The notes beneath the pieces are model-generated. The model searched no databases and was not told the DNA's origin. It saw only the letters and a program-made list of their open reading frames with translations. Shown here piece by piece: positions 1-63,282 of a DNA stretch of 63,282 nucleotides. Both the position numbers and the translations under genes were made by a program. Source of the stretch: Methanomassiliicoccaceae archaeon (GTDB lineage Archaea > Thermoplasmatota > Thermoplasmata > Methanomassiliicoccales > Methanomethylophilaceae); assembly GCA_016284295.1 (NCBI GenBank), contig JAEEOP010000021.1, positions 1 to 63,282 on the forward strand. The letters run 5' to 3'. Every line of letters begins with the position of its first letter. The first letter of the stretch is position 1.

Positions 1-970
1 CGGACAGGTCGGGGATGGGGTGGGTGATGTCTCCTCCGGGCATGGACAGGATGGGAATCTGAGTGATGGATCCCTTCTTTCCCTTGATCCTTCCGGCACG
101 CTCGTACAGCTGTGCCAGATCGGTGTACATGTAACCGGGGTATCCACGCCTTCCGGGCACTTCCTCACGGGCAGCTCCGATCTGACGGAGAGCCTCGCAG
201 TAGTTGGTGATATCGGTCATGATGACCAGCACCTGCATACCGAGGTCGAATGCCATGTACTCCGCGGTGGTGAGTCCGAGACGGGGTGTCAGGGTACGCT
301 CCACAGCAGGGTCGTCCGCAAGGTTCAGGAAGACCACAGCGTTCTTCAGGGCTCCGGTTCTCTCGAACTCCTTCATGAACATCTGCTTCTCTTCGTTGGT
401 GATACCCATGGCGATGAACACGACGGCGAACTCCTCGTTCTCTCCGCGGACCTTGGCCTGACGTGCGATCTGAAGAGCGATCTCGTTGTGGGGAAGTCCC
501 GACGCGGAGAATATAGGCAGCTTCTGACCCCTGACCAGGGTGTTCATACCGTCGATGGTGGATATTCCGGTCTGGATGAAATCCGACGGGGAGTCCCTTG
601 CCCACGGGTTGATAGCGGCCCCGTTGATCTCGAGCTCCTTCTCGGGGACGATGGGTGCTCCTCCGTCCAGGGGCTGTCCGGATCCGGAGCGGATCCTTCC
701 GAGCATGTCCTTGGACACAGCCATCTTCATTGTCTCGCCGAGGAACCTGACGGAAGCGTCCCTGTCGATACCGGATGTTCCCTCGAACACCTGGACGACG
801 ACGACCTCATCGGACGAGTCCAGAACCTGTCCCCTCCTTGTCGTTCCGTCGGAGAGCCTGATGTTGACCATCTCCTTGTATCCGACGGGCTCTGTCTTCT
901 TGACGTAGATCAGAGGTCCGGCGATCTGGGAGACTGTCTTGTACTCTTTGCTGATGTTAACTTCTGCCAT
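1..970 (-). CDS. atpB: A-type ATP synthase subunit B (3' end outside window)
   Basis: Non-catalytic nucleotide-binding subunit of the A1 head of the archaeal A1AO ATP synthase, alternating with subunit A in the hexamer. Reading leftward from ATG at 970, the frame is open to the window edge (323 codons of about 460). It opens [19 protein letters not shown] and contains the typical B-subunit stretches [22 protein letters not shown] and GLPHNEIA, and a late [13 protein letters not shown] segment. It lacks the GKT P-loop of subunit A, as expected for B. It starts 5 bases after the atpA stop and is the last gene of the operon visible here. The C-terminal third is missing only because the window ends. 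Confidence 0.96.
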
Positions 971-975
971 TGGAA

Positions 976-2703
976 TCACGCTCCGAGCTCCATGAACTGC
1001 TTGTCCATGTCTGCGTCTACGGCTGCAAGCTCCTCATCAACGTTCTCCTCGTACTTGGCCTGGTTGAACCTGGTCCTGACGGGGAGGTATGCGATCTTGT
1101 CGACGGGTGCGCCGGCCTGGAGAGCCTTCTCGGACAGGTCGGAGTACTTCTTGATCAAGGTCAGCATCTTGTACTGCCTCGAGAGGGGGCAGTAACAGTC
1201 GACGGGGTGGTATGCGTTCTGCTGGAGGAAGATCTCACGGATCATCTTGGCGACCTCGAGTGTGATCTTCTGCTCGTCCGGGAGTGAGTCTGATCCGACC
1301 ATCTGGACGACATCCTGCAGCTCGGCCTCCCTCTGGAGGGTCTTCATGGCCCATGCCTTCAACGCGGGGAAGTCCTCTGCGACGTTGGCCTTGAACCAGT
1401 CGAGCAGCTGCCTGTCGTACATGGTGTACGATGTCAGCCAGTTGATTGTGGGGAAGTGCCTCCTCTCACGGAGCTTGGTGTCCAGTGCCCAGAAGACACG
1501 AACGATACGGAGGGTGTTCTGAGTGACGGGCTCGGAAAGGTCTCCTCCGGGGGGTGATACGGCTCCGATGACTGAGACGGATCCGTCGGCGCCGCAGAGC
1601 ACCTTTGCACGGGCTGCACGCTCGTAGAACTCGGAGAGACGTCCTGCAAGGTATGCGGGGTATCCCTCTTCTCCGGGCATCTCTTCCAACCTGGACGAGA
1701 TCTCACGCATGGCCTCTGCCCACCTGGAGGTGGAGTCTGCCATGAGTGCGACGTTGTATCCCATGTCCCTGAAGTACTCGGCGATGGTCATTCCGGTGTA
1801 AACCGATGCCTCACGAGCTGCCACAGGCATGTTGGAGGTGTTGGCGATGAGGACGGTCCTCTTCATCAGGGACTCGCCTGTCTTGGGGTCGACGAGCTCG
1901 GGGAACTCTGTAAGAACCTCGGTCATCTCGTTTCCACGCTCACCGCATCCGATGTAGACCACGATCTCGGCATCGGAGTACTTGGCCAGGGACTGCTGTG
2001 TGACGGTCTTTCCTGTTCCGAATGCTCCGGGGATTGCGGCCGCTCCTCCCTTTGCCAGGGGGAACATCGTGTCGAGGACACGGAGTCCGGTGACGAGGGG
2101 GATATCGGGCTGGTACTTCTCCTGCACGGGCCTGGGGTTACGAACGGGCCAGTACTGGACCATGCAGACGTCGGTTCCGTTGATGACGGCGACGGTCTCG
2201 TCGATGGTGAACTGTCCCTTCTTGATGGAGTCGACCTTTCCGCTGAGTCCGATGGGGACCATGATCTTGTGGACGATAGGTCCTTCCTGGACGGTACCGA
2301 GTACCATTCCCTGAGAGACCTTGTCGCCCTCGGATACTGCAGGAGAGAACTCCCATTTCTTCTCGTGATCCAATCCAGGTGCGGCGACTCCACGGTAGAT
2401 GAAGTCTCCCATCTTCTCCCTGAGAACGGGGAGGGGCCTCTGAATTCCGTCGTAAACGGATGTCAGGAGTCCGGGACCGAGCTCAACGGAAAGGGGCCTT
2501 CCTGTGTTCGTGACAGGCTCTCCCGGCTTAACGTTGTCCGTGTCCTCATAGACCTGGATGATGGAATATTCGCCGACGATTTTGATGACCTCTCCCATCA
2601 GCTGCTCGTTTCCAACATGAACGACATCGTACATCTTGGGCGAGATACCTGTGGCGGTCACGACAGGTCCGGCGACCCTGTAAATTACACCTTCAGTGCT
2701 CAT
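976..2703 (-). CDS. atpA: A-type ATP synthase catalytic subunit A
   Basis: Catalytic subunit of the A1 sector: ATP synthesis from ADP and phosphate driven by ion flow through AO. 575 residues, normal for an intein-free archaeal subunit A. The P-loop GAFGTGKT lies at about residues 226-233 and is followed by the [13 protein letters not shown] stretch; the non-homologous region typical of A subunits is present (about residues 110-190). No intein interrupts the P-loop, a common insertion site in this gene. The gene abuts atpF directly and atpB follows 5 bases on. Stop is TGA. Confidence 0.98.
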
Positions 2704-3009
2704 TCAATCATCCTCATTCTTGTATAAATCTACGCCAATCGCCCTCTTGACCTTCTCACGGAGGTCGTCGTCGGATCCACCGACCGCCACCACAACAGGC
2801 TGGATCGAATCCATTACCTTGTGCCTGACGTTGAAGGGGAGATTGTCGAGGTCCTTCGCATCTACTGCGAGGATACCGATTGTGGGCTGAGACATTGCGT
2901 CCAGCATCTGTTCTTGATAGTTTTCTGGGTTTGCTACGAATACGCGCCTGATTCCGGCGAGCCTGAATCCGAGTGTGAACTCCTCACTTCCCAATACTGC
3001 GATTTCCAT
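2704..3009 (-). CDS. atpF: A-type ATP synthase subunit F
   Basis: 101-residue central-stalk subunit F, which binds subunit D and modulates A1 activity. The N-terminus MEIAVLGSEEFTLGFRLAGI matches the family (Rossmann-like fold, GF-LAG motif), and the C-terminus is charged. Its start overlaps the atpC stop by one base (TGATG), implying coupled translation. Stop is TGA. Confidence 0.93.
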   Translation of the reverse strand: MEIAVLGSEEFTLGFRLAGIRRVFVANPENYQEQMLDAMSQPTIGILAVDAKDLDNLPFNVRHKVMDSIQPVVVAVGGSDDDLREKVKRAIGVDLYKNEDD

Positions 3010-4073
3010 CAGATCACCAACAGTCCTTTGATGACGTCCTTGCTGAGACCGCTCTCGATACCCCGTGCGATAGTCCTGATGTTCCTTGCCTCGTTCTCCA
3101 TGCAGAGCATGTAGTCGATGACAGGAAGGACTGAAAGCGGGTACTCGTTCGCGAACTTCTTCGCAACGGACATTTCGTACTTCTGCGTGTTCAGGATCAA
3201 GTTGCGGACATTGAATTCCCCGTTGTCGATCTGCTCCTTGATTGAATCATAGAAATCCAACTGGGCCAGGTCGGCGTAGGTGTCCTCCAAGGTAGCCGCA
3301 TCCGCGAGCTGCTTGGCAAACTTGCTGTCGATCTGCTTCCCGCCTTCGATGACATAAGGCATCACAGCTTCTCCTGTGACCCCCTCGACCTTCAGCTTGA
3401 GGATGGTCTCGAGGTTCTTGATGTCTATCGCTCCTCTCACGTACTGTGAGAACATGCGGGTGGGAATAGTATTGGTGGGGATGATCTTCACGAGCCTCTC
3501 GTAACGGAACTTGTCCATGTAGTCCTCTATCATACCGAGGTTCCCTGTGGCCTTGAAGTCGGCCATGTACTCGGCGGGTATGGGCATGGATGCAAGTTTC
3601 TCGTAGGCTGTGAGGACTTCCTCGCTTGACTCGAATGCAATCAGTCTCTCCAGATCTTCGGCGCTCAGCGATCCGGCGGGCACGAGATCGTTCCTGATCT
3701 CGTCCGTGCTCAGACCGTACGACTTTCCACGCAAGATGACCTTGATGTTCCAGTTGTCCCACTTCTGCAGGTAGGCCGCCAGGACGGTATGGAGCTCGCC
3801 CTGAGAACCGTTCAAGAGGATCTTGAAGGTGTTGGCCATGTATGCATATGTGACGCGCTCGACGAGCTCGACTCCCTCAGACTTGTCGCCGAGTTCGGTG
3901 ACCTCTTTCTGGTAGCCTGCCTCGGAGGCGAAGTGGGCGAGTTCCGAGACGCTCAGCTGGAGCATCTTGTTGTAGTCGTCCTCCTTGATGAGGCGCGACT
4001 TCATCGCTTTCGCTTTGGTCGCTGTGTATGCGTAGTTGCCACTTCTGTTACTGCGCCCGAACATGATCTTCAC
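3009..4073 (-). CDS. atpC: A-type ATP synthase subunit C
   Basis: 354-residue V-ATPase subunit d/archaeal C homologue that seats the central stalk on the membrane ring. It shows the all-helical vATP-synt_AC39 pattern, with conserved Tyr/Arg near the start (YAYTATKAKAMKSRL) and a C-terminal helix with ENEARNIRTIARG. It overlaps atpE by four bases (ATGA) and atpF by one. Confidence 0.94.
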   Translation of the reverse strand: MKIMFGRSNRSGNYAYTATKAKAMKSRLIKEDDYNKMLQLSVSELAHFASEAGYQKEVTELGDKSEGVELVERVTYAYMANTFKILLNGSQGELHTVLAAYLQKWDNWNIKVILRGKSYGLSTDEIRNDLVPAGSLSAEDLERLIAFESSEEVLTAYEKLASMPIPAEYMADFKATGNLGMIEDYMDKFRYERLVKIIPTNTIPTRMFSQYVRGAIDIKNLETILKLKVEGVTGEAVMPYVIEGGKQIDSKFAKQLADAATLEDTYADLAQLDFYDSIKEQIDNGEFNVRNLILNTQKYEMSVAKKFANEYPLSVLPVIDYMLCMENEARNIRTIARGIESGLSKDVIKGLLVI

Positions 4074-4627
4074 CCGAAGAGAATGTTGGACACGTCCTTG
4101 ATGCCGCGGTCCCAGACCGTGCGGAGGAGAGCAGAGTACTGCATGTCGATCTCGATCTGTCCATCCTCACTGCGGAGGATGAGACCGGCGACGATCCTGC
4201 TGTCCTTCTCGACATCGGCGACTCCGAGGTCCGCTGCGGAGAAGTCGTCCTTCTCCGACATGATGGCCTTGGGGTTCTCGATGATCGTCTTGGCGTAGGC
4301 GACCATGCTCTTGTACTGTGCCAGCTTCTTGTCTGCAGGCGCAGTCTCGAGCTCATGGAGCGTCTCGTCGAAGACTTCCGAGAGGATCTCCTTCTTCTTC
4401 GCAAGGACGACCTTCTTGCTCTCCAGCTCAGCGCTGGAGGCCTCCTGGCGGTCCATACGTCCGATGGTGTCCGCGAGCCTCTTTTCTTCGCTTTCTTTCA
4501 ACCCGGCGATCTTCTTCTCGGTCTCGGACTGGATGCGCGCGATCTCCTCGGACGTCTGGTCCTGGATGCATTTCACGCGCTTGTCGGACTGAGCCTTGAT
4601 CTCCGCGGTCACGTTGTTCAGTGCCAT
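4070..4627 (-). CDS. atpE: A-type ATP synthase subunit E (peripheral stalk)
   Basis: 185-residue subunit E of the peripheral stalk, partner of subunit H. The N-terminal half is a long charged helix rich in Lys, Glu and Gln; the C-terminal half has the mixed alpha/beta head that binds the A1 crown. It lies between atpK and atpC, the usual position. It overlaps atpC by four bases, and 22 bases separate it from the atpK stop. Confidence 0.92.
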   Translation of the reverse strand: MALNNVTAEIKAQSDKRVKCIQDQTSEEIARIQSETEKKIAGLKESEEKRLADTIGRMDRQEASSAELESKKVVLAKKKEILSEVFDETLHELETAPADKKLAQYKSMVAYAKTIIENPKAIMSEKDDFSAADLGVADVEKDSRIVAGLILRSEDGQIEIDMQYSALLRTVWDRGIKDVSNILFG

Positions 4628-4649
4628 GAGATTACCTCGAGTGGCGAAA

Positions 4650-4877
4650 TCACATTGTGAAGATTGCGAGGATAGCGATAACCAGTCCGAAGATAACGAT
4701 AGTCTCAGGAAGCACCATGAACATCAGTGCCTTTCCCAGCATCTTGGAGTCCTCAGTGATTGCTCCGACTGCTGCTGCTCCGATGTCCTTCTGGGCCATT
4801 CCTGTTCCAATTCCGGCGAGTCCGACTGCGAGTCCTGCTCCGATTGCGATCATTCCTGCTGCTTCTTCTGCTGCCAT
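4650..4877 (-). CDS. atpK: A-type ATP synthase subunit K (rotor ring)
   Basis: 75-residue rotor proteolipid, a single two-helix hairpin. Helix 1 is Gly/Ala-rich (GAGLAVGLAGIGTG), the polar loop is AQKDIG, and helix 2 carries the ion-binding Glu in LPETIVIFG. A single hairpin gives one ion site per subunit. It lies two bases downstream of the atpI stop. Confidence 0.95.
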   Translation of the reverse strand: MAAEEAAGMIAIGAGLAVGLAGIGTGMAQKDIGAAAVGAITEDSKMLGKALMFMVLPETIVIFGLVIAILAIFTM

Positions 4878-4879
4878 TT

Positions 4880-7006
4880 TTATGCCTCTTTTATGTCTTT
4901 ATTAGAAATCGTTTTGATGTGTTTGAATTTGAGGGGTGAGAATTCCGTTCCCTCTCCCTCATAGAACTTGATCATGAACTCGACCAGCTGCAACCTTAAT
5001 GCGTGCAGTCCTCCGGAGAGGATGGCCAGGGTCCAAATCATCAGGTGCAGGACACAGAACAGGATGAATCCGATGATGATCATGAGGATTCCGCCGTCGC
5101 CTGCGACCGCTGGATCAGGGCTGATTCCAGCGATCATTCCGATCGCTATGTAGTTGAATGCAAGTGCCATTCCGGCCTTGGACATTCCAATAGCGACCAG
5201 ACGAGTGTAAGAAAGGATGTTACCGAAGGCATCGACCGTCTCAATGAGGATCGACATTGCTCCTTCACTGCGTGCGACCAATACAGCACCGACAATGATG
5301 AAGGCGAGTCCAATTCCGAGGAACATCAGGAGCTGATCCATCGTGAATGAAAGATAGATGCTCAAGTCAAGTCCCAGGAACTTGATGGGCTCGATAAGCG
5401 AGTAGTCCTGCATGATGAGCATGAATCCCAGTGCGAATCCAACGAAGACGACTCCGATGAAAATGAGAAGAGGTCCTCCCTTCTCGAAGAATCCATGCTT
5501 GAAACCGTGCTGCACAGACTTGTTGTATATAGCAACGACGTAACCAATGAAAAGGTGGACGACTCCGACGTAGACCGACAGCCTGAGAAGCATTCCTACG
5601 TACTCAGCATCGATCTTTCCAACTCCGTGGCCGTTCATGAGGAACTGCTCGAAGAATTCATGGAGGTGGTCCAGGCCTAACAGTCCCGCCCACGTGTATG
5701 TCACTGCGCCAGCTTCGTATTCTCCGATGAAGTGCATACCTAAGGCCTCTCCGAATAGGAAGAAACCGAAGACGAAAGCCCAAATACCTCCAAAGAACAG
5801 GACGGTCGCGATTGCGCGCCAGTCAGGGTTCTTGGCGAACTTGAGTCCATATGCACCGAGGATGATGAACGGAATGGCATAACCCACATCTCCGACCATG
5901 AATCCGAAGAAAAGAGGAAGGAAGATAGCGATAAGAACGGTAGGATCCACCTCGTTATACTTCGGTATCGACATCATCTTCGTCGGATACTCGAAAAGCT
6001 TGGTCACATTTCCGTGCCTCATCTTGGTGGGCACGGTCTGGAATCTGGTCTCAGCCGCTTCCGATGTCGCCTGCCTTCTGTCACGGTTCTCCTCGATGCT
6101 GACGTATGCCCCGCTGACCTTGGACTCGACGGTCTGTTTGACCTTCTCGACCTCGTTCGTGGGAACCCATGCGTCAATGACGAAGGTGTATTCCGTTGTT
6201 GCGATCCTGATGGGTAGTGTTCCCTTCTCAGTCTCAGCTGCAAGCTCCTCTTCGGATGCTCTGAGGAATTCTTTGTGTTTCTCAAAAAGAACCTCTGTTT
6301 CCTTCTGGACTACCTCAAGCTCCTTATTCAACGTGTCCAACTGGATGTTGGCATCGTTAAGGGCTGATTTGGCGGATCCCTTGCCCTCGGGCACAGCGAT
6401 CTCGGAGAAACCGTGCTCGGACAGGATGTTCTGGGCCTTGTTCCTGTCATCGTTCTTCACGAAGACAGCGACAACGCTTCCTTCCTTCTTGTCCATAGAA
6501 GCATAGACCTCTCCCATCTCGCCAATGGCCTGGGTAGGGTCCCTCTCCACGGTACCGACCATGCATGTGATGCTCTTGTAACCGGAGTACATGTCAAGGT
6601 CGATCGGTAGTCTTGCAAGGAGCTCGAGATTCTTCTTCTTTGCGTTTAAATCGGTGATTCTCTGATTGAGATCATTCCTCTTGTCGAGAACGACTTTTAC
6701 CTCTTTCTCGACAGATTCGACGCCGTCAGATGTTATCTGGCTCCTGATTTCACTCTCAGAAATCGGATTGGTCTTGGTATGCTTGTTGATACCGAGATCC
6801 TTCTCCATAGCACGAACCTTCAGCAGCCTCTCGGCGGCCTTGGACGAGTATGGACGGGGCGTTCCGAGGGTGAAACCCTCATCCGCGTCGACGGTCTGAT
6901 CGATCAGGTGGATGTTCTCGAGATCGTACAAGACCTCAACGGTCTCGTCGATGCATGAGTTGGCACCCACAATCACAATCCTACTCATCGACTCAGGAAG
7001 AAACAT
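4880..7006 (-). CDS. atpI: A-type ATP synthase subunit I (a-type membrane subunit)
   Basis: 708-residue stator subunit that forms the ion half-channels against the K ring. The N-terminal half (to about residue 350) is cytosolic with long coiled coils; the C-terminal half has about eight membrane segments. The segment LSYTRLVAIGMS carries the essential Arg. The start at 7006 (MFLPESMSRIVIVG) matches the usual family opening (M--P--M) and overlaps atpH by 14 bases; a second ATG at 6988 sits just after the atpH stop. Stop is TAA. Confidence 0.95.
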   Translation of the reverse strand: MFLPESMSRIVIVGANSCIDETVEVLYDLENIHLIDQTVDADEGFTLGTPRPYSSKAAERLLKVRAMEKDLGINKHTKTNPISESEIRSQITSDGVESVEKEVKVVLDKRNDLNQRITDLNAKKKNLELLARLPIDLDMYSGYKSITCMVGTVERDPTQAIGEMGEVYASMDKKEGSVVAVFVKNDDRNKAQNILSEHGFSEIAVPEGKGSAKSALNDANIQLDTLNKELEVVQKETEVLFEKHKEFLRASEEELAAETEKGTLPIRIATTEYTFVIDAWVPTNEVEKVKQTVESKVSGAYVSIEENRDRRQATSEAAETRFQTVPTKMRHGNVTKLFEYPTKMMSIPKYNEVDPTVLIAIFLPLFFGFMVGDVGYAIPFIILGAYGLKFAKNPDWRAIATVLFFGGIWAFVFGFFLFGEALGMHFIGEYEAGAVTYTWAGLLGLDHLHEFFEQFLMNGHGVGKIDAEYVGMLLRLSVYVGVVHLFIGYVVAIYNKSVQHGFKHGFFEKGGPLLIFIGVVFVGFALGFMLIMQDYSLIEPIKFLGLDLSIYLSFTMDQLLMFLGIGLAFIIVGAVLVARSEGAMSILIETVDAFGNILSYTRLVAIGMSKAGMALAFNYIAIGMIAGISPDPAVAGDGGILMIIIGFILFCVLHLMIWTLAILSGGLHALRLQLVEFMIKFYEGEGTEFSPLKFKHIKTISNKDIKEA

Positions 7007-7358
7007 TCAAAATCCTCTCAACTTCATATTTAAGGAAATTCTTTGCTTCCTCTTTCTTTGCCTTGGATTTGGAGTCGATTATATCGGCTTCCTGCTTGCC
7101 GGCGACGATCTTGGAATCGTGCTCCTTGGCAAGCTTGTCCTTCTCCGCGGCTACTGCGGACTCGTAAGAGCTGCGCATCTGAGCTTCGGCGTCCTGAATC
7201 TTCTTCACAGAATCTCTGCGAGCTTCGGCGAGAGCTGCTTTCTGTTCCTCCTCGGCCTTGGCGACCTTGGCGTCAGCTTCCGCTTCCGCTTGTTTTATCT
7301 CCGTAAGTATATCAGTCCGGCTCAAATTTACACTCCCCGACTTAAGGCTTGTATCCAT
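6993..7358 (-). CDS. atpH: A-type ATP synthase subunit H (peripheral stalk)
   Basis: 121-residue, almost wholly helical, Ala/Lys/Glu-rich coiled-coil protein at the head of the operon, the usual place for peripheral-stalk subunit H, which pairs with subunit E. It is identified more by composition, length and operon position than by a sharp motif. It begins MDTSLKSGSVNLSRTDIL and ends in TGA inside the start of atpI. Confidence 0.85.
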   Translation of the reverse strand: MDTSLKSGSVNLSRTDILTEIKQAEAEADAKVAKAEEEQKAALAEARRDSVKKIQDAEAQMRSSYESAVAAEKDKLAKEHDSKIVAGKQEADIIDSKSKAKKEEAKNFLKYEVERILNVSS

Positions 7359-7386
7359 GGGATAATACTTAAAGGATGTACCCCGC

Positions 7387-7401
7387 TCTATAATAATAAG
7401 T
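7387..7401 (-). promoter_or_regulatory. Probable TATA box of the ATP synthase operon
   Basis: An AT-only block (TTATTATTATAG on the minus strand) lies about 30 bases upstream of the atpH ATG, in an 80-base gap whose other neighbour converges on it. At archaeal spacing, transcription would start about 10 bases before the ATG. Inferred from position and composition only. Confidence 0.45.
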
Positions 7402-7439
7402 AAAGGTAAAAGGAGATAATTGGCCGTAACACTCGGATG

Positions 7440-7898
7440 TTACAGCGATTTCTCGATTTTGAACTGACGGATACTTAGATCGGCCTCATCCAGCAGTTCC
7501 TTGGAAAGCTCGTCGGCATATCCTTCGCTGTAGACGATCTCCTTGATCCCCGCGTTGATGAGGATCTTGGCGCACAGGGAGCATGGATGCGTCGTGGTGT
7601 AGATCGTAGCCCCGTTGACGCTCACTCCGAAATAAGCGGCCTGCGTCACGGCGTTCTGCTCAGCATGCACCCCTCTGCACAGTTCATGCCTAGTGCCAGA
7701 CGGTACATTCAGCTGCTCACGGATGCACCCTGTCTGCTCGCAGTGGGCGGTGCCTTTCGGTGCCCCGTTGTAACCGGTGGAGAGGACCCTCTTCTCCTTG
7801 ACGATGACGGCGCCGACCTTCCTCCTGAGACATGTTGAACGGGAGGACACCAACTGTGCCATCTCCATGAAATATTCGTCATAGCTGGGTCTGCTCAT
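7440..7898 (-). CDS. dCMP/deoxycytidylate deaminase family protein
   Basis: 152-residue zinc-dependent deaminase, probably making dUMP from dCMP for thymidylate synthesis. The zinc site is complete: VHAEQNA supplies His and the catalytic Glu, and HPCSLCAK supplies the two Cys. A second Cys/His cluster (HCEQTGC and HELC) is typical of dCMP deaminases rather than cytidine deaminases. I chose the ATG at 7898 because a ribosome-binding site (AAGGTGG) lies 5 bases before it; the in-frame GTG at 7907 overlaps that site. Stop is TAA. Confidence 0.9.
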
Positions 7899-7978
7899 TG
7901 AAGCCACCTTCCGATTGCTTGCTCGCGTTGTAGGTCATCCGAATATTAATTTTATACCTCTTTTTCTTAAGGGGGAGC

Positions 7979-8827
7979 GTGAGCAGCGGGAACAGGATCC
8001 TTGTCATCATCGTCGCCGTGATTTTCATAGGCATCATCGGAGGATATGCCTATATCAGCGCCGAATCGGGACTGGATTCCCCCCTCAGCGTCATCATGTC
8101 ACGCAGCATGCAGCACGACAACGAACAGTCCCAGATAGGTGTGATCGACACCGGGGACGTCATGGTCATAGAGAAGTACTCCAAGGCCATGAACGAGGGT
8201 CGTGTGTACAGCTATGTGGAAGGTACCATCAACGGATACCGCTCTTTCGGAGATTACGGATCGGTGATCATCTACGACCGTGACACCGATATGAATCCGG
8301 TAATACATCGTGCTATAGTCTGGTTGGACTACAACGGGGACGGTACATGGAGCATTCCCAGTTTCGCCGAATACAAGGGTAAATGGGAATGCATCAAGAA
8401 CGGCATCAAGATCACCAATTACAACAAACTCAGCGGCACCTTGACATTCATAGATGTCACTCAATCGCAGAAGACCGTGTCGATCAAACTTGATGATCTT
8501 GGAAAACAAAGCGGATACCTCACCATGGGGGACAACATCTCGAACTACTACTTCGATCAGCTGAGCCTCACCCCGGTTAGAGCACCCATCGGCACCGATC
8601 AGATAAGATCCGTCGCTATAATGGAGATCCCGTGGATGGGTGTCATCAAGGTCTATATGACAGAGGACAAGAGAGAACAGCTGCAATACGTCCCCAATTC
8701 CATCAACTGTCTGATTATGCTGTTCGTGATGGTCTTCGCGCTGATCTACTGTTGCGACATCTTCTACAAGCACAGATACCTCAGGAATGCCAAAAGGACC
8801 CTTGAGGAAGATCAAAGCATGATATGA
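7979..8827 (+). CDS. Membrane-anchored protein of unknown function
   Basis: 282 residues from GTG at 7979, with a GGGGGAGC ribosome-binding site just upstream. One hydrophobic segment lies near the N-terminus (about residues 6-27) and one near the C-terminus (about 243-262, IMLFVMVFALIYCC); the soluble beta-rich region between them is probably extracytoplasmic. I recognise no family. It converges on cdc6, with an origin recognition box in the 59-base gap between their ends. Confidence 0.75.
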   Translation: MSSGNRILVIIVAVIFIGIIGGYAYISAESGLDSPLSVIMSRSMQHDNEQSQIGVIDTGDVMVIEKYSKAMNEGRVYSYVEGTINGYRSFGDYGSVIIYDRDTDMNPVIHRAIVWLDYNGDGTWSIPSFAEYKGKWECIKNGIKITNYNKLSGTLTFIDVTQSQKTVSIKLDDLGKQSGYLTMGDNISNYYFDQLSLTPVRAPIGTDQIRSVAIMEIPWMGVIKVYMTEDKREQLQYVPNSINCLIMLFVMVFALIYCCDIFYKHRYLRNAKRTLEEDQSMI

Positions 8828-8832
8828 GAGGA

Positions 8833-8859
8833 CCCCCACCCCTCCATTTCCACTGGAAC
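8833..8859 (-). other. Origin recognition box (ORB) downstream of cdc6
   Basis: Minus strand: a TTCCAGTGGAAATGGAGGGG core followed by TGGGGG. This matches the archaeal ORB pattern of a TCCAGTGGAAA-type dyad half plus a G-string, which Orc1/Cdc6 binds. Its central 25 bases are identical to the ORB at 10436-10463 in the opposite orientation, so the cdc6 gene is bracketed by inverted copies. Confidence 0.85.
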
Positions 8860-8886
8860 TTCCGGAAGGGTATGGGTGTAAGAAAT

Positions 8887-10122
8887 TCACATCAGGGTCG
8901 TCTGCTTCGGAGGCTTGTAATGCTCCAATTCTTTGAATAATTCATCGGATTTGAGAAGATCCGCTATGTTCTTGGGAGCACTGAGTTCGATCTCCTTGGT
9001 GCGTCCGGCCCTTCCGAAGGCCTTGACCCTTGCATGGATGATTCCGAGCATATCCAATTCGGAGATAAGATCCGCGACCCTTCTCTGAGTGATGACGGTC
9101 GTTCCTGTGATCTCGCAGAGGACCTTGTAAGTGGAATAGACATCTCCGGTGATCATCGTCGACTGTCCTTCTTCAGTATTCTTTATGATACTCATAAGGA
9201 CCATCTTGGACTGCATGTTGAGGGTCCTGACAATCTCTGCAACGGCATCCATCTCGACCTTATTCTTAGCCGATTTGACATGAGCTTCAGAAATATTCTT
9301 GTCCCCATTCCTTTCAGCGATATCTGCAGACATCCTGAGAAGATCCAAGGCCCTTCTTGCATCTCCGCCGTCCTGAGCCGTCAAAGCTGCACAGTAAGGG
9401 ATCACACCCTCGGAAAGGATGCCTTCTTCGAAGGCCTCCTTCGCTCTTTCATAGAGGATATCCTGAAGCTGCTCCACACTATACGGAGGGAAGATGATCT
9501 TCTCTTCTCCGAGCCTGCTCTTAATCCTTGTGCTGAGGAAATCAGTGAATTTGGTATTGTTCGTGATTCCTATAATCGAGACAGTCGAATTTTTCAACTC
9601 ATCATTTATCGAAGTCAGATAATAGAAGATGTCATCGCCGTTCTTCTGGAATGATCTGTCGATCTCATCGAGAACGATGATGAAGATCTTGTTCTTCTCT
9701 TCGATATAGGATGTCAGTTCGGATAGAATCTTATCGACACTCCATCCTGTGAAAGGGATCTTCCTGGAAGGATCAGAGATTATCTGATTCGCTATGTTGT
9801 AAAGGATTCCATAAGGAGTGTCGACGATTTCACAGTTGATATAGATGAAAGTACAACTTTCTTCAGAAGGATCGGCCTTTTTCAATTCCTTTCCGATATA
9901 ATTCATGACAGCTGTCTTTCCGGTTCCTGTCTTTCCTATGATCAGGATGTTCGAAGGTTTGTCTCTTTCAAGCGAAGGAGCGATGATCTCAACGATTTCG
10001 TTGATCTTGTCGTCCCTGTGCGGCAGATTCTCGGGAACATATGATGATTGAAGGATCTTTTTGTTTTTCACTAATGAATTCCTTTTTTTGAGATACTGAG
10101 TGAAAATATTAGACTCCGTCAT
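8887..10122 (-). CDS. cdc6: Orc1/Cdc6 replication initiator
   Basis: 411-residue AAA+ initiator that binds origin recognition boxes and loads MCM helicase. It has Walker A GKTGTGKTA near residue 65, Walker B IVLDEIDRS, a sensor region IIGITNNTKF, and a C-terminal winged helix (about residues 310-400, TTVITQRRVADLISELDMLG). Several ORB motifs flank the gene, one just 9 bases upstream of its start codon, so initiator binding could also autoregulate transcription. Stop is TGA. Confidence 0.96.
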   Translation of the reverse strand: MTESNIFTQYLKKRNSLVKNKKILQSSYVPENLPHRDDKINEIVEIIAPSLERDKPSNILIIGKTGTGKTAVMNYIGKELKKADPSEESCTFIYINCEIVDTPYGILYNIANQIISDPSRKIPFTGWSVDKILSELTSYIEEKNKIFIIVLDEIDRSFQKNGDDIFYYLTSINDELKNSTVSIIGITNNTKFTDFLSTRIKSRLGEEKIIFPPYSVEQLQDILYERAKEAFEEGILSEGVIPYCAALTAQDGGDARRALDLLRMSADIAERNGDKNISEAHVKSAKNKVEMDAVAEIVRTLNMQSKMVLMSIIKNTEEGQSTMITGDVYSTYKVLCEITGTTVITQRRVADLISELDMLGIIHARVKAFGRAGRTKEIELSAPKNIADLLKSDELFKELEHYKPPKQTTLM

Positions 10123-10130
10123 ATCATCAT

Positions 10131-10153
10131 TTCTCCAGTGGACTATACCCCTA
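10131..10153 (+). other. Partial ORB beside the cdc6 start
   Basis: TTCTCCAGTGGACTATACCC plus CTA. It keeps the TCCAGTGGA half and a weakened C/G string, like the mini-ORBs seen at archaeal origins. It has the same orientation as the box at 10436 and sits directly upstream of the cdc6 start codon. Confidence 0.65.
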
Positions 10154-10320
10154 TTTCTTCTGTAAACAGAACTAAGATATAAGGCTTTCAGAGACTAAAA
10201 TCTCTGAAATCACGAATTTTTTCGCTTTTTAGAATCATTCGTGTTGTTTGTGTGTCTAGATATTATCACAATGTTTTATATCATCCTATTAATAACGATT
10301 TTCAGTAAGAGGTAACTCTC
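10154..10320. other. AT-rich candidate duplex-unwinding region of the origin
   Basis: About 165 bases, visibly AT-rich with T and A runs, between two ORBs and next to cdc6. It contains a perfect 8-base inverted repeat (TTCAGAGA at 10187-10194 and TCTCTGAA at 10201-10208). Its right part also carries the TATA box (TTTTATATC near 10273) and ribosome-binding site (GAGGTAA) of the small peptide at 10321. The unwinding role is inferred from layout. Confidence 0.6.
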
Positions 10321-10410
10321 ATGAAAGGTTGGATCACTATCGGACTTTGCATTCTGGGAATCGCCGGATTCGTCGGACTGCTCTGTCTCATCAACATGAT
10401 GATGGCATAA
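10321..10410 (+). CDS. 29-residue membrane microprotein
   Basis: Encodes MKGWITIGLCILGIAGFVGL followed by LCLINMMMA, then TAA. It is essentially one transmembrane helix. A GAGGTAA ribosome-binding site lies 6 bases before the ATG and a TATA-like TTTTATATC about 48 bases upstream, giving it a complete expression unit inside the origin region. Function unknown; too short for homology to be judged by eye. Confidence 0.6.
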   Translation: MKGWITIGLCILGIAGFVGLLCLINMMMA

Positions 10411-10435
10411 ACAAAGGGTACACATACCCTTTCCA

Positions 10436-10463
10436 TTCTCCAGTGGAAATGGAGGGGTGGGGG
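10436..10463 (+). other. Origin recognition box (ORB), right side of the origin
   Basis: TTCTCCAGTGGAAATGGAGG then GGTGGGGG. It shares 25 consecutive bases with the inverted box at 8833-8859. Long G-string and TCCAGTGGAAA core as in canonical archaeal ORBs. It lies in the gap between the microprotein and the next gene. Confidence 0.85.
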
Positions 10464-10534
10464 TATTTCCGCAACGTTACCGTAACAGAAAATGCTTTAA
10501 TTGATATTCTAGACTTGTTCTTTTCGACCTTTGG

Positions 10535-10813
10535 ATGAACAGATACATACTGATAGGACTGTCAGTCTTGGCACTCATATCCTTATTCGCATTCTTCAGC
10601 GATGAATCCAATGCGGATTATGACTATTCTGGGATAGTCCATGATGTCAAGCAATCATCCAATGGTTTCCTGTTCTATCTGGATACAGGCAGCGAAGACT
10701 TTCGCTGCTATTGTAGTGAGCAACCGATGGACTTGGGGTATTATGCGGTGAGGGGATCCTTCTCGCAGGACAACAAGATCTTCTTTGTCGAGGCGATCCG
10801 CAGTCTCGAATGA
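10535..10813 (+). CDS. Small exported/anchored protein, possible OB fold
   Basis: 92 residues. The N-terminal hydrophobic stretch (YILIGLSVLALISLFAFF) looks like a signal anchor. The rest is a short beta-rich domain reading YSGIVHDVKQSSNGFLFYLDTG ... GYYAVRGSFSQDNKIFFVEAI, a spacing that suggests an OB-fold (tRNA_anti-like) barrel. I cannot name the family with certainty. It sits between the origin and tiaS, both on the same strand. Confidence 0.65.
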   Translation: MNRYILIGLSVLALISLFAFFSDESNADYDYSGIVHDVKQSSNGFLFYLDTGSEDFRCYCSEQPMDLGYYAVRGSFSQDNKIFFVEAIRSLE

Positions 10814-10870
10814 TATCCAAGATTTGTTTTATACAGCTAACAGAATCATTCGGACGGAGCATAAAGGATA

Positions 10871-12193
10871 ATGTTCGTAGCTGTAGACGATACCGATTCC
10901 ATGAAAGGGAACTGTACGACGTTCCTCGCGACCGAGATCATCAGGGAATTCTCGGATCTCGACCTCATAGGCAATCCCAGGCTCGTCCGTCTCAATCCCG
11001 CGACACCCTGGAAGACAAGGGGCAATGGTTCGTTGGTCATGAGGTTCGGAAAGGGTGTCGGCAAAAAGCGTTTCATCGGGATGATCGGTGATAGAGAGAT
11101 TTACTGTTACGACAGATGCACATCGTTCGAACCGGATCCGGAGATGATGAGGGAAAGGATAATCCCTCATATTGAGGTACATCATGAGGATGAATCCGAT
11201 CCAGGTCTGCTGATATCCAGGATCAAACCTTCTCAAAGCATGTATTGGAAAGGAGTCAGGACCATTCTGGATCGCAGCATCGTCGATGAGGAGATCAAAA
11301 GGATAGGGGGTCTGACATTCGAGATCGGCTGCGGCAGGGGCCTTATCGGCTGCACATGCGGTATGGCATGGAGGCCGAGGGATACTACATTCGAGCTCCT
11401 CTCCTACAGGCCTTCGGACAGATGGGGCACGGAGCGTGTATTCGATCCCATCACCATAAGGGATGTGGAACATGGCTATCCTTCCACATTCAACAGCTGG
11501 GAGGATAGGACCGGGAAGGTGGCGATGGTGCCTTCCACACCCTGTCCGGTCATGTACGGGTTGAGAGGTGATGATGAAGAGGATCTCATCGAGGCATCCA
11601 AGAGGATATCCACGGAACCCATCGAGAGATGGATGGTCTTCCTGACGAATCAGGGGACCGACGATCATATCATCATGGATCCGAAGGAGCTGATCCCCAA
11701 TCAATCATACAGGATCAGGGGGACCGTGGTCTCGAGTCCGAGGCATATCAAGGGAGGCCATGTCTTCATAGACATAATGGACAGGCATGGGACCATCACA
11801 TGCGGAGCATACGAGCCGTCCAAGGAGTTCCGTCTCATGATGGACTGGCTGGATCCGGGGGATCTGGTGGAGGTCTACGGGGAGCTCAGGGACGAGCCCC
11901 GTACATTGAACATCGAGAAGCTTCATCTGATAGATGCGGTCGAGGAGTATGAGAAGCTGTCCAATCCCGTATGTCCTTCCTGTGGAAGGACGATGAAATC
12001 CATGGGGTCGGATCAGCCGTACAGATGCAAGCAATGCCATACATCATCCATCGAACCAGTGATGAGAGAGATCAGAAGGCAGATCGTTCCCGGATGGTAT
12101 GAGCCGCCTACGGTGGCCAGAAGGCATCTTTCCAAACCTCTGAAGAGGATGGGTCTTCAACAACCAGTTGAGTTCCTTCATAATCGTTTTTAA
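10871..12193 (+). CDS. tiaS: tRNA(Ile2) 2-agmatinylcytidine synthetase TiaS
   Basis: Converts C34 of the AUA-reading isoleucine tRNA to agmatidine using ATP and agmatine, an archaea-specific modification. 440 residues. It opens MFVAVDDTDSMKGNCTTFLA with the DDTDS signature, then PRLVRLNPATPWKTRGNGS. An OB-like domain follows near residues 275-360, and a C-terminal zinc ribbon carries CPSCGR and CKQC (about residues 375-395). Full length, TAA stop. Confidence 0.95.
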   Translation: MFVAVDDTDSMKGNCTTFLATEIIREFSDLDLIGNPRLVRLNPATPWKTRGNGSLVMRFGKGVGKKRFIGMIGDREIYCYDRCTSFEPDPEMMRERIIPHIEVHHEDESDPGLLISRIKPSQSMYWKGVRTILDRSIVDEEIKRIGGLTFEIGCGRGLIGCTCGMAWRPRDTTFELLSYRPSDRWGTERVFDPITIRDVEHGYPSTFNSWEDRTGKVAMVPSTPCPVMYGLRGDDEEDLIEASKRISTEPIERWMVFLTNQGTDDHIIMDPKELIPNQSYRIRGTVVSSPRHIKGGHVFIDIMDRHGTITCGAYEPSKEFRLMMDWLDPGDLVEVYGELRDEPRTLNIEKLHLIDAVEEYEKLSNPVCPSCGRTMKSMGSDQPYRCKQCHTSSIEPVMREIRRQIVPGWYEPPTVARRHLSKPLKRMGLQQPVEFLHNRF

Positions 12194-12230
12194 GATTATA
12201 ATTAAAAGTCAGTTGTGTGATACCGATTTC

Positions 12231-13391
12231 ATGTCTGAAAATGAAACGTCACAACACCTTAGGTCGATGGACGTTCTCAAAGGAATAATCGTGGTGATCA
12301 TCGTCATCGGTCACTTGCTGCTGCTCAGCAGGGGCGGTGATGGCGGCGGTGGTGGAGGAGGCGGTGGCGGCCTCGTCGGAGGAGGTATGCCCGTTATAGT
12401 CCAGAGTCTGTATCTGGGTCTGATGGGATTTCTCATCCTTTCCGGTTACTTCTATCGTCCCAGGGGTTTCAAGACCAATATGGGCAAGAGATTGAAGCAG
12501 ATCGCCGTTCCTTTGGCGATCGCGTCCCTCTTGTTGCCGTTGATCCTTTGGATATACCTCAACGTGCTGGGATATGATCTTCCGATCGACAAGTATCTCG
12601 CCGGAGTCCTGAGCAACGTGGGATTGAACTATACCGGTGTCAGCGCTGCAGAGCTCTACATCAACTACGGACCCTATTTCCTTGCAGGGATGCTATGGGG
12701 TTTCTTGATATTCTACGCCATTGCACAGTATATCCTCGATGATTGGAGGATAACGATGGTCATGATCGTCCTGCTTCTGCTCCTGCAGATCGCCCTGGTT
12801 GAATGCATAAAAGGCGAACTCATTCCGAGGCCTCCTATGATGATGTGGCTGGGACCGATCAATGCCGCGTTCATGTTCACCGGCGCCCTGTTGGCCAAGA
12901 AGCAGGTGTTGGAGAAGATAGAATACGGAAACAAGAAATCGTTGAAGTACTGGCTCATACCGATAGTCTGCCTTGCGGCAGGGGTCGGACTGTGCTACTT
13001 CTTCCCTCCGGGAATCGGATATGACAAGCTGAGCTACGGTGAATACGGGACCGCTTCGCTGTTCCCTTACTATATCGAGTCTCTGCTGAATTTCATATTC
13101 ATAGCGTACATCGGATTCATCTTCTCGAAGATCCCGCTGGTATCGAGGCTGTTCGATTCTTTCGGACATCACACCCTCGGAGTCATCCTGCTGCATGCGT
13201 CGGTAGGAAAGATCCTGGTGGCTGCGTTCGGATTCACGGTGACCTCGGCCATAATTCCCAGCACCGTTCCCATGCTGATGTCGTTGGTGATAACCGTCCT
13301 TACGCTGGCGATATGCCTTATCCTCTGTTATCTGATCCCCTTGGTCCTGGCCAGGATCAAGAGGACGAAGGGTACTCAGCAAACCGCTTGA
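12231..13391 (+). CDS. Acyltransferase-3-like multi-pass membrane protein (copy 1)
   Basis: 386 residues with about ten membrane helices. The N-terminus LRSMDVLKGIIVVIIVIGHL matches the opening of acyltransferase-3 (OafA/WecH-like) proteins, whose helix-1 His is catalytic; it is kept here (GHL). A run of about ten glycines follows helix 1, then a second helix ending LSGYFYRPRGFKTN. ATG 12231 was chosen over upstream starts inside tiaS because a TATA-like TTTTTAAGATTATAATTA lies about 30 bases before it, suggesting a short or absent leader. The likely role is acylation of an envelope glycan or lipid; substrate unknown. Confidence 0.75.
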   Translation: MSENETSQHLRSMDVLKGIIVVIIVIGHLLLLSRGGDGGGGGGGGGGLVGGGMPVIVQSLYLGLMGFLILSGYFYRPRGFKTNMGKRLKQIAVPLAIASLLLPLILWIYLNVLGYDLPIDKYLAGVLSNVGLNYTGVSAAELYINYGPYFLAGMLWGFLIFYAIAQYILDDWRITMVMIVLLLLLQIALVECIKGELIPRPPMMMWLGPINAAFMFTGALLAKKQVLEKIEYGNKKSLKYWLIPIVCLAAGVGLCYFFPPGIGYDKLSYGEYGTASLFPYYIESLLNFIFIAYIGFIFSKIPLVSRLFDSFGHHTLGVILLHASVGKILVAAFGFTVTSAIIPSTVPMLMSLVITVLTLAICLILCYLIPLVLARIKRTKGTQQTA

Positions 13392-13465
13392 TCAGATGGT
13401 CGGGGCGGAGATTCTTCTCCGTTCCTGGCCGTCATTTATTTATGACAAGACATTAGTATGCAGTC

Positions 13466-14614
13466 GTGTACAAATCTGAGTCGGGTGAATCTAAGCACCT
13501 AAGGTCAATGGATGTTCTGAAAGGAATAATTATCACATTCATTATTCTTGCTCATCTTCTGTTAGTCAATGAGACCGGAGGCGCCGAAGGAGGCGGTGGC
13601 GGAGCCACTTTCGGAACATTCCCTGTGATTCTCCAAAGCATATACCTCGGCCTGATGGGATATCTCATCCTTTCCGGTTACTTCTACCGTCCCAGAGGGT
13701 TTAAGACGAACATGGCCAAGAGGCTCAAGCAGATACTGGTGGCCGTGGCCCTCGCATCGATCATCCTGTCGTTCATACTGTGGATATACCTCAACGTATT
13801 GGGATACGACCTTCCTATAATGGATTACGTGGCATCCGTACTGACCACATTCGGATTGAACTATACGGGAATGTCCGGCATGCTCACCAATGTCAACAAC
13901 GGATCCTACTTCCTCGTCGGGATGTTATGGGGATTCCTGATATTCTATGCTCTGGCGGACCGCATCCTCGATGATTGGAGGAAGATAATCCTCATCATCG
14001 TATTGCTTCTGATCCTGCAGATCGTGGTGGTCGACTACCTCACTATGAAGCTGCCTTTCCTGATCAAATTCGGACCTATCGACGCGGCATTCATGTTCGC
14101 CGGAGCAGGGTTGGCCAAACTGAAGTTCCTGGAGAACATGGAATACGGGGACAAGAGGAGGCTGATGTATTGGATATTGCCGATTGTATGCTTAATCGCC
14201 GGAGTGGGGCTGTGCTATCTGTCGCCTCCGGGGATCGGATACCACTCGCTCAGATTCGGTCCGTACGGAAGCATCTCGATATTCCCCTATTTCATCGAGT
14301 CGATGCTGATGTTCGTACCCATCGCGTACATAGGATTCATCTTCTCGAAGATCCCGTTGGTATCATCCCTCTTCAATTCGATCGGAAAGCATACCATGGG
14401 ATTCATACTTTTGCATGTTGCCGTAGCGAAGATACTCGTGACGGCCTTCGGCTATCAGCTTAAACCGTCGGTGACAGTGCCGAATGCGGTCCAGTTCCCG
14501 ACAGACTTGGTAATAGCTATCCTGACAATAGCCATCTGCCTGATCATATGCATCCTGATACCGGTGGTCCTCGCCAAATTGAAAGGGATGATGGGATCGA
14601 AGACCGTAGAATGA
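13466..14614 (+). CDS. Acyltransferase-3-like multi-pass membrane protein (copy 2)
   Basis: 382 residues from GTG 13466, a clear tandem paralogue of the preceding gene: both share HLRSMDVLKGII, GYFYRPRGFKTNM, LKQI, LWIYLNVLGYDLPI and YIGFIFSKIPLVS. The glycine tract after helix 1 is shorter (EGGGGG). The N-terminal His of helix 1 is kept (AHLL). A TATA-like ATTTATTTATG lies about 25-30 bases upstream, so it may be transcribed on its own. Substrate unknown. Confidence 0.75.
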   Translation: MYKSESGESKHLRSMDVLKGIIITFIILAHLLLVNETGGAEGGGGGATFGTFPVILQSIYLGLMGYLILSGYFYRPRGFKTNMAKRLKQILVAVALASIILSFILWIYLNVLGYDLPIMDYVASVLTTFGLNYTGMSGMLTNVNNGSYFLVGMLWGFLIFYALADRILDDWRKIILIIVLLLILQIVVVDYLTMKLPFLIKFGPIDAAFMFAGAGLAKLKFLENMEYGDKRRLMYWILPIVCLIAGVGLCYLSPPGIGYHSLRFGPYGSISIFPYFIESMLMFVPIAYIGFIFSKIPLVSSLFNSIGKHTMGFILLHVAVAKILVTAFGYQLKPSVTVPNAVQFPTDLVIAILTIAICLIICILIPVVLAKLKGMMGSKTVE

Positions 14615-14619
14615 AACTC

Positions 14620-14646
14620 ATCGGGGCGGTATGATCCCGTCCCGAT
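14620..14646 (+). terminator. Hairpin terminator after the acyltransferase pair
   Basis: ATCGGGGCGG and CCGTCCCGAT pair (10 base pairs, one G-T) around a 7-base loop and are followed by a T-rich run (TTCTATTTT). Confidence 0.6.
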
Positions 14647-14733
14647 TCTATTTTATACGTCAATAGACGAAGTTCGATAACGTCAATCTTTAATACTGAA
14701 TTATTATGGATTCGCTCAAGAGGGATGATACCC

Positions 14734-15912
14734 ATGGACGAAGTCGTAATACTTAGTGCGGTCAGAACGCCCATCGGAAAATACGGAAAGACATTGGCCA
14801 ACATCAAGGCAACCGATCTCGGTGCGATGGTGGTCAAGGAGGCTGTGAGCAGAGCAGGACTCCAGCCTGCGGACATCGAAGAATGCATCATGGGAAATGT
14901 GATCAGTGCCGGTCTCGGCCAGAACCCTGCCAGGCAGGCGGCCATCGGCGCAGGGCTTCCCGTGGAGATCGGATCGTTCACGGTCAACGCCGTGTGCGGA
15001 TCCGGAATGAAGGCCGCGATGCTCGCGGCGGACGCCATCAAGGCAGGCGAGTACAACGTCCTGGCGGTCGGAGGAATGGAGAACATGTCCGCGGCCCCCT
15101 ACATCATGAACGGCGCCAGGTGGGGATACAGGATGAACGATCAGACCGTCGTCGATGCGATGGTCCACGACGGACTCTGGGACATCTTCAACAACCAGCA
15201 CATGGGATTCACAGGCGAGATCGTCGCCGAGAGGTTCAACGTGTCCAGGGAGGATGCGGACCAGCTCTCAATGGAGTCCCATCAGAAGGCAGCCGCCGCC
15301 ATCAAGGCAGGGAAGTTCAAGAAGGAGATCCTCCCGGTCACAATCCCCTCCAAGAAGGGAGACATCATATTCGACACGGACGAGGGTGTCAGGGAGGATT
15401 CCACCATGGAGTCCCTCGGAAAGCTCAAACCTGTCTTCAAGAAGGACGGAATCGTCACGGCAGGGAACTCCTCGCAGCTGAGCGACGGAGCATCCTCGCT
15501 CGTCGTCGCATCCAGGAAATGGGCGGAGGAGCACGGTCTCAAGCCCCTGGCGACCATCGAGGCATACGGGGAGAGGGGAGTCAAGCCCGAGTACATCATG
15601 GAGGCCCCCATACCGACCACAAGGCATGTCCTGCAGAAGGCCGGCATGACCATCGATGACATCGACCTCTTCGAGCACAACGAGGCCTTCGCATCCGCTT
15701 CATGCGCGGTCAAGAAGGAGCTCAACGTCCCCGACGAGATCTTCAACGTCAATGGAGGAGCAGTCGCCCTCGGACACCCCATCGGATGCTCCGGAGCACG
15801 TGTGCTCACCACCCTCCTGTACGCACTCCAGGACCGTAACAAGGACGTCGGTCTCGGAACCCTCTGCCTCGGCGGAGGAAACGCGGTGACGATGATCATC
15901 CGCAGGTGCTGA
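14734..15912 (+). CDS. Acetyl-CoA C-acetyltransferase (thiolase)
   Basis: 392-residue thiolase joining two acetyl-CoA, probably feeding HMG-CoA and isoprenoid lipids. Catalytic residues are present: nucleophile Cys about 88 (NAVCGSG), His in GHPIGCSGAR, and the final Cys in LCLGGGNA. The protein resembles the bacterial PhaA/AtoB type, ending with GGGNA and carrying HNEAFA, rather than the SCP-x-like thiolase that most archaea pair with HMG-CoA synthase, so acquisition from bacteria is plausible. I preferred ATG 14734 over 14725: GAGGGATGA upstream is a good ribosome-binding site for it. Confidence 0.92.
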   Translation: MDEVVILSAVRTPIGKYGKTLANIKATDLGAMVVKEAVSRAGLQPADIEECIMGNVISAGLGQNPARQAAIGAGLPVEIGSFTVNAVCGSGMKAAMLAADAIKAGEYNVLAVGGMENMSAAPYIMNGARWGYRMNDQTVVDAMVHDGLWDIFNNQHMGFTGEIVAERFNVSREDADQLSMESHQKAAAAIKAGKFKKEILPVTIPSKKGDIIFDTDEGVREDSTMESLGKLKPVFKKDGIVTAGNSSQLSDGASSLVVASRKWAEEHGLKPLATIEAYGERGVKPEYIMEAPIPTTRHVLQKAGMTIDDIDLFEHNEAFASASCAVKKELNVPDEIFNVNGGAVALGHPIGCSGARVLTTLLYALQDRNKDVGLGTLCLGGGNAVTMIIRRC

Positions 15913-15922
15913 TAAACATCTC

Positions 15923-15939
15923 AAGGGCCTCCGGCCCTT
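15923..15939 (+). terminator. Hairpin terminator after the thiolase
   Basis: AAGGGCC-TCC-GGCCCTT, a 7-base-pair stem with a 3-base loop followed by TTCTC, 11 bases after the thiolase stop. Confidence 0.65.
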
Positions 15940-16026
15940 TTCTCAAGAGGGGATTAACCCCCTCATAATCCTTATCGTAATGGTCGCAGGGCAACGGCTA
16001 TATTCTGGACCAGTGATGGTCTGACC

Positions 16027-16620
16027 ATGAGCAGCATCCTGTACCGCTACGGTTCCCGTTACTATATCAACATGACCAACAGGTGTCCGTGCAGCTGTAT
16101 ATTCTGCGTGAGGGACCAGACCCCCACGCTCGGCGATGCCGACAGCCTGTGGCTCGACAGGGAGCCTACCGTTCAGGAAGTGAAGGATGCCCTCCTCGCT
16201 GCAGATCTCTCGTCCTCGGAGGAGATAGTGTTCTGCGGTTACGGCGAGCCCACCGAGAGGTTCGAGGACCTGAAGGAGATCGCTGCGTTCATCAAGAACG
16301 ACCTGAAGAAGAGGGTCAGGCTCGACACCAACGGATTGGGATCCCTGATCAACGGCAGGGACATCGTCCCCGAATTGAAGGGTCTCGTGGACTCCGTCTC
16401 GATCAGTCTAAATGCCAAGGACGAGGAGGAGTACTTGCATGTCACACGCAGTACATTCGGTCTGAAATCATACAAGGCTGTACTGGAATTCATCGAGGAA
16501 TGCCGGGCAACTGTGAACGGTGTTACCGTTTCAGTAGTCGGCGGATACATCCCACAGGAATCTGAGGACGAATGCGCGAGGATCGCCGCTAGGATGAACG
16601 TCGCATTCAGGGTGAGATGA
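16027..16620 (+). CDS. Radical SAM protein, TatD-associated type
   Basis: 197 residues. The cluster motif CPCSCIFC (CX3CX2C for a 4Fe-4S/SAM site) lies near residue 20, then CGYGEPTERFEDL (the glycine-rich SAM-binding stretch) and RLDTNGLGSL. Length and motif order match the small radical SAM proteins often encoded with TatD-family nucleases; no TatD gene is visible here. Substrate unknown. Its TGA stop directly abuts the stop of the convergent nuclease gene. Confidence 0.85.
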   Translation: MSSILYRYGSRYYINMTNRCPCSCIFCVRDQTPTLGDADSLWLDREPTVQEVKDALLAADLSSSEEIVFCGYGEPTERFEDLKEIAAFIKNDLKKRVRLDTNGLGSLINGRDIVPELKGLVDSVSISLNAKDEEEYLHVTRSTFGLKSYKAVLEFIEECRATVNGVTVSVVGGYIPQESEDECARIAARMNVAFRVR

Positions 16621-17385
16621 TCATTCCTCAGGATATTGGTCCTTGAACAAAGGGCACTTGTGCCTGTAGACGCACCAGTTGCAGAGTGCGGATTCGTTGG
16701 TCGGCCATTCCTTGCAGTGCTCTATCTCGCTGATCTCGTCGACGACCTTCTCGACAGTCCTGTCAAGCTCGAAATTCGTCCTGGTGGATTCCACATCCTT
16801 GTCGAACTTCAGCATATGCCAAATGAGCTTGACCTTCTTGTCCTTGCCGTACTTGTCCCTGACCCACTTCGCGTACATCGCCAGCTGCCTGTCGCTGTCC
16901 GCCTCCGATTGGGATTTCATCCTGTTGCCGGTCTTGTAGTCGCAGACGTAGAACGTGTCCCCCTTAAAGGCGAACTTGTCTATCCTGACCGACCATGTGT
17001 TACCGTCGGGGAGCTCCAGGACCTCGTCGGTCTCCAGGCCCGCTATGCACAGCTGATCGAACGGGTAGAAGCGCTTGTAGTATTCCTCGATGCAGCGCAC
17101 GCCGTCGTCATGATGGACGTAGTCGTCGTACCTGGAGCTGTTGATGATCCCGTCGTGCCACTGGTCATCCCACATGACGCAGTAGAAATCCAGAAGGTCC
17201 TCGAGCGAATCGAGCTTGTCGTTCTCCAGGTCCCTGTAGAGCTTCTCCAGTGTCTCGTGCACGCGGGAGCCCAGGAAGGCCTCTATCGTCTCATAGGGGG
17301 ATTTGTATCCCTCGTTGTAATGCAGATTGTACGCGAACTTGCAGTTCTCATATTGGGAGAGACGGGAGTGGGAGTAGAGCGTCAT
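16621..17385 (-). CDS. PD-(D/E)XK nuclease, RecB/Cas4-like with Fe-S cysteines
   Basis: 254 residues. A nuclease core reads VRIDKFAFKG then FYVCDYKTG (Asp ... Asp-X-Lys), with a following Gln in RQLAMYAKW (RecB motif QXXXY-like). Four cysteines placed as in Cas4/AddB-type iron-sulfur nucleases: one near residue 16 (YENCKFAY) and three near the C-terminus (CNWC and HKC). No cas genes or repeats are nearby, so it is better seen as a stand-alone RecB-family (DUF2800/PDDEXK_1-like) repair nuclease than as Cas4. Confidence 0.85.
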   Translation of the reverse strand: MTLYSHSRLSQYENCKFAYNLHYNEGYKSPYETIEAFLGSRVHETLEKLYRDLENDKLDSLEDLLDFYCVMWDDQWHDGIINSSRYDDYVHHDDGVRCIEEYYKRFYPFDQLCIAGLETDEVLELPDGNTWSVRIDKFAFKGDTFYVCDYKTGNRMKSQSEADSDRQLAMYAKWVRDKYGKDKKVKLIWHMLKFDKDVESTRTNFELDRTVEKVVDEISEIEHCKEWPTNESALCNWCVYRHKCPLFKDQYPEE

Positions 17386-17469
17386 GGTATGACCGAGTGG
17401 ATGTCATGATGATATAATAACGTCTGGCTGTTATGTTTGTTATGCAATCGTCGCCCTCAGGAATGGCAT

Positions 17470-17536
17470 TCTTTTGCAGATTTTCTTACTATTATCTTGT
17501 GAAACAGGAATCTTTTGCAATTTTACTTACTATTAT
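17470..17536. repeat. Two imperfect direct repeats upstream of the NYN gene
   Basis: TCTTTTGCAGATTTTCTTAC plus TATTAT at 17470-17495 and TCTTTTGCAATTTTACTTAC plus TATTAT at 17511-17536, 41 bases apart. They lie in the 297-base gap between the divergent nuclease and NYN genes. Each contains a TATA-like ACTATTAT, so they may be duplicated promoter elements or regulator sites. Confidence 0.55.
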
Positions 17537-17682
17537 TGAGGCTGAAGAGTATGCAAAAAGCGGTCATAGGTGTACACATCCGTAGTTCCGGGCAAGGGGT
17601 ATTCCGACGGTTCAGCGAACGCTTTATGAACAATCACGCGCCTTTTCAATCGGGTCGCATCGGCGACCGGAAAGTGATAGAT

Positions 17683-18249
17683 ATGTCGATAATTTCATTC
17701 GATGAGAACGACCGTGTGATGATGTTCATAGATCTGAGGAACATGACCAAATCAGTATCAAAGGATTCAAAATACTCTAGGATAGACTTCGTTTCATTGG
17801 TCAGATGTTTGAAGGGCCCTAGGAAGCTTGTGGCCGCATATGTGTTCGATAGCAAGGGGGCGATCGATGCAACCGATACATCGAAGCGTTTCCATGATTA
17901 TCTCAGATACAAGGGTTTCAGGGTCATCGCCAGGGACTCCTACGATATGGAGCAGAACACCCAGAAGGAGGTCGATGTGGCGATGGCGGTGCAGATGGTC
18001 GTCCATGCCTTCAAGGACAATTACGATGTCGCGATAGTCGTCAGCGGCGACAGGGACTTCATTCCGGCCATACAGGAGGTGCAGTCCGCCGGGAAGAGGG
18101 TGGAGGTCGCCGCATTCAAGACCTCTGTGGCGGATGAGATGGAGAGGCAGTCAGATGTCTTCCACAATCTGGATTCCGAGCCGATACTGTCGCTGATGAA
18201 TCCTGCCGAGATAACGGAGACCATAGATACTGTGCAGGAGGCGATCTGA
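17683..18249 (+). CDS. NYN/LabA-type PIN-like ribonuclease
   Basis: 188 residues. NYN-domain signatures: MFIDLRNM (first acidic residue near 20), a central TQKEVDVAMAVQMV (Glu/Asp pair), and the strongly conserved IVVSGDRDFIPAI with two Asp, followed by GKRVEVAAF. These acidic residues form a metal-dependent RNase site in the PIN/NYN fold. ATG 17683 carries an AAAGTGATAG ribosome-binding site; the longer reading upstream has no family match. Overlaps the next gene by one base (TGATGG), so the two are co-translated. Confidence 0.9.
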   Translation: MSIISFDENDRVMMFIDLRNMTKSVSKDSKYSRIDFVSLVRCLKGPRKLVAAYVFDSKGAIDATDTSKRFHDYLRYKGFRVIARDSYDMEQNTQKEVDVAMAVQMVVHAFKDNYDVAIVVSGDRDFIPAIQEVQSAGKRVEVAAFKTSVADEMERQSDVFHNLDSEPILSLMNPAEITETIDTVQEAI

Positions 18250-19142
18250 TGGACTACATGGATTGGGTCAAGGAGAGCAACGGCAAGTTCGGCACCAGCG
18301 ACGAGGACTGGGATTTCCTGAACCAGGCAGCGGTCATAAGGTTCGATTACGATGCCAAGGGGAACGTGTCGGGGATGTACCGCGGGAAGTACGTCTACCG
18401 CGACGGATATCACGAGCTGGACATCAACCCCGGAGAGATATGGGTCGTGTCCCTGTCGTTGAATCCCAAGACCAACAACAACTACTTCGCCAAACCGCTG
18501 ATGAGGATCGACGGATCGTTCCTGTACGAACTGAAGAAGGATCAGATAGACAGCCTCGCGAAGCATCTGTGGGAGGACAACAAGGTAATCCTGGAGCCGG
18601 CCCTGGAGGAGAAGTACAAGGATGTCGTGAACGAGCAGATCGCGAAGGCCGTCAAGGAACAGACGGAAGCGGTGATCCAGGAGAAGAAGGCCCTGGAGGA
18701 TAAGATACAGGAGCTCCAGCGCATCAACAAGGAGGACAAGGAGATCATCGAGTCCAAGGAGGAGGAGATCAACCTGCTCTCCGCCAAGGTGCTGGTGATG
18801 AAGAACGAGCCCGACATGGTCGCTCCCAAGCCCGCACCGCAGGCCCTGCCGGAGCCCGTGGGTGAGTTCACGGAGCAGGTCAAGCCTCCGAAGAACATCA
18901 TCATCAGGGCCGGCCCCGACATGCTCAGATCGGAGAGCTTCAAGAAGTCCCGTTATTTCGTGCACATGTCCGCGGATCACAAATCGCTGCTGATACGCGA
19001 CGACAAGAACGGCAACGTCGTATGCATGGACAACACCATCCTGCTCGCCGGTCTGAACACCATCCTCCCGTTCACAGAGGAGTGCGTCCTGCCCAGCGAA
19101 TACAGCAGCAGATACGGCGGGACGATAGTCGCGCTCAAATGA
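18249..19142 (+). CDS. Coiled-coil protein encoded with the NYN nuclease, function unknown
   Basis: 297 residues in three visible parts: an N-terminal beta-rich domain (about 20-95, with RGKYVYRDGYHELDINPGE and IWVVSL), a long Lys/Glu coiled coil (about 100-180), and a C-terminal beta-rich domain after a Pro-rich linker (APKPAPQALPEPVG) that contains SRYFVHMSADHKSLLIRDD. I recognise no family. The one-base overlap with the NYN gene suggests a stoichiometric partner, perhaps the substrate-recognition or oligomerisation subunit. That role is inference. Confidence 0.75.
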   Translation: MDYMDWVKESNGKFGTSDEDWDFLNQAAVIRFDYDAKGNVSGMYRGKYVYRDGYHELDINPGEIWVVSLSLNPKTNNNYFAKPLMRIDGSFLYELKKDQIDSLAKHLWEDNKVILEPALEEKYKDVVNEQIAKAVKEQTEAVIQEKKALEDKIQELQRINKEDKEIIESKEEEINLLSAKVLVMKNEPDMVAPKPAPQALPEPVGEFTEQVKPPKNIIIRAGPDMLRSESFKKSRYFVHMSADHKSLLIRDDKNGNVVCMDNTILLAGLNTILPFTEECVLPSEYSSRYGGTIVALK

Positions 19143-19153
19143 TCCTTCCGGAT

Positions 19154-19176
19154 CGGCCGGGGCGGATCCCCGGCCG
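19154..19176. terminator. Bidirectional hairpin between convergent genes
   Basis: CGGCCGGGG and CCCCGGCCG form a perfect 9-base-pair stem with a 5-base loop (CGGAT). It sits between the coiled-coil gene (+) and the regulator (-), only 9 bases before the latter's stop. No T-run follows. Confidence 0.5.
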
Positions 19177-19184
19177 TGAAGAGG

Positions 19185-19607
19185 TCACCTCTCCTTTCCG
19201 CACGTTGCCATGTCGGGTTTGTCGAACATGTTGCGATCCTTTGTGAGAAGGATGTCGTTGACCATCTTGAGGGACTCGGCCATGCGCCTCCCCTTCTTCG
19301 TCAGGCATACCTTCCTTGCGCGGCCGTACGGCTAGTATCCGATGATGTCCAACCGTTCCATCAGCTCAAGCTTGTCATGGCAGTTCTTGTCGACATACCT
19401 GTAGAACTCCGTCAGGACGATCGGGTTCTCGTAGAGGATGACGAGGTTCGTCAGCATGTGGGGGCGCTCCAGCTACATCACGCCTCTGAGGTCCAATTCT
19501 GCTTCGATCACGTTCATGTAGGAGGGGCGCACATCGGAATCGAATACGATGCCGTTTCTGCAGGTATTGGCCCTAGTCCGGGCCCTGAAAAGATATTCGC
19601 CTTTCAT
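19185..19607 (-). CDS. Winged-helix transcriptional regulator with two in-frame UAG codons
   Basis: Reading from ATG 19607 to TGA 19185 gives 140 residues if UAG is sense. UAG occurs at codon 45 (19473-19475) and codon 92 (19332-19334). Around the second, the text reads LELMERLDIIGY-UAG-PYGRARKVCLTKKGRRMAES, a typical winged helix: recognition helix, wing, then the LTKKG wing-end motif of MarR/ArsR-like proteins. The middle (MLTNLVILYENPIVLTEFYR) supplies the first helices. Both UAGs must be decoded for a whole DNA-binding domain. A decayed gene is the alternative, but no frameshift or other stop is present. Confidence 0.72.
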
Positions 19608-19709
19608 AGAGCCTGACTGTTTGCACTATTATAAGTTGTTTCATCATTAATTTACTGAAATAAGACCTTAGAATGACTCAGTTCCGACCATTCATTTCCG
19701 GGCAGGGGA

Positions 19710-20075
19710 TCAGCGGATGTCATATCCTTCCTCTGCCAGGGAATCCTTCGCTCTTTCGAGATTCGCCTCGCGGACGAGAATGTAATCCGTGTCGAACGTA
19801 GATAGCGCGAAGATGCCTATGCCGTTGTCAGCCAGGATGGTCGAGATCCTCGACAGTATCCCTATCAGAGACAGGTCGAGGGGGCCGACGATCATGAGCG
19901 CGCGCCACCCGTCATCCCTTTCGGTGGCGGAGGACGGTACGTCCTCCTCAGGGCATACGAGCGAGACCTCGTTCCTGGTCCTGCTGATGAAGTACAGATC
20001 CCTCTCAAGATTGAGGCCGTAGGCCGAATCCAATTTGCAGATGGACAGCCTCTCGGTAAGTACTTGCAATTCCAT
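19710..20075 (-). CDS. ACT-domain protein (CASTOR-like)
   Basis: About 121 residues from ATG 20075 (MELQVLTERLSICKLD), the usual start for this family; an in-frame ATG at 20126 would add 17 residues. The N-terminal half reads DLYFISRTRNEVSLVCPEED, and the C-terminal half is an ACT repeat (IVGPLDLSLIGILSRISTILADNGIGIFALSTFDTDYILV). Family members bind amino acids as small sensor proteins. What this one senses is unknown. Divergent from the TerB-like gene. Confidence 0.8.
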   Translation of the reverse strand: MELQVLTERLSICKLDSAYGLNLERDLYFISRTRNEVSLVCPEEDVPSSATERDDGWRALMIVGPLDLSLIGILSRISTILADNGIGIFALSTFDTDYILVREANLERAKDSLAEEGYDIR

Positions 20076-20193
20076 GTTATCGGCCGGGCAATCGAATCCG
20101 GGATGATAAACCGTATGATGGGCCATGGTGGCATTGGCGCTATGTTCCCGGTCCTCAACAACTTCTTAATTACGTTTAAGCGATACTCGTCCC

Positions 20194-21054
20194 ATGAGCG
20201 ATTTCGACACTCTATGCAAACAGCTCGAGAGCATGGACCCTGAGACATTCAGGGACCTGTTCAATGAATTGTCAGTGAAGGTCACATCTCAGATGGTGGA
20301 CCTCGCAGGGAAGGACGGTCTTTCCGCCTACCTCAACTTCATCCTCGCATCCGTCGCGGCCGACGGACACATGACCGAGGAGGAGTTCCAGCTGCTGAAA
20401 CCCATCTTCGACAGCCTCGCGGAGAAGGACCTCACCTACGAAGAGGGGGTCGCCGTCTTCAATGCGCTCGGCCTCGACCAGCCCGAGTCATTCCAGAAGG
20501 TAGTCGACACCATGGTCGATGTCCTCGGACTCGTATCGGACGAACTGAAGGACGACATCGTCATGCTCTGCCTCCTGGTCTGCGCCATCGACGGAGAGGT
20601 CTCCGACAAGGAGAAGGCGTGGATAAAGCAGCTCATCGATCCGCTGGTCATCTGCGTGCCCGCGCTCGAGGTCATCGACGGATTCCTCACGGAGGCCGGA
20701 TCGTTCACGCTGGCCACCACCTGCCGCGATCAGCCCAGGATGAGGGTGCTCGGCCTCAAGATCAGGCTCGACGGAAACCTGTACTTCGCAGTTGGAACGT
20801 TCAAGGACGTCTACAAGCAGCTCCAGGCCAACCCGAAGTGCGAGATCCTCGCCACGGTCGGAACGGACTTCCTCCGCTGGGACGGAAAGGCGATGTTCGT
20901 CGAGGATGTCAGGCTCATGCCCATCGTCGAGAATATGATGCCCGACATCGCAAAGACGTACGCCCAGAACGGTTGGGAGTTCGGATTCTTCACGCTGGTC
21001 GATGGAACCGCCGAGATCGTCAACGTGTCCGGCCAGAAGAAGAAACTGTTCTGA
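20194..21054 (+). CDS. TerB-like domain fused to a pyridoxamine-oxidase-like flavin barrel
   Basis: 286 residues. Residues about 1-155 are all-helical, with the paired acidic TerB-type repeats LASVAADGHMTEEEFQLL and LVCAIDGEVSDKEKAWI. Residues about 165-286 read SFTLATTCRDQPRMRVLG ... GNLYFAVGTFKDVYKQLQANPKCEIL, the split-barrel flavin/heme-binding fold of the PNPOx-like family. The combination is unusual. A TATA-like TTAATTACGTTTAAG is about 25 bases upstream, so the mRNA may be nearly leaderless. Function unknown, perhaps a redox or stress sensor. Confidence 0.8.
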   Translation: MSDFDTLCKQLESMDPETFRDLFNELSVKVTSQMVDLAGKDGLSAYLNFILASVAADGHMTEEEFQLLKPIFDSLAEKDLTYEEGVAVFNALGLDQPESFQKVVDTMVDVLGLVSDELKDDIVMLCLLVCAIDGEVSDKEKAWIKQLIDPLVICVPALEVIDGFLTEAGSFTLATTCRDQPRMRVLGLKIRLDGNLYFAVGTFKDVYKQLQANPKCEILATVGTDFLRWDGKAMFVEDVRLMPIVENMMPDIAKTYAQNGWEFGFFTLVDGTAEIVNVSGQKKKLF

Positions 21055-21057
21055 AAC

Positions 21058-21079
21058 GGGAAGGGGTCTCCCCCCTCCC
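21058..21079 (+). terminator. Hairpin terminator after the TerB fusion gene
   Basis: GGGAAGGGG pairs with CCCCCCTCCC across a TCT loop, 3 bases after the stop, followed further on by a T-rich run (TTTTGGTTTTTTC). Confidence 0.55.
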
Positions 21080-21122
21080 AATCTTCGTCATTTTGGTTTT
21101 TTCCCGATACAGGTACGTGACC

Positions 21123-21389
21123 ATGAGATGCAAGGTATGCGGTTCCGAGAGCTTCAGGATGAAGTACGGGAAGTACGAGTGCAACCGCTGCGGTGCCAGA
21201 TACGGTCCGGACAAGATCCCCAAGGAGGACCGGGCGCCGAAGGGTCCCGCGACCTCTGCTCCCAAGAAGGATGCAAATCGCATCAACACGGCGAAGTCCT
21301 CCGGCAGCAGTGTTCCGTGGAAAGCCGTCGCACTCGTCGCTGCTGTTGCTATCGTCATCGGAGCGATAGCTGTCTGGAAACTGATGTGA
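21123..21389 (+). CDS. Zinc-ribbon protein with C-terminal membrane anchor
   Basis: 88 residues: an N-terminal zinc ribbon (MRCKVCGS ... YECNRCGARYG; two CXXC pairs), a basic/Pro/Ala linker, and one C-terminal helix (AVALVAAVAIVIGAIAVWKL). This tail-anchored topology puts the ribbon in the cytoplasm. Small zinc-ribbon membrane proteins of this kind are common in archaea and mostly uncharacterised. Confidence 0.8.
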   Translation: MRCKVCGSESFRMKYGKYECNRCGARYGPDKIPKEDRAPKGPATSAPKKDANRINTAKSSGSSVPWKAVALVAAVAIVIGAIAVWKLM

Positions 21390-21409
21390 ACAGAACGGGG
21401 TGGCTGGAA

Positions 21410-21442
21410 CCGGGAGCGCTGCACGGACATCATCGCTCCCGG
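21410..21442. terminator. Strong inverted repeat after the zinc-ribbon gene
   Basis: CCGGGAGCG and CGCTCCCGG, perfect 9-base-pair arms with a 15-base loop, 20 bases after the stop. A terminator or processing signal is likely; there is no T-run immediately after it. Confidence 0.5.
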
Positions 21443-21846
21443 CACCAAAGTGATTGGATGGATCTAAGATTGCGGAGATGTCACGATGTCCGGAGTGAAC
21501 GGACATGAGTTGCATCACCGCGTTGTTCAACGCAATATTAGAAAGATTTGACCCATCGCTCGGAAGATGTATGATATAATATTGACTGGCTGAATAAAAG
21601 TAAAGACGAATCAACATATTAGTCTAAACTTATTTAGGATTTCTTAAAATATTATAGTCACCATAATGCGATATCGTCCTGCCGGTATTGAAGATCAAGC
21701 ATCGATTTCACCATCCGATGGTAACTTGCGTTGGCTAGAACGCATCTACATTCCACGCCGTGCAGGATTCATGCCCTAGTATCTTATGCGCAATCGCTAA
21801 GTCAAAATCAAATACCTACTTATCTGACCAAGTTCTTTCTTTCATC
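21443..21846 (+). other. Gene-poor 400-base stretch before the Sel1-repeat gene
   Basis: No convincing gene on either strand. The left part has a small hairpin (TGTCCG-GAGTGAA-CGGACA, 21488-21506). The middle (about 21570-21660) is very AT-rich with several TATA-like blocks (ATGATATAATATTG, CTTAAAATATTATAG). The right part is mixed composition. It may hold a promoter with a long leader or a small RNA; the sequence alone does not decide. Confidence 0.4.
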
Positions 21847-22719
21847 ATGGCAGACAATTTCGACCAGCTTGTTGTTAAGGCGTCTGAAGGTGACGCACAG
21901 GCTCAGTGTGATCTAGCAGGTTTCTACTACGATATCTTTGATGAGCGTTTCGACCCCGAGGTCGCGGCCAAATGGTATCTGAAGTCTGCCGAACAGGGTA
22001 ACGCTGAGGCGCAGTTCATGATCGCCAGGATGTATTCCTGGGGCGACGGCGTGGAGGCCTCTACTGAAGAGGCCGTCAAATGGTACAAGCTCGCCATAAA
22101 GCAGGGTAACACCGATGCTATGTGCGATCTTGCCAGCATGTACCTCTTCGATCCCGATTTCAAGAGATCCAAGGCGAAGGGGATAAAGCTCTACGCGGAA
22201 GCCGCGGACAGGGGCAACTCCGAGGCGCAGTACTTCCTCGGCCTGATGTACCTGGACGGGGAGCTCGTCGAGCAGTCCTACGACAGGGCGAAGGACCTGT
22301 TCGTAAGGGCGGCGGAGCAGGAGAACCCGTACGCGCAGTTCGACCTCGGAGAGATGTACTTCGCAGGTACCGGTGTCAAGAAGTCCAAGAAGACCGCATT
22401 CAAGTGGTACATGAGGTCTGCGGAGAACGGCCACGCTCTGGCCCAGTACGCCATAGCGAGCATGTACTTGGAAGGAAAGGGCGTGAAGCAGTCCTACAAG
22501 GATGCGTTCAAGTGGATGAAGAAGTCCGCGGAGCAGGGGGTCACCAGCGCCATGTACGACCTCGCTCTCCTGTATCACTACGGTACCGGTGTCAAGAAGT
22601 CCAACAAGGAGGCCTTCAGGTGGATGAGGATGGTCGCGGACGAACTCTTCGAGGATGAGGAGCTCTACGACCTCGACATCGACGGGGCCAACGAGGAGCA
22701 GGAATCCGAGGAGGAATGA
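21847..22719 (+). CDS. Sel1-like repeat protein
   Basis: 290 residues made of about seven Sel1-type TPR repeats of about 36 residues, each with the A-x-WY/L-x-x-AA/SAEQGN-x-x-AQ-x-x-LG/IA-MY pattern (e.g. AAKWYLKSAEQGNAEAQ, AFKWYMRSAENGHALAQYAI), then an acidic tail (EEQESEEE). There is no signal peptide from ATG 21847, so it is probably a cytosolic protein-interaction scaffold. The frame stays open upstream to 21760, but that extension looks non-coding. Confidence 0.88.
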   Translation: MADNFDQLVVKASEGDAQAQCDLAGFYYDIFDERFDPEVAAKWYLKSAEQGNAEAQFMIARMYSWGDGVEASTEEAVKWYKLAIKQGNTDAMCDLASMYLFDPDFKRSKAKGIKLYAEAADRGNSEAQYFLGLMYLDGELVEQSYDRAKDLFVRAAEQENPYAQFDLGEMYFAGTGVKKSKKTAFKWYMRSAENGHALAQYAIASMYLEGKGVKQSYKDAFKWMKKSAEQGVTSAMYDLALLYHYGTGVKKSNKEAFRWMRMVADELFEDEELYDLDIDGANEEQESEEE

Positions 22720-22728
22720 TGATCCTTC

Positions 22729-22753
22729 TGGCCGGAGGGGGTCCTCTCCGGCC
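22729..22753 (+). terminator. Hairpin terminator after the Sel1 gene
   Basis: TGGCCGGAG and CTCCGGCCA form a perfect 9-base-pair stem with a 7-base loop, followed by TTTTCT. It lies 10 bases after the stop. Confidence 0.7.
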
Positions 22754-22835
22754 ATTTTCTCGTATTGTTGATTTTTCTGGACTTATATAAACAGAGAAAC
22801 TCATTTTTGTTACATATTGCATATTTTAGTGCATG

Positions 22836-22847
22836 ATATATTTAAAT
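22836..22847 (+). promoter_or_regulatory. TATA box of the dockerin/ABC importer operon
   Basis: ATATATTTAAAT, a near-ideal archaeal TATA box in a short AT-rich gap. A start about 25 bases downstream would leave a leader of roughly 28 bases before the ATG at 22895, which has a GTGAT ribosome-binding site. Confidence 0.65.
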
Positions 22848-22894
22848 CAAAGCTTCCTATGAAGTCGATTGGATTAGAAATCCAAGTGATTCAG

Positions 22895-24262
22895 ATGGAT
22901 AACAAGATTATGACAATCGTGATCGTTGCCATCGTTGCAATCGCTGCAGTCGCGATCGTGTTCGTGGCCCTCAACAACAACGGGGGCAGCGGAGGCGGAA
23001 GCGACCCCGTCGTGGGAGACGAGGCGACAGTGGTGATCTACGGCAACGCCAACAACGATTCCTACATCAACAACGACGATGTGAAGTTCGTCCAGGACAT
23101 CCTCGCCGGAAAGTTCGCATGGGACCGCTCCAAGAATCCCTTCGCGGATGCCAACAACGACGGACAGATCACATCCGCCGATGTCGACCAGATCAAGATG
23201 ATCATCAACAACCAGGAAGGCAAGATCTACTACCTCAACTACTTCGGAGAGGCCCAGCAGATCTCCTACCCCCTGAAGAACAGGACCATCGCCGTGACAT
23301 ACTGGCAGCAGGCCGAGGCGGCAGCCATCCTTGGACAGTGGGACAACGTCAAGGTCGCCAACGCATACGTCACGCAGATCAAGAAGAACCAGTACCCCTG
23401 CGACGGCATCATCGAGGTCGGTACCACCGGAAGCAGCGCCAAGTCCGTGGACGACAACGGTGTCTCCGCCATGATCAAGGCCGGAGTCAACCTCATCCTC
23501 GCCACCCCCACATCCGCCGTCAAGACCGGATGCGAGAAGGTCATCGTCGACGGAGTTCAGGCGGATGCGATCTACCTTTGGCACATGGGTAACTCCTCCA
23601 TCCCCACGATCCTTACCATGGGAATCATGTTCGACGAGGAGGAGAGGGCCGAGAAGTACGCCAAGTTCTGCTACGACCTCATCGATAAGGTCGAGGGCAA
23701 GCTGAAGGGACACGACAAGCTCGACATCATCGTCACAACGTTGTACGCCAACCAGGCATCCAGATCGGATATCACCGTCTGCTCCGGAGTTGGAAGGGAG
23801 GGTACCTGTACCGTCCTCCAGTACCTCGGTAACGTCTACAACAACTGGACCGGAATCAACGATTTCGGAATGGCATCCTATCAGAAGGACTGGTTCCTCG
23901 GAGAGGGCGACAAGTTCGATGTCAACTTCATGGTGTATTCGTCCGTCGACCAGTTTACCTACGACCAGGACAAGTTCAACGATTACTTCATGGACTTCAT
24001 CAGTTACTTCAAGAACACCAAGGCCTACAACAACCACGGAATGATGGGAGCGCCCTACATCTTCGCAGGATACTCCGGATTCTCCATGATGATGTACGCG
24101 GCCTGGATGATGTACCCCGATCTCTTCACCCTCGAGGATGCGCAGAACACCCTCCAGACCTGGTTCGACACCTTCACCGTCGCCAAGGTCGATGTGAAGA
24201 ACGACGCCGTCTGCTTCTACACCGGCGACGAGTACGAGACCCTGTACAAGGGCAAGTTCTGA
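22895..24262 (+). CDS. Dockerin-bearing substrate-binding protein of a FecCD-type importer
   Basis: 455 residues from ATG 22895. A signal anchor (about 5-27) and Gly/Ser linker are followed by a dockerin type I-like domain (about 45-105) with two Ca-binding repeats, NANNDSYINNDDVKFVQDI and DANNDGQITSADVDQIKMII. The rest is a BtuF/FepB-like binding protein (TWQQ-like ITVTYW region, NVKVANAYVTQIKK, ILATPTSAVK). The permease and ATPase follow on the same strand. It probably captures a cobalamin, heme or siderophore-like ligand. A dockerin on a solute-binding protein is odd (see findings). Confidence 0.88.
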   Translation: MDNKIMTIVIVAIVAIAAVAIVFVALNNNGGSGGGSDPVVGDEATVVIYGNANNDSYINNDDVKFVQDILAGKFAWDRSKNPFADANNDGQITSADVDQIKMIINNQEGKIYYLNYFGEAQQISYPLKNRTIAVTYWQQAEAAAILGQWDNVKVANAYVTQIKKNQYPCDGIIEVGTTGSSAKSVDDNGVSAMIKAGVNLILATPTSAVKTGCEKVIVDGVQADAIYLWHMGNSSIPTILTMGIMFDEEERAEKYAKFCYDLIDKVEGKLKGHDKLDIIVTTLYANQASRSDITVCSGVGREGTCTVLQYLGNVYNNWTGINDFGMASYQKDWFLGEGDKFDVNFMVYSSVDQFTYDQDKFNDYFMDFISYFKNTKAYNNHGMMGAPYIFAGYSGFSMMMYAAWMMYPDLFTLEDAQNTLQTWFDTFTVAKVDVKNDAVCFYTGDEYETLYKGKF

Positions 24263-24319
24263 GAACGTTCAGCTAAACCCCTTCCCTAAACCCTTTCCAT
24301 GAAATGAAAGAGGGATCAG

Positions 24320-25429
24320 ATGGCCGAACCAGATCCGGTGAACGATGCGGTGGACGCGTGGATAACGCGCGAGGATGTGCAGAGCGCCTCTTCAGAGGTG
24401 GACGATTATGGGAAGTACATCCGCAGGAAGTGGATATTCATCATCGGATGCATAGTGGCGGCCTTCCTTGCATCAGGATACTCGCTGAAGGTCGGTGCGT
24501 ACGACATCGGGTATGCGGAGACCTATCAGACGATATGGGAGCACATCACCGGCAACATACGCCCGGGCAACGACGATTACGTCATCTGGGATCTGAAGCT
24601 GCCCAGGACCATCACGGCCATCCTCGCGGGTGTCGGCCTCGCCGCGGCGGGAGCCGTCATGCAGAGCATCCTCAGGAATCCTCTGGCTGATCCTTACACC
24701 ACGGGTATCTCATCGGGGGCATCGTTCGGTGCGACCATCGCAATCGGTCTCGGACTGACCATCGGCTCCGCAGGATACGCCGTCATCGCCAACGCATTCG
24801 TCTTCGCTTTGATCCCGATGGGCGTAATCATGCTCGTATCGAAGATGCGCAACGCATCGCCGGGAACAATGATCATGGCCGGTATCGCGGTCATGTATGT
24901 CTTCAATGCGATGACGACGATGATCAAGCTGTTCGTGGACCCGGACAAGCTGTCCGCGATCTTCGAATGGTCCGTCGGTACCCTGGAGGGCACGAACTGG
25001 GACAACGTCCAGATCATGTTCGTCGTCGTCCTGGTCGGCGTGATCCTCCTGCAGCTGATAGCGAGGATGCTCAACGTCATCTCCACGGGGGACGAGAGCT
25101 CGAGGTCCATTGGCGTGGATGCGGAGAAGCTCAGGCTGATCGCATTGCTCATAGTGTCGCTGCTGGCTGCCGGGGTTGTAAGCTTCACGGGTCTCATCGG
25201 ATTCGTGGGGCTGGTGTGCCCGCATATCGCAAGACTGGTGATCGGTTCCGACAACAGGTACCTCATACCTGCATCCGCCGCATTCGGAGCGGCGTTGCTT
25301 CTGGTCGCCGACGGGATAGGAAGATGGGTCATCTCCCCGTCCACGATACAGGTCGGAGTCATCACCGCGTTCATCGGTGCTCCGCTGTTCCTGTATCTGA
25401 TAATCAAGAACAAGAAGGATGAGTGGTGA
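24320..25429 (+). CDS. FecCD-family ABC transporter permease
   Basis: 369 residues, about nine to ten membrane helices, importer of iron complexes or cobamides. It has the family signatures LKLPRTITAILAGVGLAAAGAVMQ, NPLADPYTTGISSGASFGA and FTGLIGFVGLVCPHIARLVIG. The N-terminal 40 residues are cytosolic. GAGGGATCAG before ATG 24320 is the ribosome-binding site. It is preceded by the binding protein and followed by the ATPase 2 bases after its stop. Confidence 0.95.
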   Translation: MAEPDPVNDAVDAWITREDVQSASSEVDDYGKYIRRKWIFIIGCIVAAFLASGYSLKVGAYDIGYAETYQTIWEHITGNIRPGNDDYVIWDLKLPRTITAILAGVGLAAAGAVMQSILRNPLADPYTTGISSGASFGATIAIGLGLTIGSAGYAVIANAFVFALIPMGVIMLVSKMRNASPGTMIMAGIAVMYVFNAMTTMIKLFVDPDKLSAIFEWSVGTLEGTNWDNVQIMFVVVLVGVILLQLIARMLNVISTGDESSRSIGVDAEKLRLIALLIVSLLAAGVVSFTGLIGFVGLVCPHIARLVIGSDNRYLIPASAAFGAALLLVADGIGRWVISPSTIQVGVITAFIGAPLFLYLIIKNKKDEW

Positions 25430-25431
25430 CC

Positions 25432-26235
25432 ATGGCCGGAGAGGAATTGGATTTCAGAAAGCCTATTCTGGAGGTCAGGGACCTGGCCTTCGGATACAAT
25501 CCTGAAAGGACGGTCATACAGGACATATCGTTCACTCTGGACAAGCCCGGGTTCACTTGCATAGTGGGACCCAACGGTGTCGGCAAGTCCACGCTCATCA
25601 AGTGCATAAACGGGATAATCAGACCGACCAGGGGCGAGGTCAAGGTATACGGCAGGGATGTCTCCACGTTCAAGCTGAAGGAGCTGGCCAAGATCGTCGG
25701 ATACGTGCCGGTGATGACAGGCAGCTACAACGTGATGACCGTCTTGGATGCCGTCATGATCGGAAGATACTCCCGTCAGAAGTGGAGGACCAGGCCCGAG
25801 GACATCATGGTCGCTCACAAGGCATTGGAAGCGATGGAGATAGATGACCTCGCCATGAGGAACTTCAACGAGCTGTCAGCTGGACAGCACCAGAAGGTGT
25901 CGCTGTCCAGAGGGTTGGTGCAGGAGCCGAAGCTGCTTCTACTTGACGAGCCCACTTCCAATCTCGACATCAGGCATCAGGTGTACGTGTCTGCGTTCCT
26001 CAAGCGCCTGTGCGACAAGACGGGCATGTCCGTGCTGATGATCAGCCATGATCTGAATCTGGCCGCAAAGTTCGCCGACAGGATCATCGTCATGGGTCCC
26101 CCTGGGACGATACACAGCATCGGCACTCCTCAGGAGGTCTTCACAGAGCAGACCATCAGGGATGTCTACAACGTCCGCTGCAAGGTCATAGACGACGAGG
26201 GCAAGCCGCACATCGTCCTTGAATACGTGATCTGA
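25432..26235 (+). CDS. ABC transporter ATPase for the FecCD importer
   Basis: 267 residues. Walker A is GPNGVGKS (about residue 45), signature LSAGQHQKVSLSRG, Walker B LLLLDEPTSNLD, switch His in ISHDLN. Note SAGQ where SGGQ is usual, a conservative change seen in this family. ATG 25432 is preceded by GGTGA (itself overlapping the permease stop); the GTG at 25423 overlaps the permease end. Confidence 0.94.
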   Translation: MAGEELDFRKPILEVRDLAFGYNPERTVIQDISFTLDKPGFTCIVGPNGVGKSTLIKCINGIIRPTRGEVKVYGRDVSTFKLKELAKIVGYVPVMTGSYNVMTVLDAVMIGRYSRQKWRTRPEDIMVAHKALEAMEIDDLAMRNFNELSAGQHQKVSLSRGLVQEPKLLLLDEPTSNLDIRHQVYVSAFLKRLCDKTGMSVLMISHDLNLAAKFADRIIVMGPPGTIHSIGTPQEVFTEQTIRDVYNVRCKVIDDEGKPHIVLEYVI

Positions 26236-26240
26236 TCGGG

Positions 26241-26597
26241 TCACTTGTTCCTGGGCCTCTTGAAATGCTTGGATGAGCTGGGCTTCTGATAGCAGACGGT
26301 GCCGCACTTCTCCTTGAACTCGCTGAATGGCATGGACGGATCCACGGTGAAGTACTCCACCTCCCTCTTCATCCTGTCCTTTAGCTGCTTGGCGAGGATC
26401 CCGAGGTCGAGCTGACCCATCTCCTGATCCAGCATGAGGTACACCTCCACCTTCGTGTCGTCGTGGATGATGCCGTCGTCCGAGAATATCTTGTAGGACG
26501 CGTATCTGATGCTGTGCTTGCCGCACACCTCGGACAGCATCGATCTGAACTCTATGACCGTGATGTCGGGCGCCGGCTTCCTGCGGAATCCGAACAT
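26241..26597 (-). CDS. Hypothetical protein, 118 residues
   Basis: Starts MFGFRRKPAPDITVIEFRSM and ends in a basic tail (SSSKHFKRPRNK). Mixed alpha/beta, no signal peptide or membrane helix, no recognised motif. It is convergent with the ABC ATPase, their stops 5 bases apart, and 45 bases downstream of the citrate synthase stop on the same strand. Confidence 0.65.
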   Translation of the reverse strand: MFGFRRKPAPDITVIEFRSMLSEVCGKHSIRYASYKIFSDDGIIHDDTKVEVYLMLDQEMGQLDLGILAKQLKDRMKREVEYFTVDPSMPFSEFKEKCGTVCYQKPSSSKHFKRPRNK

Positions 26598-26642
26598 AAA
26601 CTCCGTTAAGCCTTGGAGACTATTAAACTCCGATTGATGGGC

Positions 26643-28019
26643 TCAGAGCTTCCTCTCGGTCACCATGCTCACGTAGGCGGGACGGATGATCTTGTTGGAC
26701 GAGATCGTCTCCTCAAGGTGGTGCGCGCACCATCCGACGGACCTTGCCACTGCGAACATCGGTGTGTAGAGGTCCTCGGGGATGCCGAGCATGTCGTACA
26801 CGAATCCGCTGTAGAGGTCGATGTTGGCGCAGATCGCCGATGCGTTGGGGTGCTTGGCCTATATGAGGGGCGGTGTGAGCTCCTCGATGAGCTCGTACAT
26901 CCTGAACTCGGATTCGCGGCCTTTGTTGCTCGCCAGATCCTTCACGAACTTTTTCAGGATGACGGCACGGGGATCTGAAAGAGTGTACACGGCGTGTCCC
27001 ATGCCGTAGACGAGCCCGGCACCGTCGAACACCTCCCCTTTCACGATCTTCGAGAGGTATTCGCGCATCTGGTCGGGGTCGTTGATGTCCTCCACGTTCT
27101 CCCTGATGTCCGAGATCATCTTGGACACCTTGTGGTTGGCACCGCCGTGCTTAGGTCCCTTCAGGGACATGAGCGCTGCGGAGATGACGGAATACGTGTC
27201 GGATCCGGCGGAGGAGACGACCCTTGCGGTGAACGTGGAGTTGTTCCCTCCTCCGTGCTCCATGTGCAGGACCAGCACCCTGTCGAGGGCCATGGCCTCC
27301 AGCTTGGTGTAGCTCCCGTTGGGGCGCAGCATGAGGAGTATGTTCTCGGCGATCGTGAGTTCCGGGTCCGGGTCCTTGATGTAGAGGGCCTCCCCCAATT
27401 CATAATGGGAGTATGCGCGGTACCCGTACACGGCCATCGCCGGCATCGAGGAGATGATGTTCATCACGTGTTCCAGATTGTCCTTCGGTGTGCTCATCGC
27501 AAGGTACTTGTCGTAAAGTGCCAGGTTCAGCACTCCGCGCGACAGCGTGTTCATGATGTCGAATCCGTTGTCCCTGAGGATGACCTGCCTGACGAATCCG
27601 TTGGGGAGCCCCATCTGGCCGTTCAGGAACGATCTGAATTCCCTGAGCTGTTCCTCGTTGGGGAGGTCGTTGAAAAGAAGGAGATAAGCGCATTTCTCGA
27701 AGAGACCCAGCTCGTTCTCGTTCATGCGGATGAGGTCGTTGACGTCGTACCCCCTGTAGAGCAGACGTCCCTCGCACGGCTCGGTCTTCCCGTTGTTGTT
27801 CACGGTGCCTTGGACCTTGGATATGTTGGTGATCCCGGCGACCACCCCTTTCCCGTTGCGGTCCCTGAGTCCTTTCTTGACGTCATGCTTGATGTAAAGC
27901 TCCGGAGATATGTCGCTGTCGTTGATACAGGCCTCCGACCTTTCCTGCAGGAATTCCTCGTATGTGCGCAAGATACCATCCTCTCGAAGAAGACACGATA
28001 CTTCGTTCGTCTCTAACAA
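26643..28019 (-). CDS. gltA: Citrate synthase with one in-frame UAG codon
   Basis: Condenses acetyl-CoA with oxaloacetate. With UAG read as sense the protein has 458 residues from TTG 28019 to TGA 26643. UAG is codon 387 (26859-26861). Before it are the catalytic His of KGPKHGGANH (about 291) and of GMGHAVY (about 342). After it, the frame continues AKHPNASAICANIDLYSGFVY, whose Asp (about 401) is the third catalytic residue, and ARSVGWCAHHLEE, the conserved phosphate/CoA-contacting stretch. Termination at UAG would remove both. The TTG start is weak: a TATA box 20-30 bases upstream implies a leaderless message; an in-frame TTG lies further in. Confidence 0.9.
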
Positions 28020-28040
28020 CGTTTAGGACGTGGGTGTGCA

Positions 28041-28048
28041 TATAAAAT
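28041..28048. promoter_or_regulatory. Shared divergent TATA element, citrate synthase/marR
   Basis: TATAAAAT on the plus strand, ATTTTATA on the minus strand, in the 97-base gap between the two divergent starts. Spacing suits both a leaderless citrate synthase message and a short-leader marR message. MarR-type proteins commonly bind their own divergent promoters. Confidence 0.5.
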
Positions 28049-28116
28049 GGTTTAGTTTTGAACTGTGAGAATTGCTAAATAAACCGGCTCCGATGCGCGG
28101 TCTAGGGATGGTGAGG

Positions 28117-28578
28117 ATGGCTGAGGTCGACCTTTCTGAATATATGGAGATGTCATCGGACAAGTTCAAGAGATGCTTCAAATATCTGGCGGAACCGTAT
28201 CTCAAGGAGAAGGGTCTCAAGGTCTACCATATCCTTTTCATATACAACATCGGCAACCATCCTGGCACATCCCAGAAGCAGCTGAGGGCCCATCTTCCGT
28301 ATGACAAGTCCAGGGTGTCCATGGTCATAACGGACCTGACCGACATGGACATGGTCGAGAACGTCAACGAGGGGAAGATCTCCAGCCTGTACCTGACGGA
28401 CAGGGGGAAGGTCATCTACTCGGAGGTGAAGACGCTCGCGCTGGATTTCAAGAAGCGCCTGCTCAACGGCTTCACCGATGACGAGAGGGCCGTCCTTATC
28501 AGATGCATGGACAAGTTCGACAGGAACATGGATGTCATCTTGGACGAAGGCGACAGGTGGACCGCGGAAGGCCTGTGA
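28117..28578 (+). CDS. MarR-family winged-helix regulator
   Basis: 153 residues from ATG 28117 (alternatives at 28093 and 28108). MarR layout: helices, then a winged helix with GTSQKQLRAHLPYDKSRVSMVITDLTDMDMVENV and wing SSLYLTDRGKVI. The C-terminal helix probably dimerises. It is divergent from citrate synthase and shares its promoter region, so control of citrate synthase is a reasonable guess. Confidence 0.88.
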   Translation: MAEVDLSEYMEMSSDKFKRCFKYLAEPYLKEKGLKVYHILFIYNIGNHPGTSQKQLRAHLPYDKSRVSMVITDLTDMDMVENVNEGKISSLYLTDRGKVIYSEVKTLALDFKKRLLNGFTDDERAVLIRCMDKFDRNMDVILDEGDRWTAEGL

Positions 28579-28721
28579 GCCATTCCGATGGAATAACAAA
28601 CATTACAAGCATTACAGTTTGCTGTTATTATATCAGTTCTTCATATTCATCTCGTTACTCGTCGTCGCCGGCATATTCTCGAAAAGGACATAATCGCCGT
28701 TGCGACAGAGGGGATGGAAGT

Positions 28722-29849
28722 ATGAGGTTCGCACACATTTCTGACCTTCACCTGGGAAAGAGGCTGAAGGAGAGGTCGTTGGAAGAGGATCAGAGGCATA
28801 TCCTGAAGGAGATCGTGAGGATCTGCACGGTGGAGAAGGTGGACGGTGTCCTGATCGCCGGGGACGTATTCGACGACGGCAACACGTTCACCAACGAGGC
28901 GTCCGCGATGCTTGATGATTTCCTGACGGAGCTTTCCGAGAGAGGTCTTCCCGTCTTCATGATCAGCGGGAACCACGATTCCATGGACAAGCTGAACTTC
29001 GGTTCGAGGATGTTGAGGAAGAGCGGTCTGTACATCTCCAGCGTGTTCTCCGGAAAGGCGGACAGGTATCCGCTGACGAAGGACGGGTAGACCGTCGACA
29101 TCTATTTACTGCCTTTCATCAAGCCCGTCCACGTCAAGAGGGCCTACCCCGACGAGAGGATAGAGACGTACGAGGATGCGATCAGATGCGTCCTGGAGCA
29201 TTCCGACCGTTCGGACAACAAGAAGATTATCGTGTCGCATCAGACGGTGCTCGGCGGAGGGGCGATGCCGGAGCTGTCCGATTCGGAGAGGGCGTTCATC
29301 GGCGGCAGCGAGTCCATCAACTCATCGGTCTACAGGGATTTCGACTATGTCGCATTGGGCCACATCCATTCCCCTATGAACATGGGTTCAGAGACGATCA
29401 GGTACTGCGGCGCTCCGCTGAAGTATGCGCTGTCCAGGAAGGAGAAGGACAAGTCCGTGACAATCATCGACATCGATGAAGATGTGAAGGTCAGCACCGT
29501 GCCGCTCAAGCCTTTGCATGATGTGAGGATTCTCAAAGGTCCTCTGGACAAGCTCATAGAGGAGGGTAAGAACGATCCCAACAGCGACGACTACATCGGT
29601 GTCCATCTGGAAGGATTCGAGATGAACCCGATGGAGAAGCTCAGGGAGGTGTACCCTAACGTTCTTGCCATGGAATATGTCAAGACCGGGGAGCAGTCAG
29701 GCTCGCTGATAGAGGACATGGACCTCGAGAAGCTGGATGCGGACGAGGAGTTCGAGAAGTACTTCAAGTCCAAGACAGGGGAGGAGATGACCGAATCCCA
29801 GAAGAAGCTGATCCATGACCTGTTCGAGGCCAACGGGGTGGTACTCTGA
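28722..29849 (+). CDS. sbcD: SbcD/Mre11-type nuclease with one in-frame UAG codon
   Basis: 375 residues if UAG (codon 123, 29088-29090) is sense. Metallophosphoesterase motifs before it: ISDLHLG (Asp8, His10), GDVFDD and SGNHDS. Motifs after it: the VSHQTV His and ALGHIHSP, needed to complete the two-metal site. The junction reads ADRYPLTKDG-UAG-TVDIYLLPFIKP, smooth for the family. It repairs double-strand breaks with SbcC, which overlaps its end. A product stopped at UAG would be an inactive 122-residue fragment. Stop is TGA. Confidence 0.92.
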
Positions 29850-32800
29850 AGCCGCACAAGCTGATCATGTGTGCCTTTGGTCCGTACGCCGGCTGCCAGG
29901 AGATAGACTTCGATAAGTTCGGAGGCAGAGGCCTGTTCCTGATCACCGGAATGACCGGTGCCGGTAAGACCACGATCTTCGATGGGATCACATACGCATT
30001 GTACGGAGAGCTCAACGAGAGGGATCCCAACTCCGTCCGCAGCCATTTCGCGGACCCCAAGGACGAGTCGTATGTCCAATTGGATTTCACGCATGATGGG
30101 AAGGCATACAGGATCAGAAGATCCCCGAAGCAGACGAGGAAGAAGCTCAGAGGCACCGGCGAGACCACCGTCGGGGAATCTGTCACGCTCATGTTCGACG
30201 ACAAGACCCTCACCGGAACCACGGCTAACAAGAAGATCGTCGAGATCATGGGCATTGGCGCGAACCAGTGGAAGCAGATCGCCATGCTCCCCCAGGGGAA
30301 GTTCAGGGAGCTCTTGACAGAGAGCACTATCGAACGTACCAAGACGCTGCGCACTCTGTTCAACACCGCAGCCATCGAGAGCTTCCAGAACGACCTGTCC
30401 GAAAAGGCCAAGGCGGTCCAGAAGGCGGTGGACGATGCAGAGCAGCGCATACTCGGATCCATGGACTCCATCGAGATGCCGGAGGGCAGCGAGCTCGCCA
30501 AGGAGCTGGAATCCAAGAAGGGTCTGGTGTACATAGATGAGGTCTATGGCATAATCTCCAGGCAGGACAGTTCGGACGACGACCTCTTGAAGGTCCTGAA
30601 GGACGAGTTCAATGGTATCCAGAATGAATGGGCCAATGTGAAGGCCGACAGGGACAATGCGAGCACCATCAACAGGAACCTCGACGAACTCGTAGCTAAG
30701 AGGAAGAGGCAGGGCGAGATGGATCTGGTGATGCCGGAGATCGATGCCAAGGAGCAGCGCTCCAAGGAGATCTCGGAGGCCGTCAAGGTCTTCAAGACTC
30801 CGCTGACCGACTGCAGGAGGGCGGATGCCCAGCTCAAGGAGCAGGTGAACCGCATCGCCGATGCGGAGGAGAGACTGAAGGTCGCCAAAGAGGCGCTGTC
30901 CGAAGCGGAGGAGACTCAGAAGGAAGCATCCAAGCAGGCCCCGAGGTCGAAGGAGATAGATATCGAGATACCGAAGCTCACGGAGATGAGAGGTGCCTAC
31001 ACAGAGATCTCCCTGTTGGAATCCAAGATCGCAGAGACCGAATCATCCAAGCATGATGCCGATTCGAGATTGGCGGAGGCCGAAGAGAAGCTCAAGGCGC
31101 ACATCCAGAAGACTGATGAGTACAGGGCCTTCCTGAAGTCCCACGAGAACGATGATGCCAAGAAGAATTCATTGTTGACGCAGAAGCAGGAGATCTCGAC
31201 CAGGCAGAGCGCCATCGAGAAGGTCCAGAAGGATCTATCCAAGCATGATAAGGAGTATTCGGTCAACACCGATCTCATAAAACGCAGGCAAGAGGCCGAA
31301 GCGGCGGCGACCGGCAAGTCCATGAAATTCACCGAGATGCAGAGAGCCTATTTCGCAGCATCCGCGGGCCGTCTGGCCGAAGGGCTGCAGGAAGGGGCCC
31401 CGTGCCCCGTGTGCGGTGCCGTCCATCACCTGAAACTGGCCGAAATGCAGGCCGGTGCACCTACCGACGAAGAGTTGGAGAGGCTGAAGGGAGAGGTCGA
31501 CGACCTGGCAGCGAAGGCCGAGGAGGCCCGCAAGGACCAGACGGAATCGTCAACAAGGCTGAAGGGCATCCTGGACAACATAAAGACCAGGCTGGCCGAC
31601 GAGCTCCAGATCGAGTTCACGGATGTCATATCCATCAAGAACGATATGATGGAGGCCTCCAAGACCAACAAGGCGACGATCAAAGCCATCGATGCCCAGA
31701 TCAAGGAACTCGAGCCGTTCATCGCTCAGGTAGATAGCATCCGCGCAGAGTTCGATGACAGGGACAGGGTCAGGGACGAACTGACCGAGTCCAAGAATGA
31801 AGCGATAAAGGAATCCGTTTCGTTGGAAGCTCAGCTGGGGCAGCAGAGGTCGGAGTTGGAGAAGAAGCGCTCCGGATTGCAGTTCTCCTCACTTGAGGAT
31901 CTCGATGCGGCCATCGAGGCCATGACCAAGGAGAAGCAGGAGATAGATTCGAGCATCGAGGCAGCCGACTAGGCCGTCGAATCCCATAGGGCCGAAGTGA
32001 GCAATCTGGAAGGAAAACTGGCAGCGGTCATCGGACAGAAGGCCGAGTTCGAGAAGGTCTCGGAAGATGCCCGCAGGATGTATTCCGAGCTGCTGTCCTC
32101 CAAGGACATCACCGAGGAGCGCGTCGGGGAACTTCTGGCATCCGAGCTGGAGATCGAGTCACTGGATTCCGAAGTGGCAGGATTCAGAGAAGAGTACAGG
32201 ATGAATTCGGCCCTCATAGAGAAGCTGGCCGAGGACACGGCCGGCAAGGAGAAGGTCGATCTCACCGTGCTGGACGAGAGCCTTAAGGACCTGAAGACGA
32301 GGTCCGACAGCAAGAACTCTGAGATCTTTGCAGTGAACCAGCGCAAGTCCAAGAACGATGAAGCCAGGAAGAGCATCCGGAAAGGGATGGAGGAGTACGA
32401 CAGTCTCGGCACCGAATCCAAGGACCTGAAGAAGCTCAACCAGGTGGTTTCCGGTCCGGAATACATCAGGCAGTCCTTCGAGGCCTACATCCAGGCACTG
32501 TACTTCAGACGCGTCCTCGCGTTCGCCAACCAGAGGTTCTCCAAGCTGACCGACGGCAGGTTCGAGCTCCAGATCCGTAACCCCGCCAAGGACGGGACGT
32601 CGAAGATAGGATTGGACATCGATGTCCTGGACAACTACACGGGCACCACCCGCAAGGCGGACACTCTGTCGGGAGGGGAGTCGTTCAAGGCCGCACTGTC
32701 GCTGGCCCTTGGTCTGTCGGATGCGATCCAGACGATGAACGGCGGCATCCACATCGACACCCTGTTCGTGGACGAGGGATTCGGATCCCTCGACCCTGAA

Positions 32801-32968
32801 TCGCTGGCGATGGCCATCGAGGTCCTTCACGACCTGTCGGACGGCAACGCCCTGATAGGCATAATCTCGCATGTGGACGAGCTGAAATCCGAGATAGATA
32901 GGAAGATCGTGGTCTCCCACATCGACGGCGGTCTGAAGGGCAGCAAGGCGGATGTGACCATCGATTGA
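29846..32968 (+). CDS. sbcC: SbcC/Rad50-type SMC ATPase with one in-frame UAG codon
   Basis: 1040 residues from CTG 29846 (CTGA overlap with the sbcD stop; gives KPHKLIMCAFGPYAG, the usual family opening) or 1033 from ATG 29867. Walker A GMTGAGKTT lies near residue 37, the coiled coil carries zinc hook CPVC at about 520-523, and UAG is codon 709 (31970-31972) in the returning coil (SIEAAD-UAG-AVESHRAEV). After it come the signature LSGGESFKAALSLALG and Walker B TLFVDEGFGSLD. UAG termination would lose half the ATPase head, so readthrough is essential. Confidence 0.92.
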
Positions 32969-33099
32969 TCGCGGTCCGGAGGGATCCGGGCCCATCCCCT
33001 TCATTTCAGCATGCTGGACGGCCGACTTTAACGGCGTTGGTAAACTTTGCCGTATCGGATGCCAGTCAACGGTAAATACAGGTTCTGTATCCGAGGCGC

Positions 33100-33270
33100 A
33101 TGGTTTCCAAGAGACGGATCGAAGAGAGCAAGATGCTGCTGGAGTCCGAGAAGGCCATGTCCAACATGATGGACGACGACCGTTCCCACCGCGTCTGCCC
33201 GGTATGCGCGATCATGACCTGTCTGAAGAGATGTCCGAAGTGCGGGTCGGACACCATGGAGACGGAATGA
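33100..33270 (+). CDS. Small zinc-binding protein, 56 residues
   Basis: MVSKRRIEESKMLLESEKAM opening helix, then CPVC-x4-C-x3-C-PKC: cysteines of VCPVCAIMTCLKRCPKCGS, enough for one or two zinc sites. GAGG ribosome-binding site 3 bases before the ATG. Similar tiny zinc ribbons are common in archaea. Function unknown. Confidence 0.7.
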   Translation: MVSKRRIEESKMLLESEKAMSNMMDDDRSHRVCPVCAIMTCLKRCPKCGSDTMETE

Positions 33271-33387
33271 ACTTTTTCGACCTGTTTTAGGGCCTAATTT
33301 TTAGTCATTTCTAAAACAAATTTAGTTTTCCTACCATCGATTTAAATAAATATCGGTATAGTTAATGCTGTTAATGAGGTTACTAAA

Positions 33388-33549
33388 ATGCCAATAGTCA
33401 AAGAAGCAGACTGTGTCGCATGCGGAGCTTGCGCAGACGCTTGCCCCTCTTCAGCAATCACCATCGGAGACATCGCCGTCATCAACGCTGACGCCTGTGT
33501 CGACTGCGGTGCATGCATCGATGAGTGCCCTGCCGGCGCCATCGAGTGA
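33388..33549 (+). CDS. Ferredoxin, 2[4Fe-4S]
   Basis: 53 residues with two complete CX2CX2CX3C motifs: CVACGACADACP and CVDCGACIDECP. Typical clostridial-type low-potential electron carrier; in methanogens such ferredoxins serve formylmethanofuran dehydrogenase, heterodisulfide reductase and Fpo-like complexes. A TATA-like GATTTAAATAAATATC lies about 45 bases upstream, and GAGGT is the ribosome-binding site. Single-gene transcript likely. Stop is TGA, followed by a short palindrome (GGAACGTTCC). Confidence 0.96.
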   Translation: MPIVKEADCVACGACADACPSSAITIGDIAVINADACVDCGACIDECPAGAIE

Positions 33550-33651
33550 TACGGAACGTTCCGCCCCCCGGATGTTCTGAAACCTCTTAAATCCCCTTTT
33601 TCAAGATTTGGAATCCGAACCGCGTGCCGATGGGCACTGTGCTCGAAAGGA

Positions 33652-34227
33652 TCAGTAGTCGTGATCCTCGATTATCCTGAGGAAGTTCTGGAAGATCTCC
33701 ACTCCGTGCTCGGTGTTCTCGACCTCCGGATGGAACTGGACACCCCAGATGGGCCTGTCCCTGCAACGGACCGCCTCGTTCGGGCACGAATCCGAATGGG
33801 CGATGACATCGAAGCCTTCGGGAACGGCCTTCACCTCGTCGTTGTGCGAGGCCCATACCGTGAACTCGTCCGGTAGCCCTTTGAAAAGATCGTCATGGTC
33901 ATCCACCTTGAGCGGGACCGCACCGAACTCGGGTGTGGAACCGGGGCCCAGGGTGCCTCCGAAGTGCTCGCAGAGGAACTGCATCCCTGCGCACACTCCG
34001 AGTATCGGGAAATCCGCCTTGTCAAGGTATTCCCCGTTGTTGCCCATGGCTGCGGCCTCCGTCGCGACGTTGGGAGCACCTCCGGACAGGACCAGTCCGT
34101 CCAGGTCCTTCAGCTCATCGAACGGCGTGGTGTTGGGCACGATCTTGGTGTCCACCTTGAGGTATCTCAACACGCGCCACTCGCGGTGCGTCCATTGGCT
34201 TCCATTGTCTATGACGTAGACTTTCAT
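33652..34227 (-). CDS. guaAA: GMP synthase glutaminase subunit A
   Basis: 191-residue class I glutamine amidotransferase releasing ammonia for XMP amination. Nucleophile Cys in LGVCAGMQFLCEHFGG, and His/Glu in GVQFHPEVENTE. Archaea split GMP synthetase into this subunit and the ATP-pyrophosphatase encoded just upstream. ATG 34227 begins MKVYVIDNGSQWTH, the family start. Confidence 0.95.
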   Translation of the reverse strand: MKVYVIDNGSQWTHREWRVLRYLKVDTKIVPNTTPFDELKDLDGLVLSGGAPNVATEAAAMGNNGEYLDKADFPILGVCAGMQFLCEHFGGTLGPGSTPEFGAVPLKVDDHDDLFKGLPDEFTVWASHNDEVKAVPEGFDVIAHSDSCPNEAVRCRDRPIWGVQFHPEVENTEHGVEIFQNFLRIIEDHDY

Positions 34228-34298
34228 CGGAATCTCGATGATTGGTATTCGATAAAAAATGTAGGTATCAACAAGGGATGGGGGTGACCCCCATCGGT

Positions 34299-35246
34299 TC
34301 ACTCCCATTCGATGGTCGCGGGAGGCTTGTTGGTGATGTCGTACACGACACGGTTGACGGATTGTTTCATGGTGTTCGTGATGCGCTGCGAGATCGCATC
34401 GAGCACATCCAGCGGGATCCTGGAGTACGTGGCCGTCATCCCGTCGATAGAGGATACTGCACGTATCGCGATGGTCCTTCCGTAGGCCCTCCTGTCGCCC
34501 TGGACACCGACCGATTTGGAAGGCAGCAGCACAGCGAAGTACTGCCAGGGGAGGTCCATCTTGCCTGCATCAGCTGCCTTTTTGATCTCGTCTTCGACGA
34601 TGTAGCATGCCTCGCGGACGATCTCGATGTTCTCGGGTGTGACCTCGCCAAGGCATCTGACTGCAAGTGCGGGGCCGGGGAACGGCTGCCTCTCGGATGC
34701 GGCGACGTTGAGCATCCTGGCCAGGTCTCTGACCTCGTCCTTGTAGAGGTCCCTCAGAGGTTCATACAGGGACATGCCCATCTCCTTGGGGAGTCCTCCG
34801 ACGTTGTGGTGCGACTTGATGGTGTCGCGGACCCCGTCCCCGGACTCGATCCAGTCGGGAGCGATGGTACCCTGGATGAGGAACTCGGCTCCGTACTCCT
34901 TCGCCCTCCTCTCGAAGACGCGGATGAACTTCTCGCCGATGATCTTCCTCTTGGCCTCCGGGTCGGTGACGCTCTTCAGGGCGGTGAAGAACTCCTCGGA
35001 TGCATCCTCGATGACGTAGTTGAAGCCCATGGACTTGAACATGGCCTCGACCTCCTCGGTCTCGCCCTTCCTCATCAGACCGTTGTCCACATAGACTGCC
35101 AGAAGCCTGTCTCCGATCGCCTTCTGGACCAGTGCCGCAGCGACCATGGAATCCACTCCTCCGGAGCAGGCTATGATCGCCTTGCCTGTGATCTTGGACT
35201 TCGTGTCCTCGATAGTGTCGTTGATGAAGTCCTCAGCACCCAGCAT
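34299..35246 (-). CDS. guaAB: GMP synthase PP-loop subunit B
   Basis: 315 residues. N-terminal ATP-pyrophosphatase PP-loop [12 protein letters not shown] (about 26-37), then the XMP-binding and dimerisation domain ending [18 protein letters not shown], the strongly conserved GuaA C-terminus. With subunit A it makes GMP. Its start overlaps purE by 14 bases, so the three purine genes form one operon (purE-guaAB-guaAA). Confidence 0.96.
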
Positions 35247-35712
35247 CGGCCTTCACCTTCTCGGAATCAGCTATGACCTTGTCGGCCTGCTCCTTCCTGT
35301 AATCAGCGAGCTTAGATCTCAGCGAAGCGTCCGAGATCGCCAGCATCTCCACCGCAAGGGTGGCTGCGTTGTCCCCGCGGTTCATACCAACAGCTGCGAC
35401 CGGGATCCCCGGGGGCATCTGGACGATCGAGAGCAGAGCATCGAAGTTGATCTCTCCGCTGACCGGGACGCCGATGACGGGCTTGGTCGTGAACGAGGCG
35501 ATCACTCCGGGAAGCGCTGCCGAGAGGCCGGCGATGGCGATGAAAACATCCGCATCGCTCTTGGTCACCAGCTCCTCGACCCTGTGCGGGGTCCTGTGGG
35601 CCGATGCCACGTCGATGTCGAAGCTGACATCGAATTTCTTCAGGATGCTGATGGCCTTCTCTGCGACCGGAAGGTCGCTTTTACTTCCCATTATGATGGA
35701 GACTTTGGACAT
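35233..35712 (-). CDS. purE: Phosphoribosylaminoimidazole carboxylase/mutase PurE
   Basis: 159 residues, class I PurE-like. The signature [12 protein letters not shown] near the N-terminus, SAHRTPHRV in the middle, and [23 protein letters not shown]. It works in the sixth step of purine synthesis (carboxylation of AIR). First gene of the purine operon; upstream, a T-rich TATA-like element (TTTTTTATCC on the minus strand) lies about 25-35 bases from the start. Confidence 0.95.
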
Positions 35713-35860
35713 TATTTTCCCTTACTTACTAATTGGATAAAAAATGTGATATGCTACGTCCTGCGGGCCCCCTTTTCAGGGCGGTCTAAGGTATTGATAC
35801 CGGTAAGCGCAGGTCTGCAACTTGTTTTTAACCGTCATCGGGATACCCTGGACGGATCCT

Positions 35861-36811
35861 ATGGCAGAGAAGGTCTTGGTGACAGGCGGCGCAGGTTTCA
35901 TACCATCGCATTTGGAGGACATACTGGTCGAGAAGGGATATGACGTCACGGCAGTGGACATCATCGATAGGGGCAGCTGCTCCAACATCGCACATCTCCT
36001 CGACCTGCCCAACTTCCATTACATCCAGGCCGACGTCACCGATGTCGATGCCATGGTCAGAGCATCCGAGGGGATGGACTTCGTCTATCACATGGCGGCC
36101 AACTCCGATATCAGGAACGGCGGAAAGGATCCGAACATCGATCACATGAAGACCTTCCAGACCACACGCTCCGTGCTGGAGGCCATGAGGATCAACGGTA
36201 TTGGGAACATGTTCTTCTCATCCACCTCTGCAGTGTACGGGGACAGGAAGGGACTGCTCGACGAGATGACCGGAGGGTTGCAGCCCATCTCCTACTACGG
36301 CGCATGCAAGCTTGCATCGGAATCGCTGATCTCCGCCTATTCCTACATGAACGATTTCAATGCGCTCATCCTCAGGTTCCCCAACGTGATCGGCCCCCGT
36401 CTCACGCACGGCGTCATCTTCGATTTCATCGGGAAGCTCAAGAGGGATCCGAAGAAGCTGCAGATCCTCGGCGACGGGAAGCAGAACAAGCAGTACGTCT
36501 ACGTTCTGGACCTTGCAAGGGGCATCTACGATTTCTCCGAGAGGATCGAGGACGGCGTCAATCAGTACAACGTGTCCACGGAGTCCTTCACCGATGTGAA
36601 CGCCATCGCCGATCTGGTATGCGAGAGGATGGGCCTGGACCCGGAATACGAGTACACCGGCGGTTCCACCGGATGGAAGGGGGATGTGTCCTCGTTCGCT
36701 TACGATGTGTCGAAGGCGAAGGCGAGAGGATGGAAGTACGAGTTCGATTCGACCGGATCCGTCAGAGAGACCCTGAGGGTCCTGGACCTGGATTCGATCC
36801 CGCTGTACTGA
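35861..36811 (+). CDS. NAD-dependent sugar-nucleotide epimerase/dehydratase
   Basis: 316-residue extended short-chain dehydrogenase. NAD loop VTGGAGFIPSHL (GXXGXXXS variant: the final Gly of the usual GFIGS is Pro here), catalytic Ser in SSTSAVYG and YYGACK (YXXXK). It resembles UDP-glucose 4-epimerase and its relatives. First gene of the glycan region. The Pro in the dinucleotide loop is unusual, though similar changes occur in archaeal relatives. ATG 35861 is favoured over an in-frame start 39 bases upstream. Confidence 0.88.
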   Translation: MAEKVLVTGGAGFIPSHLEDILVEKGYDVTAVDIIDRGSCSNIAHLLDLPNFHYIQADVTDVDAMVRASEGMDFVYHMAANSDIRNGGKDPNIDHMKTFQTTRSVLEAMRINGIGNMFFSSTSAVYGDRKGLLDEMTGGLQPISYYGACKLASESLISAYSYMNDFNALILRFPNVIGPRLTHGVIFDFIGKLKRDPKKLQILGDGKQNKQYVYVLDLARGIYDFSERIEDGVNQYNVSTESFTDVNAIADLVCERMGLDPEYEYTGGSTGWKGDVSSFAYDVSKAKARGWKYEFDSTGSVRETLRVLDLDSIPLY

Positions 36812-36812
36812 G

Positions 36813-37892
36813 TCACTCTTCCAGCACTTTATTGAAAACCGCGAGAAGGTCATCGGTCACCTTGTGGACGTTGTACGTCTCAGAGACCTCCCTGGCCTTC
36901 CTGGCGAGCTCGTGTCTGAGACCGTCGTCGTCGAGCAGCCTGTTCATAGCTTCGGCCAGCTCCTTTGAGTCCCTGCATCTGACCTTGATGCCTCCGTCCT
37001 GGACCGTGTAAGGGAGCCCGTCCGCATCGCTGTGGATGATCGGGCGTCCATAGGTCATCGCTTCGATGGCGACGGTGGGGCACGAGTCGTGTATCGACGG
37101 CATGACGTTGAACCTGCATGTGCTCTGGAGCCTGAACTTCTCCTCCTCGGAGACGTAGCCCTTCATCTCGATCCTGTCCCACAGGTCGTACTTGGTGATG
37201 AGCTTCCTGATGTTCTCCTCCTCCGGGCCTTTCCCGCAGAGGACGAGCTTGTAGTCCACGTCCTTCATGGCCTCGATGAGATACTCCAGGCCCTTGACCT
37301 TGACCAGCCTTCCCAGCGAGAGGATGAAGTCCCCCTCGGGGCAGTCCTCGATCACCGGGTACTTGTCCATGCAGACGTTCACCACGTCTATCTTGTCGTT
37401 CGGTATTCCGTGGTCGAGCATCGCCTGGCGGTGGTATTCCGTGACGATGATGATGTGGTCGTAGGTCTTCAGCGTCCTGACGAACATCTCGTCGTTCAGC
37501 TTGGACGGGACCCTCTGCCATCCTACGCCCTCCCCCCAGGTGTTGTGGCAGGTGTAGATCTTCTTCCCCTTGTAGGCCCTCATGGCCTTGTTGTAGGACG
37601 GCGCCCATCTGTAGTTGCAGTTGACGATGTCGGCGTCCAGCTCTTCCAACGCTTCCAATACGCCCTTCGAGGAGATGTACGGGGGGTTGTACACATTGTA
37701 CAGACGGGACGGGAGCCTCTTGATGTGGTATCCGTCCGGGGATTCTTCCTCCAATTTTGTGTCAGGCAATTGACCTGTGAGGATGGTGACGTCATGCCCT
37801 CTGGAGGCCAGCTCTTTGGCGAGCTTGTGCATCCTGTGCTCGATGCCTCCCATGTACGGGTAGAAGAACGGGTTGACGTCTACGATCTTGAT
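36813..37892 (-). CDS. GT4 glycosyltransferase, probable AUC start
   Basis: GT-B-fold retaining glycosyltransferase, 359 residues from ATC 37892 or 346 from ATG 37853. The longer form begins (M)KIVDVNPFFYPYMGGIEHRM, where the glycine-rich donor-loop start is normal for GT4; the ATG form would lack the first beta strand. GAGGG lies 6 bases before the ATC. C-terminal motifs: FILSLGRLVKVKGLEYLIEAM, KLVLCGKGPEEE, and E-x7-E region SCPTVAIEAMTYGRPI. Close paralogue of the gene at 54975. Convergent with the epimerase, stops 1 base apart. Confidence 0.88.
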   Translation of the reverse strand: MKIVDVNPFFYPYMGGIEHRMHKLAKELASRGHDVTILTGQLPDTKLEEESPDGYHIKRLPSRLYNVYNPPYISSKGVLEALEELDADIVNCNYRWAPSYNKAMRAYKGKKIYTCHNTWGEGVGWQRVPSKLNDEMFVRTLKTYDHIIIVTEYHRQAMLDHGIPNDKIDVVNVCMDKYPVIEDCPEGDFILSLGRLVKVKGLEYLIEAMKDVDYKLVLCGKGPEEENIRKLITKYDLWDRIEMKGYVSEEEKFRLQSTCRFNVMPSIHDSCPTVAIEAMTYGRPIIHSDADGLPYTVQDGGIKVRCRDSKELAEAMNRLLDDDGLRHELARKAREVSETYNVHKVTDDLLAVFNKVLEE

Positions 37893-38331
37893 CGGAATCC
37901 CTCGCTGAGGATACGGATGCGTTTCTCAGATATATCCATAGGTGGCTTCGGTGGCGGAAATAGGCCTTGGTCTCGGGCCTCAGGATGTACAGCAGGACGA
38001 TGAGGTTGAACGGAACTGCAATCAGGGACAGCGGAGTCAGGAGGAACGTGGATGCCAATTCCACGACGATGAGAAGGAAGAGGACCGTCACTCCGATGTA
38101 CCATGCGAGCTTCCATCCGTCCCAGAAACCTCCTGCCATCGCCACGTTCGCAGTCCCGATCCCTATGAACAGGAGCCCTGCGGCCTCCTTGGTCAGGTCG
38201 TACTCCGCGAGGATTTCGGGCAGTTTTCCCATGGCCAGCAGTGTGCCTGTCACGAGTGCGCTGATTCCCACCCCGAAGATGAGGATCGCGAATATCGTTA
38301 TCAACAAGGGGCGTTTGCTGTTGCCGGCCAT
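37792..38331 (-). CDS. Four-helix membrane protein overlapping a glycosyltransferase gene
   Basis: 179 residues from ATG 38331, with about four hydrophobic segments (LLITIFAILIFGVGISALV, AAGLLFIGIGTANVAM, YIGVTVLFLLIVVELA, LIAVPFNLIVLLYIL). The last 35-45 residues are Arg-rich and read in the same DNA as the start of the GT4 gene, a 100-base overlap, so the C-tail may be unconstrained. TTTTATAC about 25 bases before the ATG suggests a leaderless message. No family recognised with certainty. Confidence 0.7.
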   Translation of the reverse strand: MAGNSKRPLLITIFAILIFGVGISALVTGTLLAMGKLPEILAEYDLTKEAAGLLFIGIGTANVAMAGGFWDGWKLAWYIGVTVLFLLIVVELASTFLLTPLSLIAVPFNLIVLLYILRPETKAYFRHRSHLWIYLRNASVSSARDSDQDRRRQPVLLPVHGRHRAQDAQARQRAGLQRA

Positions 38332-38636
38332 ACGACTTGACAGGAGTCGGTGTATAAAAGATGCAAGGGGTGAGACGGTGGGCACAGGTCCCAGCGCCGG
38401 CCTGACTGAATTTTAATTTTGATGGAACCGAGCTTAAGATGTCGTTCCGTGAAAGTACAGGGTCTTATGGCTCCCGTCTCGGAGGAATCACTCTGTACCT
38501 CGGATAATAAACTATCGGCACAAGACTCGGAGCGTTCACGAATCAGATGGAAGTTGTAAGAGAGAATGTAGGTGAAGGTTAGTGGTGTAGGTGCAGGGGG
38601 TCGGCGCCCCCTGTTGTTGACTTGGCTATAGGGTTT
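38332..38636. other. 305-base gap with a structured element
   Basis: No credible protein gene. It holds the TATA box of the gene starting at 38331 (near 38355) and an imperfect hairpin at 38455-38498: GTACAGGGT pairs with ACTCTGTAC (9 base pairs, one G-T) around an inner CTCC/GGAG stem. On the plus strand a TATA-like TTTTAATTTT lies about 35 bases before the hairpin, so a small RNA is possible. Confidence 0.4.
38594..38613 (-). terminator. GC-rich hairpin downstream of the zinc microprotein
   Basis: CAGGGGG-TCGGCG-CCCCCTG, a perfect 7-base-pair stem with a 6-base loop, 23 bases beyond the stop of the minus-strand gene at 38637. Probable transcription terminator. Confidence 0.55.
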
Positions 38637-38747
38637 TCAGAATGCTGGTTCGAACCTCATCTCAAGGGGCTGTCCGCAGATCATGCACCTGGAGAATGGG
38701 TTCAACTCATCATTCATTGTTCCGCAATATTTACAAATGCATCCCAT
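38637..38747 (-). CDS. 36-residue zinc microprotein
   Basis: MGCICKYCGTMNDELNPFSR followed by CMICGQPLEMRFEPAF and TGA. Two CXXC knuckles (CKYC and CMIC) 17 residues apart form a minimal zinc ribbon. The CXXC pairing and an intervening polar loop make coding very likely despite the size. Followed by a hairpin terminator. Function unknown. Confidence 0.72.
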   Translation of the reverse strand: MGCICKYCGTMNDELNPFSRCMICGQPLEMRFEPAF

Positions 38748-38830
38748 GATTGGACGAAGGTTTTCTCACTATTTATTCTGGTCTAAAGGTAGGAACTTAA
38801 CTTCCAAAACTTATCTTCGGGGACGGTTTC

Positions 38831-39007
38831 TCAGTCGTCTTCCTCGACGTCGTCATCCTCGAAAACGGCCTGTTTTTTGCCGTCGTTGGACGGCGGCACG
38901 TAGTCCGGCTGGGCCTCGGGCCTGTCGGAAGGATACTCCTCCTGGAATGTCCTCTTGTAGTCCTCATCGGAGACTATCTTGCCTGACGGGAACTTGTATA
39001 GGGTCAT
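38831..39007 (-). CDS. Small acidic protein, 58 residues
   Basis: MTLYKFPSGKIVSDEDYKRT start and a strongly acidic end (VFEDDDVEEDD) before TGA. The YKFPSGKIV segment looks like a short beta hairpin. No family recognised. It is on the same strand as, and 63 bases downstream of, the aEF1-beta gene. Confidence 0.6.
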   Translation of the reverse strand: MTLYKFPSGKIVSDEDYKRTFQEEYPSDRPEAQPDYVPPSNDGKKQAVFEDDDVEEDD

Positions 39008-39070
39008 GTTATCGTAGTATCAGAATGAAAAGAACAGAGGGTTTGTCCCTCCGTGAGATGTTTTCCGCTT

Positions 39071-39340
39071 TCAGAGAACGGTGGAGGCGATGCACTCGAT
39101 CTCCGCGATCCCGGGGATGCTGCGGAGGGATTCCTCGAGCTTGCTTCCGATCTCTGCATCGGTGTCATCGACGACGAAACCGGCGGTGATCTTCATGAGA
39201 CCGAATGCAACGGGGTTGATCTTGGTCTCTGTGATCTGGATGCCTGCAGGGATGAGGGTGGGCAATTTCTCGATGATTGCATTGAGGTCCACATCGGTTC
39301 CCTCGGGCATAAGGTCGTATCCTGCAACAATCTGTCCCAT
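39071..39340 (-). CDS. Elongation factor 1-beta (archaeal EF1B)
   Basis: 89-residue guanine-nucleotide exchange factor for aEF1A. Typical features: MGQIVAGYDLMPEGTDVD, the central INPVAFGLMKITAGFVVDD (the FG-L region that inserts into EF1A), and a C-terminal strand AEIECIASTVL. Nine bases downstream of the zinc-ribbon gene, the standard archaeal pair. Confidence 0.95.
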   Translation of the reverse strand: MGQIVAGYDLMPEGTDVDLNAIIEKLPTLIPAGIQITETKINPVAFGLMKITAGFVVDDTDAEIGSKLEESLRSIPGIAEIECIASTVL

Positions 39341-39349
39341 TTCAACACC

Positions 39350-39517
39350 TCATGGTCCGATGAATCCGCATTTCTTGCACTCGTAAGGAACGCTCTGGTC
39401 GCGGCACTGGTCGCACCTTCCGATCTCGTAGTCCCCGCACTTGGGGCACTTGAAGAAAGTGTTGCCATGGCCGATGAGCCTCTTTCCACATGAAGAGCAT
39501 ATTTTGTCAGCTGCCAT
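39350..39517 (-). CDS. Zinc-ribbon RNA-binding protein (translation-associated)
   Basis: 55 residues from ATG 39517. Four zinc knuckles: CSSCGKRL, CPKCGDYEIG, CDQCRDQ and CKKCGF, arranged as two ribbons. This is the DUF1610-type HVO_2753-like family, almost always next to aEF1-beta in archaea, as here. Believed to bind RNA and act in translation. Confidence 0.9.
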   Translation of the reverse strand: MAADKICSSCGKRLIGHGNTFFKCPKCGDYEIGRCDQCRDQSVPYECKKCGFIGP

Positions 39518-39643
39518 GTATTGTGCGATAATATAGGTTATATAAAAGAGGATGGGTACGCGTTTTTCCGCCCCCAAAAGGGCTGTCAGATGCCTTGACG
39601 GACGTCGCCATCATTCAAATACGGACAGCCCATGGGTGCACCC

Positions 39644-40510
39644 ATGAGAATCCAAGCAGACTGCGTATCGTGCCTGATGAGGCGCATACTCTTCCAATCC
39701 AGGCTGGTCGAGGGATCCGACGAGAGGGCCTCCGTGGAGGATTCGCTGAAGGCCCTGGCACAGGAGTTCGACTACGGGAGGAAATCGGTGGACATCGCCA
39801 CCGAGGTCCACAGGGCGTCGTACGCCGTCCTGGGAAGGGATCCGTACCACGACCTGAAGGTCCGTGCGGACGAGGTCGCAGGGGGATTCATGGATCTGGC
39901 ACAGGGTTTTGTGAATGATTCTGACGACAAGCTGAGGGCGTCCCTCATGGTAGCGGTCATCGGGAACATCATGGACTTCGGATCCACCGGGGGGATAGAC
40001 GACCCGGAGACCTTCAGGTCCATGTTCCAGGACCTGATGGACCAGGGGCTCGGAAGGGACGATTCCGACAGGATCGAAGCGGTCCTCGACAGGCCCGGGA
40101 CGATAGTCTACATGTTCGACAACTGCGGCGAATCGCAGCTCGACAAGATCCTGATAAGGTACCTCCGCTCCCGCGGCAAGCGCATCGTGGGGATTGTCCG
40201 CGGCGAGCCGATCCTCAACGATGTCACCGAGGAGGATGCTATCCGCTCTGGATTGGACAGGGAGCTGGACCTCCTGCTGACCACGGGAACGTTCTACGTG
40301 GGGATAGACTGGAGGGACGTCCCCGAGGGCGTCATGAGGGAGATAGAGGGAAGCGATATGATCATAGCCAAGGGCATGGGCAACTACGAATCTTTATCGG
40401 ATGAGGACCTACCAGTGCCCGTGGTGCACGTCCTGAGGACCAAGTGCGGACCGGTCGCCGATTCGATGGGTCTGCCGCTCAATCAGAACGTAGTGTACGT
40501 AAGGGGATGA
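39644..40510 (+). CDS. DUF89/ARMT1-like damage-control phosphatase
   Basis: 288 residues from ATG 39644 (an ATG 12 bases upstream is also in frame). N-terminal CVSCLMRRI cysteines, then the metal-binding core YMFDNCGESQLDKIL (Asp-Asn) and VGIDWRDVPEG, AKGMGNYESL, with RTKCGPVADSMG at the end. The family hydrolyses phosphate from damaged phosphometabolites. It runs 4 bases before the nucleotidyltransferase, so the pair may be co-transcribed. Confidence 0.9.
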   Translation: MRIQADCVSCLMRRILFQSRLVEGSDERASVEDSLKALAQEFDYGRKSVDIATEVHRASYAVLGRDPYHDLKVRADEVAGGFMDLAQGFVNDSDDKLRASLMVAVIGNIMDFGSTGGIDDPETFRSMFQDLMDQGLGRDDSDRIEAVLDRPGTIVYMFDNCGESQLDKILIRYLRSRGKRIVGIVRGEPILNDVTEEDAIRSGLDRELDLLLTTGTFYVGIDWRDVPEGVMREIEGSDMIIAKGMGNYESLSDEDLPVPVVHVLRTKCGPVADSMGLPLNQNVVYVRG

Positions 40511-40514
40511 CTCG

Positions 40515-41537
40515 ATGAAGGTAAGACAGGCCATAGTCATGGTCGGAGGGATGGGGACGCGTCTCCGCCCTCTGACGGAGAACAAACCGAAACCCATGCT
40601 CTCGGTGGCGGACAAGCCGTGCATATGGTATCTCATGAGGTCCCTGGCAAGGGCCGGGATCGAGGAGGTCATCCTCGCCTGCGGCTATAAGCCCGGCATG
40701 ATGGAATCCCTCGGGGACGGCAGCGACCTGGGGATAAGGATAGTCTACTCCTACGAGGACGAGCCCCTGGGCACCGCGGGAGCGATAAAGAACGTCGATT
40801 CCAAGCTCGACGATGTCTTCGTCGCCGCGAACGGTGACATCTTCGCCGACATCGATGTCAGGGAGGAGATCGAGGAGCATCTTTCGACGGATGCCACCGT
40901 GACCATCGCATTGACTCCCGTGGAGAACCCCTGCGAGTTCGGGATCGCCCGTGTCGACGAGGAGGGCAGGATCCTGGAGTTCAAGGAGAAGCCCAAGCCG
41001 GAGGAGGTGTTCTCCAACCTGATCAACGCAGGTATCTACGTCGTGAACAAGTCCGTGCTGGACCGCGTTCCTGCCGGCAAGGCATACGACTTCTCTAAGG
41101 AGCTGGTCGGTGTCCTGATGCAGGAGGGCAAGCGCATCCAGTCCTACAGGCTCAACGGGACATGGATGGACGTCGGACGTCCGCATGATCTTCTGGAGGC
41201 CAATCTGACGGTGGCCGAGCGCGAGTACAGGCTGCAGAGGTTCGATTCCGCAGTGGAATGCTGCACCAGGGACCAGTTCTACCTCGGGCCCGGGGCGAGC
41301 ATAGCCAATTCCTCGACGACGAAGACCGTCATTTCGAAAGGATCGAAGGTCGTGGATTCCAACCTCAGCAGGGTCCTGGCCCTGAACGACTGCGACATCA
41401 GGGGTGCGAAGATAGTCAATTCCATCCTCGGGGACGGATGCGTCGTGAAGAAGGGCGCGGAGATATCCAACGCTGTCCTTGCGGACGGCACCGTCGTCGA
41501 AGAGGGTCAGAAGATCGAGGGAGACAGGAAGGTCTGA
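40515..41537 (+). CDS. Sugar-phosphate nucleotidyltransferase
   Basis: 340 residues. N-terminal pyrophosphorylase signature MVGGMGTRLRPLTENKPKPML (about residues 9-29), metal/base site NGDIFADID, sugar site INAGIYVVNK, then a C-terminal left-handed beta-helix with hexapeptide repeats (VISKGSKVVDSNLS..., IRGAKIVNSILGDGCVVKKG). It resembles GDP-mannose or glucose-1-phosphate pyrophosphorylases; the substrate is not decidable by eye. It supplies activated sugar for the surrounding glycosyltransferases. Confidence 0.92.
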   Translation: MKVRQAIVMVGGMGTRLRPLTENKPKPMLSVADKPCIWYLMRSLARAGIEEVILACGYKPGMMESLGDGSDLGIRIVYSYEDEPLGTAGAIKNVDSKLDDVFVAANGDIFADIDVREEIEEHLSTDATVTIALTPVENPCEFGIARVDEEGRILEFKEKPKPEEVFSNLINAGIYVVNKSVLDRVPAGKAYDFSKELVGVLMQEGKRIQSYRLNGTWMDVGRPHDLLEANLTVAEREYRLQRFDSAVECCTRDQFYLGPGASIANSSTTKTVISKGSKVVDSNLSRVLALNDCDIRGAKIVNSILGDGCVVKKGAEISNAVLADGTVVEEGQKIEGDRKV

Positions 41538-41546
41538 TCCGCAGGA

Positions 41547-42692
41547 TCACTTCTTCTTGGTCTTCTTCTCGAGGACTATCTCTTTGTACAGCTTGTCCAG
41601 GCTCTCCGCCGTGCTCTGTATGGAATACAGCTCGGCGGTCTCCCTGGCGCCTTTCTTCAATTCATCTATGTGCTCGAGACCCTGGCGGATGACCCTCTCG
41701 CAGTCGTCCTCCGTGGTCTCGAAGAGATAACCGTTGTAGCCGTCCTTGATGACGTCGGTGAAAGCGCGCCCGTTGGCGCACAGCGCAGGGATCTCGCATG
41801 CCATGGCCTCCAAAGTGGTCAGGCCCTGCGTCTCGAACTTGGATGCGGTTATGAAGATGTCCGCGCATGAGTAGTACGATATGAGCTCGTCATCGGGGAC
41901 GAATCCCGCGAAGACGACCTTGTCGGATACGCCCTCATCGATCGCGAGCTGCCTCCACTCCTTGTCCATCGGGCCTTTTCCGCAGACGAGCAGCGCGACA
42001 TCGTCGTCGAACCTCTTCATGGTGGTGATCAGAAGGTCCACCTTCTTCTCGAAGGACATGCGCCCGACGGTGATGAGCACCTTCTTGCCTTCGAGGCCGT
42101 GCCTCTTCCTGATCTCGTCGCCCCTGTCGTCCTTCTTGAAGCGGTCGATGTCGACACCGACGGGGATGACCTCCATCCTCTTGGGCTTCACGCCCATCGC
42201 CAGCAGCTCCCTCTCGATGGGAGGGGTGGGGACTATGAGGGCGTTGGGTCTCTTCAGCTCCTGGCGCAGATAGAACTTCACGAACCATTCGATGAACCTG
42301 CGGGGGAGCTTGATAGGGGAATACTGGTAAGCGACCTCGTTGACCATGGTCACGAACGTCTGCACGGTGGGGATGCCGGTGAAGTGCGAAGTCACCAGCC
42401 CTTTGAGGGTCATCACGGTGCATCCGTGCATGTGGATGATGTCCGGATCCAGCCCCTTGATGATCTTGAGGTTGTTGTGCCTGAACGTGGGCAGGAAGTA
42501 TCCCTCGTAGGATTTGAACGGTCTCGCTTTGACGTAGTAGATGCCCTCCTCGCGGTCCTTCTCTCCCGGATCGGGGGCGATTATGAAGACCTCGTGCCCC
42601 ATCCTTTCCAAGCACTGTCTTGTGGTGAGCACCTGCGTGGCGACCCCGTCCCTTGTGGGGAAGTAGCTGTCGGTGACTATGGCGATCCTCAT
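41547..42692 (-). CDS. GT4 glycosyltransferase, lipid-linked type
   Basis: 381 residues from ATG 42692: MRIAIVTDSYFPTRDGVATQ, with GVA loop for donor binding. C-terminal nucleotide-sugar site: LITVGRMSFEKKVDLLI, LLVCGKGPMDKEW, and SKFETQGLTTLEAMACEIP (E-x7-E). Similar to diacylglycerol glucosyltransferases and PimB-like mannosyltransferases. Start overlaps the stop of the VTT membrane protein gene (ATGA), so a glycosyltransferase and a putative lipid flippase are translationally coupled. Confidence 0.93.
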   Translation of the reverse strand: MRIAIVTDSYFPTRDGVATQVLTTRQCLERMGHEVFIIAPDPGEKDREEGIYYVKARPFKSYEGYFLPTFRHNNLKIIKGLDPDIIHMHGCTVMTLKGLVTSHFTGIPTVQTFVTMVNEVAYQYSPIKLPRRFIEWFVKFYLRQELKRPNALIVPTPPIERELLAMGVKPKRMEVIPVGVDIDRFKKDDRGDEIRKRHGLEGKKVLITVGRMSFEKKVDLLITTMKRFDDDVALLVCGKGPMDKEWRQLAIDEGVSDKVVFAGFVPDDELISYYSCADIFITASKFETQGLTTLEAMACEIPALCANGRAFTDVIKDGYNGYLFETTEDDCERVIRQGLEHIDELKKGARETAELYSIQSTAESLDKLYKEIVLEKKTKKK

Positions 42693-43288
42693 TCCTCTTC
42701 CTCCGGGGATTCGGTGGCGTACTTCTTGGACCTCTTGTACGACACGACCGCGCTGACTCCGATGACTATCAGGATGGCGATGAGCATCACGGTCCTCGAT
42801 GTCCCGGTGTCGAAGAAGGATATCATCGAGTGTCCCATGAGCATGATGAAGCCGTACTTGATCACGTATCCGACGATGAGCCAGAATATGCATTTCCTGA
42901 CGTCCCATCTCTTCCTCATGGCCGCCATGAATGCGCCGACGAACGGCACCATGGGCGCTATGCGGTTGATCAGCATGACCTTCTCGTCGCTGACCACCAG
43001 GAAGTTGATGTACTTCTTCAGGGCCTTGTCCACTCTCTTCGGCAGCCCCGTCTTGCATACCACAGTATACAGCAGGAACACCCCGGCCATCTCGCCGAGG
43101 AATCCGAAGAGCAGCACCTCCCCTGCGAACGTCAGCGAATTGTTGGCGCCTATGGCAAGGATGAAGAACAGTTCCGGCAACGTGGGGATGAGCAGAGCGT
43201 CCAGCATGAACAGCAGGAAGATGCAGACGAGGATCCCTTGGTCACCCAGACCTGCGAAAAGCTCGAAGAGGACGTCACCTACTCCCAT
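42689..43288 (-). CDS. VTT/DedA-like membrane protein
   Basis: 199 residues, about five membrane or re-entrant segments. Motif LINRIAPMVPFVGAFMAAM corresponds to the conserved Arg-Pro core of VTT (DedA/SNARE-associated) proteins; E and G rich loop LGEMAGVF. DedA-family proteins flip polyprenyl phosphate (UptA type) or phosphatidylethanolamine. Overlap with a lipid-type GT4 supports carrier-lipid recycling. Acidic C-tail (SPEEEE). Confidence 0.8.
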   Translation of the reverse strand: MGVGDVLFELFAGLGDQGILVCIFLLFMLDALLIPTLPELFFILAIGANNSLTFAGEVLLFGFLGEMAGVFLLYTVVCKTGLPKRVDKALKKYINFLVVSDEKVMLINRIAPMVPFVGAFMAAMRKRWDVRKCIFWLIVGYVIKYGFIMLMGHSMISFFDTGTSRTVMLIAILIVIGVSAVVSYKRSKKYATESPEEEE

Positions 43289-43537
43289 GTTACTCCGGCT
43301 TTGGGATACTTTCCAACGTTATAATGGGATAGCATAGTACGCCAGTGCGGACGAAGGATGTCTATCTGTTCTGGACCGAGATGGTCAGGAAGGAGGGCGA
43401 CATAGACTGCGGATTGTTTATATGCAGATGAAAAAGGGGAACAATCCACCGCACCTCTTTATTAATAATAATGTGATGGATGCCACAGAAGGGAGGGCCC
43501 GTGCGTTCGAGTGTGGGTCCGGATGGGAAGTATTTAG

Positions 43538-44458
43538 ATGACAGACGCAATTACAAGATTGCTGCCGGAGCACATAATGGAGGCTCTGGAGATCGACGTC
43601 CCCGATCAGAGACCTGCGGAGACGATCTGTCTTTACAATTTCGAGGCATCCAACATCGCTGCCGACACCGTGTCGACATACGTGTTCGCACGCACCACCA
43701 CTCAGGTCCACACCATCGTGGACAGGGTCGTGCCGGCATGGGTCAAGGAGGATGTGGACGTTATAATCATGTCGTACTCCGGCAACAGCCCGGAGATCGA
43801 CGAGGTATACACTGGTGCGAGGATGAAGGGATGTAGGATGCACTGCATCACATCCGGAGGGCACCTGAAGGACCTGTGCGACAGGGACCATGACGTGAAC
43901 CTGATCCTGATCCCGGAGGGCATGTCCAATTGGGACGCTACGGGATACGAGATCGGCGCCCTGGTCAGGCTGTACGAGGCCATGGGCATATCCGGCATCC
44001 AGAAGTCCGTCGAGGACGAGATGCAGTCCATCAAGGAATACAGGGACGCCATCTGGGATTCGGAGCAGGTGAAGAGGCTCGCCCTGCAGATAAGGGGAAG
44101 GATCCCCGTCATCTACTGCACCGGGGAGCTCCGCGCCGTCCATAAGAGATGGAAGATGCTCATCAACGACGAGATCGGCAGCCTCGCCTTCTCCGGGGAG
44201 TACCCCGAGTTCAACCACAACGAGCTGGTCAGCTGGACGGACAGGGATTCGGACACATCCGATTTCATCATCATCGTCTTCAGGATCGACACAGGATCGG
44301 ATCTCCTGAACCGCATCCTGAACACATCCACCGACCTGCTCAGGGAGCACAGGCTGAAGGTCAGGATCATAGACGTGGCCGGCGGACTGGTCGAGAGGAG
44401 CATACGCGGAGTGATATTCGCGGACGCTGTCGCCAACTATCTGATGGAGGCTGAGTGA
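43538..44458 (+). CDS. SIS-domain sugar isomerase-like protein (first of pair)
   Basis: 306 residues, related to bifunctional phosphoglucose/phosphomannose isomerases. SIS core: IIMSYSGNSPEIDEVYTGA, ITSGGHLKDLC, and C-terminal SLAFSGEYPEFNHNELVSW (catalytic Glu/His region). It is closely related to the next gene but lacks the N-terminal GGSA stretch that holds the sugar-phosphate loop, so it may be a regulatory or inactive partner. One base separates the two genes. Confidence 0.85.
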   Translation: MTDAITRLLPEHIMEALEIDVPDQRPAETICLYNFEASNIAADTVSTYVFARTTTQVHTIVDRVVPAWVKEDVDVIIMSYSGNSPEIDEVYTGARMKGCRMHCITSGGHLKDLCDRDHDVNLILIPEGMSNWDATGYEIGALVRLYEAMGISGIQKSVEDEMQSIKEYRDAIWDSEQVKRLALQIRGRIPVIYCTGELRAVHKRWKMLINDEIGSLAFSGEYPEFNHNELVSWTDRDSDTSDFIIIVFRIDTGSDLLNRILNTSTDLLREHRLKVRIIDVAGGLVERSIRGVIFADAVANYLMEAE

Positions 44459-44459
44459 G

Positions 44460-45449
44460 ATGGGATCCGATTCCGCATTGGAACAGCTCCACGGCATCAT
44501 CGACAACATGGAGTACGCCCTCGGCAGGGACGTGGACGTCAACGGATTGGAAATCGACAGTATCATGATGTGTGCCATGGGCGGATCCGCGATCTCGGCC
44601 AACATCATAGCCGACTGCTGCTCGACATACGTCAAGATCCCGATTAGCGTCAACCGTTCTCCCCTTATTCCCAAGTGGGTCGGGGCCAAGACGTTGGTCA
44701 TCATTTCGAGTTATTCAGGCAACACCGACGAGACCATCGAGATGTACCGCAGGGCCAAGGCCCAGAATGCGCCGATAGTCATAATCACCGCCGGAGGGAA
44801 GCTCAAGGAGATAGCGGAGCAGGACAACTGCCCGATCATGCTGCTTCCCCAGGGGCTGCAGCCCAGGTTCTCCATCGGATACATGATCGGATACATAGCC
44901 GCGGTCATGTCCGCGGTGGGATTCCCGGAGTTCTCCAGGAGGATAATGTCCATACTGGACTCCCTCAGGAACTACAGGAACTTCCTGGAGGCCCCCGGTT
45001 CGGTGGCATACCTCCTTGCGGACAAGTACAAGGACTGCATGCCCGTGGTCTGCACCGAGAACAAGTTCAAATCCGTGTCTCTTAGGTGGAAGGGCCAGTT
45101 CAACGAGAACTCCAAGCTCATCGCGTTCAACAGCGCCCTGTCGGAGTTCAACTACTGCGAGGCAAACCCCTGGTCGAAGTACAAGGGCAACAAGATGAGG
45201 CTCATCGTCCTCGTCGGGGAGAACGACCTCTCCGAGGGAGGGGTCGTCAAGAGGGCGGTCAAGAACATCGAGACCCTCCGCTTCCCATTCGACCTGGTCG
45301 CCGTCAGCGGCTCGTCGCACGAGGAGAGGGTGTTCCGCGCCCTCATACTCGGGGATTACGTCTCGGTCTACATCGCGGAGATGAGGGGCATCGATGCTTC
45401 CGACATCTCCGTCATAACCGAGCTCAAGAACAGGATCCGCAACGTGTGA
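44460..45449 (+). CDS. Bifunctional phosphoglucose/phosphomannose isomerase
   Basis: 329 residues. AMGGSAISANIIADC (phosphate loop), ISSYSGNTDETIEMY, ITAGGKLKEIAE, and C-terminal FNSALSEFNYCEANPW and SGSSHEERVFRALILGDYVS, all typical of the archaeal PGI/PMI family. Interconverts glucose-6-P, fructose-6-P and mannose-6-P, feeding the phosphohexomutase that follows. Confidence 0.92.
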   Translation: MGSDSALEQLHGIIDNMEYALGRDVDVNGLEIDSIMMCAMGGSAISANIIADCCSTYVKIPISVNRSPLIPKWVGAKTLVIISSYSGNTDETIEMYRRAKAQNAPIVIITAGGKLKEIAEQDNCPIMLLPQGLQPRFSIGYMIGYIAAVMSAVGFPEFSRRIMSILDSLRNYRNFLEAPGSVAYLLADKYKDCMPVVCTENKFKSVSLRWKGQFNENSKLIAFNSALSEFNYCEANPWSKYKGNKMRLIVLVGENDLSEGGVVKRAVKNIETLRFPFDLVAVSGSSHEERVFRALILGDYVSVYIAEMRGIDASDISVITELKNRIRNV

Positions 45450-45476
45450 TCCCGGAGCAAAGGAGGAATACTGCAT

Positions 45477-46832
45477 ATGAAGATGTTCGGCACGAACGGC
45501 ATTCGCGGGGAATCCAACGGATATCTCGACTGCGAACTAGCCCTCAAGATTGGAAAGTCCATAGTAACCGTCCTGGGCCCTGGCCCCATAGCCATAGCCA
45601 TGGATACACGCGTATCCTCGGACATGATCCGCTCTGCGGTGTCCGCAGGAATGATGTCCATGGGCGCAGACGTCCACAACCTGGGGATGATCCCCACGCC
45701 CGCCCTCCAGTACTACGTCAAGACGCACGAGGAGGTCACCGGCGGTGTGATGATAACAGCATCCCACAACCCGCCGGAGTTCAACGGCATCAAGTGCGTG
45801 TCCGGGGACGGGACCGAATGCAAGCCCGAGGAGGAGGCGGCCATCGAGGACGCTTATGAGAGGGATCTGAAGGTCGTTCCGTGGCAGGAGATAGGCCATG
45901 AGGTCATCGTCGACGACGCAGGGGAGAGGTACATCGATGCCGTCGTTTCCAAGGTGGATGTCGACCTGATCAGGAAGGCGAAGCTGAAGGTCTGTCTGGA
46001 CTGCGCCAACGGCGCCTCCGTGGAAACATCCCCGCTGCTGCTGAAGAAGCTCGGCGTGGAAGCCGTGGTAATCAACGGGCAGCCTGACGGGATGTTCCCA
46101 GGCCATTACAGCGAGCCCGTCGAGGAGAACCTCGCAGAGCTGAAGGAGAGGGTCGTGAAGGAGTCCGCGGACCTCGGATTCGCGCACGACGGCGATGCTG
46201 ACAGGTGCATATTCGTCTCGGACAAGGGCAAGTACCTTCCCGGGGACTACAGCCTCGCGATACTGTCTAAGCTGCAGATACAGCACGGCGAGGGCAAGAA
46301 GCTCATCGTAACTCCAGTGTCCACATCGGCCATGGTCGAGGAGCTTGTTTGCTCCCTCGGAGCCGATCTCACGTACACAGCGGTGGGTTCCCCTATAGTT
46401 GCCCGCAGGATGATCGCCGATGGTTCTCCCATGGGAGGGGAGGACAACGGAGGGCTGATCTTCGCGGACCACCAGTACTGCCGCGATGGTGCCATGACTG
46501 CGGCGAGGATGATCGAGGCCGTCGCCAGGTACGGAAGCCTGCAGGCTATGGTGGACGAGCTTCCCAAATACGTCACGATCAAGGCAGCGGCCCGCTGCGA
46601 CAACGACAAGAAGGAGATCCTCGTCGAGAGGATCGCTGCGAATCATCCCTCAGAGAAGATGGACAGGACCGACGGTCTGAAGATAATCTTCGACGACGGT
46701 TGGGTGCTTCTGCGCCCGTCCGGAACGGAACCCAAGTTCAGGATCTACTCCGAATCCAAGGATGCGGATGTCGCAAAGAGGAGATCCGATCAGTTCGTCG
46801 GTGAGGTCGCAGACATCCTGAAGTCGCTTTGA
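45477..46832 (+). CDS. glmM: Phosphohexomutase (phosphoglucosamine/phosphomannomutase)
   Basis: 451 residues, alpha-D-phosphohexomutase family. Substrate start MFGTNGIRGESNGYL, active-site Ser in ITASHNPPEFNGIK, metal loop AHDGDADRCIFVSDKG, sugar loop GEDNGGLIFADHQ, and phosphate site LRPSGTEPKFRIYSE. Converts 6-phosphates to 1-phosphates of glucosamine or mannose. Co-directional with the isomerases and probably in their operon. Confidence 0.93.
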   Translation: MKMFGTNGIRGESNGYLDCELALKIGKSIVTVLGPGPIAIAMDTRVSSDMIRSAVSAGMMSMGADVHNLGMIPTPALQYYVKTHEEVTGGVMITASHNPPEFNGIKCVSGDGTECKPEEEAAIEDAYERDLKVVPWQEIGHEVIVDDAGERYIDAVVSKVDVDLIRKAKLKVCLDCANGASVETSPLLLKKLGVEAVVINGQPDGMFPGHYSEPVEENLAELKERVVKESADLGFAHDGDADRCIFVSDKGKYLPGDYSLAILSKLQIQHGEGKKLIVTPVSTSAMVEELVCSLGADLTYTAVGSPIVARRMIADGSPMGGEDNGGLIFADHQYCRDGAMTAARMIEAVARYGSLQAMVDELPKYVTIKAAARCDNDKKEILVERIAANHPSEKMDRTDGLKIIFDDGWVLLRPSGTEPKFRIYSESKDADVAKRRSDQFVGEVADILKSL

Positions 46833-46841
46833 TCGAATCCA

Positions 46842-47239
46842 TTAGGGATGGGATCGTCCCTTCAGCATGCCGTTCAGTTCGGCGGCATCGAAGGAGACAT
46901 CCATCCCTCCGTCGTTCCGCAGAGCGTCTGCCAATGCGCAGGTGAACAGCGGATAGTGCTCTACACCATCGTCATCCACGTAGATGTCAGTGAACTCGAA
47001 CTTGATCCTCCGCTTGACGCTGTAGTTTTCCTTGATCGAACGGAGTGACCTGGCGCGGTTGTTGTGCCGGATTTGATCTCCATGGCGGTCACATTGTTGC
47101 CGATGTCCACTATGAAGTCTATCTCGAGATGTCCGTTGTCGAAGAAGTACGGGGTGTAACCGCAGCAGACAAGGCATGAAGCAACCCTGTTCTCCATGAT
47201 GGCTCCCTTGTTCACCCTCCCGTCCTGTAAAAAATTCAA
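46842..47239 (-). pseudogene. Remnant of a DUF4143-type AAA ATPase (3' part, frameshifted)
   Basis: Two frames join into one family segment: GAIMENRVASCLVCCGYTPYFFDNGHLEIDFIVDIGNNVTAMEIKSG (47210-47060), then NRARSLRSIKENYSVKRRIKFEFTDIYVDDDGVEHYPLF in another frame to TAA 46842. A one-base loss near 47058 explains the shift. The E-D-F and E-I-K-S residues are the nuclease-like signature of DUF4143. The AAA+ half upstream is missing. Confidence 0.8.
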
Positions 47240-47246
47240 TTTCTTT

Positions 47247-47268
47247 AATTTTTATCATGATAAAAATT
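47247..47268. repeat. 22-base perfect AT palindrome
   Basis: AATTTTTATCA joined to TGATAAAAATT, perfectly symmetric with no loop. It lies directly upstream of the DUF4143 remnant and about 130 bases before the ilvE promoter. It could be an operator of the decayed gene or a relic of its mobile context. Confidence 0.6.
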
Positions 47269-47395
47269 TCAATATCATAATTTTCACTAGGATAAGATGA
47301 AGGTCGGAATGATGCAGATGCATTTTCCTTGAATTCGATCGGACTGTGCGGATACATCACTGGATGCACTTCCGTTGATAACCGTCCCATAAACG

Positions 47396-47480
47396 TTTAT
47401 AATCGCGCGGACGTGCAAGGTCTGATGACAGCACGTCGGGACGAAAGTCCGTGATGTGCTGCGATAACACTCAAAGGTGA
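47396..47480 (+). promoter_or_regulatory. Promoter and structured leader of ilvE
   Basis: TATA box TTTATAAT at 47396-47403. Three matching segments follow: GACGTGC (47410-47416), GCACGTC (47431-47437) and GATGTGC (47453-47459); the middle one can pair with either neighbour. Inside the right pair sits GGAC-GAAA-GTCC (47439-47450), a GNRA-capped stem. A 9-codon open frame (ATG 47425 to TGA 47454, MTARRDESP) overlaps. The GGTGA ribosome-binding site for ilvE is at 47476. Whether RNA switch or DNA operator depends on the true transcription start. Confidence 0.55.
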
Positions 47481-47484
47481 ACAC

Positions 47485-48423
47485 ATGGAGAAAGCAAAGA
47501 AGATCTGGCTGGACGGCAACATCGTCAACTGGGAGGACGCCAAGGTTCATGTCCTCTGTCACGCGCTCAACTACGGTACCGGAGTTTTCGAGGGTATCAG
47601 GGTCTACAACACACCCAAGGGCGCTGCGGTCTTCAGGCTCAAGGACCACATCAAGAGACTCATGGACGGATGCAAGATCATGGGCATCGAGCCCAAGGTC
47701 AACGGCAAGATGATGACCGCAGAGGACATCATCGAGGCCCACAAGACGATCATCAGGGAGAACCAGAAGCTCGGTTTCACCACCGACTACATCAAGCCCA
47801 CGGTCTTCCTCTCCGGAGAGGAGGTTGGACTCAACCCCACGAAGGTCCCCTCGTCCCTCTCCATCTGCTGTGTCTACATGGGATCCTATCTCGGAGAGGA
47901 CGCCAGCGCAGGCGCGAAGCTCATCACGTCCTCCTGGCACAGGCCTGACAACCTCTGCGCTCCCGCAGGTGCCAAGGTCAACGGAACCTATGTCACATCC
48001 ACCCTCGCCAAGAGGGAGGCGCTCCGCCAGGGTGCAGACGAAGCAGTCATGCTCAACTCCGACGGACACGTCGCAGAGTGTACCGGAGAGAACATCTTCA
48101 TCTATCGCAAGGGAGTCATCTACACCCCCGCGGTCTCCGAGTGCATCCTCGAGGGAATCACTAGGGACTCCATCATAAAGGTCGCAAGGGACCTCGGGTA
48201 CACCGTCATCGAGAAGGACATCACAAGGTCCGAGCTCATCTCCGCCGACGAGGTCTGGATGACCGGAACCGCAGCTGAGATCGGCCCCGTCACCATGATC
48301 GACGGCAGGGTCATCGGCGACGGAAAGGTCGGAAAGGTCTCCACCGAGATCCACAAGAAGTTCGTCGAGATCGCAACAGGCAAGGACCCCAAGTACGACG
48401 CCTGGCTCGACTACGTCAACTGA
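47485..48423 (+). CDS. ilvE: Branched-chain amino acid aminotransferase
   Basis: 312-residue PLP class IV aminotransferase, last step of Val/Leu/Ile synthesis. Features: WLDGNIVNWEDAKVHVLCHALNYGTGVFEGIR, catalytic Lys in AKVNGTYVTSTLAKREA, ECTGENIF, and the PLP phosphate loop LEGITRDSI ... TGTAAEIGPV. A GGTGA site sits 4 bases before ATG 47485. Followed by a GC hairpin. Confidence 0.96.
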   Translation: MEKAKKIWLDGNIVNWEDAKVHVLCHALNYGTGVFEGIRVYNTPKGAAVFRLKDHIKRLMDGCKIMGIEPKVNGKMMTAEDIIEAHKTIIRENQKLGFTTDYIKPTVFLSGEEVGLNPTKVPSSLSICCVYMGSYLGEDASAGAKLITSSWHRPDNLCAPAGAKVNGTYVTSTLAKREALRQGADEAVMLNSDGHVAECTGENIFIYRKGVIYTPAVSECILEGITRDSIIKVARDLGYTVIEKDITRSELISADEVWMTGTAAEIGPVTMIDGRVIGDGKVGKVSTEIHKKFVEIATGKDPKYDAWLDYVN

Positions 48424-48432
48424 AACCTTTCA

Positions 48433-48447
48433 GCCCCCTCCGGGGGC
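48433..48447 (+). terminator. GC hairpin between ilvE and the GT2 gene
   Basis: GCCCCC-TCC-GGGGGC, 6 base pairs with a 3-base loop, 9 bases after the ilvE stop. T-rich sequence (CATTTATAG) follows. Confidence 0.55.
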
Positions 48448-48468
48448 ATCAACATTTATAGTGATACC

Positions 48469-49206
48469 ATGGCAGGAACCTGTACAGTAGTGATCCCCAC
48501 GTTCAACGAAGAAGGCAACATCGCCAACATGGCGAAGACCCTCAGGGAGCTCTATCCCGATTTCTAGGTCGTCTTCATGGACGACAACTCCAAGGACAGA
48601 TCGAAGGAGCTCATAGAGGCCTTGGGCGACCCTAAGGTCAGGATCGTCGTGAGGGACCCTCAGGACAGGGGGCTCTCCGCCAGCATCTTCCAGGGTATCG
48701 CGGAATGCAAGACCGATTACTTCATGGTCATGGATTGCGACTTCCAGCACCCTCCCAGCGTCCTCGGCCCCATGTACAAGGAGATGGAGAACGGCGCCGA
48801 CATGGTCATCGGCAACAGGGAGGACAGGTTCGCCCTCGGTTTCATCCGCTGGCTCGGATCATGGGTGTTCACGATATTCGCCAACCTCTACCTCTTCTGG
48901 CACCGCAAGACCCTGTCCAAGGACTGCATGAGCGGTCTGTTCGGGGGCAGGGCGGAGATCATCTCCCCGATCATCAGGGAGAACTACAATCAGATGGAGA
49001 GGCAGGGATGGAAGGCCCTGCTCGACATCCTGAAGTTCGGTCCCAAGGGCATGAAGATCGCCAATGTGAAGTACAAGTTCGGCAAGAGGGCTGAGGGCGA
49101 ATCCAAGATGAACCCCAAGATCGTCCTCCACACCTTCAACCAGCTGGGATTCTGGGGAAGGTTCTGCATGAAGGTCTACGGCGGTCTGAAAGGGACCAAG
49201 CTCTGA
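48469..49206 (+). CDS. GT2 dolichol-phosphate sugar synthase-like, one in-frame UAG
   Basis: 245 residues with UAG as codon 33 (48565-48567): MAGTCTVVIPTFNEEGNIAN ... LYPDF-UAG-VVFMDDNSKDRSKEL. The first strand lies before UAG, and the catalytic acidic motif (DDNSKD) and MVMDCDFQHPPSVL (DXD-like DCD) lie after it. The family moves mannose or glucose from a nucleotide sugar onto dolichyl phosphate. If UAG stopped translation only 32 residues would be made. The start ATG 48469 has no clear ribosome-binding site; an internal ATG at 48577 would omit the essential N-terminal strand. TGA stop; convergent with gtrA. Confidence 0.87.
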
Positions 49207-49208
49207 GA

Positions 49209-49643
49209 TCACTCGACCTTCTTCGTGAAGATCATGTACTTGCTGAACACCCAGTTCAGCGCTATCTCGATGATCGTGACGATGATCTTGGCTATCAGGC
49301 CCTCGGTACCGAGTATGGTCTGACCCAATCCGATCCAGATGAGCACGGGGAATATGACCCATGAGAGGACGCCGGTGAATATCCTGGCGCCGAAGAACAG
49401 GACCAGCTCCTTCGACACCCTCTTCTTCTCGAGCGATTTGCTCTCGAAGACGATCCACTTGTTCACGACGAACGCGAACAGGACCGCGCAGAACCACGAG
49501 AGGATGTTGCTGACGTTCAGCTCCAGGCCGACCCATACGAATAAGGCGTACGTAATCCACGAGACGAGCGTGGTGAATCCTCCGCACACGATGTAGAGGA
49601 TGCCCTCTCTGTGTTTGGTCAGCATATCCTGAACGAAGCCCAT
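49209..49643 (-). CDS. GtrA-like membrane protein
   Basis: 144 residues from ATG 49643 (GTG 49661 also in frame), four helices: ILYIVCGGFTTLVSWITYALFVW, ILSWFCAVLFAFVVNKWIVF, ARIFTGVLSWVIFPVLIW and IVTIIEIALNWVFSKYMIF. NKWIVF is the GtrA signature. GtrA proteins flip or carry polyprenyl-phosphate-linked sugars, complementing the GT2 synthase with which this gene converges (stops 2 bases apart). A TTTTTATC block about 25 bases upstream suggests a leaderless message. Confidence 0.9.
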   Translation of the reverse strand: MGFVQDMLTKHREGILYIVCGGFTTLVSWITYALFVWVGLELNVSNILSWFCAVLFAFVVNKWIVFESKSLEKKRVSKELVLFFGARIFTGVLSWVIFPVLIWIGLGQTILGTEGLIAKIIVTIIEIALNWVFSKYMIFTKKVE

Positions 49644-49691
49644 GAGGTGGCTGATTCCCACCCAGATAAAAAGGGTTTCCGTTTTCCCCGA

Positions 49692-51179
49692 TCACGGGAG
49701 GCTGGATCGCAGCCTCAGACGGAGCTTCTGCTTCGGGCTGTTCCTGCTGCTTTCGGTGTATTCGATGGCACGTTCGGATATGAGCACCTGGATGGCTGCA
49801 CGGAGCGTGGAAGGAGGTATCCTGTATCCGAGCCTATCGGATATCTCTCTGACTGTCATTTCTTCCGAGGATAGCAGCGACAGCACCGCGGCCCTCATCT
49901 GTTCGCTGTTACGATGGATTTTGACATCGGTTGCGGAGGTGTCCGATAAGAAGGAGCGGTGTATGTTCAGCACTATCTTGAACATGGTACGATCCTCGTC
50001 GGTTATGAGCTTCGGTTTCTCTGACCCATTCATGATCATGGATTGATGGATCAGGGGGATCCCGGTGTTCCTAGCCTCGGCAAGACCGAGTTCCTTCAGC
50101 ATGTTGGCCACACGACCGTTGCGGATGTTATCCGAGACCATGATGCCATCTTCGAGATCCCTGTCGGTGATGTCCCTGTACGGTCCCGGATAGCTCTTTA
50201 TCGTGATCCTGGTGGATTCTATGATGATGGATACGGGGCGGTGGATGCGATAGTTCTTATGGAGGACAGCATTGGTGATGGCCTCCTCCACAGCGTCCGG
50301 AGGATAGCTGTATGGACGTTCGGCAATCGGCGATTCCTCGATCTTTATCGTCCTTCTCTGGATCGCATACTGATTGACGAAATCCATGGCCTGCATGATC
50401 TGGCTGTCCAAAGGTCCTTTGCATATCTTTTCCACCATATCCTTTCCGGTGGGGTCCGGCTTGTATGTAGCCTCAATCCATGCCGATTCGAAGAATCTTT
50501 CCGGTTCCCTGGAGAAGAACATCAGCGCGGCGTTGCGGTAGCATACCTGTTCGAACATCTTCGTCGTCAAATGCATCCTTTCCAGTATCTCGTCCGTGCT
50601 CATCTCGGAGAATGCCTTCGACATCTTCCTGTTGACCCTTCCCAGATATCCGTCGATCAGATCCCTGCTTATGTCGCTGATGGTCGCATCCGGATTGGGG
50701 ATGTCATCGAAAGGCACATCGGCCGAGACCGAAAGGAGTTCCCTTATCTCCTCGTTGCTGGCAAGGGCGGTGCTGGAGAGTTTGCGTATGTATATGCCTT
50801 TGATGTCTGATTTCTTCGATAACGTTCTGGGGCAGCTATACGGTCTTCTGCGTCCCGCAGGGACCCATATGATGAAGACGGTCTTGCCGTCAATTTCATC
50901 CACGCCGGTCTCTACATCGCAGTGTGGTTCAATCATCTTCAGGATGTCGAACAGCTTCCGGTTCATTCCATCGATAGATTTCGGATCCACACCGACTGCA
51001 TTACCGCGGTCTCTCATCCCGATGACTATGTAGCCGCCGTTGATGTTGCGGATGTCGTTGGCAAATGCACATATTGTGTGGAGAACAGGTTCTGGATTCC
51101 AGCCCTCCTTGAACTCCAAACGTTCATCCTCAACTATGTTGCGGTTGAGGATGCTGTCTATACCGATTATCAACGACAT
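49692..51179 (-). CDS. Schlafen/AlbA_2-domain regulator with HATPase and winged helix
   Basis: 495 residues. N-terminal AlbA_2 domain (LEFKEGWNPEPVLHTICAFAND ... GGYIVIGMRDRG), a middle HATPase_c_4-like domain (PDAVEEAITNAVLHKNYRIHRPVSIII), and a C-terminal winged helix (MTVREISDRLGYRIPPSTLRAAIQVL). Such proteins are putative transcription regulators, often next to mobile or surface genes. A hexanucleotide repeat array sits right upstream and may alter expression. Confidence 0.88.
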   Translation of the reverse strand: MSLIIGIDSILNRNIVEDERLEFKEGWNPEPVLHTICAFANDIRNINGGYIVIGMRDRGNAVGVDPKSIDGMNRKLFDILKMIEPHCDVETGVDEIDGKTVFIIWVPAGRRRPYSCPRTLSKKSDIKGIYIRKLSSTALASNEEIRELLSVSADVPFDDIPNPDATISDISRDLIDGYLGRVNRKMSKAFSEMSTDEILERMHLTTKMFEQVCYRNAALMFFSREPERFFESAWIEATYKPDPTGKDMVEKICKGPLDSQIMQAMDFVNQYAIQRRTIKIEESPIAERPYSYPPDAVEEAITNAVLHKNYRIHRPVSIIIESTRITIKSYPGPYRDITDRDLEDGIMVSDNIRNGRVANMLKELGLAEARNTGIPLIHQSMIMNGSEKPKLITDEDRTMFKIVLNIHRSFLSDTSATDVKIHRNSEQMRAAVLSLLSSEEMTVREISDRLGYRIPPSTLRAAIQVLISERAIEYTESSRNSPKQKLRLRLRSSLP

Positions 51180-51201
51180 TTTTGCACCGTGTTTAAGAGC
51201 A

Positions 51202-51271
51202 TTTACTTTTACTTTAACTTTTACTTTAACTTTTACTTTTACTTTTACTTTAACTTTGACTGCAGTTAAAG
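51202..51271. repeat. Hexanucleotide repeat array plus inverted repeat upstream of the AlbA_2 gene
   Basis: About ten tandem six-base units of two types, TTTACT and TTAACT (plus strand), at 51202-51255. The last unit overlaps a perfect 8-base inverted repeat: CTTTAACT (51248-51255) and AGTTAAAG (51264-51271), separated by 8 bases. The array ends about 20 bases upstream of the minus-strand start codon, the position of the TATA box or leader. Confidence 0.85.
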
Positions 51272-51318
51272 CTGATAGGTCGGCTCAGCGCACGCAACGG
51301 CAGGTTTGCACGTTCGGT

Positions 51319-52638
51319 TCATTGTGAGTCCGTTCCCTTCACCCTGTCCCTCACCCATATGAAGGTCACGGCCGCCACGAGCAGGACGCCTATCGTCTGC
51401 AACACCAATCCTATGCGGTTCCATACATCGAATCCGTTCAATTCGTAGACCTGGAAGTCGAACAGTCCGTAGATGGCCCTGAACGAGTCCATCGGCAGCA
51501 GGTCCGTGTAAACGGCCAGCGATGCGAAGTCCATCGCCAGGGGCGAGAGCATGTAGACCGACGCGAACACCATCAGCAGCAGCATGGGCACCTTGAACCT
51601 GGATTCCACGCAGTATGTCATGATGATGAGGAACGGGATCATCGGCAGCAGGTACTGGGGAGCCCCGGGCATGAGGAAGAGGATCAGCAGACCCACGAAC
51701 GAATAGATGACGAACGATGCATCGATGTCGTCATGCTTCCTTTTCATGAAATGGTATGCGAGGACGATGTTCGCCAGTATGATCGCCAGGTATCCGATTA
51801 TGGATACGCTGCTGACTATGGTATCCAGCAGGGAGGTCGTCGATTCCGCCCTGGCCAGCACGAACGAGAAGCTGTCCGCTATGGTCCCATCCATGACCTG
51901 CGGCAGCATGAGGACAGCGGCCGCCAGGCCGGCTCCCACTACCGCCTTCAGGAGCCTGGGCTTCCAGTCCTCCCTGTGTTTTACGATCACATACGCCACG
52001 AACAGGAATATCAGGAACGCCGGGAACAGCTTCAGCAATGCCACTGCGGAGAGCATCATCCCTGCCGTGAACTCCTGCCCTTTGATCAGGAGGCAGACGC
52101 ACAGCAGCAGCATCAGCACGGATATGGGATCGAACATTCCGCCGATGGCGCTGACGACGATCAGGAAGGAGTACAGGAAGTACACCGAGAAGCAGATCTT
52201 CGCCTTGACGGTGTCATGGAAGACCTCCTTCACCAGCCAGTATACGAGGTACGCGCTTACGAGATCGACTATGCACAGCATGACCGTGACAGCGGCGCTG
52301 AACGGTATCGATGGAACGAAGGCGGTGTGCGGGGAGTAGCAGATGTCGTCTTCCACGAACAGGAGGTCGACGAACCTGTCCCCGATCATGTCCAGACCGA
52401 GGAGTTCGTAGAACTGTGCGAATGTGGCCAGGATGTATCCCCATACCGGGGTGTAGTAGTACCCTGCGGTCTGGTAAAGTCCGTTCCCGGCCTCGTAGTT
52501 GGAGATGGTCAGTGTCCAGTGGTACACATCGTAGTTGTATGTCAGGAGCGTACCGGATATGAGCCTCACGGCTATGCCTATGACGATGATCAGCAGTATC
52601 CCCTTGCAGAGGAACTTCCTGTCATCGAAGAACATCAT
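51319..52638 (-). CDS. GT-C-like polytopic membrane protein (copy 1)
   Basis: 439 residues, about ten or more membrane segments. Opening MMFFDDRKFLCKGILLIIVI, then a luminal-side loop with conserved TYNYDVYHWTLTISNYEAGNGLY (acidic Asp in the first loop, as in GT-C glycosyltransferases such as GT87/PMT) and YYYTPVWGYILA. It probably uses polyprenyl-phosphate sugars on the outer face. Paralogue at 53639. Overlaps its upstream neighbour by four bases (start ATG 52638). Confidence 0.82.
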   Translation of the reverse strand: MMFFDDRKFLCKGILLIIVIGIAVRLISGTLLTYNYDVYHWTLTISNYEAGNGLYQTAGYYYTPVWGYILATFAQFYELLGLDMIGDRFVDLLFVEDDICYSPHTAFVPSIPFSAAVTVMLCIVDLVSAYLVYWLVKEVFHDTVKAKICFSVYFLYSFLIVVSAIGGMFDPISVLMLLLCVCLLIKGQEFTAGMMLSAVALLKLFPAFLIFLFVAYVIVKHREDWKPRLLKAVVGAGLAAAVLMLPQVMDGTIADSFSFVLARAESTTSLLDTIVSSVSIIGYLAIILANIVLAYHFMKRKHDDIDASFVIYSFVGLLILFLMPGAPQYLLPMIPFLIIMTYCVESRFKVPMLLLMVFASVYMLSPLAMDFASLAVYTDLLPMDSFRAIYGLFDFQVYELNGFDVWNRIGLVLQTIGVLLVAAVTFIWVRDRVKGTDSQ

Positions 52639-53642
52639 TCCACCTCGTGGAGCTCGCCGTAGACCGGGAAGAATCCGCCTATGCAGATGTACACGTGGTC
52701 CCCTGCCGGTATCTTGCCCGAGGCGTGCCCGGATACCGAGCCGTGAACGACATCGACTACGGCGGTGTCCGGGCCGATGCCGGCCGCCAGGACCTGAGCG
52801 AGGTCTATGCGCTGGAAGTTGGAGTAGTCTCCTCCGGCAATGCACACGAACCCGTCGCCCAATCCGACGAAGGTGACGCTGGCCCTCTGCCCGTCGGTGT
52901 ACCCGATGCCGAGAGCACGGGAATCAGTCGGGAGCTGCAGGAGGACAGGCGAGTACAGGGTGTCGTTGTTCTGCATGGAGAGCGCGTCGCGGAACCTGTT
53001 GGCCATGACGTCGTGCACCTTGGCGTCCGTAGTGTCCACACAGGCGGTCCCGAGGAACAGTGCGGATGCGGACAGGCCGCAGTCGACGGCCGTCTGGCCG
53101 TCCGAATAGTACTGCCCGATGACGTTGCCCGCCCAATATAGGCGGCCACCGCTGGAGATCCATTTCAGCACGGGTGAATCAGCAGTGCCGTTGTAGACGC
53201 TCTTCGGAAGGGATCCGGACAGGCACACCACGGCGACACCGTCGCCGTCGCGGTCCATGACGATGCGGAGCGCATTCTCGTCCACGATCCTCACGTTGGA
53301 GATGTCCCTGAGCATCAGGGTATCCACCATCTGCTCGACGTAGTACTTCTCATCGAGCGCTCTTCCGCCTACGGCCACGGACACGCTGTTGACTACGGAT
53401 ATATAATCCTCGTCGTAGTAGATGGCGACCTCCTGGGGCCTGTCGAGCGAGTCTTTCATGGAGATCACGTCGTATACGTGCGATCCCCGGGCCGTGATGT
53501 CATAGGATACCTCCCCGTCCCTCATCGACACGTCCGTGCTGTAGTCCTGATGTCCGCTGGTGAAGACTATTGCTTCCCCTGCGACTATCACGACCAGCAG
53601 TATGACTGCGATGACCAACGGTGCGTTAATGCGTGCGTTCAT
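52635..53642 (-). CDS. Membrane-anchored extracytoplasmic protein of glycan cluster
   Basis: 335 residues with an N-terminal signal anchor (PLVIAVILLVVIVAGEAIVF, about 8-27). The remainder is soluble, beta-rich, with ALRIVMDRDGDGVAVVCLSGSLPKS and GGRLYWAGNVIGQYYSDG, like a glutamine-amidotransferase-fold or carbohydrate-binding region. No family can be named. It is sandwiched between the two GT-C paralogues with four-base overlaps on both sides, so the three are co-expressed and may form a complex. Confidence 0.72.
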   Translation of the reverse strand: MNARINAPLVIAVILLVVIVAGEAIVFTSGHQDYSTDVSMRDGEVSYDITARGSHVYDVISMKDSLDRPQEVAIYYDEDYISVVNSVSVAVGGRALDEKYYVEQMVDTLMLRDISNVRIVDENALRIVMDRDGDGVAVVCLSGSLPKSVYNGTADSPVLKWISSGGRLYWAGNVIGQYYSDGQTAVDCGLSASALFLGTACVDTTDAKVHDVMANRFRDALSMQNNDTLYSPVLLQLPTDSRALGIGYTDGQRASVTFVGLGDGFVCIAGGDYSNFQRIDLAQVLAAGIGPDTAVVDVVHGSVSGHASGKIPAGDHVYICIGGFFPVYGELHEVE

Positions 53643-54973
53643 TCGGATATCTCCTTATCGTTGCCGCTCTCGGTGCGGCGCCTTGGAAACTGTTTCTTGA
53701 GGATTATCGCCGCTATGGCGACTATGCCTGTGTACTGTATGATGCCGCTGATTATGGACCAGAGGTCCAGGCCGCTTATGCCCATGAACTTGGATTCGAA
53801 GGACAGGAACATGTCCGACCACGATGCGAAGGGCATCGCTCCGCCGTACATGGTTATCGATGACAGGTCCATCACTATCGGGCTCAGCGCATAGAGTGAT
53901 GTTCCCACGCAGAGTATGGTGAAGGGTATGCGGAGCATCCTTTCCTTGCAGACCATCATGATGATCAGCAGCGGCGCCATCACCAGGATGTACTGCGGGG
54001 ACGACGGGTTGAGGAACACTATCGCTATCGAGATGAAGGCGAACCATAGGAACCCCTTGTCGATGTCCTCGTGTTCCGTCTTCAGGAACAATACGGCTAT
54101 GAACGCCTCCGCGATCATAATCAAAGTGTACACGACCAGACCGTCGATGCTCATCAGGATGTCTATGAGCTCCACCGCGCCGGTCGCCCTTGCGGAGAGG
54201 AACGAGAAGCTGTCGCCCAGATGCCCGTCCATTATGGGCGGTAGCATGACAACCGCGAAGATCGCGAGCGCCCCGATTATAGCTTTGGCGACCCTCAGTA
54301 TACCGCCCTTGCCGTGCTTGACCAGGATGTATGCGACCAGGATGAACACCATGAACACGGGGAAGAACTTCAGCAGCACCGCGGATGCGAACATCCCTCC
54401 GGCGATGAACTCCTGTCCTTTGATCAATGTGGCGATGCACAGCAGGACGAACGTCGCGGATATGGTGTCGAACATCCCTCCGGTGGCTCCCACCACGATG
54501 ACGAAGGCGCAGATGAACCATAATGCGAAGCACACCCTCGCCTTCTGGACATCCCCGAAGACCTCGCGGACGATCCAGAAGATCAAGTATGCGTTGAGCA
54601 GGTCGAACAGCGTGAGCATGACGGTGACCGCGGTGTTGAACGCCGGCGTGGTCACGAATGCCGTGTTGCGGTAGAAGTTGGTGTGCTCCTCGGTGAACAG
54701 CATCTCGGCGAACCTGTCGCCGAGAAGATCGACTCCGAAGAGCCCTGTGAACTGGGAGAACACTCCCAGGATGTACCCCCATACGGGGCTGTAGTAGTAG
54801 CCGGCCACGTCGTACAGTCCGTTGCCTGCTTCGAAGTTGGATATGGTGAGCGCCCAGTGGTAGACGTCGTAGTTGTACGTCAGGAGGTATCCGAGCACGA
54901 GCCTGACGGCTATCCCGATGATGATCACCAGCAGGATGCTCCTGCACAGGACGCCTCTGTCGCCGAAGACGAT
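53639..54973 (-). CDS. GT-C-like polytopic membrane protein (copy 2), probable AUC start
   Basis: 444 residues if translation begins at ATC 54973; 429 from the in-frame GTG 54928. The extended N-terminus VFGDRGVLCRSILL aligns with MFFDDRKFLCKGILL of copy 1, whose ATG stands where ATC stands here. GGAGGTGA, containing the preceding stop, lies just before. Core motifs: YLLTYNYDVYHWALTISNFEAGNGLY and GYYYSPVWGYILG. About ten membrane helices. Confidence 0.82.
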   Translation of the reverse strand: MVFGDRGVLCRSILLVIIIGIAVRLVLGYLLTYNYDVYHWALTISNFEAGNGLYDVAGYYYSPVWGYILGVFSQFTGLFGVDLLGDRFAEMLFTEEHTNFYRNTAFVTTPAFNTAVTVMLTLFDLLNAYLIFWIVREVFGDVQKARVCFALWFICAFVIVVGATGGMFDTISATFVLLCIATLIKGQEFIAGGMFASAVLLKFFPVFMVFILVAYILVKHGKGGILRVAKAIIGALAIFAVVMLPPIMDGHLGDSFSFLSARATGAVELIDILMSIDGLVVYTLIMIAEAFIAVLFLKTEHEDIDKGFLWFAFISIAIVFLNPSSPQYILVMAPLLIIMMVCKERMLRIPFTILCVGTSLYALSPIVMDLSSITMYGGAMPFASWSDMFLSFESKFMGISGLDLWSIISGIIQYTGIVAIAAIILKKQFPRRRTESGNDKEISE

Positions 54974-54974
54974 G

Positions 54975-56075
54975 TCACCTCCTTCTGCCGCATTCCTCGA
55001 CGGTGTCCATGAGGAACTTCTCGTAGCCGTCGATATGGTTGGACCAGTCGTAGTATTCGGCCTGTGCCCTTGCCTTCATCCCAAGGTCCATCCTGAGGGA
55101 TTCGTTGGAGAGCAGTCCGTTGATCGCATCTGCCAGGGCCTTGGGATCGGCGGGATCGACCAGGATGCCTCCTTCCCCAACGGTCTCGGGGAGGCCGTTC
55201 ACGTTGGTCGCTATGATAGGTCTCCTCTGGGCCATGACCTCCACGGCCACCATGCCGAAGGCCTCGTAGAGCGACGGCATGACCAGCATCTTGCAGGTGC
55301 CCATGAGCTCCTCCTTCCTCTCTTCGGAGACGTATCCTAGGAACTCAACCTTGTCATCCAATCCCAATCTCTTCGCCTGATTCTTCAGGCGCTTCTCTTC
55401 TGGACCCTTTCCGCATATCAGGAGCTTGCAGTCGACCTCCTTCATCGCTTCGAGCAGGTACCTGATGCCCTTGACCTTCACCAGTCTTCCAAGCGAGAGG
55501 ATGAAGTCCCCCTCGTCCCTCATGACGTACGGCTTGACATGGCCGCAGGTGGGGATGGTGTAGACCTTCTCGGCAGGAGCCCCTCTGGAGATGAGGTCCT
55601 CGCGGATGCCGTTGTTGACGGTGACGATCCTGTCGAACCTGAGCATCTTCTTCCAGAACATCTCGTCGTTGACGGCGGATGCCATCTTCGCGATCCCGGT
55701 GCCCTCGTGCCAGGTGTTGTGGACGGTATGGATCTTCACGCCCTTGTACGCATCCAGGGCCTTGTTGTAGGACGGCGCCCATCTGTAGTTGTAGTTGACG
55801 ATGTCCCCGTCCAGGGAGTCGAGGGCATCCAGGATGCCGTACGAGCGGATGTACGGGGGGTTGTAGATGTTGAAGAACTTGGACTTGAGGCGGATGATCC
55901 TGTAGCCCTCGGGGGTCACTTCCTCTTCCGGCGTGTCCGGGAGCCTCCCAGTGAGCACTATGACCTCGTGTCCCCTCTCGGCCAGAAGGGTGGATGTCTG
56001 ATGCATACGGTTCTCTATCCCGCCTTTGTAGGGATAGAAGAACGGATTGACGTCGATTATCCTAATTGTGCCCAC
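54975..56075 (-). CDS. GT4 glycosyltransferase, GTG or AUU start
   Basis: 366 residues from GTG 56075, or 363 from ATT 56066 (MRIIDVNPFFYPYKGGIENR if ATT initiates). The GTG is embedded in AAGGTGG, which is spaced 5 bases from the ATT as a ribosome-binding site would be. C-terminal motifs: FILSLGRLVKVKGIRYLLEAM, KLLICGKGPEEKRL, and SLYEAFGMVAVEVMAQRRPI. Paralogue of the gene at 36813. First gene of the 56075-51319 operon. Confidence 0.9.
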   Translation of the reverse strand: MGTIRIIDVNPFFYPYKGGIENRMHQTSTLLAERGHEVIVLTGRLPDTPEEEVTPEGYRIIRLKSKFFNIYNPPYIRSYGILDALDSLDGDIVNYNYRWAPSYNKALDAYKGVKIHTVHNTWHEGTGIAKMASAVNDEMFWKKMLRFDRIVTVNNGIREDLISRGAPAEKVYTIPTCGHVKPYVMRDEGDFILSLGRLVKVKGIRYLLEAMKEVDCKLLICGKGPEEKRLKNQAKRLGLDDKVEFLGYVSEERKEELMGTCKMLVMPSLYEAFGMVAVEVMAQRRPIIATNVNGLPETVGEGGILVDPADPKALADAINGLLSNESLRMDLGMKARAQAEYYDWSNHIDGYEKFLMDTVEECGRRR

Positions 56076-56088
56076 CTTTCAAAGTTCT

Positions 56089-56105
56089 GGCATCACGGAG
56101 ATGCC
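56089..56105. promoter_or_regulatory. Short dyad upstream of the GT4 operon
   Basis: GGCATC-ACGGA-GATGCC, a perfect 6-base inverted repeat with a 5-base spacer, 14 bases upstream of the GT4 start. Position fits an operator or leader hairpin. Confidence 0.4.
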
Positions 56106-56162
56106 ACAATATCGACAGGATAACCGTTCTTCCTTATTATTGTTAGAGTCGCGGGCGGATGG

Positions 56163-56386
56163 TCAGGACCGGTCCACGGCGGAATCGTCCATGAGGTCGT
56201 TTTCGAAGATCCGTCTCATATCGGGCTCCTTTTCCAGGTTCACCTCGATGTAGGATTCGTAATTCGATGAGAGGAATTGGTGAATGGAATAGGTATTGCC
56301 GACCTGTCTGCATCCGAGGAGGACAAGCGGCTTGCGATATGGTTCTTCTTCCATGCAACTAGCTTCTCCCCTATCTTTCTCTGCAT
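56163..56386 (-). pseudogene. N-terminal remnant of a DUF4143-type AAA ATPase
   Basis: Starts MQRKIGEKLVAWKK in one frame and, after a shift near 56345, continues YRKPLVLLGCRQVGNTYSI, SSNYESYIEVNLEKEPDMRRIF in another to TGA 56163. The P-loop is damaged: GCRQVGNT has Asn where Lys is needed. Only about 75 codons of the usual 400 remain. Same family as the remnant at 46842, but the opposite end of the protein. Confidence 0.78.
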
Positions 56387-56415
56387 GACGATATTAGCCA
56401 GTATGGTTATTTGTA

Positions 56416-56500
56416 TTTTTATTCGGGGGTATTTGGAATGAAAATGCATTTTAATTTGGGGGTAATTGCACACAAAATGCATTTTAATTCGGGGGTAACG
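56416..56500. repeat. 33-base tandem repeats (2.6 copies)
   Basis: Units start at 56416, 56449 and 56482 (the last cut after 19 bases). Shared core TTTTAATTCGGGGGTA then variable sequence ending AAAATGCA. They lie between the ATPase remnant and the DUF368 gene's end. Iteron-like spacing of three full helical turns suggests protein-binding sites. Confidence 0.75.
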
Positions 56501-56521
56501 CAGACCCGACCGAGGGAGGAT

Positions 56522-57406
56522 TCACTCCTTCGATGCGTAGTACTTCGAGAACAGGTGCATGGCGTATCCCGCGATGATCCCGGCGACGATGCAGACCGCG
56601 ATGGGCACGAGCATGTCGTCCCCGTCCATCTTGAGGATGGCCTCGACCGTGACGGTCACCACGGATCCGAGGGTCAGACCCAGTATAGCCAGATATGTTG
56701 ATTTCCTGTGCTGCGTCACACATCTGTCTATGATCTTCGCGAAGAGGATCACACCGATCAGCGCACCGACGATCAGAGGGATCAACGTACCGAACTGGAG
56801 GTTCCCGACACCCTCGATGACCGCTCCGAAGAGTCCGAGAGCGAGGAGTATGGTGGAGCCGCTGATCCCGGGGGACAGGGCGCAGACCACATAGACCATT
56901 CCCGCGAAGAACATGATTATCGGTCCGGGGGACTCCATCTGCTCGCTGGTCTGGAGGCCGATGAAGAGGATCCCGATCATGACGAGGAATCCGCAGACAA
57001 GAGCCAGCAGGTTCATCGGAGTATACTTCTCGCCGTCATCGGACTGCTTCTTGATGTCCGGTATCTGCATCAGGATGAGCACCGCGAAGAAGAACATCAG
57101 CGGCACCTCGTAGGAATCGACGAGGAAATCCAATCCCTTGGAGCAGATGACCACTCCGATAAATCCGCCGATGGCGACGGTCAGGAGGAACTTCCAATCA
57201 GAGATGATGTTCCTGAGCTTGGATACGTCATGTATGAGCCTCTCGTAGATGCCGAAGATGACGGTCACGGTGGCGCCGCTGGCGCCGGGCATGATCATGA
57301 AGATCCCTGCGATGACACCTACGATGACGTTCCTGATGTATCCTGCGATTCCCATGGACCGACCGATGCGGACCATCGTTATTAACACCTCTGGTTCGTA
57401 TGGCAT
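56522..57406 (-). CDS. DUF368 membrane protein, polyprenyl-phosphate translocase type
   Basis: 294 residues from ATG 57406, eight to nine membrane segments. Two inverted-repeat signatures: [22 protein letters not shown] and [23 protein letters not shown] (PG-SG loops), the hallmark of DUF368. Bacterial members (PopT) return undecaprenyl phosphate across the membrane; an archaeal dolichyl-phosphate role is an extrapolation supported by the glycan neighbours. The TATA box shared with the L7Ae gene lies 20-30 bases upstream, so the message is probably leaderless. Confidence 0.9.
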
Positions 57407-57426
57407 CCAAAAGGAAGGGGTCAGCC

Positions 57427-57436
57427 TTTTTATATC
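57427..57436. promoter_or_regulatory. Divergent TATA box, DUF368 and L7Ae operon
   Basis: TTTTTATATC on the plus strand (GATATAAAAA on the minus) in the gap between two divergent transcripts. Spacing predicts a leaderless DUF368 message and a leader of about 65 bases before L7Ae. Confidence 0.6.
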
Positions 57437-57456
57437 ACTATAAGATAGGGCGGAAT

Positions 57457-57504
57457 GCTCTTACAGAGCCGATGAATGATGAAGGCGTCTTTGAACGCCT
57501 GAAA
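57457..57504 (+). promoter_or_regulatory. Leader hairpins with kink-turn-like element before L7Ae
   Basis: Two hairpins in the predicted leader: GCTCT-TAC-AGAGC (57457-57469) and AGGCGT-CTTTGA-ACGCCT (57483-57500). The second is flanked by GA on both sides, preceded by ATGAT, the layout of tandem sheared G-A pairs and a bulge in a kink-turn. L7Ae binds kink-turns and is known to repress its own mRNA through one in other archaea, so feedback control is likely. The outer stem is weak. Confidence 0.55.
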
Positions 57505-57516
57505 GAGGTAATTGAA

Positions 57517-57882
57517 ATGTCTGTATTTGTTAGATTCGAGACTCCTAAGGAGGTCTCCGACAAGGCATACGCTCTTGCTGAGGCAGCAAGGGATGGCGGA
57601 AAGATCAAGAAGGGAACCAACGAGGTCACAAAGGCCGTCGAGCGCGGATCCGCAGCCATGGTCATCATGGCCGTCGATGTCGAGCCCCCAGAGATCCTCG
57701 CCCACATGCCCGCACTCTGCGACGAGAGGAACGTTCCCTATGTGTACGTCCCCAGCAAGGTCGAGCTCGGAGCAGCCATCGGACTCAACAAGCCCGCAGC
57801 ATCCGTCGCCATCATGGACGTCGGAAAGGGAAAGGCACTTTGTGAAGAGATCGCACAGGCTACCGCAGCACTCAAGAACTGA
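57517..57882 (+). CDS. rpl7ae: Ribosomal protein L7Ae
   Basis: 121 residues from ATG 57517 ([18 protein letters not shown]), ribosome-binding site GAGGTAA. RNA-binding region [20 protein letters not shown] and the [27 protein letters not shown] core are typical. Also a kink-turn-binding subunit of box C/D and H/ACA RNPs and RNase P. First gene of an L7Ae-S28e-L24e-Ndk operon. Confidence 0.97.
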
Positions 57883-57892
57883 GGTGAGCTGA

Positions 57893-58105
57893 ATGGTCGA
57901 CACTGACAGCATCCCTTCCGAAGTCGTTGAAATCATCGGAAGGACCGGAATGACCGGCGAGGCAACTCAGGTCAAGGTCCGTGTCCTCGATGGTCGCGAC
58001 AAGGGAAGGATCATTACAAGGAACATCATGGGTCCTGTCAGAATGGGCGACATCCTCATGCTGAGGGAGACGTCCAGAGAAGCCAGGAAACTGGGTATGA
58101 GGTGA
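57893..58105 (+). CDS. rps28e: Ribosomal protein S28e
   Basis: 70 residues, OB-fold: [58 protein letters not shown]. The C-terminal LRETxREAR is the family signature. Ten bases after the L7Ae stop with a GAGGTGAG site. Confidence 0.97.
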
Positions 58106-58110
58106 TTTCG

Positions 58111-58332
58111 ATGGTAGACACAACAAGGAAATGCTCTTTCTGCGGTGCTCCCATCGAGCCCGGTACCGGAAAGATGTACGTCAAGAAGGACGGAACTATC
58201 CTGTTCTTCGACGCCAACAAGTGCTACAAGAACATGATCCAGCTCAAGAGGGTCGCCCGTACGACCGAGTGGACCGAGAAGGCAGCCGTGGAGAAGGCTG
58301 CAAGGCTCAAGGCGGCCGAGAAGAAGGAGTGA
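58111..58332 (+). CDS. rpl24e: Ribosomal protein L24e
   Basis: 73 residues from ATG 58111 (GAGGTGA 5 bases upstream; GTG 58102 overlaps S28e). Zinc finger start [21 protein letters not shown] and [10 protein letters not shown]. The second zinc pair is incomplete: only the Cys of NKCYK is visible where CXXC is common. Confidence 0.95.
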
Positions 58333-58337
58333 ATTCC

Positions 58338-58793
58338 ATGGCAATGGAGCAGACCTACCTCATGGTGAAGCCCGACGGAGTCCAGCGCGGACTCTGCGGC
58401 GAGATCCTCTCCCGCTTCGAGAAGAAGGGTCTCAAGATCGTCGGACTCAAGTTCATGGTCATCCCCAAGGAAGTCGCCGAGAAGCACTACGGCGAGCACA
58501 AGGATAAGCCCTTCTTCCCTTCGCTGATCAACTACATCACCTCCGGGCCTGTCATGGCGATGGTGCTCGAGGGAGAGGATGCGGTCCAAATCTGCAGGAA
58601 CATGATGGGCAAGACCAAACCCATTGAGTCCGCACCCGGTACCATCCGCGGCGATTATGCCATGGTGACCGGCTGCAACATCATCCACGGATCGGATTCG
58701 GTAGAGTCCGCCAAGAGGGAGATCTCCATCTTCTTCAAGCCCGAGGAGCTTGTCTCTTACGACAGGACCGCGGACAAGTGGATCTACGAGTGA
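58338..58793 (+). CDS. ndk: Nucleoside diphosphate kinase
   Basis: 151 residues. [41 protein letters not shown], and active-site His in [16 protein letters not shown]. Transfers the gamma-phosphate from ATP to NDPs. Last gene of the ribosomal operon, 5 bases after L24e, followed by a strong terminator. Confidence 0.97.
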
Positions 58794-58816
58794 ACTCGTT
58801 GGACGTAAACTATCAA

Positions 58817-58847
58817 GGGACGGACGGACCCCTGGGTCCTCCGTCCC
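58817..58847 (+). terminator. Terminator of the L7Ae-ndk operon
   Basis: GGGACGGA and TCCGTCCC pair perfectly; inside, GGACCC and GGGTCC pair around CT, giving a near-continuous 14-base-pair stem. AT-rich ATATTATCGATTTTTG follows. Strongest hairpin in the window. Confidence 0.8.
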
Positions 58848-58919
58848 ATATTATCGATTTTTGATTGTCTGGAACTGTGCCAAGTCTGTTGTCGTATTGT
58901 TCTGTGCTGGTCGAGTATC

Positions 58920-59345
58920 GTGGTTCGAAGTATACTGTCATCACGGGGACAGGTTCGTGTTCCTTATGGAATTCGCTCTAAAACAGGAGCTGGTGGGAAA
59001 TATCCCAGTGAGGGACGATTACGGCCGCATCATTTACGATCCGTAAGGTAAGACGGTGACGGAGGATGCCGACATGGACGTGGTGACTACGACTCGCAAC
59101 GCGAACAACCGCATCGATCTGTTTGCCGAATGCAAGTTTAGCAACCGCAAAGCATCTCTCACGACGCTGAATAACTTGCGGAGGAGGGTATCGTACCCAA
59201 GAGGCGGGTTCAATGTCCGTCACTGCCCGATATCGGTTAGCGGTTTCGAGGACGGCAGCAGGAGTATGCCGAGGAGAAAGGCATTATGCTGATAGATACG
59301 GATATGACCGCGGGCAAGGTGCAGTATCCGGAACTGTTCCGATGA
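58920..59345 (+). pseudogene. Decayed C-terminus of an archaeal DUF234-type ATPase
   Basis: Fragments in order: FLMEFALKQELVGNIPVRDDYGRIIYDP, a TAA stop at 59044, EDADMDVVTTTRNANNRIDLFAECKFSNRKASLTTLNNL, then after a shift near 59255, YAEEKGIMLIDTDMTAGKVQYPELF to TGA 59345. The DLFAECKF stretch is the C-terminal nuclease-like signature of these ATPases. The AAA+ half is gone. TAA, not UAG, is the interrupting stop, so recoding does not rescue it. Confidence 0.72.
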
Positions 59346-59411
59346 GGGACGGACCCGCCGTTCGGCCAGATATTCCATCGATGTCCATGAGGTGGGGTCC
59401 GGACCCTCATC
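59341..59411. repeat. Long imperfect inverted repeat before aIF5B
   Basis: Arms GATGAGGGACGGACCC (59341-59356) and GGGTCCGGACCCTCATC (59395-59411), one extra base in the right arm, 38-base loop. It lies at the end of the decayed ATPase and could be a terminator for it or a mobile-element end. Confidence 0.6.
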
Positions 59412-59522
59412 AGCGGTGTGAAATCCTCCGGATGGAAAGCTTTTTTACTCATCCGCCTTTGCCTGGACAAACACTTTTTATATGCTGTAAAAACAATTTT
59501 GATTGCATGGATTGTGGTGGCT

Positions 59523-61271
59523 ATGGCGATAAGACAACCGGTTGTGAGCGTTCTCGGTCACGTAGACCATGGAAAGACGAAACTTCTTGATAGGATCAGG
59601 GGAACCTCGGTTCAGGCCCGCGAGGCAGGTGCCATCACGCAGCACATAGGTGCCACGGAGGTCCCCATCGAGCACATCTACAAGGTATGCAACCAACTTA
59701 TAGGGAACAAGAAGTTCGACGTTCCCGGTCTGCTTTTCATAGACACTCCAGGCCATCATTCTTTCATCACCCTCCGCGCAAGAGGAGGTTCCCTCGCGGA
59801 CATAGCCGTCCTCGTCATAGACATAAGGGAAGGCATCATGCCTCAGACCATCGAATCCATCAGGATCCTCAGGCAGTACAAGACACCGTTCGTCATAGCT
59901 CTGAACAAGGTGGACACCATAGAGGGATGGATATCCGAGGAGGGAAGGCCGTTCATTCTCTCAGAGAAGAAGCAGCAGGCCCATACCCTCGAGGTCTTCA
60001 ACGATAAGCTGTACACGGTCATCGCCCAGCTGTCGGATCAGGGGATATATGCCGACAGGTACGACAGGATAGACGATTTCACCAAGAATGTGGCTTTGGT
60101 CCCCATATCCGCGAAGGAGGGCGAGGGTGTCCCAGACCTTCTGCTTGTCCTGATAGGTCTGGCACAGCGCTTCCTTGAGTCCCAGCTTGAGAAGGGTGAG
60201 GGGCCCGGCAAAGGTACGATATTGGAGATAAAGGAGGAGAAGGGGCTAGGCAAGACCCTCGACATGATCCTCTATTCCGGTACGATCAAGAAGGGCGACA
60301 TGGTTGCACTGGGAACGAGGGGCTCGCCCGTCGTGACCAAGGTCAAGGCGATCCTCAAGCCTAAGCCTTTGGATGAGATCCGCGATCCGAGGGACAGGTT
60401 CGATTCGGTCCCGGTATTGCATGCGGCCGCCGGGGTGAAGATCTCATGTCAGAACGTCGAGGGGGTAATCGCCGGTGCGCCTATGATCGTCGTCAAGAAC
60501 GAGAAGGATCCGGCAATCAAGACGCTCCAGGAGGAGTCCACGGTCAAGATCGAGACCTCCGAGAGCGGTATATCCATCAAGGCGGATGCCGTCGGTTCCC
60601 TGGAGGCCCTTGCCTTCGAGGCCAAGGCCAACAATATTCCCATCAGGAAGTACGGTGTGGGAGAGATAACCCGCAGGGATATCGTCGAGGCGGCCTACGG
60701 GGATAAGAAGAACTGCGTCCTGCTGGGATTCAATTCGACGCTGTCCAAGGATGCGGAGGCGGAATTGGCCAATCATCCTGAGCTGAAGGTACTCACTAAC
60801 CAGATAGTATACAAGCTCATCGAGGACTACCTGGAGTGGGTGGACGAGTCCAAGAGGCTGGCCGAGGGTGACAAGAGGGCCGAGTTCTCGTTCCCTGCGA
60901 AGTTCAAGATACTTCCCAACTGCATATTCCGTGCCAGCAAGCCGGCCATCGTCGGCGTAAGGGTGCTGGCTGGAAGGATAAGGCCGGGGGAGAACCTGAT
61001 CGGTCCCGACGGACGCGACTGCGGTAGGATAAAGTCCATTCATACGGGCGATGAGACCCTCAAGGAGGCCAAGCAGGGCGACGAGGTCGCCGTCGGCATA
61101 GAGGGCGTGACGGCTGGCAGGCAGATCAACGAGGAGGACGTAATCTACGTCGACCTTATAGGATCGTCCATTAAACCTCTGAAGGAGATGGACCTGAATG
61201 ACGATGAGAAGATGGCTCTTGAGGAGGTCATCGCCATAAAGCGCAGGGAAGAGCCGTTCTGGGGAATGTGA
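59523..61271 (+). CDS. infB: Translation initiation factor aIF5B (IF2-like)
   Basis: 582-residue GTPase promoting subunit joining. G1 GHVDHGKTKLLD, switch I REAGAITQHIGATEV, G3 IDTPGHHSF, G4 NKVD, G5 SAKEGEG, then domains II-IV. The archaeal signature of no long N-terminal extension is met. ATG 59523; TATA box CTTTTTATATGC at 59472-59483 gives a leader of about 15-20 bases. No intein (a known insertion site is intact). Confidence 0.97.
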   Translation: MAIRQPVVSVLGHVDHGKTKLLDRIRGTSVQAREAGAITQHIGATEVPIEHIYKVCNQLIGNKKFDVPGLLFIDTPGHHSFITLRARGGSLADIAVLVIDIREGIMPQTIESIRILRQYKTPFVIALNKVDTIEGWISEEGRPFILSEKKQQAHTLEVFNDKLYTVIAQLSDQGIYADRYDRIDDFTKNVALVPISAKEGEGVPDLLLVLIGLAQRFLESQLEKGEGPGKGTILEIKEEKGLGKTLDMILYSGTIKKGDMVALGTRGSPVVTKVKAILKPKPLDEIRDPRDRFDSVPVLHAAAGVKISCQNVEGVIAGAPMIVVKNEKDPAIKTLQEESTVKIETSESGISIKADAVGSLEALAFEAKANNIPIRKYGVGEITRRDIVEAAYGDKKNCVLLGFNSTLSKDAEAELANHPELKVLTNQIVYKLIEDYLEWVDESKRLAEGDKRAEFSFPAKFKILPNCIFRASKPAIVGVRVLAGRIRPGENLIGPDGRDCGRIKSIHTGDETLKEAKQGDEVAVGIEGVTAGRQINEEDVIYVDLIGSSIKPLKEMDLNDDEKMALEEVIAIKRREEPFWGM

Positions 61272-61586
61272 GCGTTCGTCATTACCCCAGTACGTGGGCT
61301 TGATTTATGCCGAGTACAGTCTGTATGTTCAAAGGCGCTTGAGGATCCCTCTTTCAGAGGGCTGCAGATGTAACATATTGTCATGGACACGTCGATAGTT
61401 GGGAATCTGTGTCTAGGGTGCGTAAAAGAAGGTCATGGCTAACGTATCATGCAGATGGATCGCACAGGATAAATGAGGAGTTATAACCTGAGTTCGCCAT
61501 ATACGCGTGACCTTCGACCTGGCATCCGCTGAGATCATCGGTTGCGTATACACGTCCGCGCGTTCTCAGTTATCCTTTTCGGATGT
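61272..61586. other. 315-base gap between aIF5B and the transposase gene
   Basis: One small hairpin at 61347-61361 (CCCTCT-TTC-AGAGGG) may end aIF5B transcription or the convergent transposase. I see no gene. The right end probably contains the left boundary of the insertion sequence, but I could not match terminal inverted repeats by eye. Confidence 0.4.
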
Positions 61587-63068
61587 TCAGAACCCGTCGA
61601 GAACGGTCTGTCCGGATGCCTTCGGCACCGGAACAGGCCTTTCCCGACCCAAAATGGCCCTGAGAATAGGTCCATAGTTGCTCCATACCCGCTTCTTCTC
61701 CCCGTTCCTCCTCGTGAAAACCGTAAGTGTGAACGAGGTCAGCTCCTCGGATATGGATTCCGCGGTCTACGACCCGAACTGAGGATACAGGAACCTGATC
61801 ATGCTCATGCAGAACAATGCTAGGAAACTGATCAGGATCCTGCCCCTTATCGACTCCTCCTTCGTACATCTGGCCGGTCTCCAGTCTATCCCGTGCTTGA
61901 GATCCCTGAACGCGGTCTCCACCGCGTTCCTGTCACGATAGTATCTCAACGTCTCCTCAGCTGTCAACGGACGGTTCGTTATGAGTACGAAAAGTCCCTC
62001 GCGGCCAGTCACCATACGCCTGACAGCCTCGTCTATCGCCTCTTCTCTGGTCCTTCCTATCAGCGGGAACTGATAGGATAGTTTGGTATCGACGAAACAG
62101 TTCGAGTTCCTGTGTTTCTTCCTGGGCTTCTTCCCTGTGTTCAAGGCCGCCTTCATCTCCTCCATCTCATCGTAATCGTGTTCAGCTTTGCACCGGTACC
62201 TGTACATGATGTCCGCTTTCAGCTTCTCGTTCTTGAACATATATCTCCTGCGTTTCAGATTGCCCTCCCTGAAGAGATACGATACCTGGTCATCGATGGG
62301 GATCCAATCATTTCTGTGCACTTGGACGAACGTGTCATCCGATGTGTTTATCTGCTGCCTGGTCACAAAACCCAATCCTGCCTTGTCCAGTATGGCAGCA
62401 TTGTCGCGCGAGTATGCTCCATTATCAAATACGATCATCGAATCCTTCCTCAGCAGCGGTCTGATCTGTTCGAAGCTATCCTCGAAATGCGTAACATCCA
62501 TCATATTCCCCGGATTCACGGTCAACCCGATAGGCATCCCCGAATCCCTGTCCATTGCCAATCCCGCAGTCACCTGCGGCCTGTCCGGTCTGTGGTCCCT
62601 GGAATATCCCACCTTGATGAAATCGTTCTGAGGGGCCTCGAAATACATGGAGGTCCAATCCAAAAACACGGTATCCATACCGATGCCATACGACTGCTTC
62701 AACCTCCTGCCCAGGAACTGCACTATCTCATCCGAATGCTCTCCAACGCGTTCAACGGTACGGTATACGGACCTGGCAGCTCCGCTGCCGAGTCCGTACT
62801 CCTTTCTGAACTCCTTCCTCCCTATCATCCTGTCCAGTCTGTTGACTGATATGCCTGTCATCTCAATCGAATTGGAGACCAATGCCCTGATCTCGTTCGA
62901 TACCTTCTCTCCCTGATTCCTCTTCAGATCGTCGAGAAAAGAATCCAACCCCATATCCGAGAAAACTGCATCCACGATGACCTTGTTGCCCATGGTCATC
63001 GAGAAATTATCGTTAGGTTCCGGTATCCTGATGTTTATGTTCCTGCGTCTCTGGACCAAATCATACAC
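61587..63068 (-). mobile_element. IS1634-like (IS4-group) transposase gene with one in-frame UAG
   Basis: 493 residues from GTG 63068 to TGA 61587 with UAG sense; UAG is codon 434 (61767-61769). DDE triad region: VFLDWTSMYF (first Asp), IVFDNGAYSRDNAAIL (second), and YRDRNAVETAFRDLKHGIDWRP (catalytic Glu). UAG follows RFLYPQFGS, and 59 residues then run TAESISEELTSFTLTVFTRRNG to TGA. The tail is coherent, suggesting the element lives in UAG-reading hosts. Upstream frame closes at TAA 42 bases before the GTG. IS ends not resolved. Confidence 0.8.
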
Positions 63069-63155
63069 TTTCCTGACTGCACCAAACGCCGAATGACCGT
63101 AACCTTAATGAGTCACATAACTATGTGAAACCGAAATTCTAGGCGTGTAAGTAAT

Positions 63156-63282
63156 TCATCCTTTTGGCTCGGTGAGCAGCATGAGGTCGCATAGCTCCAT
63201 GCCTGCCATCGGCTCCTTCGGTACTTCGACCTTAAAAATGTCGAAGATTCCTCTGCAGTTCTTCGATATCTCCGACAGGGCC
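63156..63282 (-). CDS. C-terminal end of an unidentified gene (5' end outside window)
   Basis: Reading leftward from the window edge, 41 codons to TGA 63156: ALSEISKNCRGIFDIFKVEV, PKEPMAGMELCDLMLLTEPKG. Open and coding-like, but too short to identify. It is upstream of the transposase on the same strand. Confidence 0.5.
   Translation of the reverse strand, partial: ALSEISKNCRGIFDIFKVEVPKEPMAGMELCDLMLLTEPKG

Follow-up and report, generated by a model that had tools for sequence, protein, structure and literature searches.

The question raised by this locus is whether UAG serves as a sense codon across ordinary genes of a methanogen and, if so, which residue it specifies. The window, that is, the whole stretch of 63,282 nucleotides that was analysed, is contig C21 of a draft genome (G000; 1.86 Mb in 45 contigs, approximately 95% complete), and it was considered together with a 423 kb sample of the same genome (23% of the total, window included) and with genomes of its relatives. 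On the sequence evidence, UAG is almost certainly a rare sense codon in this genome, read as pyrrolysine.

Seven in-frame UAG codons within six window genes

The original prediction placed seven UAG codons within six genes. All seven were found, in frame, at the positions given for them (on the minus strand, the low base of each codon), and in all six genes the frame continues past the TAG to a TGA, as had been proposed, with neither TAA nor TGA before its end. Pfam confirms five of the gene names, namely citrate synthase, SbcD, SbcC, family 2 glycosyltransferase (GT2) and DDE transposase. Codon usage past the TAG is as coding-like as before it in five of the six genes. When the genes were aligned with homologues, a check that the original prediction had proposed, the homologues ran through six of the seven sites, the best match having a sense residue in five cases and a gap in one.

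In the citrate synthase gene (26643..28019, minus strand; 458 codons counted from the most upstream start, ending in TGA), the TAG at 26859-26861 is codon 387 and lies inside the PF00285 domain (residues 57-448). Twenty-eight alignments continue past this site, with M in 12, L in 9, R in 2, T in 2, Y in 1 and a gap in 2, and 43 of the 70 residues after the TAG are identical in the best-matching relative. The GT2 gene (48469..49206, plus strand; 245 codons, ending in TGA) carries its TAG at 48565-48567, codon 33, inside PF00535 (residues 6-154); of the 30 alignments that continue past it, 20 show K or R at the site, which is AAG in eight relatives of the same genus, and 70 of 99 downstream residues are identical in the best match. 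For sbcD, encoding an Mre11-type nuclease (28722..29849, plus strand, ending in TGA), the TAG at 29088-29090 falls within the Metallophos domain (74-291, TAG at 196), with SbcD_C (337-424) downstream; the three best matches have E (GAG) at the site, the next has L and the others mostly G, and identity after the TAG is 54 of 100 residues in the best-matching relative. In sbcC, encoding a Rad50-type ATPase (29867..32968, plus strand; 1033 codons, ending in TGA), the TAG at 31970-31972 is codon 702 and SbcC_Walker_B lies downstream of it, at 925-988; near full-length relatives have no stop at this site, and 33 of 100 residues past it are identical in the best match.

The DDE transposase gene of an IS element (61587..63068, minus strand; 493 codons, ending in TGA) has its TAG at 61767-61769, codon 434, so placed that DDE_Tnp_1 (131-419) is entirely upstream. 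Codon usage after this TAG is not coding-like, yet 37 of 59 residues there are identical in a relative; the copy in relative G019, 59% identical and covering positions 4-493, has M at the TAG site and a TAG of its own at codon 371. The weakest case of the six is the winged-helix-like regulator open reading frame (19185..19607, minus strand; 140 codons, ending in TGA), which contains two TAGs (19473-19475 and 19332-19334) and yielded no match in the Pfam search. Its downstream part has a coding score of 0.52 per codon, and a search of 40 relatives gave weak homologues in 11 (best E value 8 × 10−9). Three of the matching loci (L184, L183 and L177) span both TAG sites and are free of stops in the aligned part; the wider winged-helix matches at these loci each contain one TGA or TAA.

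None of the seven window sites is TAG in any other genome among the aligned relatives. The residues of the relatives at these sites are variable, with K or E at several of them, and some of the codons are one base removed from TAG. Single TAGs occur elsewhere in the same genes of relatives: in citrate synthase of G018 (near the start), G006 and G017, and in SbcC of G017 (position 300). Among the citrate synthase matches that contain an internal stop (three in relatives and the two of the present genome), the stop in each of those of the relatives is a single TAG. Variable sites combined with single TAGs scattered over the same genes are the pattern expected from the drift of a tolerated codon.

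Stop codons at gene ends in the genome and its relatives

Genes were called with a home-made caller based on codon usage and trained on the genome itself, which produced some antisense artefacts; the minimum length in the window was 80 amino acids. With TAG treated as a sense codon, 55 genes were called in the window, of which 52 end in TGA, 3 in TAA and none in TAG, and six contain the seven TAGs. Thus, the claim that no intact gene of the window ends in UAG holds (0 of 55); the accompanying figure of roughly 70 genes ending in UGA or UAA exceeds the 55 given by this caller. Treating TAG as a stop yields 56 genes, four of which end in TAG, each with a homologue that continues past it.

The count of stop codons was extended to the 423 kb sample, where UAG ends proved nearly absent. 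Under the standard code, 362 genes were called there, with 323 ending in TGA, 30 in TAA and 9 in TAG. Six of these nine read on into a coding extension and three have none by score. One of the three is the window transposase, whose homologue extends 59 codons further. The second, C3:128258-128560, ends in TAG in the standard code and meets a TGA seven codons later; past the TAG of the third, C36:48592-49164, four weak alignments run on with D at the site (best E value 2 × 10−5). A TAG end may hold for these last two called genes, so that the sample contains no certain and two possible UAG-ended genes.

When TAG was read as sense and two antisense-looking calls (C36:11528-11890 and C3:158373-159182, together holding 6 TAGs) were removed, the sample comprised 358 genes, 328 ending in TGA and 30 in TAA, and 14 of them contained a total of 15 internal TAGs, one being that of the methylamine methyltransferase gene mtmB. 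TAG is the rarest codon of the sample (15 in 124,234). Outside the window, the TAG-containing genes include a second citrate synthase (K at the site in 16 alignments and R in 7), a PLP-dependent decarboxylase, a 2-hydroxyacid dehydrogenase, a TPR protein of 1154 residues, a small protein whose weak winged-helix match falls slightly short of the cut-off, one gene without a Pfam match and another at C3:128237-128560. Simple scaling from 14 genes in 23% of the genome gives roughly 60 TAG-containing genes genome-wide.

Each sense-frame stop was also examined for a homologue, in 2.4 Mb of DNA from relatives, that extends at least 15 residues past it at 30% identity or more over that part. Among 22 TAG, 323 TGA and 30 TAA sites tested, an upstream homologue existed for 15, 237 and 18, respectively, and it continued past the stop at 13, 47 and 2. 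Removal of the six TAGs in antisense-looking calls leaves 16 TAG sites, 11 with an upstream homologue and 10 running on; at these 10, the best match has a sense residue in 8, a gap in 1 and a kept stop in 1, namely mtmB. The five TAG sites without an upstream homologue in this test are 19475 (in the winged-helix gene), C3:51825, C3:128260, C3:28182 and C7:27713, and for the TAG at C44:77642, 22 codons into a dehydrogenase gene, an upstream homologue was found that does not run on. Run-on at the 237 TGA sites was of three kinds: the best match had a sense residue in 10 cases, a gap in 5, and in 32 a stop in the same position, and these 32 read as a neighbouring gene in the same frame. None of the 18 TAA sites ran on with a sense residue, both TAA run-ons having a stop at the same place. 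An all-frame version of the test (14 TAG, 6 TGA and 1 TAA spanned) was discarded on account of contamination by antisense frames.

For comparison, 80-109 kb from each of 16 relatives was sampled with the same gene calling. In four members of the order that gave no pylS match, TAG-ended genes number 10 (G036), 14 (G028), 8 (G030) and 13 (G026), i.e. 10-19%, whereas in nine genomes of the same genus the number is 0-5 each (0-6%). TAG ends without a coding extension amount to 43 of 304 in the four genomes with no pylS match, compared to 3 of 362 in the present genome (Fisher test, p = 1.4 × 10−12) and 8 of 806 in the nine genomes of the genus (p = 4.7 × 10−18 against the same four); because neither genes nor genomes are independent, these p values serve as a guide only. 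Eight of the nine have a pylS match. The ninth, G003, shows none at an E value limit of 1 × 10−30, and its pylB starts 273 bases into a contig; the pylS of this genome may lie in an assembly gap. Elsewhere among the relatives, G002 (61% complete) has a pylB over the cut-off and no pylS match, and G006 (82% complete) has neither a pylS match nor an over-cut-off pylB. Among pylS-bearing genomes from another family of the order, TAG accounts for 2% (G029), 24% (G032) and 12% (G035) of gene ends. The control sampling was used for gene ends only, since internal TAG counts in the relatives are inflated: at no fewer than 4 of the 12 internal TAG sites of G018, which by their motifs we take to belong to methylamine methyltransferases, homologues also carry a stop, and several TAGs of G017, G018 and G020 lie in antisense-looking calls.

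Pyrrolysine machinery, release factor and alternative readings

The genes whose presence the original prediction called for, pylT, pylS and pylBCD, are all present and adjacent on contig C36, in the order mtmB(UAG)-pylT-pylS-pylB-pylC-pylD (1411-6935). The first gene, mtmB (1411-2793; MtmB, PF05369, 692 bits), has an in-frame TAG at 2014, and all 11 alignments of relatives that run past this site have a stop codon there. It is followed by pylT (2996-3066), the gene for tRNA-Pyl, with 71 bases and a CTA (CUA) anticodon, just before pylS (3084-3905), which matches the PylS C-terminal family TIGR02367 with 260.9 bits (cut-off 178.15). PylS, PylB, PylC and PylD were all matched to NCBIfam models with curated cut-offs, the last three scoring 437.7 bits (pylB, 3911-4966; cut-off 348.2), 313.8 bits (pylC, 4966-6126; cut-off 248.3) and 194.3 bits (pylD, 6159-6935; cut-off 150.05). 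The presence of the cassette and the near absence of UAG gene ends give good support to the prediction of UAG as a sense codon specifying pyrrolysine, although some UAGs may still act as stops or take another residue, and we put at roughly 0.93 the probability that this methanogen of the Methanomethylophilaceae decodes UAG as pyrrolysine by means of a standard pyl cassette.

The genome has one match over the cut-off for the archaeal release factor aRF1, as do 38 of the 41 genomes (one each), the other three having none. The motif comparison drew on the loci of 31 aRF1 genes (L006 among them), 30 of which were aligned (G001 was dropped). The NIKS, YxCxxxF and GGQ motifs, by which aRF1 reads stop codons and catalyses release, are present in all 30 aligned proteins, that of the present genome included; around NIKS, the genus has fixed differences. 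Thus, nothing in the three motifs of these 30 proteins points to a change of the release factor as the mechanism, and with the motifs intact, leaky termination at UAG could persist.

Conceivably, then, UAG is ambiguous, acting as an efficient stop in many contexts, whereby these genes would yield mostly truncated protein and some product of inefficient or regulated read-through with pyrrolysine. Such a reading overlaps with complete pyrrolysine decoding, from which it differs in how complete the decoding is, and it is compatible with the intact stop-reading motifs in 30 of 30 proteins, with the two ambiguous TAG ends that remain and with TAG being the rarest codon, as would fit a cost of using it. 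Truncation, however, would cost SbcC its Walker-B domain and citrate synthase its last 71 codons, and would leave almost nothing of GT2, in which 25-32 codons precede the TAG; the downstream parts are conserved, and terminal TAG is nearly absent. We consider this reading rather unlikely, though by no means negligible.

Another suppressor tRNA might instead insert a standard amino acid, for example Lys, Gln or Leu; in its favour, relatives often have K, R, E, L or M at the sites, and a draft may lack a tRNA gene. None of the 41 tRNA places found in the tRNA search has a CTA anticodon (ARAGORN typed 40, and the remaining gene, which has an intron, was assigned CAT (CAU) by eye), the only CUA tRNA seen being tRNA-Pyl; the search overlooked pylT, and might equally have overlooked a second suppressor of atypical form. 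Nevertheless, the pyl cassette is complete and methylamine methyltransferases are established to carry pyrrolysine at UAG, which makes insertion of a standard residue highly improbable. Just as improbable, and rejected here, is the reading of the TAGs as nonsense mutations in decaying genes or as sequencing mistakes: the transposase belongs to a class of common pseudogenes and is not coding by score after its TAG, the winged-helix gene lacks a family match and the genome is a 45-contig draft, but all seven interruptions are TAG in frames devoid of TAA and TGA before the end, the downstream parts are conserved, and by codon usage coding-like in five of the six genes, central genes are affected and the stop-containing citrate synthases of three relatives likewise hold a single TAG and nothing else.

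UAG in the order Methanomassiliicoccales

The decoding of UAG as pyrrolysine could have arisen as follows. The pyl cassette would be on at all times, and terminal UAG codons would have been largely lost in this group; Codons such as AAG, GAG and CAG would then have drifted to UAG through single-base substitutions at sites within genes where change is tolerated. Pyrrolysine would be inserted at internal UAG codons against competition from aRF1, whose motifs are intact; tRNA-Pyl presumably outcompetes this ordinary-looking release factor at a codon with little remaining role in termination. Whether the genus represents a codon capture half-way seems to us evenly balanced: UAG would have been emptied from gene ends in the nine relatives of the genus sampled (8 of 806 genes ending in it without a coding extension), including in species with hardly any internal UAG, and refilled in the present species into some 60 genes, both citrate synthases and SbcCD among them, with no visible loss of the aRF1 motifs.

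Kivenson and colleagues reportedly described in Science in 2025 an archaeal 'Pyl code', whereby in some archaea TAG is always sense, as the 62nd sense codon proteome-wide, and specifies pyrrolysine, and this code is said to have arisen in several lineages and to have proteomic support. The present case differs from it in that genes alone were considered and two TAG ends are ambiguous.

Among the published members of the order, 'Ca. Methanomethylophilus alvus' likewise has a pyl cassette and is placed in the same family (NCBI assigns Methanomethylophilus to the Methanomethylophilaceae). In the available portion of its description, TAG makes up 1.6% of its stops, and 16 Pyl proteins are predicted beyond the methylamine methyltransferases, some of them highly conserved (PMC4153887). 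Compared to that portion, the present species differs in the genes involved, i.e. both citrate synthases, SbcC, SbcD, GT2, the hydroxyacid dehydrogenase, the PLP decarboxylase and the TPR protein, and in having 13 TAG-containing genes besides mtmB in 23% of its genome. For ISO4-H5, the available part of the report counts 46 amber-containing genes, core metabolism and 10 insertion-sequence elements among them, and places the organism in the Methanomassiliicoccales (PMC5011839); it is another organism with another gene set. A taxonomy listing has ISO4-H5 as unclassified Thermoplasmata, and NCBI places the Methanomethylophilaceae within the Methanomassiliicoccales. Methanomassiliicoccus luminyensis, of the same order and likewise with a pyl cassette, differs in that UAG is a common gene end, terminating approximately 11% of genes; the portions of the reports at hand describe pyrrolysine in its methylamine methyltransferases and predict no further Pyl proteins (PMC3941956, PMC4153887). 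The available parts of two other papers make no mention of UAG in ordinary genes of the Methanomassiliicoccales (PMC10804542, PMC8629427). Thus, the wider use of pyrrolysine in ordinary genes, as put forward in the original prediction, finds support here, but it is less novel than assumed: UAG in ordinary genes is already on record in this order for 'Ca. M. alvus' and ISO4-H5 and is thus not new in kind.

With this genome, the few archaea in which UAG would be the 62nd sense codon gain one more species, for which the genes concerned are explicitly listed. Under standard annotation, about one in 25 of its genes (14 of 358) would come out split or truncated. The citrate synthase, SbcC and GT2 sites are concrete places for pyrrolysine outside methylamine metabolism, and the order forms a natural series for testing the capture of a stop codon, in which UAG is a common stop without pyl, is emptied from gene ends in the genus and appears refilled in this species.

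Citrate synthase, glycosyltransferase and transposase genes and their relatives

Two citrate synthase genes were identified in the genome that includes the window (G000), one at window 26643-28019 and the other on contig C36 (G000:C36:23360-24709), each with one in-frame TAG; the two copies share about 53% identity, and the position of the TAG differs between them. When the C36 citrate synthase was compared with the copies of relatives, to which it is up to 88% identical, the TAG site was found to be occupied by K or R in the relatives.

The family 2 glycosyltransferase gene (window 48469-49206) ends with a TGA at window 49204, and a homologue from family f2 (locus L214, a 370-codon frame) aligns for about 30 residues beyond this stop, suggestive of either a fusion in the f2 homologue or a split gene in the window. 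Related transposase fragments on contig C20 of the same genome (G000:C20:444-1824 and C20:50378-50785) contain an in-frame TGA in two of the three matches and look like broken insertion-sequence copies, in contrast to the transposase in the window (61587-63068), which contains TAG.

Release factor and tRNA genes

Comparison of the 14 aRF1 proteins of family f1 with 16 others revealed group-specific substitutions near the NIKS motif, at positions that are nearly constant elsewhere: A replaces S 2 residues before NIKS, M replaces A 12 residues before it, A replaces L 18 residues after it, and C replaces V/I 36 residues after it. Among the 41 tRNA matches of the draft genome, neither a Trp nor a Tyr tRNA was found. 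At locus L363:1501-1607, ARAGORN did not detect a tRNA gene that has the anticodon CAT and appears to contain an intron.

pylS and TAG sites in two genomes of the same genus

No pylS match was found in the same-genus genome G003; given that pylB of this genome (G003:C13:273-1292) starts 273 bases into its contig, the absence may reflect an assembly gap. G003 and another genome of the genus, G012, have at least three TAG sites in common outside methyltransferase-like genes, for example, after NDALEAER and after VEVQDKDR. Thus, provided that the called genes with these sites are real, some TAG sites may be kept across species.
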